Part shown: one piece after another, positions 1 through 64,000 of the stretch
Position numbering within the stretch: the stretch's first letter is position 1
Layout: every line of letters begins with the position of its first letter
Assembly: GCA_000442125.1 (NCBI GenBank)
Contig: KE546971.1
Span: forward strand, 1,676,583 to 1,740,582
Length of the DNA stretch: 64,000 nt
Origin: Opeltia flavorubescens
Lineage: Eukaryota > Ascomycota > Lecanoromycetes > Teloschistales > Teloschistaceae
Reading direction: 5' to 3'
Position numbers and translations under genes: made by a program
The notes under the pieces: model-generated
The model's database searches: none
Seen by the model: the letters and a program-made list of their open reading frames with translations, nothing else
Told to the model about the DNA's origin: nothing

Positions 1-1349
1 AGTACAATTAGTTGCTCTATCCTGTGTGCCTGGGTCTTGATGATAAGAAAGAAGCAAAAATATCATCGGATATTACAGAGACAGCTACATAAGTTCTCGT
101 ACACAACACATAATGGTGACTTTGACTCGCGGGCGTAGATGCTCTGCATTTTCCAGGCCGCCCGGAGTCGATTCAATTTCTCGATGCCGGTCACGACCGA
201 GAAGTGGGAAGGACGACGCTCAACAGAAATTTCTCGGCGGTAGATAGTCAAAGATCAAGGATTTCGACGGGACCTACTACTTTGCAATCGCGGCTTCAAA
301 TTATACATGCCAATGGAAATCTGGTAGAGTCATGCCCTAGAAACGCTTCCTTCAAATTACAATCGAAGACGCATATGGTGTAGGTATCACCATTTCAACG
401 ACAGAAATCGAACAGGTGCAAGACGCTGTAAAGTACTGACAATTCGGAAGTCAAGCAGTCCGATAGCTTATCACTTCTTTACTGGGGAAGACCAGGTAAG
501 AGATACTCATAATAAGATCCTATGCTTTCTTCGTGTGTATCGAGAGCACAAAGAGCGGGCCATTGGAAAACGCAAATACTAATTTTATTTCAGATGTTGA
601 CTTCGCAACGTCAAGACACAAGGTATATTAACAATCTACGCCTCGGAATAGAATGTGCAGAACTTGGACTGGCAATATTTGATCTGACCCGATATCACTT
701 GCGAGACGTTGCATCGCACGTCACCTCTCCCACTGATTATATGCCGGATGTCAATCCAACTAGGCTCAGTGTCTTCATTGAACACTTCACATAACATAAA
801 AGTGCTGTGTTGAACCGAGGAACATGATAAACGACGTGTGGGTAAGAAAATTTGTTTTGCAAACTATGGCAAGACTAGATACCTAAGTAAATCTTCTCAA
901 GTTTCGCGATTCCATGCAAAGATCTTGATAGTCCTCATGAATTATTGGACTACATGAAATCTTAAACTGACTTGGCTCAAAAGACCCGGTATCTTCCGAG
1001 ACGAGGTTATTACGTGTACACTTCTACACCCTTCATTTAAAAGTCGACAGCAGTGGACGTTCACTTCTCGCGAATCGTAAGAATGAGACATCCTCACCCC
1101 TCTTTATAAGAAGACACGTGGCAATGTTGAGGTTAAAAAATGGTTTATTGTTTTTCAAGGGCGGCCATACCTTCGACCATTTTCTTGACTAAAAATTTCG
1201 TTTTCATACCCTACCGGGATCGTGCTAGAGATTTACGGCAGCCATCCTCCAGAAAAGTGATACAATCCCCGAACAGTTCATAAGAGAAGATCGCGCTGAT
1301 GAGAGCAGCGTCTGTCCGTCCTTTACCTTAAACATCTTGACTAATATGG
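1..1349. other. No supported feature
   Basis: I found no recognisable gene, tRNA or repeat here. The longest open stretch, about 90 codons at 522-794 on the plus strand, has no recognisable motif and is within chance expectation. Confidence 0.5.
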
Positions 1350-1586
1350 TTGGCGAGGACAGCAGCTTGCCTCGAAGTCTCAGCTAATCATAACAATCAG
1401 CGGCTGGTGGTGATAATAAGATCTGATCATCTTACACATGCCTACTATACCATTGCGTTACATCCTAACGATCGCCTTTACTTGGTTTTTACGATCCCAG
1501 GGAAGGGACATTACCAACCTACACGAATGCGACAATGGTCGATTCGACTGAGCCGTTCTTGGCCGTATGGGATGAGTTATCTGTAG
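1350..1586 (+). pseudogene. Decayed Ty3/gypsy-type reverse transcriptase fragment
   Basis: A 78-codon open stretch contains a run resembling the core of fungal Ty3/gypsy reverse transcriptases: THAYYTIALHPNDR, then YLVFTIPG and QPTRM. In intact elements this segment is the D(L)xxAYHxIPLHPxDRxYTAF block followed by a TRMPxG turn, part of the palm domain that copies element RNA into DNA. Here the catalytic Asp normally just before xxAY is blurred, and the residues after TRM diverge at once. The downstream YxDD box is not visible. No LTR, RNase H or integrase is visible nearby. I read it as a short relic of a retrotransposon pol gene. The family is known; the assignment rests on this one motif block. 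Confidence 0.55.
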
Positions 1587-3087
1587 AGCCAAAATCTATA
1601 TATTTCAGACGCCAAATCGAGTTGGTGACTTTTATTATCTCTTATTCTAGAAGAACTTTGCCTCCAGTGTTTCCTTTCTGCACAGAAAATAGAGAATAAT
1701 TAACTACTCGCACATACTCCGGTCCCCTATGGACTTATCTCCTACATTGCGCTTCAAGAATATGTTTGCTCCATTCTTTTTCCTGAAAAGGGCAGTTGAC
1801 CAAGAAAGGCTTTTTTTATTTACATCAGACGGAGATTTACATGTACTAATGCCACTAGTCCACGCAAATCCTACATAGATCTTCACTGTATGATCCTTCA
1901 AAAGGGATATATTCATGTGATACTGGTCTGACTTTTATCTTTGGTTATCAAGATACCAGGAATGTTATGGATTTCTCTATTACAGATGAAAATTTCTTCA
2001 GTGGCTTGCGCCAAAAAGTCAACATCAATGCCAATGCGGCTAGGCCTGTAGGCAGTCATCTCCTGGTATCGATTTCTTATTTACGCGCTAAACATACGTT
2101 TCATTCTTGTATGAAATGTGGCTTTACTCATCAAATACGACACGATATCCAAAACGACAATTCAATAGCTAGATATAAACTTGGAATCCCTCCAGCGAAG
2201 TTTTGAAATGGTCCGAGGCAATATCACAGTCCAAAGATCGAACATCTTACGAAGAAGTCCCCGTTTATATCGCGTCAAAGGCATTGCGGACTTTCTGGGT
2301 ATGTTCTCTACGACTTAAGTCAAGGCCATTTACTTGCCCACGCGGATAAAGCTTGCAGATTTCATGAAAAGGATGGATAATTGAAGCAAGAATAAGGAAA
2401 ACCGAAGACAACAAGACTACATGCATGGACCAAAGTACGTTTAAGGCGAGGTGAGGTGAATTGTTGATATCCGGTAGAAACCTCAACCTGGTTTTGGAGA
2501 CCCACATTCGTCAATGATACCGTCAATAAAGATCTGTAGGGTGATAGGACTACAATAACCATAGCAACTTGCCATCCGAAGCGTTCCTTGGATGGTCTTT
2601 AATAAAGCCCACTTACAATATGCGATCGATATAAATTATTGTGGAGATGGAGGTTTTATAAGGGATTATTTCTCAAGGATGACTCGCTCATATTATCCCG
2701 GTGAGTTTGTGACATGTACGAGGATCCTTCGGCTATACTATTGCAGCTAGAAGCTTCCTATATTCCTATTCAGAACAAATGCTAACAGTTTCAAGTCTCG
2801 TTACAACCCAAAATGAGCTCATTTTCTGTCTCGGAAGGATATCTGAGTCCGTTTCCGTTTGCTATCATGGAACTGCCTGATCTACCTAGGTATACCTGGC
2901 TGGCACCCCGGTTCTATGGTTTTCTTCTGTGTGGTAAAAAAAAACACCTCGAACCTCAGCGGTCTGTTTCCGGTGGATCTCCTAGACTGTAGAAAGGCAG
3001 GTAACGTCTTCAAAGAAGCCGAACCGGACCTACTACGTCTATAAGAGGAGGTTCCTAGTATATTGCGAATAGCCTGTCACGCAGTAG
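1587..3087. other. No supported feature
   Basis: Short open stretches occur on both strands (for example 1967-2206 and 2859-3044 plus, 2265-2562 minus). None shows a motif, a splice structure or a family resemblance I can defend. Confidence 0.5.
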
Positions 3088-3414
3088 CTGATTAAGAGCT
3101 TTCTAATAAACCTGGGGCTCTCTGTTATACCGATCCGGTCGGTGCACAAGCAACATAATAAAAACGCCGCCGTAGATATGTTCAATGACCCTAACAATAA
3201 GGCTATAGGGTTGATCACCAGCATGCGCACCTCCGCGACCTCTAAGGACTTCCAATTTGGAGGGTCGGATATTATATTCCCTGACGCGTGTACCAGCGCA
3301 CAGCTAATCATCCAGGCATCAGACCGCGTGCTGAGGCTGGGCTAGAAAAACCGGTGCACCTTCTATACCATGACAACAGTGTACTCCTACGATCAGGCCC
3401 GGATCGAAACCTAG
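3088..3414 (+). pseudogene. Decayed SNF2-family helicase C-terminal domain
   Basis: This plus-strand frame matches the second RecA-like lobe of SNF2-family ATPases, which remodel nucleosomes or translocate on DNA. In order it reads GLSVIPIRSVHK, then AAVDMFNDP, LITSMRTSATSKDFQ (motif V region), GSDIIFPDACTSAQ, and QASDRVLRLG (motif VI region). Next comes a TAG stop at 3343-3345, exactly where families have the Gln of the R(I/L)GQ motif. After the stop the frame continues with CTFYTMTTVYSYDQA, matching the segment after motif VI. The first helicase lobe with Walker A and the DEAH-type box is not visible upstream, so this is a truncated, dead fragment. The same frame still looks protein-like, with several further stops, to about 3690. 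It could be a degenerate duplicated gene or a captured gene piece. Confidence 0.7.
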
Positions 3415-6400
3415 GATCAGATTCGAGATAGTCCCAGAGGACTTTGGGTATAAAAGTTCACTTGCTCGGCTACTTGGTGTATTTCTCTATAACCTCCCCT
3501 AGAGGGGGGATCAATTTTCACACCTGGGTAAGAATTCACCACCAACATGTCTAAACCCTTGGCGATCATTCGGATAACTTTCACAAACTTGCCTTGCAAG
3601 TAAACGATGATGGCCTCTGGGTTCAAATGTTCCAGGAATTATTCACGTCTCGAATTTCGTTGCGTCGTTAGCTGGCGTCGCTTCGGTTCTCTCTGCCATT
3701 ACCTTCAAGGTATCATCAATCTTGAGCGTCGTCAGCGTCCTCTTTCCTCATATCATTAGAGAGTCTACTATCACCAGAACATCTACAAGGATGTTTGAAT
3801 GCTTACCTTGGTCGTCACATTATAGTACAGTCGACATAAGATTGTGAAATTCAACTAGTAACGTCATCGAGGAGAATCAAAACCTGCCTCCTGATCATTC
3901 ATAGCCACAGAGATCCAGACGAAAGCGTAATTATGGGCGATCGGATGGGCTTCTGTAAGATGCTTAGGATCCGAGGGAACTTTGGCGGAGACTTTTGGAC
4001 AGCCATGAAACCCAACACCCAGGGATTGTCTTGCAGCCTTGACAGGCTCATTCTACTTCACACGCGATGAGAGCGAGTAGGCGAAACTCAGAATCTTCCC
4101 TATGAATTTTAATTTGGCTTTACAATACAATTCGGTCTCGAGAACTCAATGTCTTTGAATTTTTGTAACTTCAATTGACCAAGGCATGAGCTTTTTATCC
4201 TCTCTCTCACAATTACCAAAAAGAAGCCCATGAAAAATTTTAGTATTTCACACACGGAGAAGTCTCAAATCTAGCATTCTCAAAGTGGGAGCGCAAGTTT
4301 GAAAATGAGTCATTCACGCATGGCTATTGATTGGTCTACGTCTAGGAGATCGTACCTACTTCCCGCTTCTTATCATTCTAGATTCTCCGGGTTAATTCCC
4401 GAAGGGTTCCAAGCAGCCATCTAAGATATGGGTAAGACTGTGTATCTTGCAGGGACCCTATGATGTTACACGACATTCTCTTCACCGTGTTTGTAGGGCC
4501 GAGTACTCTGCACCAGTTTCTGTAAAGAGATGACAAGTTACGAGATCTTACGGCAAGCTCATACCAGATAGATTCTAAGGCACTGTGCACTTCGCTGAGA
4601 AAGCACGCCGACTTATTGTAGGTACTCTATAATATTTCCTCATCTGTGCTTCATTGTCCCTTCGGGGTTGCATCCAACAGCCTCGATTTGGTAGATTGTT
4701 CTTTTTCTGAAATCCTTGACGATATTGGTTGTTGGTATCTACATAAGAGCTGGTTTCAACTGCCATCATATATGCATGTATTCCGCTACACTGTATCTGA
4801 CGTCGCCATGCTTATTTCAGTTTTCATCTGTTGAATTTTTCATAACATCTCGGTACAGATGTGATAGAGACCTCTATGCCTGCAGAAGAGGTCCAATGCT
4901 CCTAGAAAAGCTGACTCTGGCACCTGCAATGCAATATCACTTCAGACTTGAGGTATTTGTGGTTCAACACACCTCTGCTTCCAGTCATCATTGACAAGGG
5001 AGAATACAGGTGGTAAATCTCAAAGGCTCATTGGAGGCCTCTAGGTATATACTCAGTATCAGTTACGACTTGCAGCCTCCAGATCCTCCAATTCCATGCA
5101 CAGCTTCTACGCTATTGAGTAATCTAGGAAAATAACTTGTCTGTTGCTGTTACGTACCAGTTCGAGCTTCAAGCTCATCTATGAGTCGACCGTTACTCTA
5201 TCCTCTAGGACCTCAATGTGGCGATATACTTGCCCGACAGCTGTGGCTCAAAAAACGGAAGGGAATTGAAGATGCTCTTCCCTGTTTGAGTAATCTTAAG
5301 CACGTACTTATAGCATGTCTCAAATCCACTTAGAGGTATAGAATGACTAGTATTAGGATCTCCAGCACTTACCCTGGCTACACGAAAGAAGATTTGGAGA
5401 TTTGGAGATGAATCTCTTAGACCGCTATCACCAGGGAAATATCGTGCATTTAATCGGTTGAAGGTGAGAATACCATCGGCGTTGGGAGAAACCAGGGTTT
5501 GCTTGCTTCAACTTTGTCCTAGAATGTATCCATCTTTCCACACCCTTGGCGCGTGTTGAAATTTTGCTGCTGGAAAATCCTACGATGAGCCACCGGCTTG
5601 GTTGTATCGTCAATTTTTATCCTATACAGTCATGTTATATTGACTGACGGCTTATGCACGGACCGGACCAGCGCCATTGTGCTTTTGGTTCCAAGTTCGT
5701 TTGTCACTATACAATTGTTTTATTCCCTGTGACACTTGCTGAACTCTCTGCTCCACGCGTTCGTCTTGACTCTCGATTTACCGTTGGCATCTGCTAATCT
5801 TATACTTCATTATAAGAAGACATGACTTCGTAAATAGTCAGATAGCTATATTATTCTCAGCCAATACCAATGGCCTCAAAAATATCCCACTGCAGATGAG
5901 CTTTCATGCTGCTTATCTTGAAGCGAACACATGATTGACAATTAGGGTTCTCCTTGAAGAACTCATCTACGCTGTGAAGGTCGAAGGACAAAGACGAAAC
6001 GCTGGAAATTCAATATCCCTGTGGAGATAATAACACCAAGCGCATTGCATAGCACGTCCCTAGCATCTGAGCCTTCAGATGAGAATTATATCTCGACGTG
6101 GACTGGATTATTATTGTTCAGTAGAGATAAGAATACTTTTAGAATCTGGAGGAGAATCTGGAGGATATTCTGGCATGGCACTCAAATGTATTAAACGGTA
6201 ACACGTATGATGATATTGCAAAGCAAAGCTATATCACCTTGTCCGAGACAGCTCAATTTTTGGCAAAGTTCCGTGTCAGGGAGACTCACTACTACTTTGA
6301 TCGAATTTGGCCAACATTCGATACCTAAAAGGTGCCCTCGGCTTCAAATAGATCACGAAGGCAACCGTGGGCAAACCTCCTCTAATTGTCCGGCTTCAGA

Positions 6401-9181
6401 ATGTGAAATTGAGATTTGTAATTTCTATGTCCCATTTGAATGGCTCAGCGTAGATGCTGGGGAAGGAGATGCGTCATGCAAGGGCAGGGCAATAAGATGG
6501 TCGCGAATTGTTTCGAAAAATCAAAATTAGATTATGAGAGATACTCACCGCTTTTCTAGAGGAAGAACTTCATACTTACTCTGGAACCAGCCTCAGAAGA
6601 GCCCTCAACATCAAGAATGAACATTGAACCAAGAGAATCGAGAGTAGATGATCGGGGACTCACAAAGTACAGTTGCTGAGATGTCTACCCTATAATCATC
6701 TATACGCCGTGGGAGTTTCAACTTTGAGGTCAAGACATCACCATGTTGGTGGAGCTTTCACTAATTCAATAGGCAAAATGGCGAATACGAAAGAGAAATA
6801 TACGACAGATCCAAAGCCGGGTCTATTCGATACCTCCCGAGATCTGAAAGCGATACTATCCCAGTGAATGTCGACATCTTTATAATGCAGAGGAAAATAT
6901 TACTATGAGTATGAAAGGACTACCAAATGAGAAATTAAAAACGAGCTTGATAAGAATCATTGATTACATCGAGTCGTCATATATCATATGATCAAGACTT
7001 TACAATAGTTGAAGAGGGTTTATGTCAAGTTTAAGGCATCTTAAAACCACAATTTGCATATCGAGGTCTTAGCAACCAGGAAACAGGACGTGGACTCGAT
7101 ATCAAGATTGACAGATCCGACCATGGAGGTTTCCCATTTAGTGTCATTTGCGATGTACCACCTATGATACACTTTGCTTTATCTATTACAAGTCAGGCAA
7201 GATTTCGCTGTAGCTTCTAGTCATACTGTCTTCTCCTAACATATCACGTGGGTCGCAAGGACTGGTCAGTGCCCTGAACTACATCTCACGCTGATTGTCA
7301 CATCGGTGCCATGAAAGTGAAGTGGGCAACACTCTCGACTATATAGCTTGTCTCCCTTCTTCTAGGGCGGAGAACTGAGTCGTAAAAACCGGACCGCTCT
7401 ATTTTCTCCGAGACACTCTGTGGAAATGTACAGCAGTCGTCATATCGTAATTAAAGCGACACAACTAACGATGACTGATACTTTCTGCGACAATTGAACG
7501 TAAATTTGCCCGCTATTACTTTACTCGAGGCTCTGAAAATGCCAGATTGACCTAGACTGGAGAGCTTTGGATTTGCCAGCGATGGATTGAGGGCAAACGC
7601 GTGAAAGCCAATCAGAAAATCAAATCCGTTGAAATCAAAACACGGTGTTTTCCATCCTATAGACTCATGGCAGAGAGAATTCAATTTCTGACGATACGGA
7701 GACCAACAGATCAGACGGATATTCTCAAAGACGCTGCAGGATGTAAGTATAGCAAAGCAGCGAAAGGGCAATGGACCTTTTTCTTTCTTTCCAAGAAGAG
7801 CGCGATGAGGATTGCAGTCTGGGATTGTTTGAAGAGAGAGAAAGCTCTGACTTATGCGGATTTTGTAGCCTCAAATGGAGTGGTCTTCTTGAAGAGCAGG
7901 AGACTAATCATTTATGGTGTTCCTGATAGACTGAAATAAAGAACCAGTTCAGCAAGAGAACGAGGAAGACATCCAGCGATAAAGAGACGAAAGTAACCGA
8001 TACTTACAAGCGTGTATCGGGACCGACGCGTCAAAGCTGCCGATAACTTAAAAAATACTATGGCTTTGGAGTATGCATAGAGTAGAATGGAAATACCGGT
8101 TTTTGACGAGCAGACACTTACTTTATACCTGGGCCTGAAACGTGGTAGCGGGCTCGATAACCTTACTGGGCTTCAGTAGATGATAACCAAGGACTAGGGA
8201 AGGCAAGACTCAAGCTTTCACTGTGCAATTTGCGGCGTTGAAACGCTGCGCCTTCAGTCTACAGCGAATTAATGTAAGCTTCGCAACGATGCAGATGATA
8301 TTCAAGAAGATAAATATAACATCACTTCCAAAACTGGCAAGATACTACCAACTCGCACAGCCATTCACTCTCTAAGCACCAGGAAAAGGAAACCTGCGCG
8401 GACTTACGATTCAGGCTAATAAGGCTAATAAGATAGTGTTGCTAGGGTGAAACGTTGTAATCATGGTGGTATGGGGGAAAAATAGTCTATTTCAGTTGAA
8501 TGTCCCAAACTGGTACAATGACAAGAAGATCTTGGAAGCATATCAGTAACCAGCCGTGTTGCGCAAGCACTACTAATGTTAAGTTTACGGTAAAGATCAA
8601 AGCGAAGCTGGACATGTCAGCTTTTAAGGCATCCGAAAATTCAATCCGGAGTCTTTTCCTGGCCGAATAGCCAATGCCCCTCCTACTTTTAGCCTTTACA
8701 TTCGTCCACATGGAGATGACCTGAACACTATCCTCCTCAATCAAGAGATACAAAACACCATCAAAACCACTGAACCGTGAAAGCCCATAAAACGTATCTG
8801 TACTTGGTCTCGGCCGGTGCCAATGTTCGCGAGGAGTTAATACAGTGTATATTCTAAATCTTGGCTCTACCGCAGGTCATCTTGCAATCTTTTCGGGATA
8901 TCGAAGCTCAACAAGCAGCTCGGTCTATTTGCCAAATTTCTCGAAGCTACTCGCGAAGCGTATGATTTGCATTTTCAGCGACAAGCACTTCACTCGCGCT
9001 TCATTCAATATCGCAACGTCCACCCAGAGGTTCAAGAAACCTTGCCAGCAGTGACCAAGAGATCGAGATTTTGGAAGTAAAACTTTCATTTTGGCCAAAA
9101 CGGTGCTCTGCTAGAATCACGCTGTGCGTTTCACGCCCATCCCAGCTTTATTCAAAATAAAGGTACCTTGAGTTCGACTGC
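3415..9181. other. Decayed, gene-poor stretch
   Basis: The tail of the SNF2-like frame fades out by about 3690. Two weak protein-like plus-strand frames lie further on. One spans 6946-7219, about 91 codons with one internal stop. The other is an open run of about 112 codons at 7601-7939. Neither shows a motif I recognise and both could be chance. I see no RNA gene or clear repeat in the remainder. Confidence 0.35.
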
Positions 9182-9517
9182 GGATTGCCTCCGTGTTCTG
9201 TTTTCGCAAAATTCAGTGGGCTTTTTAGGCTGAGTCGCTTCTCAAAAGTTACTGGAGAATTACCAAAGAAGCAAGGATAAAAGATCAACAAACAAGTGTT
9301 GGTAGTGGCAAGTTCCAATAATGCTCTGAACGTCGTTTCGATGAAACTTGAACATGCACTGAAGACGGCCGGCATGAGTCTGGAAAACATCTTCCACCTG
9401 ACATCGCAGGGGTCGGAACAGATGTCAAGTCACAAGATTTCTGAGCCTGACTTTCCCTGGGCCACATATACTCTGCAAAACATTCTTCTAACTTTCATTG
9501 TATGGACACACACATGA
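9182..9517 (+). pseudogene. Possible decayed superfamily-1 helicase fragment
   Basis: The frame contains VLVVASSNNALNVV followed by MKLEHALK, resembling motif Ia of superfamily-1 helicases such as the UPF1/SEN1/NFX1-type group (typically xILVxAPSNxAVDNL). About 38 codons upstream, in the same frame and at roughly the usual Walker A distance, is a degenerate GLPPCSVFAK that could derive from GPPGTGKT. One in-frame TAA lies between them. No Walker B (DE) or later motifs are visible. Such helicases unwind RNA or DNA; this copy lacks the residues needed for ATP binding. The assignment is tentative because only one motif is well preserved. Confidence 0.35.
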
Positions 9518-10101
9518 TCAAATGTACCCTTCATTTGATCCGTTTGACTTTCCTTGCCATGTATAGCATCTTTTGCAGTGCACGCGACCTGCGTTCGAGT
9601 GAGCTATTGCCACATAAAGTGTGCCGGAGGATATAACAGGACAACGTGCCAGACTGATTTCCCAGCAAATACAATCCGAGGATCATCATTATCGATGACC
9701 GTTTTCTAAAGAGGTCCTACATATGGATAATCTATTTCCCTTACGATTGCCCTTGATCTGACCGGACCAGGGATAGGAATCCAAAAAGTGAAGATGATGG
9801 TGGCAGTGGAAGCGATGAAGAAACAACCACAGACCCTACGGATGCAGTAGTGACCACAAGCGCCGAATCCGTTGTCAATATCGAGAGCGATAATGGGTAG
9901 GTAGTCGATTTTCGCCGCGCTATGACTGATCGGCTTGCACGAATGGATTCTAAAGAAGCGGAAGTTATTATAAACAGTCCGTGCGTAAGTACGCTCAGGG
10001 AGATTCGCGGCATACACGACAACTTTAATCACCTACAGTAGAAGCAGCCCAATGACCTTTACAGGCATGTCGGGCTAAGTGTCAAAGAGCCTGGGAAGGA
10101 T
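9518..10101. other. No supported feature
   Basis: Overlapping minus-strand open runs exist at 9706-10032. They are antisense to nothing recognisable and lack motifs. Confidence 0.5.
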
Positions 10102-10656
10102 GTGTTGTGGAGTCGCCTTGAAAAACATTACAAGTATCGTCTCGACCTCGATCAACTACGCGCCCATTTATCCAAATCGAAGTGGTTGAAGCGCGAGTGT
10201 CGGCCCGAGGTCGAGTTCGACGCTTTAGGGATATATCGCTACCCATCTGCAATGACGAGTTTACTAAACGTTGTGACCGATGTATAGGCCAAGGTTATTC
10301 TTTGTAGTATTACACGAAGCACCGCACCCAGTGAATGGGAGAAGGACGGGAACCTGGTTGTTGATGGGTTGTTTGACTAGTTTCAGGACGGAGTTGATGG
10401 TAAGCCCGGCATCGGGGGCATCATCGATGCGGAATTCGATCTGTATCTTCATCATCAGACGGAAAGATTCGGACAGCCGAATAGAGGGTAATTACGTACA
10501 ATGGTCTATTCACCTCGGCAAGTCCAACTTTGCACCGACTACGGCTTACGCCCGGCGGCTCACAATAGGAGCAAAAGCTACAAAGCTTGCACGTTTCGAT
10601 TTCGTTATGCAGAAACTCGGGCGGAAAACTCTGGTCGACGACATGCAGGGTTATAG
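10102..10656 (+). pseudogene. Decayed protein-coding frame, family not recognised
   Basis: A single plus-strand frame runs 185 codons with three internal stops (TAG 10285, TAG 10378, TAA 10489). Between the stops the peptide is well balanced and hydrophilic, with segments such as KSKWLKRECRPEVEFDALG, WEKDGNLVVDGLFD and IDAEFDLYLHHQTERFG. That is unlike the Ser/Leu/Arg-rich translations of the non-coding neighbours. Each stop is one C-to-T change from a Gln codon, but this is true of many stops and is weak evidence by itself. I do not recognise the family. The likeliest reading is a duplicated gene or element ORF inactivated by point mutation with little length change. A chance frame remains possible. 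Confidence 0.4.
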
Positions 10657-11097
10657 GTCGGTATGTAGTAAATGAAAGCTGCGGGAACCGAAGGCAGAGA
10701 CACAGAATATCAACGACAAAATGGATGATACAAGGTAATGTCGGCTCCAAGCGCCCTGTTCACGAGAATAGCCTTAATGGATACTGGTTGATATATCTAA
10801 TCTCTCCACCATGAATAAGTCAAAAGAGAAAGTATCGGCTTTGGAGCCAACTTATGGTAATTAGATCCGGAGTTCATCTTCGACCGCCACGCACATAAGT
10901 AAAGATACTGCACCTTAACTTGGCATTTTTGTGTCACCTTAAAGACTTTAACTTATTTAATGTGTTGCAATATGCCACGAAGCAAGATAGAAAGCAAGAA
11001 TTGAGGCGTTGGGTGTACAGGAGACCCTGGACCTTCCAATGCTAGTCCATACGCGCTGGATGAAACAGGGTCAGAAATTGGCTTTGGTTAGGAAGCG
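10657..11097. other. No supported feature
   Basis: No motif-bearing frame, tRNA or repeat was seen. Confidence 0.5.
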
Positions 11098-11718
11098 TTA
11101 ACGACAACCATTCCCACTTCCGTTGGTATATGGTCGCCTGGTGTCTGGTTTTCTTCGTCCAACCCTACCGAACTCGGCCGCGAATAAGTGTCGTCTGGTA
11201 AGTTCTCGTTCGGCAATTTCCCAGTCAGCCAAAGACGCGACCGTTGATCCCAACTCTGCAAAGATTGATGGTATAATTGAATGGAGAGTATCACAAGCAA
11301 GCAATAATTGAAAGTCAACCTTACCTAGAGCTATAAGACAAGAACATCGATCGTACATTTTGTCCGTTACAGACTCCATACCCATAGGATACCAGAAAGC
11401 CCCGAGTTCTGGATTTGCGACAGAAGACTACTTTCGGTATACGAAACGGCGCTTCTCCGCATCGTCGATCCTAAGACAAGAAGTACTTCCAAGACTATTA
11501 GAAGCGTCCATACGCGGCGGATAGCCAAAGCATCGACCAGCCATCTCGACCCCAATGGGCGATGTCCAGTACCCTCCAATCCCAAGCCAGTACGATCCGA
11601 AATTACCGCCACCTGGCTTCTCCTTGATATACGCCCCGTACCAGCCCGGTCGGCGATTTGACAGCTCAGGTCCATTGTGGCAAATGTTGCGATTCATTCG
11701 GGTAGTCAGTAATAACAA
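11098..11718 (-). pseudogene. Decayed protein-coding frame (WYGAYIK...), unidentified
   Basis: On the minus strand one frame is open for 207 codons except for a single TAG at 11428-11430. The N-terminal half is striking for Gly, Trp and Tyr content: WYGAYIKEKPGGGNFGSYW, then IGGYWTSPIGVEMAGRCFG and YPPRMDASNSLGS. The second half reads FAELGSTVASLADWEIAE. A GTAAGG within the second half could be an old intron donor. No signal peptide or membrane segment is obvious. I cannot name the family. The composition argues for a real but dead coding sequence rather than a random frame. The frame is closed upstream by a stop immediately before 11718, so the 5' end is missing or in another frame. Confidence 0.42.
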
Positions 11719-12311
11719 TCATGAGATATCCCGGAAGGTCACGTGACTGTCACCGAACCACGGATACTTCATCCTCAATGTGCCTTAAAGAATCGGTGGA
11801 AAGTCGATGCATCACAATTCACGTCCACCATTACAAACTTAGTAGGATAGGATGACAAGGGATTCTCTTTCTCTTGGCAGGATTGGGTGAAAAGGTTGCG
11901 ACCGGCCTACAAGGCTCATGTCCTTCGAGGTGGGTCGAAGGAGCTAGTAACTGGCATGACATATAGATCTCGGAAGCCAGTAGACTAGGGGAGTTGTTCC
12001 AATGTGCTATACCGCTGTGTCTTCAACATATTTGCTGATCGTTTCACTCAATCGGCATGTTTTCACGAGCATTGAAGTATTTTGAAAAAGAGCTCGCTAG
12101 CGCTGAGCTCGTTTGTTGGCGATTAATGTCTCATTGCCAGTGATAGTTGACGTGTGGTATAATGTTACATGTAGAGCTGAGAGGAAGATGTGAGAAGATG
12201 AGATCTATGGAAAGGAGGTGCCAAGACCTTCCCAGGTCCACGTGATTAGTGACCTTCTAATCAAGTCTAGCTCATTCCCCAAGGCTTGGCGCACCGTATT
12301 TTCTCCGTAAC
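11719..12311. other. No supported feature
   Basis: Nothing recognisable on either strand. The stretch holds no open run above about 65 codons of interest. Confidence 0.5.
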
Positions 12312-13015
12312 TTATCTTCGTAACTTGACGTACACCAACCCAACGTGTCCCTGTCTGACATGTAATTCTGCCGCTGCTGACATTGAATTCGTGAACCACC
12401 GTCTTTCAGACATGAATTGCGGGGTCAAGGCTTGCCTGTAGCCGAGCAGCAGCTTCGATCGTGACCAGCTCCAAAGGTCTGGCACTGCCACTTCCTGGTT
12501 CAGCTCATCTCGCAGGGGCACAGGATCGACTCCGCCAACCATCCTCCTGGTAAATATCGCGGCACTTTTTACACAGCTGATCAGAATGGCTGTTGCGGTT
12601 GTTTCTTTTCTTTGTCGAGCTTTTCTGACAGTCTGAGTCCGGCCTATTCGAGCTACAGCTACTTCATCGATGTCCATATCAAAAATGTCCACTGAATTTC
12701 TCCCGAAGCGTGGGTTTTTGCGCTGAATTGAAGAGAAGGTGCTGCGGGCGCTTCGCTAAACACTTTTTCTATCATTCAGCCAGCAAGGGATTCGAGACAA
12801 AAAGGAGCGATGCGGACCTTCAGCTGATATTCAGCAGGATCAATAGGATTCTTATGATACCATGTGACTAGACAAATACCACAGGATCGATACCCGAATT
12901 GGATGAAACGCTTTGGTCTTATTGGATATTGAAGAAGCATGAACTCCTGCGGCGCAATGTCTTCAGCGCAGCTCGGCCTTATGGCATAATCTATTCCCTG
13001 ACAATCACATGCCAT
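12312..13015 (-). pseudogene. Decayed two-piece coding frame divergent from the 13.2-kb gene
   Basis: Two adjoining minus-strand frames look protein-like. Codons from an ATG at 13015 down to a TGA at 12776-12778 include CAEDIAPQEFMLLQYPIRPK and FGYRSCGICLVTWYHKNP. A second frame, shifted relative to the first, runs from 12692 to 12312. It includes DIFDMDIDEVAVARIG, a basic segment KARQRKE, and LHVRQGHVGLVYVKLRR. A simple reading is one gene broken by a stop and an indel near 12.70-12.78 kb. An unrecognised intron could also join the parts. It starts 195 bases from, and diverges from, the intact 13211 gene. No family is recognised. Confidence 0.33.
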
Positions 13016-13039
13016 TCCTGCATCATTTGAGGATCTTGT

Positions 13040-13046
13040 GTATAAA
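13040..13046 (+). promoter_or_regulatory. TATA-like box upstream of the DPBB gene
   Basis: TATAAAT lies about 165 bases upstream of the ATG at 13211. It is followed by a long C/T-rich tract (about 13060-13200), a common arrangement at the transcription start and 5' leader of highly expressed fungal genes. Function is inferred from position and composition only. Confidence 0.4.
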
Positions 13047-13210
13047 TCGCCGCGTTGCTTTCTTCTCTCTCTCCGCTAGTCTTTCCATCCATTGGATATT
13101 TCCCAACTTCTATAACTTCTTATATTCAATCAAGACATTCTCTTCTAACTCTCTCCCACCCTCCGATTTCTCCTTTAATCTTTCCTTGTCATAATTCAAA
13201 CCCTTTCGCC

Positions 13211-13780
13211 ATGCGTCCCGCACCTCTCGTTCTCACAATTCTCCCCCTTGTCGCCAACGCCTACAAAGGCGACATGACGCACTACACGCCCGGCCTCGGC
13301 TCCTGCGGTCACTACAACGACCCCTCCAAGAACGAACCTGTTGTAGCTCTCGCACGAGAAATCATGAATAACGGGCCCAACCCAAATAACAACCCAAAAT
13401 GCGGCACTAAGATCAGCATCTACAATCCCAGCACCAAGAAGACACATCATGCCACGATTGTCGATACGTGTTGGGCGTGCAAGAAAGAGGACATTGACGT
13501 TAATGAGAAGCTCTTCTACGCGGTTGCACCACATGGAGATGGGAGGGTTCATGGGATTCAGTGGAGCGGAAAGGCGGTCGGCAAGTCGTTGGATTTCGAA
13601 GATATGGACGAGACAGAGGGGCAGGCATGGGAAGATAATGAGGAGGCACCGATCTTGGTGGAGCAGGGAAAGCTAGGAGGGAGTATGAGATTCAAGGAGG
13701 GAAAGGAGAGCTTTATTCGGGGATGCGGAAGGGTGGTGGGAAAGGTTTGGGAGACGAAATGGCGCTTCTGGGAAGATTGA
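13211..13780 (+). CDS. Secreted double-psi beta-barrel (RlpA-like/barwin-related) protein
   Basis: An intact single-exon gene encoding 189 residues. Residues 1-17 form a signal peptide (hydrophobic VLTILPLVANA, cleavage expected after Ala17), so the product is secreted. Residues about 18-118 match the fungal RlpA-like double-psi beta-barrel family. They include GDMTHYTPGLGSCG, the VVALAREIM helix, NPNNNPKCG (Cys64), the core strand IVDTCWAC (Asp85, Cys87, Cys90), IDVNEKLF, and the closing GRVHGIQW. Relatives include barwin-like and expansin-like proteins that bind or act on cell-wall polysaccharide; catalysis cannot be inferred here. Residues 119-189 are an extra acidic then Lys/Trp-rich tail containing Cys172, longer than the bare domain. 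The open frame extends upstream to 13055, but the Met at 13211 gives the good signal peptide and follows the C/T-rich leader. A TATA box lies upstream. Secretion and isolation in decayed DNA make it an effector-like candidate (inference). Confidence 0.88.
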   Translation: MRPAPLVLTILPLVANAYKGDMTHYTPGLGSCGHYNDPSKNEPVVALAREIMNNGPNPNNNPKCGTKISIYNPSTKKTHHATIVDTCWACKKEDIDVNEKLFYAVAPHGDGRVHGIQWSGKAVGKSLDFEDMDETEGQAWEDNEEAPILVEQGKLGGSMRFKEGKESFIRGCGRVVGKVWETKWRFWED

Positions 13781-16700
13781 GTATGGTTTTCTGGTTGGCA
13801 ATTATTTCCCTTCTGCGAGGGGGTCTGGTGAGAGCGCGGTGGCTTCTGTCTGATTTCTGGGTTAAGGAGTTTGAGAAGGGGAAGGGATCATTCATCTTAT
13901 CAATTGTGCTACAAAGTACATTCCTGCTTCTCAACCAGCCACCTTTGCTTATTACATATACGTGCTTCACGCACTGATATCTTCTTCTATTCAACCTTCT
14001 TTCAAAATTTCTCCCTTCCTACGCTAAGTGGTTCTTGTTGTCTTCACTTTCTATACTGCCGCAATCTTTAATACGATACTATGGCTCATATTACCTGGTA
14101 TTCTACTTGGACTATTTCTCTCCCGTTTTCTTTCTCCTTTCTACATCTATAAATCTCATTGGAAACGTGTTACGACGGGTTGGAAAAGAAGCGAGAATCT
14201 AATCTGCTGGTCCTAATGAAGGAGTCTATTTAATGACTCTAACACTGATTCGCAAAAGGTAGTCCTCCACATTTCTCGGTGATGAATAACAAATCGCTAG
14301 TCTGAATTCTTCGGAGGTGTTAATTGATTACTTAACGGTTCAAGCTACGAGTTCTGGTTCGGTTCTTTGCTCTGGATTCAATCTTTTACGGTGCCCCATT
14401 TTACTAAATATATATCTGATTCAATTGGGAAGGACACGGTCGTGTGAAAGGATGCTTATGCTGCAATATCAAGGGGTTGTATGTCAACAACATACTTGCG
14501 TCGATTATTATGTTAAGGGCACTCGAATAGTTTAACCGAAGCTAAACTATTTAAAGAATTTTTCCTCCGGTTTTTCCAAGATTTTGTTCAGGCTGAATTC
14601 TTTGACTTCAGCCTGAATCTATGCGCTGATACACGATGTCATCAAGAATCGGCACTGAAAGTCACGATAACAACAACATCGAATGTTGATATTAAAAGGG
14701 TAGCATTTTGCATAAGGTTGTTTCCTCGCACGACCATATCCTCGATATCTGAATAGCTCCTAGGGTGGACAAGGAAATCAGTCGATGGCAATATCGGTAT
14801 TTGGTTTGACGGAATAGTATCAATGCTTTTTCTTGTGATGCCTACTAGTTGAGTAACACTTCACTATACTTGGTGGTCACATTGCTCCCGCATTTTTTTT
14901 CCGAATTCATAGTCTCTCGAGTCTTATTTCGTTCTTGTCTAGCTTATCAAATTTATAAGACATGCTTTACGATGACTTCCCCTTCATCGACAGAATCTCT
15001 CTTTTGTTTTGAAAGCAAAAAACAAGCTGCTTATAAATGTGCTTTTTACGCTTGAAGAGATTGCATGTTCATCGGAACGTTTGGCCAGTCATGGAGAAAT
15101 ATCTTTTGAGTTGACCGAGTGGTTCTAATCTTGGTATTCAATCCTTTGCCGATCCTTGTAATGGTGGTATATCACATTACAGGATTCATATCGATATCAA
15201 CCAGAAAGGATCAATCTCTGCAACAATTGGCCAACTATGCCTTAGGGAATCTACGAGTATAGTCTAATCTCACTATCAATTGTTTTATCGCGCTATATAC
15301 TGGTTGTTGACGGTTCAGCAAATTAATTTTCGACTACGACACGCGCAAAGATCGATATTCGAAGATAAGAATCGGCTCAACATTAAAATATAGACTAGCG
15401 GTCGATATCATTGTTATATTAATCTGAGTGCAGGCCTCTAAAGTACTACGAGAGACATGTCAGAAATAATCTTTGTTCATCTAGCAGAGTTTGGGCCAAT
15501 GGTCATTATCAGCGATCCTTCTCCCGCTGTTAGAAACAAACAGTCTAATTCTTTTCGTGCTGGGGACAAATCATTGAACAGAATGGACATAAATGATCTC
15601 GGGCGCAGGACGATATCCATTGCCTGGTCACTCGTACGCTGATGTCACGCCCACATCGACGTTATCATAGCACTCAGTGACCATTGTATATTTTCTCTCA
15701 AGTCACCTTGGATTCCGATGTTATGCATCGAATTTGGCTTTTGTCTCCTTTGACTACAAACATAACACATGTTGTCTTTGACACACACTCCAACATCTAC
15801 CACCCCGTTCACAACCCAAAATTCAAATACTTTATTCTCAAATTTCAGTTTCTGCATTTTTCATAGGCGGTAAGCATACAATCAAGTATGATGCGTTGTC
15901 GCCCAAAGTAAATTATAATGCAAATGGTATGCGAAACATCGCCATAAAGAAAGACTGTCAGCGAAGAGTAGCCTCTATTGGACAGACCGATACTCGCTGG
16001 GGAGGATTCTTATCAGTAATATCCAACAAAAGGTAGCCATTATGATGATTCATCGGTCGAACGATGATATGGGGATATGGGAACTTACGCACTCAACATC
16101 ATTGAGCGTTTTCTCCACTATTGCGTACAACAACACTGTCGGATTGCATTCGTTCTTATACCGTGCCTGGTGATCTTCATTGGCATATATCACTTCGCTT
16201 AAGCCAAATTATTCCAACACCCTAAAGACCTGATACTCTCCTGATCTATGTAAAGTGGACTTCCTGACGCTGGCGACAGACCTCTTTGTAGAATCTGGGC
16301 TGGCAATCTGGACGCTTGAAACACCATGATAATATGGGTCATCTATCTTCACTGCATATTGGACTTTGAACTGTATGCGAGATTAAGATACAAGCCATCA
16401 GTACTGGGAATTGATCAAGAAGGCTGATGAGGGCAATGACTAGATTAAATCTCAGCAGATTCGGGGTCACGATTCTATGGCAAGCCCATTCGTGGGATAG
16501 AGATGACGCGGGCTAAGATTGAAAGGAAACGAGCCTATCGAAGATACGAAATTATCTCTAGTTGTAATCGTGTCATTCTTCCGGTAAATAGCCTGGCTCA
16601 ATTTTCTATTACAATCTCTAAGGCGACTGGGTCCATAACTTTAATATTGATCTGCTTTCTTTCTCACCATAATACACTCATACAGGATTCCCAATCTGTT

Positions 16701-16845
16701 AATTGTTCTCAGTGCTCCATCAGTTCGATGTCAGGTAAAAGAGCATCTGGACACAATGCCTGGTGAGGCTTTCAAGCCCATTCAGAATGTTGATATTTCT
16801 ATCTTCTATTATCAGCGCTTGCCAATCTCCCATTTCAAACCTTGA
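13781..16845. other. 3' flank of the DPBB gene, then A/T-rich gene-free DNA
   Basis: The first ~200 bases are probably the 3' untranslated region. Beyond that the sequence is A/T-rich with no frame, RNA gene or repeat I can support. Confidence 0.45.
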
Positions 16846-17211
16846 ATCCTTAAAGCTTACAGCAGCGCGTCCTTTGGCGTCGAAGAATGCACTTTGCCAG
16901 GGTTATCATTAGGGATCCACACCCATGCCGCCATCGATTTATACCCTCCCCTTTAAAAAGGTCAGGAAGCTACGGCGCTGCAAACAATTATCACTTTGTC
17001 TCGCGAAGAAGACATTACTGTCCGTGCGCCAATTGGGGTATATTTCCATGGTGACCGACGATGGGAAGTCTTTGCAGAATTTGAGGAAGATTTCGATGGG
17101 TTTATCCCAAGCTTTGTGGTACGACGATGCTCTGGCCGGTGGCAACGTGTTTTCCTGCCACAGATGTCTCCATACACTCTCCCTCACTCAGTGCCAAGAG
17201 ACCAGCGATAG
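16846..17211 (+). pseudogene. Weak decayed coding frame, unidentified
   Basis: A plus-strand frame of about 122 codons carries one internal TAA near 16954. Segments such as SREEDITVRAPIGVYFHG and EVFAEFEEDFDGFIPSF look protein-like (acidic, ordered hydrophobic alternation). No family is recognised and no flanking splice sites are evident. It could be chance; it is listed because composition is unlike the neighbouring translations. Confidence 0.25.
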
Positions 17212-20104
17212 CGAGGCTGGATCTACAAGCTGCATATAATTACTGATGATTCAAGCAGTATTTGACTAGAAGACCTGCTGACCCAATTTTCAAATATTCG
17301 AGTCAAATCTTCAGTGCAGGTTACCAGATAGTCTGTTTACTATATGACCATGAGATTTTCCAATGTCTACCAATTCCTATCTGTCGCAGTCTTCGTTTCA
17401 CGTATCAGTTGCTACATGTTGATCCTACGCCCAGTCAACACCCCTGGAATTGATATCAACAAGTAAAATACATTCATATAGAAACAAGCGCTTTAGCCTC
17501 CTCGGAGAAAAAAAGTCATTAACATGCGAGGACCATGAGAAGGTCTCGCTACGTTAAGGACAAACTACGTTAATAGACTGGGTTTAATCTACAAAGAAAC
17601 GATTGAATGTACGGGTGGCGCTCACCCCAAGTTATAGATCAGTGTACAGATTATTTATAGAGGCTGGGTGACAGAAAAGAGAATTGTATAAGGCGACCAT
17701 ATTATGGATTATCACGCCTTCTGATAAGGTAGGTGTTGTCCTAAAGTCGGGTCTCACGGATAAAGAAGAATACCAACAAAGATCTCAACTTAAGAGAGGA
17801 CTCAGATCTCTGTCTTAAGTCCCTGTCGGCATCCAACCAAAAGGTCAAACAACCCACGAAAGGAGGTAATTGTATAGGAAAACAATGTGTGAGATAGATT
17901 GCTGCTATGGACGAGGAATAGGACGGTAATGAGGAAGGGCCACCACCAACCGAACGCCAAACGAGACTTGATGGAGAAGAGTCTGCAAAGTCTGCTAAAT
18001 TATAAGTGTTTGAGGCGATGTAACAAAGCTCGGCATTTCTAGATGGATGACAAATGAAGGAAGAAGATGAAGACGTTCTGCAGGATGAAATTACTGGAAA
18101 TGAGAGACCAACGTCGGGACTTTCGAGTAAGCGATCTTTGAACATACTGGTATTCCGTTCAGCAAACACGAAGCACTGATTGTGGCCCTAATTCAATTTT
18201 TTGAGCTGATTTTGAAATTGATATCATATGTCCTCGTAATCCTAATAGGGTGCAAATAAAAGTCCAGGAGCTGGCTGATGTGCAAAAATATAAGATCCAC
18301 GTACTGGACCAATGCGATGAGACGATGGGATTGAGTAATTCAAGTACGGGTTAGAAGGTGCGGAATTGAGTATTGATACGAATGAGGCTTTGCCATGGAA
18401 GTTTCATTCTAAATGGCTAGTCATATCATGATATGAATGAAATCAAGCTGATCAACACGCTCTTAGCGATGAGCAATCTGGGGCCAAAAAAGATTTGCAA
18501 AAGAGAAATTGGAAAGAGATTTAATTTGTCTTCACCTCTGATCTTGTTCACATTTAATATCTCCTTCAATGCTTTGAGCATAGATCAAATCGTTACCGAT
18601 TATTTCCCATTGACTAGTCCTCTAAATCCATTACAAGGTCACTCTCGATCTGATCGTAATGGAGACAAGAATGATGAAACCCTTATGGTGCGTTACAAAA
18701 CCAACAGACGTAAGATTCGACGAGTTGTAGTGAAAGACTTCTTCTATATTAGCTGAAGTCCAGGTAAAGTTTTACCACAATCTTAAACTTTCTTGGTAAA
18801 TTCTAAAGCATGCAGACTTTTCTCATCCGTGGGAGAACATCCACCAAAGGAAGATATACAGTGAAGTTCCAGAAGCCATAATAGACTGGCTCTTTTTACG
18901 TTTCCATGAAACATAAAAAAATCCATCCTGATTTCACAACGGCCATTGCTACGTTATCCTCCTCCGTTAATTAACCGCACCGGTCATCCTCACCAAGAGT
19001 TTACGGGTCTTAAGACTTGCGTCGGATACTAGCATGACTTGCGATTTCCAACATGGAAGGTTCTATATAATCAGAGTAGCGCGTCGCTTTCTTTCAGGTT
19101 CCCATGAGATGAGGAATATCACTATGAAATGATCATGGCCGAAACAAATATATCGATATCCGACTCAGTCGGTGCGCCCTGAATTTCCGAACCTTGTCAC
19201 CACAACATCGAGCAGTTATGATCCAGACAAAATATGTCTTCCACGGATCAAAGGAACTCTGACGCCCACGAGTCAGAAATTAAAAGTGCTCTTATCTTAC
19301 CCAGTATCGATCGCGGATCCCTAGATGGGAGAGAATGTGCGAGACACTAATCTCAAACCTGGTACCGTAGCTTTTCGTCTTCTGAACGATCATTTTCTCG
19401 ATTTCTCCATCTGGTGGCATTAAATCTAGAGGTGTGATCGAAATGGGAACCATTCTGAACAACCTATATCGATTATAGGATTTCAAGCGCCACGGAGTCT
19501 ACTGCCTAGGACTCCAGTATTCCTTATGACCGATAACAGAAAGCTGAAAATATTGGAAATTTTGATTGCACCTTGACCTTCTGGATACTCCTCAAGTAAT
19601 CTCGAGAAAGCCTTATCACATTCGAAGCATATTTGACCACTGAATAGGTTTATCCCAATTTTACTACATCTCTTGTCTCACTCGCTACATCTTTGTCCTG
19701 AATCATAAGCCATGTCAATGTTAACCCATTGTAACAGTCAAGACTTCTACTCCACGGGCACTTTCCAGCAGCGAATCTTCCGTAAATGCCACGACAAGCC
19801 TCGCATTGCCCACTCCCACGTACCAGAATCTCACTGCGAGCGGGCCGCAGCATCTCCATCATACTGGTCAGCCCTTACAGGTGATTTATCAATTTATCTT
19901 CAGCAGCTATGTCGAAATCATCTTCTACCAACATTCATCCGCATGCATCTGACATTTCATGCCCATCGTGCTCTTCTACATTACACTAGGACAGCTCAGC
20001 TGTATCAGGTATCCATCCAAATACAGGGTCGGAGAAGTCGGAGAGATTGAAATACAGGAGTAGGCCGTTATATATCACGGAGCTCCAAGAGCTGTCCATG
20101 TCTA
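17212..20104. other. No supported gene
   Basis: The longest open run is 142 codons on the minus strand (17741-18169). It is Ser/Leu-rich without domains and is probably chance or antisense to an acidic plus-strand frame at 17907-18179 that has four stops. Nothing else was recognised. Confidence 0.4.
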
Positions 20105-20463
20105 GTGTGTTTGCCCGAGATATATTCACGACAATACAACCAAGATGCCCTTTCTGGTAATCTCCCTTCTCCTTTCGAAGAAGAAGATTTGAGCAAGGGG
20201 AATTGGGGAGAACAGGTCACGGGAGAGCTCAGAAGCATATCGGTAAAATCCGGAAAACAGATATTTCTCGATAACGCCGCTACGATTTACTGCAAAACAG
20301 TGAACGAGGGCGACCTTATAGTGAAGGCCATTTCTTTTGTTGCTTCTCAGATTATGACACCTACAGTAATCGGCAGAACCGATCGTCCCTTTAAAACTTA
20401 ACAGCCGTAGTAGGATGCCAGGCAAAAACCGGTCACGGCGTCCTATCATACCATCTTATTTAG
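20105..20463 (+). pseudogene. TDRPFE-family decayed copy A
   Basis: The frame contains NWGEQVTGE, VKSGKQIFLDNAATIY, LIVKAISF and IGRTDRPFK. It aligns along about 95 codons with copy D (41590-42192), which reads NWLCVLREK, LVKPGK, LDKAAVIHG and SRTDRPFENLTAAVG. After RTDRPFK the frame breaks. One base fewer in an A-run near 20393-20397 shifts the reading, and the family core (LTA-VVG-QAK ... LSYH) continues in the next frame. So this copy has a frameshift as well as substitutions. The family's function is unknown to me. The conserved C-terminal core and the repeated presence in this window show a multicopy gene or element ORF. Confidence 0.55.
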
Positions 20464-23400
20464 GTTGCACGCCATAGTCCTATGCCCCCAGATGCTACCC
20501 GTCTGCACTCGTACCTGTGCTATTCAAAAATTGTGTGAAGCCCCAGCACGGAGTGTGGGATACTGGCCTGGAAAATAAAGCTCTCAATGGCTACGCAGAT
20601 GGATAATCCTATTTCCTGTTCCATGGGAATGACGATCAATAGTGGCTAAGGGTGCATAATTTCAGGATATATTTCATCACGTCCTTCTTATTATGGTCGC
20701 TATCATTTGATAAATGGTGTTTCCAAAAAGCTCGCAATTGCACAACTTAACAGTCATTTGCCGATTGCGAAATTTTATACGAGGGAAAGGCGCAAATCCA
20801 CGACAATTCTGCGATATATACGGTATTCGTATATCTCTTTCGATTCTTGGGTAAAAAAAGTCCAAATTTATTCGTGACGAATCTTTTTACATCGGAAAAC
20901 TTTCAAACTGCAAAATCAATAAAACGGTAGAAAAGCTCATACCAGAATTCCTATTCGTCTCGCAATACACTGAATTCTCCACTTCTTTCAAATCTGAGCG
21001 ATCCATTCACCAACTGGCCTCCCTGCGCCCAAAAGTAGCCTACATAATCTCAACAGAGATATGAAGCTCCTCCTCCTCCGACATTATCCCCTCACCAACC
21101 AGCCCCTCACCCCCCAAAATGGGCTCAAGTCCGTCTTCGAGTCATTAGTCGCCTCTATGTCGTCCGGGAAAGTCAAATTCCAGTTGCATCTTCCTAGATG
21201 GAACAATTTGAGAGGAGAACTTAAAATCCAGTCTATTGTGAAAATCTTATGATAACAATCGATAGGCTTCGACAAAGCATGGAATGATCGCAAGGAGATG
21301 AGTTTAGAGAGGTACCAGACGTAATCGGTGTGCTTCAATATGAGATCATGGTTATGGGGATCGTGCAGGACCCAAAATGAAGTGTAATATCAATGACATC
21401 CAACGGACTGCGAAAATACACGAAATCAGCTGCCGAGCAGATATACCACCTCTTATCATCAGAATTACCACTTCAGTAGCAGACATTCATATGTGCGGTT
21501 TACATTCACTTAACTCGCACTTGAATCGTCTGCCACATCGTAAAACCCTTTCACAGACATGAAAGTCACAAAATCACGAATATCTCAAGTAAAATTGGTA
21601 AGGAAGAAACATTCAGGGGAAAATCTATATCCAGACATTGCGGCGTATTCGATCAACATGGCAACCTCAATTGCAACTGAGAGACTAGTCCTTGTGTGAT
21701 ACGCCTGAAATCGAGATTACTATTTTTCATGAATAAGGATTTCGCCTCCGGCTGTGATGTATCAAAATTTTTGGTCACGATCGCAAGATCAGCGCCTGTG
21801 AGATCGATCTCCGTACATCTTACAATAAAACGTTATGTTATGCTCAATCAATTCTCAAAGACCATGATCAAAGCGTCCTGGTATCTACCTGCCCGATCGC
21901 ATGCAGGGAAAGGATACTACAGCGCTAAGTTAAGCAAGGGATTGATGCTGTAGAAGGTATCAAGTGTAACTTTGAAACAGCCCTTTCCATCCATTCTTGA
22001 TATCAAGGACAGAGTTTCGTGCCTGATAGTTACTTGACCATAGTGGTTGGATCAAATCACAATACTATCGAACACCATGTCAAGTCAAACCATCTGCATT
22101 GACAACTTTCGCGTTGGAAAACTGCTATTTACCCTCTCCTTAATCTGTGGATCATAAATTTCACTCGGGCCCTGAGAGAATGTCAAACACCAAATTACAA
22201 GATCTAGTTGAGATACTAGAGCAAAGAGGCTTTGGATCTTAGCTTTACAGTGACACCAATTCTATGACAGGCATCATATACGTGTTTTTGCGTCGAGGAT
22301 GCGCCTGTTGGATACATTTCATCCTAAAAATATCCGAAGCCGCTCTGTACATCGCTTTCGATCGAAAACTGGGACTGATACCGATAGGTGGCATAAAACC
22401 CCGCTAAGGACTGGCCGCGAGGTATTCACTTTCATTTTGACACTGGGGCCAACCGCTCAGCTCAAACCAGACTGGTGAAAACGATTAGGTCTCGTGTCAC
22501 TGGGAAAAACTTACCTTTTTCAATGGCTCACCACACTACATACAAAACAGGTGAATTGCACTGAAGAGAACAGAAAGGGATAACGTGGTTCAATATTTAC
22601 TAGATATTGAGCATTGGGGATGGTACGGCAACTATGGATTAGGAGAAGGTCATACATTCTCACCCATACCGAAAGATAATGCGAGCAGGCAATAGATACC
22701 CGTGACAAAGGATTCGCTGCAAGTAAGTAAAACCAAAAGCCTTCAAACGCATTGGGAAATTGAACGAGCAATTCTAGCCCCTGATTGAGGAGGTTACCTC
22801 AACAAAAAGAACTCTGTCGATACGCACTTAGAATCGTATAGGAAACGTGCTCAAGGCGAGAAAATTACTGCGATTACTACGAAAGGGTCGTACAATGCAC
22901 GTTGGCAGGGATCTAATGAATACCCCCGGTCGTTTTTCGCTAAAGCTTGGTTGATGACAGCAGAATATACTGCCAGGTGCCTAATAGAACCGATATTTAG
23001 AGTGAATTACCACGAACTCTCTCGGGGGGCGTCTATTTGGGACCAATCAAAATCCAGTCACCCTCACATCCCAGCCTGCCGAACGTGGAGCAGGGTGACA
23101 AGACATTATTCTTTCTTCATTTTTGAGGCTCCGGGATAATTTTGAGAGGATTGAGGCCTGCCTGTCTTGGGAGAAGCCGAGAATGCGTTCCGCCAAGGTC
23201 AAACCATTGGTGGCCTTGCGTCAAGATATCTAGTAGGGGAAACCTAGTTCGGATACCAATACACTACAATTCTTTCTCCCTAGGAATCTTTGACCCCTTT
23301 GTATTTTCAAAAAACTATTCTCAATTGTGGATCATATATTTTTGACTGAGCTAGTTTATACCGCATACGCAGATCCAGTCTTGATCGTTCAGTCGACAAC

Positions 23401-24278
23401 CTGCAAGATCTGACAGAGTACGAATGATATTCCCGAAAATGATAGACATCTACGATAGATCAGGCTAGAGAGGGTCATGAATGATACTAACTCCGTCTTC
23501 CTTACACCCATGGCTATAGGGTCCAGTATCGGACCATTGATCGACCCACTAGAGAGGGTGACTCGGGATTATCCATGAGATCATTGAAATAATGATCTCG
23601 ATCTTCACAGGCCTGACCGTACACTTCGAAGGGATGAAAGCTTTCGATGGGAGATCTTTGTACATCAAATCAGCCTTGCTACTTGGGAAAAAAATGGATC
23701 AATGTCATCACAACAGTGAGAGAACGATCGTGACGATTCTGGGCGGCCATGAAATTGGCAAACGCTGCGGGACTATAAAGATGGCCAGCTGTTTTACGGC
23801 GAGAATGTATCAATCATGGCGCTGATATAGTTCGAGATCGTATCCAGCAGTGTCGAATGCTGTTCTTTCCAGGATAATAGCGATTGGAGCGACCAGGTGA
23901 ATGCACACGAGCGGAACTAGTATGCCATGGTGAACACGCTCTCGGCCAGGCGAGACTTGCATATCACCAACGTGTGGAATACCCTGATCATATACCTATG
24001 CTTCTATCTTACAAACCAACGTTCATCGAGTCGAGGATATAGTATACCTATATGGACTTACGAGAATCTCTCATCACAGTTAGAAGCGCGAGAGGCCAGT
24101 GAGCCGAGCACGGAGTCCTCGATTGTAGACAGCGTAGCGAGCTACAATAATACGAGCACGCTATAAGCTCTACGTAAGGTCAAAGACGGAGCGTGACCAC
24201 CGACGACAGGTGGATTTTCTCGGGACTACTCCGCGATGATTAGAAGAATGGTGACAGGCTCATGTTGGCGTTACAAAT
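20464..24278. other. Gene-free or unrecognised stretch
   Basis: A weak 68-codon plus-strand frame ending at 21061 (FLFVSQYTEFSTSF...) and short runs near 21.7, 23.1 and 23.6 kb are the only protein-like pieces. None has a motif I recognise. No RNA gene or repeat structure was seen. Confidence 0.35.
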
Positions 24279-24713
24279 TTGATGGCTGAGGCGGCTGTCC
24301 TCGCATACCGGTATACCATTTTGATAGTAAATAGGGATTGCAAGGAGCATAAAAATGGGAACCCGAATTGGCCATCACCGTTCATTGGTGAACAAAGTCT
24401 ATCTATGGCAGCTTGCTCCAATGACTCTGAACCGTATCTAGTTCACGATACATATACTACTGGGCGCGCAATCAATTCCGTCCGTGGTGCCTACCATAGG
24501 CAAGGAACTGCTGCTCGTTGGCCTATCAGCTGGGGTCGACCCGCAGTTGGCCCTCCTTCTCCTCCAATCCAGCCCAACAATCAAGCAAAGTCAAAAGATT
24601 GACGAGAGCAATTGGACGAGAGCTCGGTAATGGACCTTTTCGTACCAGACGTTTCAAAAAACTCCATGAAAGACAGCGGCGTGTGGCCAACCATTAGTCG
24701 ATCAAACTAGAAG
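24279..24713 (+). pseudogene. Decayed coding frame with Pro-rich segment, unidentified
   Basis: One plus-strand frame runs about 144 codons with a single internal TGA at 24600-24602. It includes GNPNWPSPFIGEQSLSMA, a Pro-rich stretch RPAVGPPSPPIQPNNQAK, and after the stop LDESSVMDLFVPDVSKNSM. The Pro/Gln-rich part followed by a charged part is reminiscent of gag-like element proteins, but I cannot assign it. There is no splice site or signal peptide. It may be a chance long frame. Confidence 0.3.
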
Positions 24714-26726
24714 CGGTTGGCTAAATAGAGCTCTGGGTACCGACAAGCAGACAGGCTATTGAGAAAAGACACTCGAAAGATATAGGGAAGGCAATGATCA
24801 TGCTATAAATCCAAAATACCAGCCTACTTAAGGTATGAAAAGCTCGCCACTCCACTTCGAAAAGTCTTGATAAATGACTTGGGAATACAAATGGTTTTAT
24901 ATACTACGCTACTTATGAAAACGCCGAATTTTCTTTTCAATTGCACGTATGTGCATCAAAAAAATGCACCAAAAACTTGCATAGTTAATGTAACCTTAAG
25001 CATATAAGAGCTTCAATCTGTCCTTCTCGCGAGCAAAAGGGATTCGAGCGCCGAAATCATGGTTATCTCCAATAGATATCCATGTCTACTTCCTGATCAA
25101 GAGGATTGGGGAAGCGGCGATATCGGCCAACTCTGATCGTGTGCGAAAGGTCGGGTAGCCAGGTATAGCGCAAAGAAATTTTAGGAATGCCTGAGTAGAT
25201 TTCACGACTCTGTCTTTTTCATGGCAGTCCTCGTCAATTAGCGACCCCGGACCTCAACAGAATCACAGTCAAGATTCCTCTAGTAAATAGGGTTATTGCC
25301 CAACACTCCCATTGCACTGCAAACCATCTATTTTACGACGTACAAGACTTGGGTCATCTGGTCGATGGACCTCGGCCTAGATGCGGCTGCTCAACTGAAC
25401 GGGATCTGTACAATTATTCGAGTTATCGGAAGAGATTGAGCAGCGGTGGAAGACTCTAACCAGGCACATTCAATGCAACAGAATCTTGGACACGTAGGCA
25501 AGTCTGCCACATCACGAAAGACGACAATGCAGATGCATGTTAAGACTTGATTGGTACTTAAGTATGTATTAGACTCCCTTACTCTACCACATCAATGCTG
25601 TAGCGAATTACTGCAATCCGAAGATGAATACGGTAACTTTACTTGGGGGAAAGGAGTTGGTTCAGATTTGGGAACTCAAAGATCTCCAGACGAGTACCTT
25701 CATCGCCATACTCTCACCCAAGACAGTATGATACCAGAAGAACTGAATGTTTGAGAGCATATTTGACGGATTTGATGCCTACATCAAAATTCGATTTTTT
25801 CGCGCTCAAGCTGGTGACACGCTCGACCAGATTACAAGGCACGGAGGAATGACCACGACTTGAAAGGAGATGAGGCTGAATGGTCATCAAATTTATCGCA
25901 TGCAGCTCTTCCGTCCTCTATACATCATTGACTTCATCCATTGTCCAGGATTACGTGGATAATTAGCAGTCATACAAGTACCTATCCTACGAGCCTATAC
26001 ATTCTCATAAGCGATGCTAAGAACTACATTGAGGCTGAACTCCCGTTCTAGAGTCGCAACAACCACCTTCAACATGCCATTCTTCATCGAAATGCCAAAA
26101 TCTCGTAGACCGAAGCTTGCGCCGTACACTGTACTATTCTAGAATATTCCAGACGTAGAGGTTTTTTCGCCCCAGAGCATTGGCGTCCACCTTCGCCTTC
26201 CTCACTTGGAACAGGCAGCTTCCAAAAGTCAACAAGGTCTATATTATTTCTCAATACGCCAATTATGACTGAGCGGAATGTAATGGTCTCGAAAGAAAAA
26301 GTAAAATGTCGTAGAAAACTCCTGACACTTTCATCAATCCCTTGCAAGATCGAATAAGATTACAGCAGGGACGGAGCTACGCGCCTAGATCCCAGATATT
26401 CACTATGTCTAGGGCGGGATACACGCCACGTTCCAATGAAGATAGGAAACCCCCGGCTAGGCTGGAAATAAGGACAAGAATCTTATGATCGAAATTCCGC
26501 TGAAAGATTTCTGGAAGAATTAGAGTGATAGAGCTTTGAGAAAGGTATCGAAAATATTGAGAAAGAGGACTGATATCATTGTTTCACTAATGCCCAGTGT
26601 TGAATAACCAGTAAATCTCCCTTTCTCACCGGCTGGGAAAGGAATCATCAAATGAGCTGTAGCCTCTTTCCGAATCATCAATGATTGCGCTATTATATCC
26701 AATCTACACCATCCAAATCATCATAA
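24714..26726. other. No supported gene
   Basis: Open runs at 25551-25852 (plus) and 26084-26347 (minus) lack motifs. No other feature was seen. Confidence 0.45.
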
Positions 26727-27086
26727 GTAAAGTCCCCATTCTCCCCTTATAAACCTCTACTATCTTCCCTTCCCCAGCCATCCTCCCAACATTCACCGGA
26801 ATGGAAGGACCTGGCCCAAGTTCGTCTTGAAGTCAATGCTCACCACCCATCGTTCGGAAGGTCAGAGTTCGGTTCTCTTCTCATGGATGAGATCGCCGAC
26901 TCCACTTACGCCGTACCATTCAATCCCTTCGTCACAGATGGATCCGCCTTCGCCGCAGAGGAATGCGCCTCTATCGCAAAGGTATGCAGGAAATTCGTCG
27001 ATTGGAACAATGTCTCTGCATCCACGGTTGGTGATCGCAGTGGATTTCAAGGCAAGACCGGTTTGAACCACAATGAACAGCTCTAG
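26727..27086 (+). pseudogene. Unbroken 119-codon frame, possible orphan exon
   Basis: From after a TAA at 26724-26726 to a TAG at 27084-27086 the frame is fully open, but the only internal Met is late. The peptide is coding-like: SPEWKDLAQVRLEVNAHH, then EFGSLLMDEIADSTYAV, PFNPFVTDGSAFAAEECASI and CRKFVDWNN. A pyrimidine tract ending in CAG near 26780 could be an intron acceptor, which would make this the last exon of a gene whose upstream exon I cannot find. No family is recognised. A surviving 3' exon or a decayed gene are both possible. Confidence 0.38.
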
Positions 27087-27572
27087 GGGACGTAAAGCAG
27101 ATGACTGAGGTAAAAATATACTCAGCGAAGGATTAACAGGCGCGCAAAATACGGAGCAGGCTCTACAATGACAACTACTTCCGTTACTTTATCTGATTGA
27201 GTCAGTGAATCACTAAATCCGCCAAGGCTTGGTTTTCAGGATGGCAGAGAAATGATGCGGACAACATAGGATACTCGATACAAAGCGAAGGAGTCAATCG
27301 CGGATAGATTTGATTGCTCAAATAGCTCGTATCGAGCTACGGTAGCCATCACGGCCGCGATGAAAAGGTATGGATACGAATACTTTGATAGTTGCAACAT
27401 TCAAGCTAATTTCTAACCACACTTTTGACCCCTATCCTTCTGCCTTAGTCTTCATCACTTCCAATGTAGCCAGCGAACAGTGTCCCAGTATTTCCCTATC
27501 ATTCGTGATGATCAGTCGAAAGGTATGGAGAAGGTGAAGGTTTGCTTGACAAGTCCTGCTTGCGGGAAGAAG
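27087..27572. other. Intergenic, 3' flank of the minus-strand 408-residue gene
   Basis: No frame of interest. The part nearest 27572 is probably the 3' untranslated region of the minus-strand gene. Confidence 0.5.
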
Positions 27573-28799
27573 TCATTTGGGTTCTGGAATTTGTATGCGC
27601 TCAAACCATAGGCGTGTATTTTCGTTCAGCTTCTGGATGATTTCTGCGCCTTTGAAACACCATTGTGAAGCAGAAGATCCATCCGGCATCCGGTAAGGTT
27701 TCACCTTCTTGAAATCACGATCCGGCCCAACGAGGCGGCGCACTTGATCTGATCCAAGCAGTGCGACCGGGCCCACCAGCATAGGCGTTGTATTTAGGTA
27801 GCTCAGATGATTTGGTATTATCGAGCGTAACCTACTCCTCATAGTATATTCGCTCCATTCGTCACCAAAGAGTTGGTGAGCCTCCTGGAGTAGTTCTTTC
27901 GGGGTGACCATGTGAAGAATCCCAACATTGCAATAAGTACCTGTATCGAATAAAAATTCTCTTGCCCATACAGCGTAATCGTAGGCTAATTCTTTCTGCT
28001 TGGTGAAATACAAATCATTACTTGTTGGTGACCAATCACTAAACAAGTCCGACAGAATTCGTTCAAGTCGATTGGCCTCGACTTCAGGTTCGTCGGGCTC
28101 GAAAAAGGCTCTGATAAGGCGCTCCTCCGTACCTCCTTTCAGGAGGTCTACCTCATTGTCATGGACTTCTCGATCTTCCGTGCCTGTGCTCAGAATTGGA
28201 GCCTTTGGATTGTTAGATTTCTGGGTCGACTTTGACGCTCCTTTTGGTTTCGATGTTGAATCTTTCTCTATGCGAGAGTCCAGCGTTACCATATGACTCG
28301 CCTTGGGTTGAATGCCAAGTGTAACCGTAAGCAGTCTTGTGACAAACATGAATTTGGTCTCCACCATCTGAGTGACCCAAAATTGAGCCGACTCACTCAG
28401 TCGTATTCTATCGAACTGGGAATTCAGCATGCGATTCTTGATTTCCTCCTTGATCCCCATCCTAGTAAGAACTCCCTCCCAATTGTCATTGTCTTCTTGA
28501 GCACTGCCAACAGATTTAATAAACCCTTTCACAAAATCAAAGAATTCCGACTGTGGAAACACAACTGAGGCTTGCTCGTATCGCTCAAAGATGAGAGACG
28601 CAGCGATATTAGTAAAACCGAGGAATTCCAAGGTCGCCTTGCTCTGAATGTATCGGGGAATCCTGGTAATTACCTCCTCGGAGGATGATGACAACGACGG
28701 GATGGAATCGGCCTTCAATCTTATCCAAGATTCATCGTAATCATGATCACTAGAGAGCGCTGCTAAGGCCTCGTCCGTGAGAGTCGCAGTACGCATCAT
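27573..28799 (-). CDS. Hypothetical protein, 408 residues, soluble
   Basis: This is the longest uninterrupted frame outside the right-hand island: 408 codons, no intron needed, ATG at 28799 (a second Met codon follows directly, so translation could start at either). I do not recognise the family. No signal peptide or membrane segment is apparent. Residues about 1-170 look alpha-helical and acidic/hydrophobic (for example SEFFDFVKGFIKSVG and WVTQMVETKFMFVTRLL), with a Ser-rich patch SLSSSSEE near residue 37. Residues about 180-215 form a Lys/Ser/Thr-rich, probably disordered linker (KDSTSKPKGASKST). The C-terminal half resumes ordered sequence (KELAYDYAVWAREFLFDTG, LGSDQVRRLVGPDRDFKKVK) and ends in FERIQIPEPK. 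It stands alone between decayed segments. Length and composition strongly support a real gene; function is unknown. Confidence 0.8.
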   Translation of the reverse strand: MMRTATLTDEALAALSSDHDYDESWIRLKADSIPSLSSSSEEVITRIPRYIQSKATLEFLGFTNIAASLIFERYEQASVVFPQSEFFDFVKGFIKSVGSAQEDNDNWEGVLTRMGIKEEIKNRMLNSQFDRIRLSESAQFWVTQMVETKFMFVTRLLTVTLGIQPKASHMVTLDSRIEKDSTSKPKGASKSTQKSNNPKAPILSTGTEDREVHDNEVDLLKGGTEERLIRAFFEPDEPEVEANRLERILSDLFSDWSPTSNDLYFTKQKELAYDYAVWAREFLFDTGTYCNVGILHMVTPKELLQEAHQLFGDEWSEYTMRSRLRSIIPNHLSYLNTTPMLVGPVALLGSDQVRRLVGPDRDFKKVKPYRMPDGSSASQWCFKGAEIIQKLNENTRLWFERIQIPEPK

Positions 28800-30714
28800 G
28801 ATTTATTGGTCAGCGATCGAATGTAACAACAAAGGCCAATGATTAGCAAGGTGGATTGTTAACGAGGTGATCGATATCAACGTAGAGATGTAGAGTTAAA
28901 ACAGAATTCGAAAGAGTTTTATGGTGTTGCAATAAAGGTTTTGCTGCGATGGGTTTGAGAAGATTGACCAGACATGAAGTACTGTACGCGATGAGAGTAG
29001 CCGAAGTTTTCCCGCAATGACGCCATGTCCGGCAACAATGCGCTCATTGAACCGAAGAATAGCTGCTTTAAGCAAGTTATTAAGAATAAGAAAATGGATC
29101 CAAGTAATGAAGAGAGATTCCATCAGGACCCTCGTTCACCCAGATCTCTGCCGATTGCAACAACAAATGTGATAATTCATCTACATTATCTATGGAATTG
29201 GCATCTTTCATACCTCCTCGAATACAAGATTTTGTCACAGCAATACGGTGCATGGCTCAATATGGTGCCAGTCTCGTTGGCCTTATTAGATTTTCCATTT
29301 TCAGTTATTATAGATTCACTTTGGTCATTGTTATACTTTCTCACTCCTCTACCCTATGGCAAGTTATGCGCACTGCGTATCTACTAACGTATTAATTTCT
29401 CCTTTCGTCGCAGACTCGTATTAACGAAAATGTATGATGGGCTGCGCTGGGTTTGTTTCGGAGCCACTCCGAAATAAAACATGTGGCACTAAATTTTGTG
29501 CATTGGATTCTATTTAAGAAACTATATACACACAATTTCACATCGCGTCGAACACGACCCGTGCATCTACAACCAAAAACCTCAACGCCGACTTCAATGA
29601 TAGTGGCACTCAGGAAGTCGATGTCGATGATATCTCCGATAATTATATATGTGTCTCTCAATTGGAAAGATCTGAGATCTTACTCGACTCCAATTGTGCA
29701 AACTTCATCTTTCTTGGAAGAAGCTGTTTGTGCCTTTATTGACTTTTCTGCTCCTCCTATCATGACCTATATAATCTGTGGTAAGTAGTTTTGACGGTGA
29801 AAGCAAAGGAGATCTTAGGGTGGATACGAAATGACCAACGAAAGAGTCGGATTTTCTTGAGCGTATGTGAGGCGTGATGAATTGAGAGATTTCGACCCTC
29901 TCATACAATGGCTAGGGGAAAGATTGAGTGGAAACTGTATCCGAATCGTCAGTTTGTCCGTTAATATGAGATCAAATGATTCTGAGCGTTGTTGGAGCGA
30001 TTTAAATCAACCGAAGGCCAAAAGTTGGTCACGGGTTTAGAGCTATCCGGTGCCATGATTGGCAATCCATCTTCTGATGCTATCCCTGGTAGTAAGGTGT
30101 CTCCTACTGGGCTCGGCAATATGGCTATCTCTCTTACCATCAATGCTATTAGGACAGAAGTCATGCTTTACGCCGGTAATATCTGGCCGTGAAGGACATC
30201 TCAATACTATTAAAGATGTCTTACGAAGTCATTGAGAAGGGGGAGAACCATAAGTAAAAATCAACATGGGAAATCGGCCACTTTTGATGCTTCTCGGCAC
30301 GAAAAATTCTGGTCAGCCATATGCCCCGACGACCGATATTAGAAGGATGTCAGAAAGAAGCTGAGCATTATCCGGAATTTCTTGAAAATGAGACTTAATC
30401 ATAATGGATCCGTTGCAAAGCACGAAGGGAGACTCGTCGGCTCTGAGTGGTCACGAGATCTATGAACCAAGCGCCTTGAACGAACATTCCAAAATCTAAA
30501 GCAGTTGGCTACGAAGAAAGTGCTTTTATTGGAGGTCGTCCTGTTTGACAGGTTGCTTTTCCACAAGAGTACTATCTTTATTTGGAACAAGTAGGTCGAT
30601 TCAAAGAATTTACGATACGATATTCTGACATCACGTACACAAATCTTAACTTTCACCTGCGTCTGAAGATTTTCGGTCATTCCTTTTCTTTGTATGTACT
30701 TTAACTCTTAGCTA
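28800..30714. other. Promoter side of the 408-residue gene, then no supported gene
   Basis: About 28800-29000 should hold the promoter and leader of the minus-strand gene; no clear TATA box was found. Open runs at 29025-29387 and 29989-30192 (plus) have no defensible motif. Confidence 0.4.
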
Positions 30715-31209
30715 TTCGCAGTGGAAGGCTCGATATCTTTTGATGAGGTACAAACGGCGATACCACTGCCGCAAGTCACTGGTGACGGTGGAAGAGACCA
30801 TCTAGAAGGCAGCAAATGGGTTGATTGCTGCAACGGGTCCTACTCGCCCAAAGGAGTATAAGCAATAGAAGCTAAGACATTCGCATTTTAACTGTATAGT
30901 TCTGACCTCCGCAAGCATGATCTTAGTGTGATCGCCAATGTCGATATCATCAAAATTGCCAACGAAACTTAGAGGAAAGTCAACGAAGAGGTAAAAGGGG
31001 ACGAGAAGAGCCAATTCAAACAAGAGCTCAAGTACGACCGCAGACGGCTCGAGAACATCGAGCATTACCTTCTACGAATTCCTTGCATGGAAAAGAGGAG
31101 TCGGAACCCCTATTTTCAGAACCTGGAGGATAACGATAATCTCTATGTCCTAATGGGGAATTTCTTGCAGTTGGAGATCCCATGTGATGTTTTTGTTTAT
31201 GGAGCCTAG
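30715..31209 (+). pseudogene. Decayed coding frame, charged, unidentified
   Basis: A 165-codon plus-strand frame ends at TAG 31207-31209 and carries three internal stops in its first two thirds. It reads FDEVQTAIPLPQVTGDG, GSKWVDCCNGSYSPKGV, then AIEAKTFAF, LRKHDLSVIANVDIIKIA, a strongly charged KVNEEVKGDEKSQFKQELK and RRRLENIEHYLLR. The alternation of ordered and charged segments is typical of real protein. The stops look substitutional, with no frameshift needed. The stretch just upstream (CTTAGCTATTCGCAG) could be an old intron acceptor. I do not recognise the family. Confidence 0.38.
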
Positions 31210-32234
31210 ATGCAATCAGTGAGATCTTAGAAAGATTCAACGATGAGCCTACTTTAATGAAATACAAGCAAATCTGTACAGACTCATTCAAGCACAACAA
31301 GGGCGGGGGAGTGTCATGTAGTGGTTTTAAGTCAAATAAAATTGATTTGAATTGCCTTTTTAAGAGTATACAACTTTCCTTTAGGCTCAAACCTAGCAGA
31401 TTGTCAATGCATCAAGCGGAAGTGGCAGTACTTTGCATCAGCCGATCTACTGGCATTACGCTTCGTGCAAGCTTCTAGGATGACTAGGAAATTCATTGTG
31501 TCCGTTCAAGTCACTACATTCCTACAACATTCCACGCTGCGTGGATCGTATCTCACGTTAAGTATAGATATCTTCCCTGTTCTTCTCTCAATCTGAATTC
31601 TCCACATTATCATCTTTGCCTAGCTTTCGATATCAGCAATTGTTCCCAACATATATCTGCACGAGGTCGATCATGACGATTCAGTAGATAATTTCTGACT
31701 TTAATCAATAAATTGCCATTTAACCCTTTAGAACTCAAATAAATACAAAATTCCTTCTCAACATTATACCTCACCAAAATCTTTGGAATTTCAAGATTCC
31801 CGCAAAACACCAAACCCTCCCCTCATCGCTCGACACGGACCCGCAATCAAAGGGACGGTATGTGTTTCAACCATCACCCAAGAAGTTCAGGGGATAATCC
31901 AAACATTCCCTCAATCGCGAATTCTATAACTCGTCGATACGAGAGAAGATCTATAATATAAAGTGATTGCTACCTACCAGTTGGCTGATTCAAAGCCACA
32001 TCTCAACAATCTCATCGTTCTAACATTTCCATTCATGCTTTTTCATATCCGAACGTCTATTACCAGTACTATCAAATCTCATCGACTTCGTCGGAAATAT
32101 TGATTGCTCCTAATATGTCAATTTTCACCAACACAAGTAGACCTGCATCGAGCGAATAAGGCAATGTTCGCAAGAGATGTGAATTCTCACCCGAAACTTC
32201 TGGCTATCCTACCAGTACTGACAATGATATATTA
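31210..32234. other. No supported feature
   Basis: Nothing recognisable on either strand. Confidence 0.5.
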
Positions 32235-32561
32235 TCAGTCTAAAATCTTGATACCGACCCCATAATCCCCCGGCTCAGCAACCAGCGCATCACTAATACA
32301 AACCACGGGTCGAGTCACCAGGATATGACCTTTATACTCCGCCAGTGGTGCAGCCGCCACAATATCGGGCATCATAATCTCGAAGACAGGATCCCAGGAT
32401 TAACAATCCACAAATACTATTTGCGGAAGTTTACCGTCTCTCAAATACCCCGGTTGAACCACCCGACGGTCTCGTAATTGGCATTGACTCTGATCCACGG
32501 GATGCGAACGATTCCTCAAGCCCGAGACTACTTGCAGCAAAGTACATGAAGACCTCCAAGG
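32235..32561 (-). pseudogene. Decayed coding frame, probable gene 3' part, unidentified
   Basis: A minus-strand frame of 109 codons with one internal TAA ends at a TGA at 32235. Peptide pieces are LRNRSHPVDQSQCQLRDRR, GYLRDGKLPQIVFVDC, then after the stop SWDPVFEIMMPDIVAAAP, LAEYKGHILVTRPVVCI and SDALVAEPGDYGVGIKILD. Hydrophobic strands alternate with turns as in a folded enzyme domain. No family is recognised, and the 5' portion is either lost or in another frame. Confidence 0.38.
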
Positions 32562-33179
32562 TTAAAATGTGGCTCTTCATGAGCTCATGTTTTTCCGGTC
32601 ATTGGGTTGTAATCCCCCGACTCCATGTCCAAAGACCGACAATCATGGCAAGAGCCCTTTTTTATATGCCACGAAAGAATTGTGTCTTAGCAATAAAGAC
32701 AGGGGAACAGGGCCACTAGCTGTTTTCTAGAACGAAGCATGGATTCCTTCCAACCATCACGAATAATGACCAGTGATAAAAATGCTCCAGAAAGTCACCA
32801 AACTCAAATGGGAGACTTGGAGGGTCAAGATTGCTCATATTAACCTCTACTGCAGCGCTATTCTCTGGTACCAAAATTAGTGCTCATGGTATGACCGAGT
32901 CACTAGAAAACCCATCTTCAGGATCGACCGTCTTTCTTTAACCAGCCGCAGAGTGCAACTTTTGTTTATAATAAATAACAGACTGCCCCTTCGAAGTTAT
33001 TCCATACTGATAGCAGATACGTAACTCCTTTCACAGAGGATTATATATCACTCAGCAATGTTACCCAGGTGGCTGTTCTCTGCGAGCTTTTGAATTGGAT
33101 AAATTCAATGCAGCATAAGGCCGGATGAGGGATTTCGAAATGTCTAAAGGTACGATCGGCGAAGAAGACCGAGGAGTGA
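32562..33179. other. No supported feature
   Basis: No motif-bearing frame or RNA gene was seen. Confidence 0.5.
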
Positions 33180-33420
33180 ATCTACGGCTTTAAGACCGCT
33201 GCAATCCACGGCAAAGCTATGACGAAATCCGGCCTCATAGCTCTACCTATATCATTGCCAGATAGTAACAGCTGTATCAGACACGCAAACGGATCATACT
33301 TTAGAGAAACTCAATGCCACAGTCGGTCGTCAAGCCTGAACCGATCATGACATTCTGTCGTACCATATCACATTTGTCGCTAAGGAGAGTCTTCGCCCTG
33401 AATCGGCGTCCGGGGAGGAT
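33180..33420 (+). pseudogene. TDRPFE-family decayed copy C
   Basis: The core at about 33290-33372 reads TDHTLEKLNATVGRQA, a TGA stop, then LSYHITFVA in the same frame. It matches the family core TDRPFE-LTAAVGHQAR...LPYHII-VA of copy D at 14-16 positions by eye. Upstream, CTGCAATCCACGGCAAAGC mirrors the AAVIHG segment of copy D. The copy is heavily substituted; the 5' part is hard to trace. Function unknown. Confidence 0.5.
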
Positions 33421-33546
33421 TATGCAAATTTCACGAAAGTCCGGGTGTCAAGCTTAGACACGATCTTTGGAAATCCGACCCAGATAACACGGAAAAACCC
33501 AAGTGTCCGGGTCGCAATGCTCTTCTCCACTCTTATGCAGCAATGA

Positions 33547-33864
33547 ATGAGAACAATAAGGGTAGCGAGCTCCAGCATAGGTGGTAACGAATCTACAAGA
33601 GAGGAGAGGTATTATATAGAAACCCCGAAGCTTGGAGGGTTCATTCATGAGACCTGGTATCATGCAGAGAAGTTCAAGAAGATTCTGTCAACGTTCGAAT
33701 TACCAGTGATGGTAAGTACATGCTACTTTTATATCTTGTGTGGGATTAAAGATGTCGTGAGTAGTTCATCATTAACGTGTCTTTGTCGAGAACAGCTTTG
33801 CAAGTTTCTGATGTTGAGCCTGGAGCAGGCACGCACTTTACAAAAGTTCTGGAGATACCACTGA
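33547..33864 (+). pseudogene. Decayed gene fragment with a possible retained intron
   Basis: The frame begins with a protein-like run, ERYYIETPKLGGFIHETW and then FKKILSTFELPVM. It then meets a perfect GTAAGT donor at 33712 and an AACAG acceptor ending at 33795, which would excise 84 bases in phase 0 with ATTAACG as a branch-like site. The downstream exon in phase is short (LCKFLMLSLEQARTLQKFW). An alternative downstream frame (33797-34009) reads DVEPGAGTHFTKVLE, which resembles motif I of class I methyltransferases, and then KNHAILKTLKTPLE. Using it would need a one-base indel. Either way this looks like a spliced gene now broken. Identity uncertain. Confidence 0.3.
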
Positions 33865-34326
33865 TGATTTATTTCACAGGGGGCTATGTCTGTATGAGCC
33901 AGTTTCAAGCGTCTTTTGACATACGGAAAAACCACGCCATACTAAAGACTCTCAAGACCCCCCTAGAAATTATGAATGCGAATAGGATGATAATATCAGT
34001 TGATATCTAACACGCTAAAGAAAGCATTGCTACTGACGAGAAAATGGCTTATAGGGTATCGCGTACGAATTGTACTATTTGGTCGAATATAATCTCATTC
34101 CTCGACAGCTACTTACTGAATATGCTTACCAAAGAGTTTGACTGTATATCTCCACCCATAGTTCATATTCCGTCGTTTGTTTACTTTCACATTTAGTACC
34201 TAATGGTTTATAACGTGGGGAAACCGTGTCAGAAGTGAACTGGCAATTGGGTGGCAGACACCGATCACGGTATTCGATAAGACGACACCTTGAACTGACA
34301 GGTGATGGAATTATAACGTCTCTATA
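33865..34326. other. Left flank of the MITE, otherwise unrecognised
   Basis: Apart from the tail of the possible methyltransferase-like frame to about 34009, nothing is recognised. The TA at 34325-34326 is the left target-site duplicate of the element that follows. Confidence 0.5.
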
Positions 34327-34407
34327 CAACAGAGTTATTATTAAGTTAATTTAAAGCGCAACCATAGCCGGCTGATTAAGCGGGGTTTCGGGCTTATAGT
34401 ACGCTTG
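34327..34407 (+). repeat. Left terminal inverted repeat of the MITE
   Basis: 81 bases. The outer 62 are identical to the reverse complement of 34808-34869, with three mismatches in the remaining 19. Confidence 0.9.
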
Positions 34408-34788
34408 CTTTTAACAACGATAAGTAACTATAGAATAATCTTATCCTTCTAAAATTTGCAACCATAACCTGTTACTCGATTCCATATATTGTTTACGAGT
34501 TTCGGATAATTTAAGCCCGAATTAAATGATTAATAACCGTTTTAAAAGGATAGCTTTTAGATTTTAAAAATCTGATGGGGGATCTACGCTTATCGTAGGC
34601 TTATCTACCTGAAAACGCCGCTTGATCTATAATCGTGTAAAGTTCTTTTATTTAAGGACGTGCCGCTCTACGGAATCAAATTTTTATAAGCTGATACTTT
34701 TATATAACGTGTATTTCTTGTGAATCAATTCGATTGCAAAGTTTAAGGAAAATTTGATTGAAATTGGGGGTGTTATTAACCGTTTATT

Positions 34789-34869
34789 CAAGCGTACCAT
34801 AAGCCTTAAACCCCGCTTAATCAGCCGGCTATGGTTGCGCTTTAAATTAACTTAATAATAACTCTGTTG
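34789..34869 (-). repeat. Right terminal inverted repeat of the MITE
   Basis: Inverted partner of 34327-34407; followed directly by TA at 34870-34871. Confidence 0.9.
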
Positions 34870-35230
34870 TAAGCAGAGCTTATAATTTGCGAGATTAGAA
34901 ATCGGCGATGATTCGAAAGTTCTATCGCAAATAACTGTCCCATTTTTCTTCACTTCGTCAACTATACTTCCCTTAAAGGGCGGGATGTACCTTACTCAAA
35001 CGATCAATGATCTTCGTGAGCCTGTTCCATCAGGGCTAGGAACTCTGATAACCGAAGTTTATGGTGTTGAGCAAAAGTATTTCAAGGTCTCCCGATTCAC
35101 CGTTCGTCGGCGAGAAAAGCAGAAATGATACCCCGACAAAAGGTCAAGATCCTATACGGAAGGAAGCCGACGTGTTACTCTCATAGAATGCAGACAACAA
35201 TGTCTTACTCATCTCAAAATCAACATAGTA
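34870..35230. other. Right flank of the MITE, no gene
   Basis: No frame or motif was seen before the decayed frame starting at 35231. Confidence 0.5.
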
Positions 35231-35716
35231 TCCCTAACAAATCCTACGCGCTTTACAGGTGGCTCCCTTTACATGGGCGAATACCCAGCGGCTTATGCCG
35301 CGTAGGAAATCGATCCTGTTATCAGACATCTCAAGACACACCTACAGAATTCTAACGCGAGTGATACCAAGATGTTCGCAAATATCGAATATAAAGAGGG
35401 CTCCAAAAAGAGCATTGAAATCGGAGTCGGTCGGCTAGACTTTCGGGAAACCGTAAACACGGCTCCAGGTGAGAAATGTGAGAGCTGGTAAAACAATATC
35501 CGCACATTCTATTACCGTATCAAAGCATTTTCGAATCATGATCCTAAAAAATTCATCGTAGGGTATCAGACTATCTTCGACATGGGACTTCCCAATGGAT
35601 CGACTTTTCCGAACTTCCCAAGCTCCTACCACAGCTGTACCGGATATATTCGGGCGGCAAATTTTGTGGCTAAGGATCAGACATCACTTGACAAGGCTCT
35701 TGCCGAGAGTTCGTAA
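35231..35716 (+). pseudogene. Decayed coding frame, unidentified
   Basis: A 162-codon plus-strand frame with two internal stops (a TAG near 35305 and a TAA near 35491) ends at TAA 35714-35716. Pieces include TGGSLYMGEYPAAYAA, EIDPVIRHLKTHLQNSNASD, FANIEYKEGSKKSIEIG, AFSNHDPKKFIVGYQTIFD and AANFVAKDQTSLDKALAESS. The sequence is rich in charged and aromatic residues in a folded-protein pattern. It sits 360 bases right of the MITE. No family is recognised; a relic of a gag-like or host gene is possible. Confidence 0.36.
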
Positions 35717-38518
35717 CCGCATTCAAATGATCACTACTCACAAGTTGCACTCGTGAACTTCGCAACGCGATTAGGTATATATATGTGACGGCCGTGAGAG
35801 TCTCCAGCTCTCCTCCTTAAAATGAATTGATGAGAACATCCTCCAATTTACACTAATAGCATAAAACCCTAAGTCGTTCTTATACAAGAGCACCTACAAC
35901 GTTTTCCAAACTCATTAGAGTTGCCTCAAAGCACATTCTACTGTAATAACTTAGCCATCACCGTGAAATTACAAAATTCTCTACTTATGGAATGAGCTCG
36001 GTCACGAGATACGGACTGATCATTGCACCAATAAAGGTTGCGGGCAACGCAAATTTCGAACCCTGTGATTGTGTTCAAAGCAACATTCAAGGAGCGGCTA
36101 TCAGCCTGAAATACCTTTGCACTGGCTCAGTTGAGGGGTCAAACAACGGCAATACTTTCCCTCCCAATACGCAAGCCTCTCACTTGTGTCATGAGTTCGA
36201 TACTTATTTTCACCGCACCAACGATAGTCGATATCGCTGTACCCACTTCACCGCGTGTAAATGAAAAAGGATCATGAAGCAAGAAGCACTTATCAGCATC
36301 GAATCATGCGGAGAGAAAAGCTCGGCGGAAGATCTAGAATGATAATGAAGCACATGTGATAAGTAGTACAGGATGTGTGCCATAATTTCAGGACTGAAGG
36401 CGATCATTTTCCCACTTTTCTAGATGGAATCGCAATGAAGAATTGTGTGTGTAGCTACAGAAAGTAAGTCAGTGACTACTCTACCCTCAAAGAAAGAGTA
36501 GATAATTCTGTCAAGAGGGTTTAGAAACTCGACAGCGCGCGGCATCGGCTAAGCTGAGTCAAATTTGTCCTCCCCGGAGGAGTACGCGGATCTGCGAATG
36601 GCGAAAGTATCCAATGATATTCCAATGTTGCCTGCTATGACTATCTCGCAGACAAAGTTTAAGTGAGAAACCCCTACCAGCATCCCATCAGATTTCCACG
36701 ATATCTAAGAGACATCGAAGCTGTGGTCGTTCAGTGGAAGAGGATGAAATACGAATAAGCACAAAACAAGAACCTAGGACGCGGGAATTTATCATAGAGC
36801 CAACTCTATTCTGCCGACCTTATGGACGCCGGATAGCGCCAGTCATAATCACAACGTCAGAAAAGGGCAGAGGAAGGCATGGCAGATCCAAGGTCGAGCG
36901 ATCTCGACCTTGGACTTTAACATTAAACGCAGTTCCCGAAAAATTGCGGGGCACTGACAACTATTGCTCTGGCAAATTTTGTAAGGCTCTCATCAAAATG
37001 GCATGAACTTCAACATTACAATCGTGATCGTCCGTAGAAGTCAGGGGTCAGGTAGTATCATGATCGCAATCTGCTACGGCACTCTCCTTTGAAAAATCAG
37101 CTCAACAACGCGGAACCCAACCTCGGCCTCTACTAGTCTGAATCACATCAAGGGCCATTGTTGGCTAGGACTCCATAGTCCTCATGAGATTTCTGCAGCA
37201 TCTTAGGAGTATCACTAAAAGCCTACAATTGGCGCTAATCTTTCTTCAGACACTTCTATGAAAACAAAGGTGTCCAGACAAGAAGGCAAAATTGTCGGGT
37301 AAAGCTCCACTGATTTTTTTAAGATATCACTCAATAAATACAACAATGGATTGGTGTTCTATCCCAGCAGATCTCAAGTGTTTACTATTACAATCATCTT
37401 TTATGATTTCCTCAGCAAAACGGAGGCGCAGAGGGAGAAGGCAGCGTCATACAGAATAGCAGAAAAGAGCAACGGGCTATCATGAAAGTTAGTGAGATAT
37501 GGGAATCAGTCCACTGATTTTGGTAAGAGAAAGTAGGCAACGACATGTGAGGTCCCAGGGAGATGCTATTCTACGGGAGCCGAATGTACGCTCGAATGAG
37601 TAGCTCCATCAAGCCAAAGAACCGATGGCAAAATTGAACAAAGGAGATCCACTAATGTTCGACTAAAATACATTTGGTTTGTTACCACCAAAACCCATGA
37701 TACAAATACGCTTGCGAGCAAGCTTAAGAATGCTTGCGACTAGTGGCGATGACTTTTTCAGGCGGTCAATCCTGTTACGGATCAGGAGTGGCGAGCACGC
37801 GATCTATGGTGACTGACCATCTCATTCATTTGCTTCATAATCACTTTTAACAAGGAATGAATTCATTAGTTATTGATGTGTGATCAAGGAATCCCGCTAA
37901 GGAATGGCTGATTTAAAAATTTCAAGGCCCGTGGTGAAAGTCTACTATTTACGTTCCGCATATCTATAAGAGAGAGAAAATGCAACAATAGATGAGGGTA
38001 TCCAAATATGGATGAACCTGGTAAGAGGTGTTCATATGAAGATATGAAGAACCAGTCACACTTATGTCCATGGAACGTCGGACTTCATCAAGATCCAGAT
38101 ATCAATATAGTATTCCGAATGCTAGATATGGACGGGTCACTACATCAACGGACGATACGCGTAGGCGCGGTCTTACACCTCAAAACAGGTGGAACCAATA
38201 CGCGGGGGTTGCATTCGGTATATAATTCATGCTTTATCGATTAAGCTGAGTCGTCAAGAAGGGCCGCAATTTTCCTCCTGACCACCGGGTTTCTAATCTC
38301 TACTATAGTTCATCCTAATGTTACCTCCTCAACATTCTTTACAACTTCCTACACTTTGTCCCTTACAATCTCTCTCTAAACCCTGTTTCAAGCGCCCAAT
38401 GATTGGAGTGTTGCGGAGATTGCACTTTATCAAGGCGTTTCATGGTGCGGCAGTTTCGCAGCATTAGAAAACTGAAGTGTTCCATCAATTCATTTTAAAA
38501 ATATATCCACTTTCAACC
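35717..38518. other. No supported gene
   Basis: Open runs at 35992-36264, 36734-37006 and 38008-38244 (plus) are 78-90 codons without motifs. No repeat or RNA gene was recognised. Confidence 0.45.
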
Positions 38519-39179
38519 ATGTCCACTTCCACTTCATCCTCCAAGCTTATTCTCCCCATGCCAAAAAATGCTGAGCTTGCGACCGAAAGCTTCAATGAAG
38601 GAATACAAATTTCCTCATCGAAAATGTGACCTACGAAATGTCTTATACTCAGTCAGCCGTGACGTCCGGATGCTTTCAACCTTTTGTGCACATCCCTGTA
38701 TCGTAATGTCTTCCTGATCTCCACGCATCAACTCACAGGAGGTTATTCTCTGCGATACTCTTCCACCTCTTTTACTAATCTTCTACTACCACTTCGGAAC
38801 ACCATCATCAACAACATGTCAGCACTGCCGGAAACAGAAATCCAAAAGCCTGCACCCAGAGATCTCAGAATGATTTCCGGTGTTGAGTGGACATCCGCTT
38901 GTCGATGGTCAGTGGCCGTCACAGCGCGAGCTCCTTCGTCCCACGCTGGAACATCTTCGCCTGTCGAATAACGATGCTTCATTATTAACAAACAGCTTCA
39001 GCCTTCCTACTGAAATCTCTGCACCCAATGGCTCCAGAATACCACCAAACACAACCCTATTACCACTTTCCAACTCCAACCTCCGACCAAATGTACCTAC
39101 GCCTGCCGCTCAGTCGCCTGATATTCATTCTAGTCTCGATACCAGTGGTCCTACTCCCTGCTGCCAACCAATCAATTGA
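38519..39179 (+). pseudogene. Gag-like Ser/Thr/Pro/Asn-rich relic
   Basis: An ATG at 38519 opens a short Ser/Thr-rich frame (MSTSTSSSKLILPMPKNAEL) that stops at 38627. From 38816 a second piece starts MSALPETEIQKPAPRDLRM. After a shift of frame near 38880 it continues as HPLVDGQWPSQRELLRPTLE, then LPTEISAPNGSRIPPN and PNVPTPAAQSPDIHSS, to a TGA at 39177. Low-complexity Ser/Thr/Pro/Asn-rich N-termini of this kind are common in LTR-retrotransposon gag proteins of fungi, but there is no zinc knuckle or protease motif to confirm. It may instead be a decayed host gene. Confidence 0.3.
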
Positions 39180-41122
39180 CCGGTTATGTCAAAGTATAAT
39201 AACGAGCGTCAGCATACTAATTGCGCCTCCTGCTGCTAACTTCATGTAATCAACGTTAGTTCATCGCTATGATCAGATGTTACTATTCAGCGTCGTTTCA
39301 CAACGGGAAGACACACACTCATAAGATATCTGGGTAATGCGTACTTTAGCAAACATCTATCTCAGGACGTGTCGCACCAAAGTAAGTATGATGGCCTACC
39401 TCAACTGGTTCGACCCCATTAGTGATATTATGTTTTGGTGTGAAAACTCCAAAGAAAAACATGGACGCGCCCCACGAACAGAATTATGGCCATCAAAAAT
39501 TTTACGGCAGTCCTAGGTGAAAATCGCCGCAAAACAATCTTAGTGTCCTTTCATAGTACACGCTGGCATAAGAGAGGATACCCTATTATATATCAAGCTC
39601 AACTCTTGTCCCACGGTGCATTTATAGGAGTAAACCACCATGTAGAATACATTCCCAAGGATAAAGCTTTTTTCGCACTTCTGGGGGCCGTTCAATTGGC
39701 GGCTGCAAAGAACGGATTTATCATCGAATGCTTCGACTCGTTTCCTGAAAGACATACCTATAACTGCGCTCATCATGACTGAGAGCAAGCGAAATCTTCG
39801 ACATTCAACTAGCAATGACTTGGAAGCTCAGGGAGGGACCATTTCCAATTCCCGAACATGCGAAGAGCCTCGAACTCAATTTGACAATCATCCGGACGTT
39901 CATTATTGACTCGACTGGACCTTGGCTAAAGGAGTCATGCAAACATTGATCCTAGAGATGAAGAGGGATTTGAAGCACCATGAGACTCATACCTTACAAC
40001 CACGCTATCTGCATGCAGTGAAGCACAACATTCAGGAGGGCTGCAGAAAAATCCAAGGTGCGAATGCTACTTTTCCATCTTAACCTATATCCCTAGAGCA
40101 ACGCTTCTTATTTACATCACGTCAATGTAACAATCAACGCTATTACAGTCGTATCAATGGAACCATACGGTACACCAGCTACCAGAGCGTTCCTCGCGCT
40201 GTACGAAAAATTTCTACAAATGACTATCCAATCTCACATCTCATCGTAGAAATGGGAAACAATGTGAGTACTACTGCTCGTTTTCTGGACGGTGGGGCGA
40301 TACATTTCAAGCCTTTGAATGGAATATCACCCCGCGACTAAAATGGAAACCGTATCTGGTATTGGAAAGCCACATCACGGTAGCGTAATGCTTAGGCCAT
40401 CGGACGGTCAACTTTCTCGAGATATGAGTTAAATTTCGCAAATAGCCCTAGGATATTCGGGATTGGAGTAATCCTCTATTCGGCCACGATAGCTTATGAG
40501 AGGTCGATCTATGATTTCAAGATACCCTAGATATCGTGGCCGGATTCTCAGTATATATCATTTTCACTTTCACCATGGAATATGGCTTTCACCGGTGGTA
40601 ATATGGCCAAAATCATCATCACCATCATTATTCGCTTTGATGTCTCATCTTTCTTCCGAGGCCTGCTCACCATGTGTGATGGAGAGAAGCCAACGCAGTG
40701 ATCAGTGAGCTCGGCACTAACAGGCGAGGTCAAATACTACAAGTGTGAATTGCTACTTATAAATGACTATTCAGAATCTTGACTAGATGCCACGATTTTA
40801 ATCTTGAGCCGTTGTTGGATCACGACATCGCTCGAAAACGTGCACTCACTACTATCAAAAAAGGTGATTGAGACTTGATAGAGCAGAAATTCTTAAGCGG
40901 AAGCAAGAGTGATTGAGAAGCTCATAAGATACCGTTACGGCGCAATAAAGGAAGAGTCTTGATGTCCTAATTCGACATCTTTGAGTCTTGATTCTAGATC
41001 TACTCAGCATCTCATGTACCTTTAAATTACGCATCTGTTGGCGCAGGGCCTAACCCGTTGCAGAATACTGCCTCATCTGCGAAGCTGCGACGACGTAGTA
41101 AGGCCAACCGCTGACAAAGTCG
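39180..41122. other. No supported gene
   Basis: An unbroken 98-codon run at 39486-39782 (plus) has no recognisable motif. The remainder shows nothing I can support. Confidence 0.42.
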
Positions 41123-41374
41123 TGCTCGTCGAGTAATACAGCCCCCATTCGATTCGGTTGCATTATGGGTGGTCTTCCCGAATAGCGGCTTGATATTGAT
41201 GATGGTCGCAAGAATCCCCCGATAATGTCACCTCGAGAGTGGCACACTGCTCTTCGCAAGAGCGGATGTTCAGGTGTTGACACCATCACTCCGGAGATTG
41301 ATGTATTAGCTGGGCCGTACTCTGTGTTTGCTACGCAGGCCGTAATGCCGATCGTCCCTTCTGGTACAAAATGA
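41123..41374 (+). pseudogene. Relic of a highly reducing polyketide synthase (region after the C-methyltransferase)
   Basis: The frame reads APIRFGCIMGGLPE, a TAG stop at 41183-41185, then RLDIDDGRKNPPIMSPREWH, ALRKSGCSGVDTITPEID and AGPYSVFATQAV. This order is the signature of the C-methyltransferase end of fungal highly reducing polyketide synthases: (F)xMGxLPxWWLGxxDGRxxxPxxSxxxWxxxLxxxGFSGxD, then SVxxxQAV. The stop falls next to the position where WW or GW is normally found. Neither the methyltransferase SAM motif upstream nor enoyl reductase motifs downstream were found, so only a fragment is present. The same reading frame continues to about 41697 through further stops, with a Cys-rich piece (CDACLERLLQYLDHMCRVH) of unknown origin. 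Confidence 0.55.
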
Positions 41375-41589
41375 GAATGCGAAGACAAATTGGGAGGTAG
41401 AGAAGGCCTCGAGAGAACAGGATGTGTCGATGGAGAAGGAGTCGAATGATTTCGAATATGGTCGCGACGCTTCAAGGAAATAATCAGAGCCAGACTGACT
41501 GCAGCAGGGCATCCCCAATAAAAAACATGGTGCGACGCCTGCCTCGAACGCCTGCTGCAGTATCTGGATCACATGTGCCGTGTCCACAT

Positions 41590-42192
41590 AGAAAGGATGA
41601 GGAGCTACCAGCTCTGCGGCCACACGAGCCTGCCAATTGGTTGTGTGTACTCCGGGAGAAGGCTGGAGAAAAAAACCTTCATGGAGCCCTGGTGAAACCC
41701 GGAAAGTAGATAAATCTCGACAAGGCCGCCGTAATCCATGGCATAGCTGTGTACGAAAGTAATCCTGTAGCTAAAGCCCTTTCTCTCGGTGGTTATAAAA
41801 CTATAACGCCCAAGGCGAATAGCAGAACCGACCGCCCCTTCGAAAACTTGACGGCCGCAGTAGGACACCAAGCACGAATTACTTATGATGGTTTGCCATA
41901 CCATATTATATCAGTCGCCCGATGGAGTCCCAAGCCCCCGGATGCCCTGCGAGAGTACTCGCACAGCTACCATCGCGTGGGGACGCAAGATCGTAGCTAC
42001 GGAAAAGATGATCTAACGATTACTTCACTTATAATTATATATCGAATCGCTATCAGACTTACTTTCTTCTTAACAAAATACGGATTCAAAGGACCCCTTA
42101 TGTGGAGCCGGAGTCATTATATCGACTGCGGTCATGAAGTGCTGAAAATTCTCGACTCGTATTCTAAGGGACTCGTTAGAGAAGTACAATGA
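41590..42192 (+). pseudogene. TDRPFE-family copy D (best preserved)
   Basis: One frame runs from about 41590 to TGA 42190-42192 with a single internal TAG at 41707-41709. In order it contains HEPANWLCVLREKAG, HGALVKPGK, the stop, INLDKAAVIHGIAVYE, PVAKALSLGGYKTITP, SRTDRPFENLTAAVG, HQARITYDGLPYHII, SVARWSPKPPDALREYSHS, a hydrophobic run near LIIIYRIAIRLTFFL, and a C-terminal YIDCGHEVLKILDSYSK. Copies A, C, F and G share the TDRPFE core; A also shares the upstream NW, GK and LDKAA blocks. I cannot name the family. A small secreted RNase-like effector, a transposon ORF and a host-gene duplicate all remain open. No signal peptide can be placed because the 5' end is lost or frame-shifted. It lies directly downstream of the polyketide synthase relic. 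Confidence 0.55.
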
Positions 42193-44287
42193 GAAATCCG
42201 CGGATAAGTAAAGCAACACAGCTTCTGAGACGTTCACTAAGATGAGATTGAACTGAGAAAGATAAGCTACTAACGCTTCTCAATAACAAAAATACAATTG
42301 AGAGCTGGTAGGAGAATTTCTGGTTAAAACGGCATCTCTACTGTTTTCTTGTACTATCAGATTCCTTTTTCAGCATTCATCAGACCTCGCAGGAATGCCT
42401 TTTCCCTAGGTGTGCATATATGTACACTTATTGCAGCGAATTCCAGTAAACGACTTTTCCCATAAATCACACTATCCAAGGGAACGCTTATGCCTGTTAA
42501 TTTGTCCCATTAACTACACAAATCCAAAAGAAAATCAATAACGCATCTGGTTAACATGGACTCGTGGCAGACTTTGCCGTGGGCCAGGGATATGAGACGA
42601 AACTTACACGAAGACTAATTCCCAACCTGTGTACGTGGCGGCCGCTTGAGATATGTATACTCGGACAGTGTTGCCACTAATATTTTCCCGCTGACCTCGG
42701 CTTTTGGCCAGAAAGCGCCATGCCATATCGACAACGAGTGAAGTATAACATAGCTCTATTTTTTGCAAAGAACCTCAAGTGAGCAGCGAATTCGATCAAC
42801 TCGGCGCTTCTTATGAACTGGCTTCGTAGGGAAAAAGCTACAATCCCGGGACTCGCGTGCCATTTCAAACCTTTTGACTGCGTCTTTGCCATATTCGTCG
42901 CAAAATCACTGGCTTTTCCATCCTGACATTAATCGTGTAACTCCTCCACCGTCTCTTATCAAGTTTCGTGGCCGGTATTGGGCTTATAAAATCGACCTGT
43001 AGTCAAATAGACGAACGAACAAGAATTGGCAAGATTCCTTCAATAGTTACTCTACTTAGAGATTTTGATCACTTGAATGACTAACCGTTATATAACTATG
43101 AGCGAGGCTGTAATAAAGGAAATTGAGGTTTATCAGCTCGATGAGTGGAATGAAATGAGTAAAAGTAGCTGTGACTCTATTACCATACGATGGTTCAATT
43201 GCTGGCATTGCAGCTCAACTCTTCTTCTACCTATTATAAGATCTACGTCTTTTAGCGTCTAGACCATCACGCCATAAACAACCGATGCAGCCTATATAGG
43301 TCTGCCCACTATAAGCGGCGAAACCAAAATTCTCTGTCACGGGACCAACTAATGATCTCCTTGATATCTGAAAGATGAAAAGCACCCTTACACTACACGA
43401 TTCATCTTCTTCTTCCGGTCGTCCTGATACATAGCTTACGGACTGTGCTATTTTCCTATAGACAAAACGACAATCAGAAAGAATCATTGGGGCTATCTGA
43501 AATTCACTCACTACACGATATTCAATTGTAATTCAACTCACGGATCTAATACATCAATATTGGGATACTTCGAGCTGTAAAAATTCAAGCTTCCTAAGAC
43601 AGACATGATGGACTTAGAAGTTATTAGAGATCTATTATTTCGAGATATATCACTTTCGTCTGCTTGTATAATGGACTCGTAAGCCAGGGAAAAAATCTGG
43701 AAAGACGGGAGAATCATTCAGAATACCATCAATCATAAAGTCTAACTCATAGACGACGACGAGAGTTGGTTTTCTCTTCAACGCTAGTTCACGAGGCTGC
43801 TACCCTACGACTCAGACATCTTCTCCTTTGCGTTGACGAAAATCTCAAACCTAAATATACTGTGGATATTCTACCGAACATAACGAAAAAGCAATTACTC
43901 GTAGAAGCAACAAAAACTATCTCGAAGCGCTCATACCTCAATTTCTATCTTGTAGGTGAAAAAAAGATACACGGTCCACAATTCTACGGCTTGAGGATGC
44001 TTAAGGATTAGCCTTATAAGTTCGAATGGCATCGAAAAAGAACCATGATATCCGCTCATAGATCATGGGGAATCTGGTCAGAGGAATGGCACACCAGCTA
44101 TCGATGCTCACATCATCCAATATCCGTATTTCTTTGGAGCAGCCAGGTCTTTGTCGACTTCGAAAGCTCGCCAGAGGTTCATCATCCAGCCTCAAACTCT
44201 TTCTAAATTGTTGAATATAAATATTTAGAAAGAAGTGGTACTCTCATACATCCATTCTACATAGAAGTTCTTTAATATAGGGGATTG
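42193..44287. other. No supported gene
   Basis: Short open runs only (for example 43766-44011 plus). No motif, RNA gene or clear repeat. Confidence 0.45.
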
Positions 44288-45394
44288 ATGCGCCGGCGGT
44301 CAGACCCCCAACCTTCTCTCGTTTCTCGACAAGATCCCTTCAGCAGTCCTCGGCGCCCTTCAAGTTCGCAGCGCCCTCTCGATTTCCACCAACCTTCGTT
44401 TATTTCAAGCGGCAATTCTCAACCTCGCCCTCAGCACAGCCGCTCGCAATGACCTTCAGCTCCCGGACCCTCTCAGGCCCCCAGCTCCCAGGCTCCGAGC
44501 ACTCCTCGGCGTCCGAGTACTAGCGGCTCCTACTTTTAACTCTAGGCTCTCCGATGTCTTTCTCGTCGGTTGAGCTTCCGACTCGTCGAACGTACCAGCC
44601 CCCATTTCTTCCTGCCGGCCCCGGCATAGAATCTCCCAGTTCAGAGCCTGTGCACGGACCCCGGCGTCGTCAGCCTCGCTCCCAAGCTTTCGAACGATTT
44701 CTGTCTTTAGTTGTTGAAGAGTTCCCGGGCTCTGAAGTATCATAATTCATAGATCCCTCCAGCATCGCTGAAGAAATCCATGATCTCGCGGATAGAGAAA
44801 CAGACGACGACGATATTACCGGTACCCAGAACACCACATCCTGTTCCGTTGTTTTGACGACCTCCTCGCCCGAATTATTACCCTGGCAAGCCTGATATCT
44901 GCTCTTCTGCACCTCACAATGGTGCTATGAAGACTGATCCTGCATGGGATCCATAGCCGTAGTATGGTGGCCTATGACCTTATATCCTAAATGATTTTCA
45001 CTTGGCGCGTCCAAATAATTCCCTCTGTGTCTGTAAATCGGACGGACCACCCAATAGTGTTGTCTTCCAATTTTCTATAATCCAGTAATGTTGGTCATCT
45101 TATCACCTTCTCCACCAGTGGAGCTCACACCGCAGGCATACCGAGGATGTGAAAAGTATATGGCCAATACGCTGTGGCAAGGATTGCACATTAGATTTCA
45201 GAGGACAGGCCGCACTCATCAAGGCTCTGAGAATTCCGGAAAATTCCTTGTGGGAGATGATGCGTTCCCATCCTGATCTGCGTGATGATATAGCACATTA
45301 TTTAGCCGTATATCGAGCTCGAAGGACAACCTTATTTCTTACTCAAGGTACAGCGCGGCTTGCGGCCCAAGAGAAAGCTCATATCACCAAGTAA
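44288..45394 (+). pseudogene. Decayed gag-like retrotransposon ORF
   Basis: From ATG 44288 the frame reads MRRRSDPQPSLVSRQDPFSS, PRRPSSSQRPLDFHQPSF and QPRPQHSRSQ. A TGA follows at 44450, then more Ser/Pro-rich sequence to TAA 44537. A second frame (from 44554) continues VELPTRRTYQPPFLPAGPG, FERFLSLVVEEFPGS, and after a stop AEEIHDLADRETDDDDITG. A third frame (45149-45391) reads IKALRIPENSLWEMMRS and DDIAHYLAVYRARR. The order of a basic Ser/Pro-rich N-terminus, an acidic stretch and a helical part fits gag precursors of fungal LTR retrotransposons. At least two frameshifts and several stops make it inactive. No protease, reverse transcriptase or LTR is recognised next to it. Confidence 0.42.
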
Positions 45395-47850
45395 ACAGAG
45401 TGAAGGGATATTGATGGCAGAGACCCAGATTTCGATGAGGACGTACAAGGAGGACCGTACGGTTCAAAGGGCATGGCTAAATACGGTATTCATCGCTACA
45501 GAATCCGTGCACCGAGCAGTCAATAAAGCGTTCGAGCTCATCGAGCAGCAGTATCTCCGTCCCATCTCTGTCGTCGTACCTCGGTACATAGAATACCTCG
45601 ATTCAAGGGGGTTATCCATCCGCCGATGCTTCTAGGGCCGAAATCTGACGGAGTATTACCATGTTCGAGTACAGGAATACTTTCATGTGAGTCAGATATA
45701 TTGTCCCAATAAAAATTCCGAAAAGTATCTTCACGGGTGATAGAAAAGGTGTCATACTCAGGAAGTTTGTAATCGCTTGGTGGGAAGGCCACCTTCATGA
45801 ATATTTGAACTAATATTTCAAACCTACTTACCCTCTTTTTTCGGAGCGCATATTCACGCTTTCACGCTCTATTGGCAGTATGTTTATCGAGATGCATTGC
45901 TCGGAACATCTCAAATTCGACGTAATAGATGATACTGCATACGACGGGGCAGCTGCTTAACAGTTCAGCTACGAAGAACGAGTGCCAAACCACTCGTAAT
46001 TGCGCCTAAGAATCTCGATGACCATCTCGATAGCTTGCATGAGCTAGCTCTACAAGTCGAAGACGGTGGCCTTCGGGTTCAACTTATCTCGGACATTCTC
46101 TACATAATGGATTGATTACGTCCTTCCCATTATCACCCCATTCTTTGTTATTAATGTCTCTTTGATCTTATTTGAAGTCTCAAACCTTACCATGGCGAAA
46201 AACTCTGCTAATAAACGTCGTAAGGCAATGAAGAAGCGCCTTTGCCTAATGGCCGCAAATCACCATCCTCCACGAAAATGGAGGTGCTCATGGACATCCA
46301 GCGGTTTGGGTGGACGTAAGGCCTCGCCGGCCACGGCGTGGTACCTGGCGTCTACGCCAAGAGTTGACGGAGGTGGAGGGGATCTCGTCGGTCCTCCGCT
46401 TACTCTGTCGCCTCTGTCTCTCTTGTCTCTTCTACCTCTATAGCTTTCATGATCCTTCTCATTCCCGTCTTCATATGTCGAATTGAGGTATATTTCAGAT
46501 TGTATTATTTCTTCTTGGGAGCTATGTTAATATCTACCTTGTGGATCAGCTGTCACGAAGTGACTACGACATCAATCTGTATTCTGCATACCACATTTAT
46601 AGTTCCTACCGAACCACGATTTTCAATCATGGCAACCTCGACGTCGACTCGTTCTCCGAGACTATTGCAATCAAATCCTTCTTTCCACGAGGTGGTATTA
46701 GAGTCATGGGAGAAGCACCGCGAGCTTGCCAAAAACTACAGGATTCTATCTTAACTGTGACGAATTGTTGATTTGTTCTTTTATGTCGAACTGAACTTTG
46801 AGCTCAATCAATTCTTCCGGATAAGTCTTTTCTAAGCAATTGACATGGCTGTGTATTGTCTCGCTCGAATCTTGACATCTACATTTTTCTGCATCTCACT
46901 TTTGAATAGCGTATTTTCTGACTGCCATCGATACAAATCTTGGTGTCACGACATATGAGCATTGTTCCAGCACAGTCATTTACCACCTCACGTTACGCTG
47001 GATTAAATAAGAACAACACGTTTCCAATGACGCATACCATCCGTCGATTTTGTCCCGTTTTCGTTGTTTCCGTCGTGCTTTTGATAACAATTTACATCTC
47101 TTCTGTAGGTCCTGGATACATATATTCTTTGCGTTCTACCCTGTAGGTGCGGCAGATTGCCCGGGGCCCCAGGTCAATCGCGACAGGTGGTCCAAATCTC
47201 ATCTAGCAAGTCAAAATTCTCTTTAGCATCGGTATCACTGCTTCTACGCTATTAGTATGGCTTTTATCCATTCGAGGGAACGGCTTGGACTGGCTGAATG
47301 TGAAAGAATTCAAAAAGAGATTCCATTTGGCAATGCTACGGTGGGAACATCGCCAGTTCCACATCAGCAGCCTATGCCGCCCCCCTGGTCTACGGAAGGA
47401 GCGATATGATCCCTTCAATAAGCAGATTAGACATCCTGCAAAACCGAGATAGTCTGACGAGCATGACTGAACAGTCGCCAAGACTTACTCCTGTCACTCT
47501 TTTGCTCTGGGCGGATAACCAAAGATGGTTATCATTGACATTTTTGGTCGCGGATTAACGAAGTCTCTAGAACTTCGAGGATGAAGTAACACACAATTTT
47601 AGCGAAATTTACACACCTTTGGCTGATTTTTTCCGTTGTCTACAATTCAGCAAGATTCTACTAGCATAACGGCGACGACAATCTGAAGCGGACGAAAATT
47701 CGAGACAAGTCTTATTTGTATGTCGCTAGAGGAGGTCAGCTGGGACAAGGAAGATGAAATGCATCATTTCAAATAATTGTCGAACAATATCAATTCCAAC
47801 CCCCAGCGTAGCAGCCCTCAGCTAGACTATCCAATCCTCTAGCACAATGA
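45395..47850. other. Probably decayed element DNA; one short G/C-rich open run
   Basis: An 83-codon run from ATG 46192 (MAKNSANKRRKAMKKRLC, then Gly/Pro/Leu-rich) lies in a locally G/C-rich patch at 46280-46400. I see no family and cannot call it a gene. The remaining sequence shows short, unrecognised frames. Confidence 0.3.
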
Positions 47851-48156
47851 CTAATCCATCAGCCATATGTTCCTCCGGCTCAATCATCGGGGTATCATCC
47901 CTACAACCCCCCCGTGACGCAACCGTCAGAATATCAGGCACCAGGATATAGTAGAGCGGCTCCAGGTATTCATACCCCTTACAGACGATTTGCAGACACT
48001 AATCGTCTGTCAAATGCTCCATTTGCACCTCCCCCGTGGGCCCAACCACCGCGCCCAGCGCAAAGCAATCCCGTTCAGCCTGGTGGATTAAGGCAGCCAG
48101 GTCCGACATCAAATCCCTATGTACAGGGACCTGGACAGCAGCAGCAGGGGGCATAA
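47851..48156 (+). pseudogene. Pro/Gln-rich gag-like fragment
   Basis: A 101-codon open frame between stops has no early ATG and is extremely Pro/Gln/Tyr-rich: QPYVPPAQSSGYHPYNPP, QPSEYQAPGYSRAAPG, FAPPPWAQPPRPAQ and YVQGPGQQQQGA. The translation has consistent protein-like low complexity that the other five frames lack, so it is probably coding in origin. Pro/Gln-rich segments of this kind occur in gag proteins and in some RNA-binding or transcription proteins. Without a zinc knuckle the assignment to a retrotransposon is a guess from context (other gag-like relics within 4 kb). Confidence 0.38.
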
Positions 48157-48711
48157 GGGGCGCAAGCCAAAACTGATGGACGTTCACGATATCATACATT
48201 ACTACGGTTATACTACTTCTTCAGATACTGCATATTGACCCAAAAGATGACTATACTGATCATCTATAGCGAATGTCGCCCAATGACAAGCTATGCTATA
48301 TACTCACTAAGCTTATTGCTTCCAATCAAATCCTTTATGTCTTCGAAGGAAAGACTCTTGAAGCGATACGTCGATACGTTGATTCCTACTCATAACGATG
48401 ATTGAAGTTCAACCCAATGTCCTTATCAAGATCGAAAAGAAAGCCAACGTCAACAGTAAAGTGTGGAATAAGGTTTATCTATATTCGAATCGCAGACTAG
48501 ATATATCATTGAATAGCAAAGGAAACTATCTGTCTGAAGACTAGATGTCTGATAAATTTCCACTGCTGGATCGAAGGCAGCATGTATTCCCTGAGAAAAG
48601 GTCTCTCAAAATAAGTGCTTCGGAAAATAATAGGGAGATCAAAATTTTAAGGGCCTACTATCGTCAGTAGTCCTAATTTGCCCCACGTCACGATTCTTCC
48701 GGTGCCTATGA
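48157..48711. other. No supported gene
   Basis: A possible continuation of the preceding relic (YILTKLIASNQILYVFEG near 48.3 kb), with multiple stops. Not assignable. Confidence 0.35.
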
Positions 48712-48990
48712 TAACCCGAACGGAACCTGCAATAGAGCATTCTGTCAATCCTCTATCGTATACGGTTTCCAGCGATTGGCTTAGTATACCCGATGTAACC
48801 CGGATGAAACCTGGAATGGAGCCGTCTATCAGTCTTCCTTTACCCACTGTTATCTCCGATTAGGTGACTATCCCCTAGGTCACTCAATCGGGGACCCGGA
48901 CGGAAAGGCCGACCGCGGAATCTTTAAATTTTCCCTCGCCTAGCACTATTAATGCTATACCCCATATCACTCCATCGGAACCTCCGATGT
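48712..48990 (+). repeat. Three degenerate tandem units of ~84-97 bp
   Basis: Three related blocks start near 48712 (TAACCCGAACGGAACCTGC), 48796 (TAACCCGGATGAAACCTGG) and 48893 (GACCCGGACGGAAAGGCC). Each is followed by an (A/C)GAGC-CTATCA-TC-CCT-like tail. The first two share a frame, giving TRTEPAIEHSVNPL and TRMKPGMEPSISLPL; the third repeats the pattern less well (TRTERPTAESLNFP). This suggests either a minisatellite or a protein with ~30-residue repeats that has decayed. Spacing is irregular (84 then 97 bases). Confidence 0.45.
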
Positions 48991-50283
48991 CGACTCATAG
49001 GTGATGAGACGGAGACAGTTCGGTCGTGCGTGTTGCTTGGCGGGGTAGAGGAGAGGAAGGCGAGATGATCGTTAGATCAGAGTGTTGAGTGAGAAAGACT
49101 TGGCCCAGGTACGAACTTCGTGATCGCAAATATTCTAAGTTGTTATCTCCAAGATACAATCAAGCATTGCGGGCACGTCAAACCTCAGCTATACCTGCTC
49201 ATGCACCAGGAAACACCTCCAAGGTAGGATCCAAAGCGACGCGATGATCATGTCATAAATTATTGCAGCCAGCATCTCAATGGTCACATAATCAACCATC
49301 GCCAGCCCACAGTGGCCCTTCGGTTATGGCTCTCGAAGATGATATACATTTGAAGACGTTGCTAGGCGTTCGCTTCTGACTGCTGCAGAACTTTCGGTCC
49401 GAGTCACGCGTAGCGCTGGAACTACCGTCCGTATCCTAGTAACAACAATTTCTACCTTCACCTACACGAAGTTAATATGTTGTAAGGCTTGTTCTTTAAT
49501 CATTTCGCTTCGCTACCCCACCTTACTCGCATTCAAACTATATTCTTAGTTACATCCATCTTCAATTGATATTCTACTCGGCGACTACGAATCCGCCCCT
49601 TGGCTCTTCGAAATGTTACAATATCGGCGCCATCAGAAATTATCCAGCTGGCTTACTAACCCTCGGAATCCAAACTAATCGATTGACTGCCTATAATTCC
49701 TTGTTGAACCTTCGCTCGAAACACCACTTGAGTATTACTTCTACTTAAGGTCTTTACATCATAGCCGACCCGCAGCTTTTTCTCACTTTTGTCAATAAGT
49801 ATCACGCGACGAATTAGAAATTCTTCATCCGTCAGCACGGCCCTTTCCACTCATCTTTATCAATAATTCTTCTCACGTAATATGCCTATTATACGCCACC
49901 ATCCACAGAAACTCCGTCTGGCATGGTCGGATAGGTCTTCAGGAAAGGAATCGGTTGCCGTTAGGATTTACTACGCGAGGAAAGCAAAGACCAGATACGA
50001 GACATACTAAGACGTATATTCTATACCGTTCCTCGACTAGGGTATTCCAGTGATGACAGTCCAGGAAGAATTTTCGATACTGTTATCCGTAGCTTCTGGC
50101 AGCTCACTTTCACAACGTACACCAAACGCGCTTGCATAAATTGTAATTTTTACGACCGCGATCCAAAGACCCAACCGCGCAAGGTATCCTTGCTGAAGAG
50201 GCCTTCGAGAGCTGCGATCGATTCGAACCTTGTCGTACAAGCGCTCTCGCTGGAATACTGTTGAAATGTCACGGCCTTACTTC
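48991..50283. other. Decayed sequence, unassigned
   Basis: A short frame around 49.1-49.25 kb (YELRDRKYSKLLSPRYNQAL) looks protein-like but is broken soon after. Nothing else was recognised. Confidence 0.35.
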
Positions 50284-50379
50284 AACTATCAAACTGACCG
50301 CCCTTTTGAGAAGTTTGTTGCAACCGGTAGGCATCAAGCCCGGGTGTGCCATGCTTTGCTCTCGTACCATGACATGTAG
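50284..50379 (+). pseudogene. TDRPFE-family decayed copy F
   Basis: An open 31-codon stretch before a TAG at 50377 contains TDRPFEKFVATGRHQAR followed by LLSYHD. It aligns with copy D (TDRPFENLTAAVGHQAR ... LPYH) without gaps. Flanking sequence is too diverged to trace. Function unknown. Confidence 0.55.
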
Positions 50380-50717
50380 GGCACTGCTTTAGATTTTACA
50401 AGTTGTGGCGTCTGTACATTACTCCCCATAACAACTGATAAGACTAGATCTACTAAGTCGTAGTTTTACTGGTCAACAGATATTCACATCTCTGGTGTTA
50501 GTATACATCTCTTTCGGCACAATCAAAACTATGAGGGTGTTTCGTTTCACGACAGCTTTCAGGTAAGTTATTAAGGGACTTTACCAGATCCTCACCTGGA
50601 AAAAAGACCCCGTCGATGCCAGGCTGAAGCGTTTCTTTTTTTAGTATGTTTTAAACATCACTGCGAAGATCATTATTCTTTTCGGCAGGTATTATTTTCA
50701 TCTCATCATCAACGATA
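50380..50717. other. No supported feature
   Basis: A gap between two relics; no frame of note. Confidence 0.45.
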
Positions 50718-51476
50718 ATGGCGTCAGATTTTACCGCCGTAAACCAGCAATGATCGTCTTCTCTACCGCCAGGACTAGGTCCCGTGAACGTCAAACGCTC
50801 CGCTTCACCTCTACCGTCTGGATCTTCTAAGATGACTTCTGCCGCGAAGGGTAAACAAAAACTTGTGGTCGCAAATACTTCAAGTGAATCTGATCCCGCG
50901 TCGTCTGAAGAAATCGAAGAAGAAATTCGGGATTTTCAAGAGTCGGAGGAAGAAGTCGAGGAACTGCCGCTCCCTACTATGATTCCGAAACAACGACGCC
51001 GAGCCCCAGCTACAGGTCTCGATCTTATTCGAAAAGCTGGATTCATAGCAGGGCATATCGGTACCTTGGAAGAATCAATGGAAGAGTTACGCCGTACGCT
51101 AGAAGATGGTAGCTACGAGCGCCGCGTACTTCAAGAATAGGCGGTCAAGTTTTTAGTGGATGCAGATCGTAAGACGCTTCAATGTGAGCTCAATGGCTAA
51201 GCCCAAGACACGTACAGAGGATGGCAACGCCGAGGATGCCTACACTTCGAATTGCCAAAAAGAAATTCGTCTACCTCTTATTCCTTGGACCCGACCAAGT
51301 CTTTAGAGTTGGACTTGCATCCTGTCACGGTATGGAAAACAGTAAACCTGTGGAACCTAACAGAGCTTTCGTTATCATTAAAGTCACTTCCATCTATATT
51401 GAAAATGTCTCAAATCTTGTTCCTATTATCTATATTCCTCGACCACCATCTGATTTTTCGCTCCGTCAAAAGTTGA
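50718..51476 (+). pseudogene. Decayed gag-like ORF with acidic and coiled-coil segments
   Basis: One frame starts at ATG 50718 (MASDFTAVNQQ, then TGA at 50751) and continues SSSLPPGLGPVNVKRSASPL, GSSKMTSAAKGKQKLVV and a strongly acidic EEIEEEIRDFQESEEEVEEL. Next come PKQRRRAPATGLDLIRK and a heptad-like IGTLEESMEELRRTLEDGS. The frame then has a TAG (51138-51140) and a TAA before reaching 51476. The order of Ser/Pro/Lys N-terminus, acidic block, basic linker and coiled coil is typical of retrotransposon gag. No frameshift is needed across ~400 bases, so point mutation seems the main damage. A host nuclear protein is an alternative. Confidence 0.42.
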
Positions 51477-53548
51477 CAAGGACAATCATCACGGGAACCA
51501 TCCTGCTGCTGTGGTACATCGAAGATGTACCAGATGTGACATCTCATCATTTCCGATCTCCTCAGTTGCTGTTAGTCGTTCACATCCCGAACATGCCGGA
51601 CGACTCTACCTAACGCTAGAGAGTGAAGTTACGACCAGGATTACGATAGTAGTCTAGGCGCAGTCCAATCGGCATCAAAGTAAGTTCATCAACCGCAACA
51701 CTGGTAACAGAAAATTGGCCAAGTCTTTTCCCAATGACAACACCTGCAATACTCTCACCCAAGCCTATTGGGCCAACAAGTCCTCTATGCTTAAGCAGTA
51801 CGTCGAACGTATGTTATTTTTTCCTAATCGATTCGCCCGTTTCCAGCTCTGTCGTGCAGCAATATGAAGTAGTTGATAATATACACTTCCGTTTCATACT
51901 CAATGCACCGTATCTGGATTGTCCCTACATATCATATGCTTAGCCTAGGCCAAAGAGAATATACATAGTGGAGAGAGTTCAAAACATAATGAGTATGTTT
52001 GAAGCACAATAAGACTACGAGTCCGTCAAGTGTGGGCTCACGGACTTCTGATATTTTCTTCAGCTCCACATGCATAGACCCGATGGGTCTATTCCAATTC
52101 TTTTTGTCCCTCAGAGATCGGTTATTTGCACCCATCCTGCCGATTTCACTGTCACTAGTTTTTCGATTCATGAGTTGCTGGCTTGAATACTGGATGTTTC
52201 TATGATTTCTTGAACACTATTTTCGAATTCTAAGCAAGTTCGAGATGATCCCCGAACGTGGCTCTAGGAGAAGCGTGTAAAAATGCCGAGTCATTAACAT
52301 TGCTCGTGGTAGATCATCCATCACTGCAATCTCATGTAGGGAATCTTGTGCGAAGCAATCAGTGACCTCGACCATCTATATTTGAGTCTCCCCGATAATT
52401 TTCCGATGAATTCTATACATACATTCATTGCAAGACAGGCCCGCTCTCACTTCAGTAGCCAGCCCCTAATATAAGAAACCCTTTCTAGGGTCGCCGTACT
52501 GGAATCGATTCTTGTCTGCGTAAAGATTCCGGCGATCCTTGATGCGCTGAATACCGGGCCAGCAGAATTGACTTCAAAGATTGGTACACAATGAGTTCAC
52601 ACGCCGAGTCAGCAGCGAAATATCACGTTATTAATGTCTCATAAAGGTGCCTTCTAGCCTTTGGGGCTCGACGACCTTCACACACTTCCTTAAAGCGTGG
52701 CCTGAAGCCTTGATTCGCTATGGGGCGAGAGAGCGATGAGCGTAACCAAGTAGGGCCGAGATTGTAATCAAGCTCTGGTGTCGCTGCAACCGGCAAGCTG
52801 GATTTCTGATATCGCGTTGGACCTGATTCTTTATACCATCATTCCCAATGAATGCGCCGTTCTTTAGAGTAGGTGGGCACGCTTAGACAAACTTTCAACT
52901 TTCGTGGTTAAGCATGCGAAGAGACATGCTATAAAATGGCCGCTAATCTCGTGTACCTCACATTGGATGTCCATATCGAAAACAGTCGACATCTATGGTT
53001 CCTCGCCAACTCAGGAGAGGGATATATCAAGAATTACACGTTGCAGTTACAAGCTAGCTTCCTGGGATTTGATTATTACATGAACGAGAAAGAGGCAAGT
53101 AGTAGCTTGTTAAAATCCTCTATGAGTCAAGACGGAAATGAGCGGCTGTCAGTATTGAAATACCTTCTCCGTCCATCCTCCAGCCTTTTTCGTTTTCTTT
53201 CATTGCCGTGCCTACGAATCTCTGGTTTGAAATCATCATTAGGTTTTCACTAGCTTATAATCATGTATAGCGTTGCTTTGTCGAAAACCCACCATGTCCG
53301 GCAACATGGTACCCTGAGGAATGGACCTCGTTTGACCATGAAAACTAATCATTGACGCCTCATTTTCCAAATGTCTGCCGCAAATATTGTGGCAAAGACT
53401 ATTGGAGAAGTTTCAATGGGGAGCTCCTATCAAGTCAGATCAGATGATGACTGCTAACAGGTTTCATACGAGATCATTACAACGTGCAAACAACAGTGCA
53501 GTCTCTACGATCGTACTCAGCCACGATTCATTTTGAAAGCTTGTACCA
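51477..53548. other. No supported gene
   Basis: Open runs at 51221-51613 (overlapping the preceding relic in another frame), 51734-52205 and 52936-53253 show no motif. Confidence 0.42.
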
Positions 53549-53722
53549 GATCGCCAGGCGGAAAAGTTGACTGCAGCGATTAGCCATCAAGCTCGCGAAA
53601 GCCACGATGTTGCTGCTCTGTTACATATATCAGGCTGTCGAAAACGGTCCGCGCCTAACATCGGCCCCTCGAGATTATGCTCATCGCTGCCATCGAAAAC
53701 ATTGCGTAAATTCAGATCATAG
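53549..53722 (+). pseudogene. TDRPFE-family decayed copy G
   Basis: A 57-codon open frame starts in the family core: DRQAEKLTAAISHQAR, then a His-Asp and ALLHISG. It matches DRPFE-LTAAVGHQAR...LPYHII of copy D. It continues open past the core without clear similarity. It is the closest of the short copies to the consensus in the LTAA-HQAR block. Function unknown. Confidence 0.5.
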
Positions 53723-54191
53723 TGTTTGAGAATCAGGCTCTATCGACCGGGAGAAAAACATTTGCCCCGAGGGAAAATTTATTTGTTTCGTTTCGTAGAA
53801 AATGATTACGACTTGCTCCATCCTCAACTGCTATCCTACAAAATCTTTATCTATCTAGCATCAAAATTCATGATGTAAGTTATGCCACGAGAAGTATCGT
53901 GTCTTTACGGGCAAGTCTCCTCACGTGCGAGACATAACATTAAGCAAGCTCTTCTACATGAACAGATCATATTATACCTCGAAAATTGGAAAATGGGTCA
54001 ATTGGCGGCGCTCAAAGGTCTTAAAAAGAGTCAGGCCCAAATCTAGCATCACAACAGAAGATATTCGATCCCCTGGGATAACGATAAGGACGCATACTTT
54101 GAGATATGGCGCGAGATTTCCTATCCCATTCCACCATGAAGCTCCATCTCACTATGAACATTGTCACTATTAAGCAAATCGCTATCACATC
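53723..54191. other. No supported feature
   Basis: Short open run at 53925-54173, not recognised. Confidence 0.45.
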
Positions 54192-54535
54192 TTGGCACTG
54201 GCGGCGGTATTCATAGTCCTGCTGACTTTGTCTTGCTGGCGACCGCTCCTGTATGGTTTGAGTCGCTTCGGAGTCCTGCCTTCAGACGAGATCAGGTTCA
54301 GGTTGCCTGCTCTTGAGCTCGATTTTGAGGAACGCCAAACGCGGCTCCGTAATGAAATCGCAGCTGAGCCGCCTGGACCTGATTCCAGGGCCGAAGTACT
54401 TAGTGTAAGCCTGAATTTTGAGGATGTGCCTCATCGATTGATCAACTACTAATTCAATCACAGAAGCAGTTGGACGTGGCCATGGCAATTGAAATCTTCG
54501 ACAGAGATGATGGTGCCAAAATCATTACAGTCTAA
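54192..54535 (+). pseudogene. Decayed two-exon gene fragment, unidentified
   Basis: Exon 1 reads ALAAVFIVLLTLSCW (hydrophobic), SRFGVLPSDEIRFRLPALEL, DFEERQTRLRNEIAAEPPGP and DSRAEVLS. A GTAAGC donor at 54405, CTACTAAT near the 3' end and a CAG acceptor ending at 54463 define a 59-base intron in phase 0, with all the marks of a filamentous-fungus intron. Splicing joins it to KQLDVAMAIEIFDRDDGAK, then a TAA at 54533. The same frame continues after that stop (WYANMLRE). The retained intron argues that this derives from a duplicated host gene rather than a retroelement. Family not recognised. Confidence 0.42.
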
Positions 54536-57500
54536 TGGTATGCTAACATGCTGCGAGAGTAATGACGATAGTGACTAATACGAATCGTCAATAATACCCC
54601 ACTACTATCTAAAAGGGCCTCAAGAATCCAGAAAAGCAGTGTCAAATCAACATGGTCGTATATCGAGTCTTTTTCGTCTTTTCGGTATTAACCTGAATAA
54701 AGAATCACTACGAACTGCAAATTCAAATTTACGTGGGCTTGTCTCTATCTCTTTCTGGCAAGTCGTCCTATTAGGCGGGTCTTACATTACGAGCTTTGAG
54801 CTACTGAAACTTCTAATGTCGGTTCTAGTGAATTACATGGAACATGGTTAGATGAAAGATGAAATTGCCGCCCTCTGCGTTGACCTATATATGACCACTG
54901 GGTCTCTTTCTTTCTAGTAGGAGGAACCTTGATTTGGTGATAGCATCAGTGTTCAACACACGCACAATGAATGTAATCAGACGAGCAATTATTGTTCGTT
55001 TCTTGGCCTGTATTGATGGTGAAGCCTGAAAAGGCACCCCTCCTAGCTCTTGGCATCACGAGTTAAAGATATTTGGATTTGCTGAACGGAACGGGCTTGA
55101 TGAGAAAGCTATCGTTATAAACTCAGGTGGAGAGCTGGCAGATTGACGAGGAACAACATTGTGGGTAGAGGTGATACTTTAAGTTTTATTATTAATCAGC
55201 ATCGTTGAATTCACATTAAGAACGCGAAAATTCTCTTCTGCAATACTATCTTTCCGCTTGGTGGTACCGTTCACCTGAAGATTTTACCCAGCTTTGGGAA
55301 CGCATAGTCAAGCAGTGGGTATATCAATACTCCATTGCGGCGAACTAAATTTCACTCGGAAAATAAGAGCTCACGGTCGTACGCTCTGAGTCATTTAATT
55401 CTATTGCACACGGATTTACATACTTAGAAATCTAGATGCTACGAATTCAAATCGCAAACCGCTTCATTGATACCCTCCACACCAAACACGTATGACACGG
55501 ACAGAACTGGAAAGAGACTGTCATCTCGAGCTATTTCGCCATGCTGAAAACGCTTCCGAAAACTTCTGAGTATTTATTCCTCACGCAAGCTCGCGCATAA
55601 ACGTCAGTAGCGTTCTTACCCCGGAATATTTATCTTCCAACAACTTTGCTTACCTCGGCTACCTACAACCATTGTTGCAGAGCATTCTCGTCTCTGGACC
55701 CTAAAAAGAGCTTCAGGAAAGAAATGAAAAAGTATAAGTACAAGGCGCATTCATAATCGTTTAGTCCAAGAAAGTCTCGGCGTCAACCTCGACAAGCAAG
55801 TTTCGGACAGAAAAACATCTTAAAAGGATACAGTGATCTTAAGAGGGCTATATGCAGCTTTCGCTACTACCAGCAACAGTACATTACCATCTTTTCACGA
55901 AACATCCAGCTCGCTTCCTTTTTAGGTGTACCTGGATGTGAGGAAGAAGGTGCCAAAGAACGTGGTATAGCAGGCAAATTTAGTTCGACAAGCACTTAGC
56001 TTTAAAGACCATCAAATCCAGCTGTTTACCTCAAGAACCCCGCCTAGCACATTTCTGGATGAGCTTTCCACTGACCGACCAAACTCGAGATTCTTAAATA
56101 GTCTCGGGGAGCACTCAGACGTCTTATATAGAACCAGCGGCGCATCTGTCCAATCGGTGCCTCGACATGAACTCTCGACAAGCTCTACTACCGTAATGAA
56201 CGTGATAGAAATCGCGTCCGAGTATCTCTAGATTTCGAGTACACCTAGTAGTTGCAGCTATCATACCGGTTTTGGTCACTTCTATTTCTAGGATATCGTT
56301 CTTAGTCCACCGTGGACGTCACATTGGGTCCGGGTTCAAAAGTTCTCACCTCTGCTTGACTCACCCGTATTTCAATCCGACCCATATTCTAGGAGAAACC
56401 AAAGATGTGAATATTTCGAGGAAGAGTTGTCGGGGAAAATGCGCTATTGCCTCATCCGGATGAAGTAGTTTTCATCGAATATTCTCATACGCCGCCGTGT
56501 TTGCTCCGTCTGCCTCTGAGTTTCCGTTATATTCGCACGAGAAAGAGCTATACGACGATGGTATAGACCCATTATCCTCGCCTTCTGGTACAGCGCCACT
56601 TTCTCAGCAGCAACGCGAAGAACCGGAAGCAGTGGAGGAAAACTGGGGCTTCGAAATCAGCACCCACAACAAGATGCTGAAAATCTCTGTTGAAAGTATC
56701 TTTGAGCCTGGCTCTGATTTTACTCCCGCTTAAAGAGAAGAATGTAGAAGAACAATTCGATAATCTAGGACAGTTTTTCCCCAAGGTCGATGATGATTAT
56801 TCGTGGGACTCGATATTTCTAGAAAATTCTCTACTTTTCATACTGACCTCGTTAACAACGAAATCCTCATCATTCCCATTATCTTTATCATCCCCATCAT
56901 CATCTGTTCGCCAAAGATTCAATTTGGCAATTTGTACCATTTGCATTGCCTTTACTTCCAACCTTTCTCTATTACAAATTCGTCCCCTGACTTCCACAAA
57001 ACCGTGGAGAGGTTCATGCTTCGTCGTAGGAAGTATACTAACACTAAAGCAATACATATAGCGTTGTCTCCAAATGAGATCTTGACGAACATATGTTCAC
57101 GTTTTGAGATATTTCCTAGTATTCATTCTTAGCCTTCTGAGTAGAAAAGATAGGATTTCGACCAAGCATCAGGACGTAGCGATATCTCGTTTACATTCTT
57201 GCTAGATTAGAATGCTTGAGTTTCAGGAACGCCCAGCAGTAATCGACGAAGTCCTCATCCATAGCATGAAATATGGAGCTTTTGCGACCCCGACCGGCAA
57301 CACCTCTTAAAGAACAGCAGGCATGAGAATTAGTCTACCTGACCGGGGCAAAACTCTGAAATTTGCATTTATCAAATCCCTAGCCGTGCGATACCGGAGA
57401 ACATCGATTTTGCAACCTAGCGCCGTGTTCTACACCGTATGCTCCTCTACAGCTTGCCCAACCAGCACGAGCCGTTGGAAAATGTAGCTACCGCCCCAAT

Positions 57501-57541
57501 ACCGACTGTACTCCAAAACCCTGAGGCCGCCTGCCCACTGG
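54536..57541. other. Decayed, no supported gene
   Basis: A frame at 56497-56733 (Ser/Pro/Gln/Glu-rich, SGTAPLSQQQREEPEAVEE) hints at another gag-like relic but is short. The rest is unrecognised. Confidence 0.35.
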
Positions 57542-58153
57542 TCGCAGGTCCCATAACAGCTATGTCATCAAAAACACCCAAAAGTCAATCATTATATCGG
57601 CTTGGTCTTCGCAACCCAAGCTGATGAGGAAAAGACTCGATTCTTCCTCAAAGAGCATCTAATCACATTGGCGCTTTTACCAGCTGAGCTTTGGTCTTAT
57701 TTCCATGAACAGGCGCATTAAACAATGCTCACTTATCGAACATACATAGTGTTTTCCATGCTCTTGGATAAGCTGACAGAAAGAAATGAAAACTAGGCTG
57801 CTAGCGAACCTATTTGGGCTTAACTTCGCTTTGGTATACCACTTGAAAAAAGCCATTGTTACTTGTAGTTCTTCCTAGCATGGAAAAGGGGTACCGATTA
57901 CAAGATCGCCCATACTTAAGTGAAGCGGAAGGGACAGGCCTCTATATGGTCCATGTCTAGACGGTCGCGCCCAACCAGACCGACAGATTTAGAGGATCTA
58001 TACAAAATGCACACTCCGAGTCACCGTCGAAAAATAGCAAGAAAGGCCAAGAGAAAGGCAAATTTCAAAGGGCAAGAAGAAGCACGAGACCAGTTGACCA
58101 AACACCAAAACCCTCTCGGTTCCCAATGTCCATGCGGGGTCGCATCTCCATGA
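57542..58153 (+). pseudogene. Decayed coding frame, basic C-terminal part, unidentified
   Basis: One plus-strand frame looks protein-like for about 200 codons through five or more stops. It reads LVFATQADEEKTRFFLKEHL, ITLALLPAELWSYFHEQ, YIVFSMLLDKLTERNEN, then a basic RRSRPTRPTDLEDLYKM and SHRRKIARKAKRKANFKGQ, ending in PLGSQCPCGVASP. The basic stretch followed by a Cys pair may be a nucleic-acid binding tail. It shares its reading phase with the relic at 58793-59314, so both may derive from one long ORF. Family unknown. Confidence 0.3.
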
Positions 58154-58792
58154 ACCGACCATGGTCGTGGATCCTAGATATGACAGAGCGCACAAGTTTT
58201 CCATGATATTACCTTGTTGAATGCAGAGTGCCGAGGAACAAACTTCCAGCGCTTTGGAATCAATCCAGAAGGGCGAAGCTTGCGAGCGCTTACATTCATG
58301 TGGAGATATCCAGTGTGCTAATAAGAACCATACGGCGCTCGCAAACCACCGAGAAAGGGAGGATCGTTTGCGGCTTTAATCCCCATTCAATGGTAGATAC
58401 TGTGTGGAGATTCTCGGTGAGCTAAATAGTTTTAATGTCACATGCCAACGGCCTTTTTCCGGTGATCTGCTTATTTCCCGATTTACATGTCTCCAAGATC
58501 CAGTAATAAAATATAAATACCAAATGCATCCATTAAGGATGACAATATCCCGCACGTACAATAATTGAAACAGTATTGGTGGGAGAATACAGAGCGCATG
58601 TACCAGTAAATAATAGCAATTTCATATCATGGCAGAATGAAGTTGAAGACAACACCAGTTTGCTTTGACCCTGTGTTGTAGCCCGCAATCCCAGCATACG
58701 AAGCCACATCGGTAATAGAAGCATAAGAGACGTACAATGTGGTGTTGCTAGACGGGTAGAAGAACTCTAAGAACACTCTAGTACGTATGTAG

Positions 58793-59314
58793 TTTGACAA
58801 GACCAGAAACCCCACAAGCAGTAACAATCCAGGAAGAAACCGTATATCCCTGTTGAACGCCAAAGATCGACACTCTGTCGAATTTGACGAAGCTACATGT
58901 AAGGTCAAGCTTGAGGATAACTTGAATACCGAGCACGGAAACCCACAAAGTTCAGCAGATACGAACGAGGCCGCACCGAAAGCCGAAAGAGATAGAGTCT
59001 ACGAAGATTCTTAACAACAACGTGCCAATCGACCGCGAGATGTAACCACTACAAATCTGAACAAGAAACTCATCAATCTGCAGAATCTAAAGTCTACCGA
59101 ACAATGAAACCCAGCATTCGTGAGCAACAGCTCCCCCTTCATCGACAAACCGACTTCTGACAACGAAGTCTCATACATTGAAGAATTAAACACAGACGAT
59201 AAGGAGTCTCAAACTCAGCAAGCCCAGCAACCCGTGCCAACGTTGCGTGGGTTCAAAATTGTGGCGGTACATGGCCAAAAATGTGGATTTTGCTGGGCTG
59301 GGACGAGATATTAG
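58793..59314 (+). pseudogene. Decayed hydrophilic coding frame, unidentified
   Basis: 174 codons with two internal stops (a TAA after VYEDS, where CAACAAC follows, and a TGA after NLKSTEQ). Segments are FDKTRNPTSSNNPGRN, HSVEFDEATCKVKLEDN, QSSADTNEAAPKAERDR, TTTNLNKKLINLQNLKS, DKPTSDNEVSYIEELNTDD and QTQQAQQPVPTLRG, ending at HGQKCGFCWAGTRY. It is rich in Asn, Gln, Glu and Ser, as in disordered regulatory or gag-like proteins. The TAA beside CAA repeats suits a C-to-T origin. Not assignable to a family. Confidence 0.36.
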
Positions 59315-59700
59315 CATAAGCCTCTCAAAAGACAGGTGTGGATTGTTGGAGAATGTAGATGGTTTGACGAGGATAATTGTGAAACATTAAAATTTGATTC
59401 ACTCCTTACTTTCTCGGTCTCACATAGGCCTTCGCTCATATAAGTAGAATTGGACAATAAAAAAAGTGTTTAGCAAGGCAGGAGAAGAGGCCGATGCTTC
59501 CCATGACAAATGACTGCAATTGGTTCGCTCTGTAATGAAATTATCCCCATGCTGCTTTCCCATGCAAATGCTAAAGTTCTATGACAAACAACGAAAACAC
59601 GCTATTATGCCCCCACGCCACATCAAACAATTAAAGCTGCCAATGCTCAAGGTCATATTAATCTATCTTCCTGTTCATTCAAAGCTCCTGCGTAACGAGC
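59315..59700. other. 3' flank of the PhiA-like gene
   Basis: Intergenic; the part nearest 59700 is presumably the 3' untranslated region of the minus-strand gene. Confidence 0.5.
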
Positions 59701-60386
59701 TTAGGAGTACTCCCACGCCGCCTGCCCGGTGAACGGCGATGTAATCATGGAGAAGCCCAAACACTTATCCTTGTGATGTCCAGGTACGTCTTTATCCTTC
59801 AAACCCTTGATATCTGCGAAGACCTGGTAAGGACCATTTTTGGTAACGGGGCATGCCAACCAGCCGGTCGCGCCTAGACCCTCGAAGGTGAAGAAGCCAA
59901 TGGGACCGCCAGACTGGGTGAGGGTGGCATTGAAAGTGCCCACGGCAGATCCCGGGGGGATGTAGCCGGAATGAGGTCTGGTGTAACTAAGGGCACCTGT
60001 CGGAGCGACATAAACTTGCTGTCCGCCGGGAACTACGGTATCCTAGATCGTAGCGTTAGCTCAGGCGGAGCAACGAGATGAGAGAAGTGGGGCCGCTGCG
60101 AAGGAAGACGTACCAGGCTTGCGCCTTCACCTCCCGCAGCAAAGACAGTGCCTGGGTCTGGAGGACACTCGAATTGAGGGATATCCGGACAGTAGGTGGC
60201 AGAGTTCTTTCCGATCCAGAAAGCTTGCCCGCTTGCGTTGACAGCTTGGAAGTGGATTGGGCTGGCGGAGCGGGCAGCGATGACACCGAAGACGACTGGA
60301 GGAGTGTAGACATCATCACGGGGAGTGATGGGACTGCTGAGAGCTAAAGGGAGAAGGGACGAGAGGAGAATAGTAGAAGTCAACAT
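59701..60386 (-). CDS. PhiA-like secreted cell-wall protein, two exons
   Basis: Exon 1 is 60386-60114 and exon 2 is 60042-59701. The 71-base intron (60113-60043) has a GTACGT donor, GCTAACG branch site and TAG acceptor, phase 0. The product is 204 residues; PhiA relatives are somewhat shorter at about 185. Residues 1-17 are a signal peptide (TILLSSLLPLALS). The mature part has the family marks FGVIAARSASPIHFQAVNA, GQAFWIGK, TYCPDIP, then across the intron GASL-DTVVPGGQQVYVAP, TRPHSGYIPPGSA, TFEGLGATGWLACP and the C-terminal WEYS. PhiA proteins are small cell-wall components needed for normal phialide and spore development in Aspergillus; some are annotated as IgE-binding antigens. I expect a wall or extracellular location. 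Four Cys (CPDIP, ECPP, ACPV, KCLG) could form two disulphides. Reading the unspliced frame would stop after 117 residues, so splicing decides the product. Confidence 0.92.
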
Positions 60387-61472
60387 CTTGCTGAAGGAAA
60401 GAAATGCAAAGTTGTCAAAAGTGGATGGTGATGAATGGTTGATCTGATAGGCTCTGCTGTGGTGCGGATAGCTAGGAGAATCCAGGTGATGTGCACTGGC
60501 TTTTGTATGTCTTTGAAGTCGCCATGTCGCATCAAAAGGATGGTACAGTGTTTTTGCCGGCTACAACTTCAATGGCAGGTACAACCAATTGCTGCTTACC
60601 GTGCGTCATTCGTATCCAAAAGTCAGCGGATGAGGCTCGTATCCGACGACTCACTTTCCCCACATTCTGCCCCAAGCCGCTTTCTGGGCTCGCGCCACCC
60701 CGTGAAAACACCATGCCAATGCATGGTTCCGTGGTCTGCATGCGGAGTAGACACTTAAATTAGAAATGGTCATTGCACAGGTCCGGATATTCATGTGGTG
60801 ACCAATGAGGTTGGTCTGCTGCTGCGGAATTATTCCATTCCGATTAGGTCCGACTTACTTCGCTACCATCATGAGGTCGTACCAGGTGGGATCTTATTGT
60901 CTTATTGTTTTGAGGTCGTTCCGGCTGTACGGACTGTATGATCTGGACTTTCTCCACTCTCCAAGAAGACACTTCACTCAGGTGACGCGACATAGCATCG
61001 GCAGACAAGCATCCGCAATGTCTGAATCTGTTGCGCCAGCCCTATTTTCGAAGGTCTAGGTTCTATTTTGATCACTGAGGTGTTGTTCGGGACTACACGG
61101 CTGATAATGGTAGAAAGGAGGCACAAACATCCAGATCAAAAATGACATGCGACAACAACGTGCTTGCGACAAGGCTGACTGTGTGCTAAATGCAGAGAGG
61201 GTGCAATGAGGTATGGAGAGGACTTGATAAACTTTTACGTGGGGCATATGAGCGTTGCAGTGAAAAACAGAGAACGAAGTTAAAACCCAAAAAAACCGCT
61301 CGGCATTTAGTCAGCAAGATTATCCTCTATCATCACAACTCCCCCTAATTCGATGCAGATCTGGGTGTACGTGGGGCTCCTCATCGCCTCTTTTTTTGGG
61401 TCGATCGGATTTAACCTCTGTCCGTATATTTATTCTCTCCAGTCTGTCTTGATGATCGAACAAGGTTTTCAA
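60387..61472. other. Upstream region of the PhiA-like gene
   Basis: No coding frame with motifs. Part of it must hold the promoter of the minus-strand gene. I could not identify a TATA or CCAAT box with confidence. Confidence 0.45.
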
Positions 61473-61552
61473 GAGCGTGATCGGGAATTGAACTCGCGTT
61501 TGCGCGAGCCGGGCTCATAACCGGTAATTTTCTCAACTAGACCATGGTGCCG
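61473..61552 (-). tRNA. tRNA-like sequence, probably a pseudogene
   Basis: On the minus strand, TGGTCTAGTTGAG (61544-61532) fits the A box/D-loop of a tRNA and GAGTTCAATTCCC (61495-61483) fits the B box/T-loop. Between them CCGG-TTATGAG-CCCGG is an anticodon-arm-like hairpin, and CTCGCG-CAAA-CGCGAG forms a perfect stem. But the two ends do not pair as a 7-bp acceptor stem (GGCACCA against TCACGCT), the T-stem has a mismatch, the anticodon would be unusual, and no T-run terminator follows. I read it as a decayed tRNA or a tRNA-derived piece. tRNAscan-SE would settle it. Confidence 0.35.
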
Positions 61553-61971
61553 AGCGGCGAATTTTCGAGAGATAAGACCGTAAACAAGGGACGTGACACT
61601 GATGGCAGGTGTTGAAGCCTTCGAAATCCCAGAGAACACGGTGATAGAAGAGCAACAACAGAACTTCTTCGCCTGTCTGTTCGGATTAAAGATTGCTTCA
61701 ATTAGTCGCGTTCAACCAATGCGGCGTAGTATTGTAAGGCAATCTGCAGTAAACACTCAACGCGGTCACCGTAGCCCCTTTTTGGCGGGAAGTAAGGGGT
61801 TGCTGGTCGCCTGATACACAGATCGACGTCACGGAAACATCAAACGCCAGCATGCACGACTCGCCAACTGGCACCATTAATCAACCTTCCTGTCTTTGGT
61901 GTCCTCTTCAGCTATCTTGACATGGTCCCTGCTCACCGACATTTCTCAAATATTCGCTTTCGTCTCTGAAG
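61553..61971. other. Upstream region and leader of the LYAR-like gene
   Basis: A 73-codon open run at 61593-61814 lies here but has no motif. The C/T-rich sequence before 61972 is probably the 5' leader. Confidence 0.45.
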
Positions 61972-63543
61972 ATGGTGTCCTTTTCTTGCGAGGTAAGTCC
62001 GTCTCATGATTGGGCATCCATCACACGCCAACCAATGCGCTGACTCGGAGCTTGCTGCCTTACTAGAATTGTGGAGACGTCCTGACGAAGAAGAAAGTCG
62101 ACGCTCATCACCGACAATGTCAAGGCGCTTCCTTTACCTGCCTTGATTGCATGACCCATTTCCGAGGCACCGATTATAGAGCTCATACTGTACGCTCCTT
62201 CCCAAAACTCATCCATCCCCCCATCATCACTTACACCTGCTCCTTCCTAGTCCTGTGTGTCCGAAGCACAAAAATACCAAGGCGCCCTCTACAAGGAGAA
62301 ACCCTCCAAACAAGCCAAGAAATCCGTCAAAATCTCCACTCCCTCCTCCCTCGTCCCCCGCAAAGCCTTCGTCGAAGATGCACCGGATACAGATAGCAAC
62401 GCCATCGCCATTGTCGACCCACCCCCAGAAGCTCCCACTCCACCTCCCGCAGTCAAGAACCCCCAGCCAGTCAACGTGTTCGACTTCCTTGTCGCCGAAG
62501 ACACCCCCAATGCCTCCAAAATCTCCCTCGGCGGTACCCGCGCCCAAATGGAAATGAAACCCCACGCTCCACCTCTCTTCGATCCGAACCGACGCTCAGA
62601 CTCCAGCGACTCCGGTACAGATCACCACTACGATTCAGCTTACGAAAGAGACGGCTACACCTACGGCACAGAACCCATTCTCTCAACCTCCTCCCTCAAA
62701 CAAATCGAATACAAAACCCCCGCACCAAAACACCACGCCCACCATAACAACAACGATGGCAGCCAACAACCCATAATCTACGAACTCGACGGCGCCCACC
62801 GCACCTCAACCGACAAAAAGCGCAAGCGCCAACACCTCGAAGACCTCGACCTAACCGCTGCCCGCCCCCCCTCCCGTCAAGAACTCGACTCAATGATGAT
62901 CGACACCACCTCCGCCGCCCCAACCCCACTCCTCCACTCCGGCCTAACGGGCGGGCTAAACCGCCTCCTCTCAAAATCCACAAACAAATTCCTCCCCAGC
63001 CCAGAATACAGCGCCTCATCGCAACAACAAGACCCCAGCCCCCCCAGCCCCGTGAAGCGGACAAAACGCATCCTCTCCACCATCGACGGCGGGGAGAAAG
63101 TCCGGAAAACGAGTTCGGGCGCACTGGTCCGGGTTCGAAAAAGCACACACCGAAGGACTTCGGATGAGAGTAATTCCGCTCGGCCGAGGAAACATCAGCG
63201 GGCGTCGTTGTTGGCGAAAGATGCTGCAAGCGAGACCTCTACCAGTCGACCAAAACACGAGCTCAAGAAAATCGAATACCATAACCAAAACGCACAAAAC
63301 CGAACTAGTAAGGACACATCCCAACAGATAATCCTCTACCGCTCCCGCGCCGAGCTCTTCCTCTCCTTCATCAACAAAGGCCCCGACAGCGAACACGGCT
63401 GCAGCATCAACAAAGCTTTAAAACGCTATCACCGTGAGCGAGGGCTCGGTGTAGGCGGGAAACAGGAAGAGGAGAAGGAGCTGTGGAAGAGTTTGAGGGT
63501 GAGGAGGAATGAGATGGGGGAGGTTGTTATTATTGGTGCTTGA
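61972..63543 (+). CDS. LYAR-type nucleolar C2HC zinc-finger protein, three exons
   Basis: Exons are 61972-61992, 62067-62189 and 62251-63543. Introns of 74 and 61 bases have GTAAGT and GTACGC donors and TAG acceptors, both phase 0. The 478-residue product starts MVSFSCENCGDVLTKKKV. It carries the two LYAR C2HC fingers: Cys6, Cys9, His21, Cys25, then Cys32, Cys35, His47, Cys50 (FTCLDCMTHF, GTDYRAHTSCVSEAQKY, ALYKEK). All ligands are present. LYAR proteins act in the nucleolus in ribosome biogenesis and growth control; the fungal proteins share the fingers plus a long tail. The tail is Pro/Ser-rich and disordered, with VFDFLVAEDTPNASK (about 124-138), a basic KKRKRQ (about 237-242, likely nuclear signal), and an ordered basic C-terminal end (RAELFLSFINKG ... 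INKALKRYHRERG). Without the two short upstream exons the ORF would lack its fingers, so the splicing is essential for the call. Confidence 0.93.
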
Positions 63544-64000
63544 TATGGAGTGGGCGGGCGGTTGGAATGAGGAGGGAGGTGTGAGGTGTGTGGGGTGTGG
63601 GTTGGCGGTTTGATTCAGGAGAATTTGCGGGGGAAAGGAATTTGCGGAGAGCACGTAAGAGATGAAATTGAAGAGAAGAATTGAGAAGGAAGGTGCCAAC
63701 ATTTGAACAGGGAGAGAGATTACGGCAAAGTTTTGGGAAGAAGCGTAAGGGAAAATGAGAGAGAGATGGGGGTCCTTTGGCTACACCGTGAACGAACGAC
63801 AGCGGCCGTGTTTTGTCCTTTCACACAGGTCTGCTTCCGAGGAGCAAGCAGCCTGCACTACAGCCACGATCGATTCCATCAGTCAGTCATTCAGCAACCA
63901 AGCAAGCAAGCGAGGCGCTTCGGTTTTCATCGCATTGATTTATCCTTTCTTTTTCCAGCTTTTGACGCCACTTTTGTCACATAGCACGATACCCACTGGT
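63544..64000. other. 3' flank of the LYAR-like gene and probable promoter of a next gene
   Basis: A/G-rich sequence to about 63780 is probably the 3' untranslated region. From 63890 the sequence becomes C/T-rich (ending CTTTCTTTTTCCAGC), resembling a leader or intron end of a gene beyond the window. No gene is complete here. Confidence 0.4.

Follow-up and report, generated by a model that had tools for sequence, protein, structure and literature searches.

A decayed, formerly coding gene family with a His-Cys box of the I-PpoI type in the lichen fungus Opeltia flavorubescens

In a stretch of 64,000 nucleotides from the genome of the lichen fungus Opeltia flavorubescens (the window), five plus-strand sites resemble one another in a peptide core of the form TDRPFE...GHQAR...LSYH. 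They raise the question of what kind of gene left them there, and whether they are related copies at all.

Homology and extent of the family

The five sites, named in the first-pass annotation, were compared by DNA profiles built without the tested copy and run against a 288-kb set (the window, 195 kb of C7 flanks and 29 kb from C3, C2 and C1). All of them (5/5) are present and homologous, with leave-one-out E from 3e-48 to 4e-10. The copy c20 (20228-20622, plus strand) holds the core, with TDRPF at 20378, and then a His-Cys box remnant at 20529-20603, in a broken frame; its leave-one-out E is 3e-48, it aligns at 65% over 342 columns with a copy on another contig, C3, and BLASTN, in which no reading frame is used, pairs its positions 20242-20495 with 41691-41945 of c41 (66%, E 1.7e-10). 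In c33 (33158-33530, plus strand, E 8e-22), the core at 33289-33339 precedes a divergent box at 33417-33512, with a stop and frame breaks. The best-kept core, from 41827, is that of c41 (41677-42012, plus strand); its open frame (41710-42189) has no start close to its beginning, a stop at 41707-41709 falls inside the aligned part, the profile match (E 2e-44) ends at 41974, and the zinc ligands are not recognisable in the box region (41953-42012). The copy c50 (50174-50385, plus strand, E 1e-14) consists of the core only, with TDRPFEK at 50293-50313 in a broken frame, and was also matched at E 8e-12 by a model not containing it. Finally, c53 (53545-53789, plus strand, E 4e-10) shows the core from LTAAISHQAR (53567-53596) and then the His-Cys box at 53661-53780, with a stop and a frame break.

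The first-pass annotation allowed that no further copies might be found; one was, on C3 (leave-one-out E 5e-50). A weaker sixth site in the window, c07 (7218-7318), comprises the last part of the core region and the box start LSHRCHES (7295-7318) in a broken frame, and was detected by the six-copy DNA profile at E 5e-6 versus 0.057 for the best match of that profile in shuffled DNA. It is also on the plus strand, so that the single orientation claimed for the five sites extends to all six relics (c07 to c53), which lie within 47 kb of one contig. Self-matches of the window relics at E<1 were direct in 15 cases and inverted in 2, with 3-4 matches in shuffled DNA; in contrast to this strand bias, the genome matches were on mixed strands. 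The distances between the core starts of c33 and c41 (8538) and of c41 and c50 (8466) suggested a tandem arrangement with a unit near 8.5 kb, which was rejected because the other spacings misfit and the flanks are without homology. Among the upstream blocks that two copies had been said to share, GK and LDKAA are indeed common to c20 and c41 before the core, whereas NW is not supported, as its spacing differs and none of the 30 flank comparisons described below showed homology.

In the 34.4-Mb genome, a codon-degenerate TDRPFEK pattern is matched perfectly at three places only, namely c41, c50 and the C3 copy, and the reversed control pattern nowhere. When one mismatch was allowed, one further match appeared on C1, in a locus which resembles an isopropylmalate synthase gene; this match (0.6 bits, in a different frame of the synthase-like gene) was dismissed as chance. 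Whole-genome protein searches with pieces of the six copies returned only the same six loci, and such searches miss diverged copies, as c53 was matched only by the query holding c53 and the 7.2-kb site by none.

A suspicion that the sites share a short peptide motif only by chance might arise from c50 and c53, which are mostly no better than shuffles when aligned pairwise to single copies. This suspicion is opposed by the leave-one-out profiles, the shuffled controls, the genome-wide codon pattern and the Pfam matches described below, and chance is refuted for c20, c33, c41, c50, c53 and the C3 copy, with c07 the least certain; for the sites as a whole we regard it as negligible.

The His-Cys box behind the core

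The open frames alone gave no match. The c41 frame found nothing in Pfam or PDB (at the level of E≤0.001) and, in a search of 5.8 billion proteins that include those of Teloschistales, none of 17 candidates reached E≤1 (lengths of 0.55-1.75 times the query were covered, a range that would miss a longer relative); viral and prokaryote collections yielded no confirmed relative, and phage DNA no match. An AlphaFold model of this frame, made without alignment, was discarded (mean pLDDT 33.8).

The box emerged only once the relics were aligned as DNA, where core and box fall within a single unit. A second block follows the core, and it is the His-Cys box of homing endonucleases (PF05551), with I-PpoI as the best PDB relatives. 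I-PpoI is a His-Cys box endonuclease of slime-mould ribosomal introns. The family, which the first-pass annotation could not place in any that it knew, can thus be named. PF05551 was matched above its curated cut-off of 27 bits by the C3 copy (29.6) and c53 (28.0), over about 33 of the 131 model positions; a shorter piece of c53, without the first residues, scored 24.4 bits, under that cut-off, and the box pieces of c33, c20, c07 and c41 gave no match (2/6 scanned copies positive). Leave-one-out E for the box alone was 9e-6 for c20, 2e-4 for c53 and only 0.33 for c33. In the PDB, all five sequences found by the box profile (5/5) are I-PpoI, and with the core-plus-box profile I-PpoI took the top 5 of 19 matches (best E 8e-5), in an alignment limited to the box (profile positions 44-78 of 80). 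The core in front of it has no match to I-PpoI and no known relative. From single copies, the 60-residue C3 piece found nothing in the PDB at E≤1, and the c53 box found I-PpoI (1evw) as its sole row, at E 0.88.

The C3 box reads S-H-x-C-H-x3-C-V-N-P-x-H-x2-W-E-x4-N-x5-C and keeps all eight checked I-PpoI residues (S97, H98, C100, C105, H110, E114, N119 and C125), and c53 keeps six of the eight. The active-site pair H98 and N119, whose roles are taken from passages of PMC9223047 and PMC9548176, is complete in C3; c53 has H98 without N119, and c33 and c20 have N119. The zinc ligands C100, C105, H110 and C125 are all present in C3 and c53, and partly in the weaker boxes (H110 and C125 in c33, C105 and H110 in c20); the I-PpoI zinc ligands C41, C132, H134 and C138 lie outside the PDB alignment. 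In the protein, the TDRPFE...GHQAR...LSYH core precedes the box, and the block after the core, as judged from its sequence, is the active-site and zinc loop.

Coding past and decay

Divergence between the copies is highest at third codon positions, both for the pair detected frame-free (p 0.003) and across all six copies (p 2e-5), and in the box as well as in the core, indicating that they diverged as coding sequence; among c20, c33 and C3 without c41, the excess falls short of significance (p 0.078). Each of the six strong copies (c20, c33, c41, c50, c53 and C3) now contains a stop or frame break. A real, decayed and formerly coding multicopy family, as the first-pass annotation proposed, is therefore what the sites represent. 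On the other hand, the strong past amplification that it also proposed is doubtful, because pairs of copies differ by 0.45-0.78 at their third positions, and by at least 0.61 in 11 of the 15 pairs, which suggests that the family is old and diverged and is not the product of a burst. Repeat-induced point mutation was considered as the cause of decay and is unlikely, given the GC of the copies (0.47-0.52). The search for an intact member with a start codon found none among these copies, which leaves no N-terminus for a signal peptide, and nothing supports an effector-type gene.

A tandem cluster of now dead host genes, in which the His-Cys box fold served a cellular job and the copies arose by local duplication rather than selfishly, would agree with a long life under purifying selection, and also with the one orientation, the local clustering and the few copies elsewhere. 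However, all six strong copies are dead, whole-genome protein searches found no intact host copy, and the residues for catalysis and zinc binding match a nuclease. We consider this origin improbable.

Origin of the copies and comparison with known systems

The sites are probably pseudogenes of one nuclear family of free-standing I-PpoI-like His-Cys box (His-Me finger) endonucleases of the lichen fungus. The earlier guess of an ORF of an unknown element came nearest to this, except that the family is nameable as a known kind of nuclease, and not as a known transposase or polyprotein. In the living enzyme, the fold would be held by zinc via C100, C105, H110 and C125 (I-PpoI numbering), and the enzyme would bind a target in DNA, where its H98/N119 active site would make a double-strand cut; a chromosome carrying the gene would then serve as the template for repair, so that the gene is copied, in a homing-like spread. 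The cluster, which sits in a gene-poor stretch without detected ribosomal DNA, may have grown by local head-to-tail duplication before the death of all copies, and one copy would have been placed on another contig. The C3 copy clusters with c20 (support 73), which is a poor fit to a purely local array.

The flanks bear on the possibility that the nuclease gene belonged to a larger DNA transposon, the sites being dead copy fragments or a tandem multimer. Such cargo has a precedent in KolobokP of animals, which, according to passages of PMC9587614, combines a DDD/E transposase with an I-PpoI-like His-Me nuclease and forms direct multimers, and the copy on another contig would also suit it. However, none of 30 flank comparisons (15 copy pairs, two sides, up to 600 bp) showed homology at p≤0.05, so that no long terminal direct repeats common to the copies occur within 600 bp, and no transposase domain was seen in 63 of the 114 window frames (at least 90 codons) or in 7 frames of L008, a scan that a decayed one could escape. 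Few copies elsewhere and flanks that share nothing are as expected of small genes, not of a long element, and we consider the transposon origin unlikely. By analogy with the KolobokP multimers, the free-standing endonucleases might further form an I-PpoI-like lineage in lichen-fungal nuclear chromosomes, outside rDNA and introns, that multiplied locally by its own cuts without a transposase, repair from neighbouring copies giving head-to-tail copies in one orientation; this is a speculative extension, and we consider it unlikely.

According to passages of two reviews (PMC3679873, PMC9548176), nuclear His-Cys homing genes reside in rDNA introns, and the copies might instead derive from rDNA group I introns that were inserted with their homing genes in this chromosome arm and whose intron parts decayed past recognition. 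Rfam matches to group I introns or rRNA were absent from the window (E≤5), from the surroundings of C3 and from L008, L042 and L043 (E≤1), a search that very old intron RNA could escape, and this derivation appears very improbable. Set beside the locations given in those passages, the relics document in fossil form an I-PpoI-type nuclease in an arm of a fungal chromosome. Moreover, as the family diverged far while functional, the pace at which such genes invade, survive and decay could be measured across Teloschistales genomes.

Compared with known systems, the family is like KolobokP, as far as the source passages describe it, in having an I-PpoI-type nuclease outside rDNA introns and several units in one orientation, and unlike it in its fungal host and in that no transposase or shared flanking repeats were found (63 of the 114 window frames, 600-bp flanks). 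With I-PpoI it shares the spacing of the box, which aligns over 29 columns without a gap; unlike I-PpoI, the copies are all broken, with no group I intron or rDNA detected around them. Homing endonuclease genes are described, in passages of PMC3943268 and PMC13405050, as passing through a cycle of invasion, decay and loss. The copies differ from such degenerating genes in their placement, with six relics inside 47 kb of a single contig instead of a single target site, and they resemble them in the stops and frame breaks that followed a coding past.

Copies of the family in the window and the genome

The first-pass annotation had described five plus-strand sites with a core of TDRPFE, GHQAR and LSYH motifs, and it is evident that all five (c20, c33, c41, c50 and c53, at about 20.4, 33.3, 41.8, 50.3 and 53.6 kb) are real according to BLASTN, DNA models and leave-one-out profiles with a shuffled control. 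BLASTN recovered the c20-c41 pair independently of reading frame, and a DNA model from c20, c41 and c33 found c50 (E 8e-12) and c53 (E 3e-4) in the window. A sixth strong copy on another contig (the C3 copy) matched c20 at 65% over 342 aligned columns. When each copy was omitted in turn from the six-copy profile, all six were still recovered from the 288-kb set with E-values no worse than 4e-10; the full profile reached no better than 0.057 in shuffled DNA. This profile also gave an additional weaker plus-strand site at 7218-7318 (c07, E 5e-6). In the 195 kb of flanks on the same contig (C7), the three-copy DNA model found no copy at E<=1 and the best match of the six-copy profile was only E 0.77.

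Whole-genome protein searches with pieces of the six copies, which list matches down to 30-40% identity, returned the five window sites and the C3 copy only. Perfect matches to a codon-degenerate TDRPFEK pattern across the genome were limited to c41, c50 and the C3 copy, and DNA queries of the copies returned nothing beyond themselves. The total of seven is a lower bound, because no protein query recovered c07 and only a query containing c53 recovered c53. The C3 copy supplies the further member whose absence had been named as grounds for doubting the family.

A His-Cys box beyond the core

The family had been regarded as one that could not be identified, a view that has to be given up. The continued DNA alignment revealed a second block beyond the core, common to c20, c33, c53 and C3, which resembles the His-Cys box of I-PpoI. 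Against PF05551, the Pfam model of homing-endonuclease His-Cys boxes, the C3 box scored 29.6 bits and the c53 box 28.0 bits (cut-off 27 bits; 24.4 for a c53 piece without the first residues), and pieces of c33, c20, c07 and c41 gave no PF05551 match. A four-box profile matched five PDB sequences at E<=10, all of them I-PpoI (best E 0.068). Moreover, the core and box together gave 19 PDB matches, the top five being I-PpoI (E 8e-5 to 6e-3, aligned within the box only), followed by 14 antibody chains at E 0.24 or worse. Leave-one-out box profiles recovered C3 (6e-14), c20 (9e-6) and c53 (2e-4); c33 reached only 0.33. The C3 copy keeps S97, H98, C100, C105, H110, E114, N119 and C125 of I-PpoI, and c53 retains six of these eight. 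Passages of PMC9223047 and PMC9548176 assign H98 and N119 to the active site and C100/C105/H110/C125 to zinc, and a passage of PMC9587614 gives S97 and E114 as conserved in the group.

Coding past and decay in a gene-poor block

Measured in the c41 frame, the six copies differ pairwise by a mean of 0.41 at the first codon position, 0.40 at the second and 0.62 at the third (p 2e-5 by permutation). The unbiased c20-c41 pair, which was detected frame-blind and alone differs by 0.36, 0.31 and 0.50 (p 0.003), weighs more, because c50 and c53 were initially chosen by amino-acid likeness, which biases toward a third-position excess. Without c41, the excess among c20, c33 and C3 was only p 0.078, and tests in the copies' own phase gave p 0.12 (c20-C3) and p 0.74 (c33-C3). 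The box has a third-position excess of its own (0.41, 0.36, 0.68; p 2e-5, in a frame chosen by eye), and the box of the C3-c33 pair showed none. The copies had accumulated much divergence while still functional, and this speaks against recent multiplication in a burst; the strong past amplification proposed at first is disfavoured in this recent form by position 3, the most different in 15 of 15 copy pairs (range 0.45-0.78).

Relative to c41, each of c20, c33, c50, c53 and C3 has at least one length change not divisible by three. A stop stands right ahead of the open frame of c41, within the part aligned to c20, and its profile match stops at 41974; those of c20, c33, c53 and C3 extend further. 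A dead tandem cluster of host genes is quite unlikely. The copies may be a local array, since the six in the window have a single orientation within 47 kb, few were detected outside it and comparisons of their flanks over up to 600 bp showed nothing shared; on the other hand, the C3 copy groups with c20 (support 73), contrary to a simple array. The reading that best reconciles these points is a cluster of dead copies of a selfish nuclease gene.

The window (C7:1676583-1740582; genome 34.4 Mb, 23 contigs) is gene-poor, with a GC of 0.44-0.47 in six slices, and open frames are more numerous and longer in most 10-kb flank stretches. The main 430-codon frame of a gene at 61950-63540 (+) had no Pfam match; the front of this gene presumably resembles an LYAR-type zinc finger protein. 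A 409-codon frame at 27576-28802 (-) had itself as sole match at E<=0.001 (6054 candidates from a 5.8-billion protein set), and none above the cut-off in a Pfam scan. For a protein at 13208-13777, the named relatives come from lichen fungi of the Teloschistales; at 82% identity, the nearest is from a sample named Letrouitia leprolyta, which a passage of PMC9907504 places inside Gyalolechia.

Other features were also seen. A 369-bp family (3030-3398) has full-length matches (363-369 bp, 65-79% identity) on C2, C18, C19, C13 and C12, a shorter one on C4 and a protein-level one near the C3 copy. A direct pair (32264-32464 / 47833-48033; 62% identity, E 1e-18) shows codon-like differences (p 0.03) and a proline-rich reading. 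A palindromic element (34309-34887; 99-nt arms, 92% complementary) has a copy at C13:67555-68103 (81%). Seven separate short matches link C3:196178-322816 to the window, all on the plus strand and in differing order. The window relics are unlike a 10-kb stretch at C7:1586583-1596582 (L020; GC 23%, TpA/ApT 1.23), which looks as repeat-induced point mutation would leave it.

Proposed working and known systems

By analogy with I-PpoI, a dimer held by zinc would bind at its target site and cut both DNA strands, and repair of the break would copy the nuclease gene. Annotations of other ascomycete genomes list free-standing fungal PF05551 proteins. Neither TDRPFE nor VGHQAR occurred as a string in the literature text searched, and titles and abstract openings on His-Cys box / His-Me finger endonucleases and PF05551 mentioned no such cluster among the matches listed. 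The striking aspect is the genomic setting, an I-PpoI-type family with no rDNA intron detected and no transposase in the frames scanned.

Nuclear His-Cys homing genes are placed in rDNA group I introns in passages of PMC3679873 and PMC9548176, whereas scans of the window and of the C3-copy surroundings detected neither a group I intron nor rRNA; descent of the copies from such introns, with the intron parts decayed, is very improbable. A nuclease that was one gene of a larger DNA transposon, now in dead copies, is unlikely. Membership of the core in a known transposase or polyprotein had also been named as grounds for doubting the family. A scan that could miss decayed remains found no transposase in 63 of the 114 window frames of at least 90 codons or in seven frames of L008, a stretch from the C3-copy surroundings. 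KolobokP, the only non-intron case among the papers cited, has in a passage of PMC9587614 an I-PpoI-like nuclease that is accompanied by a transposase.
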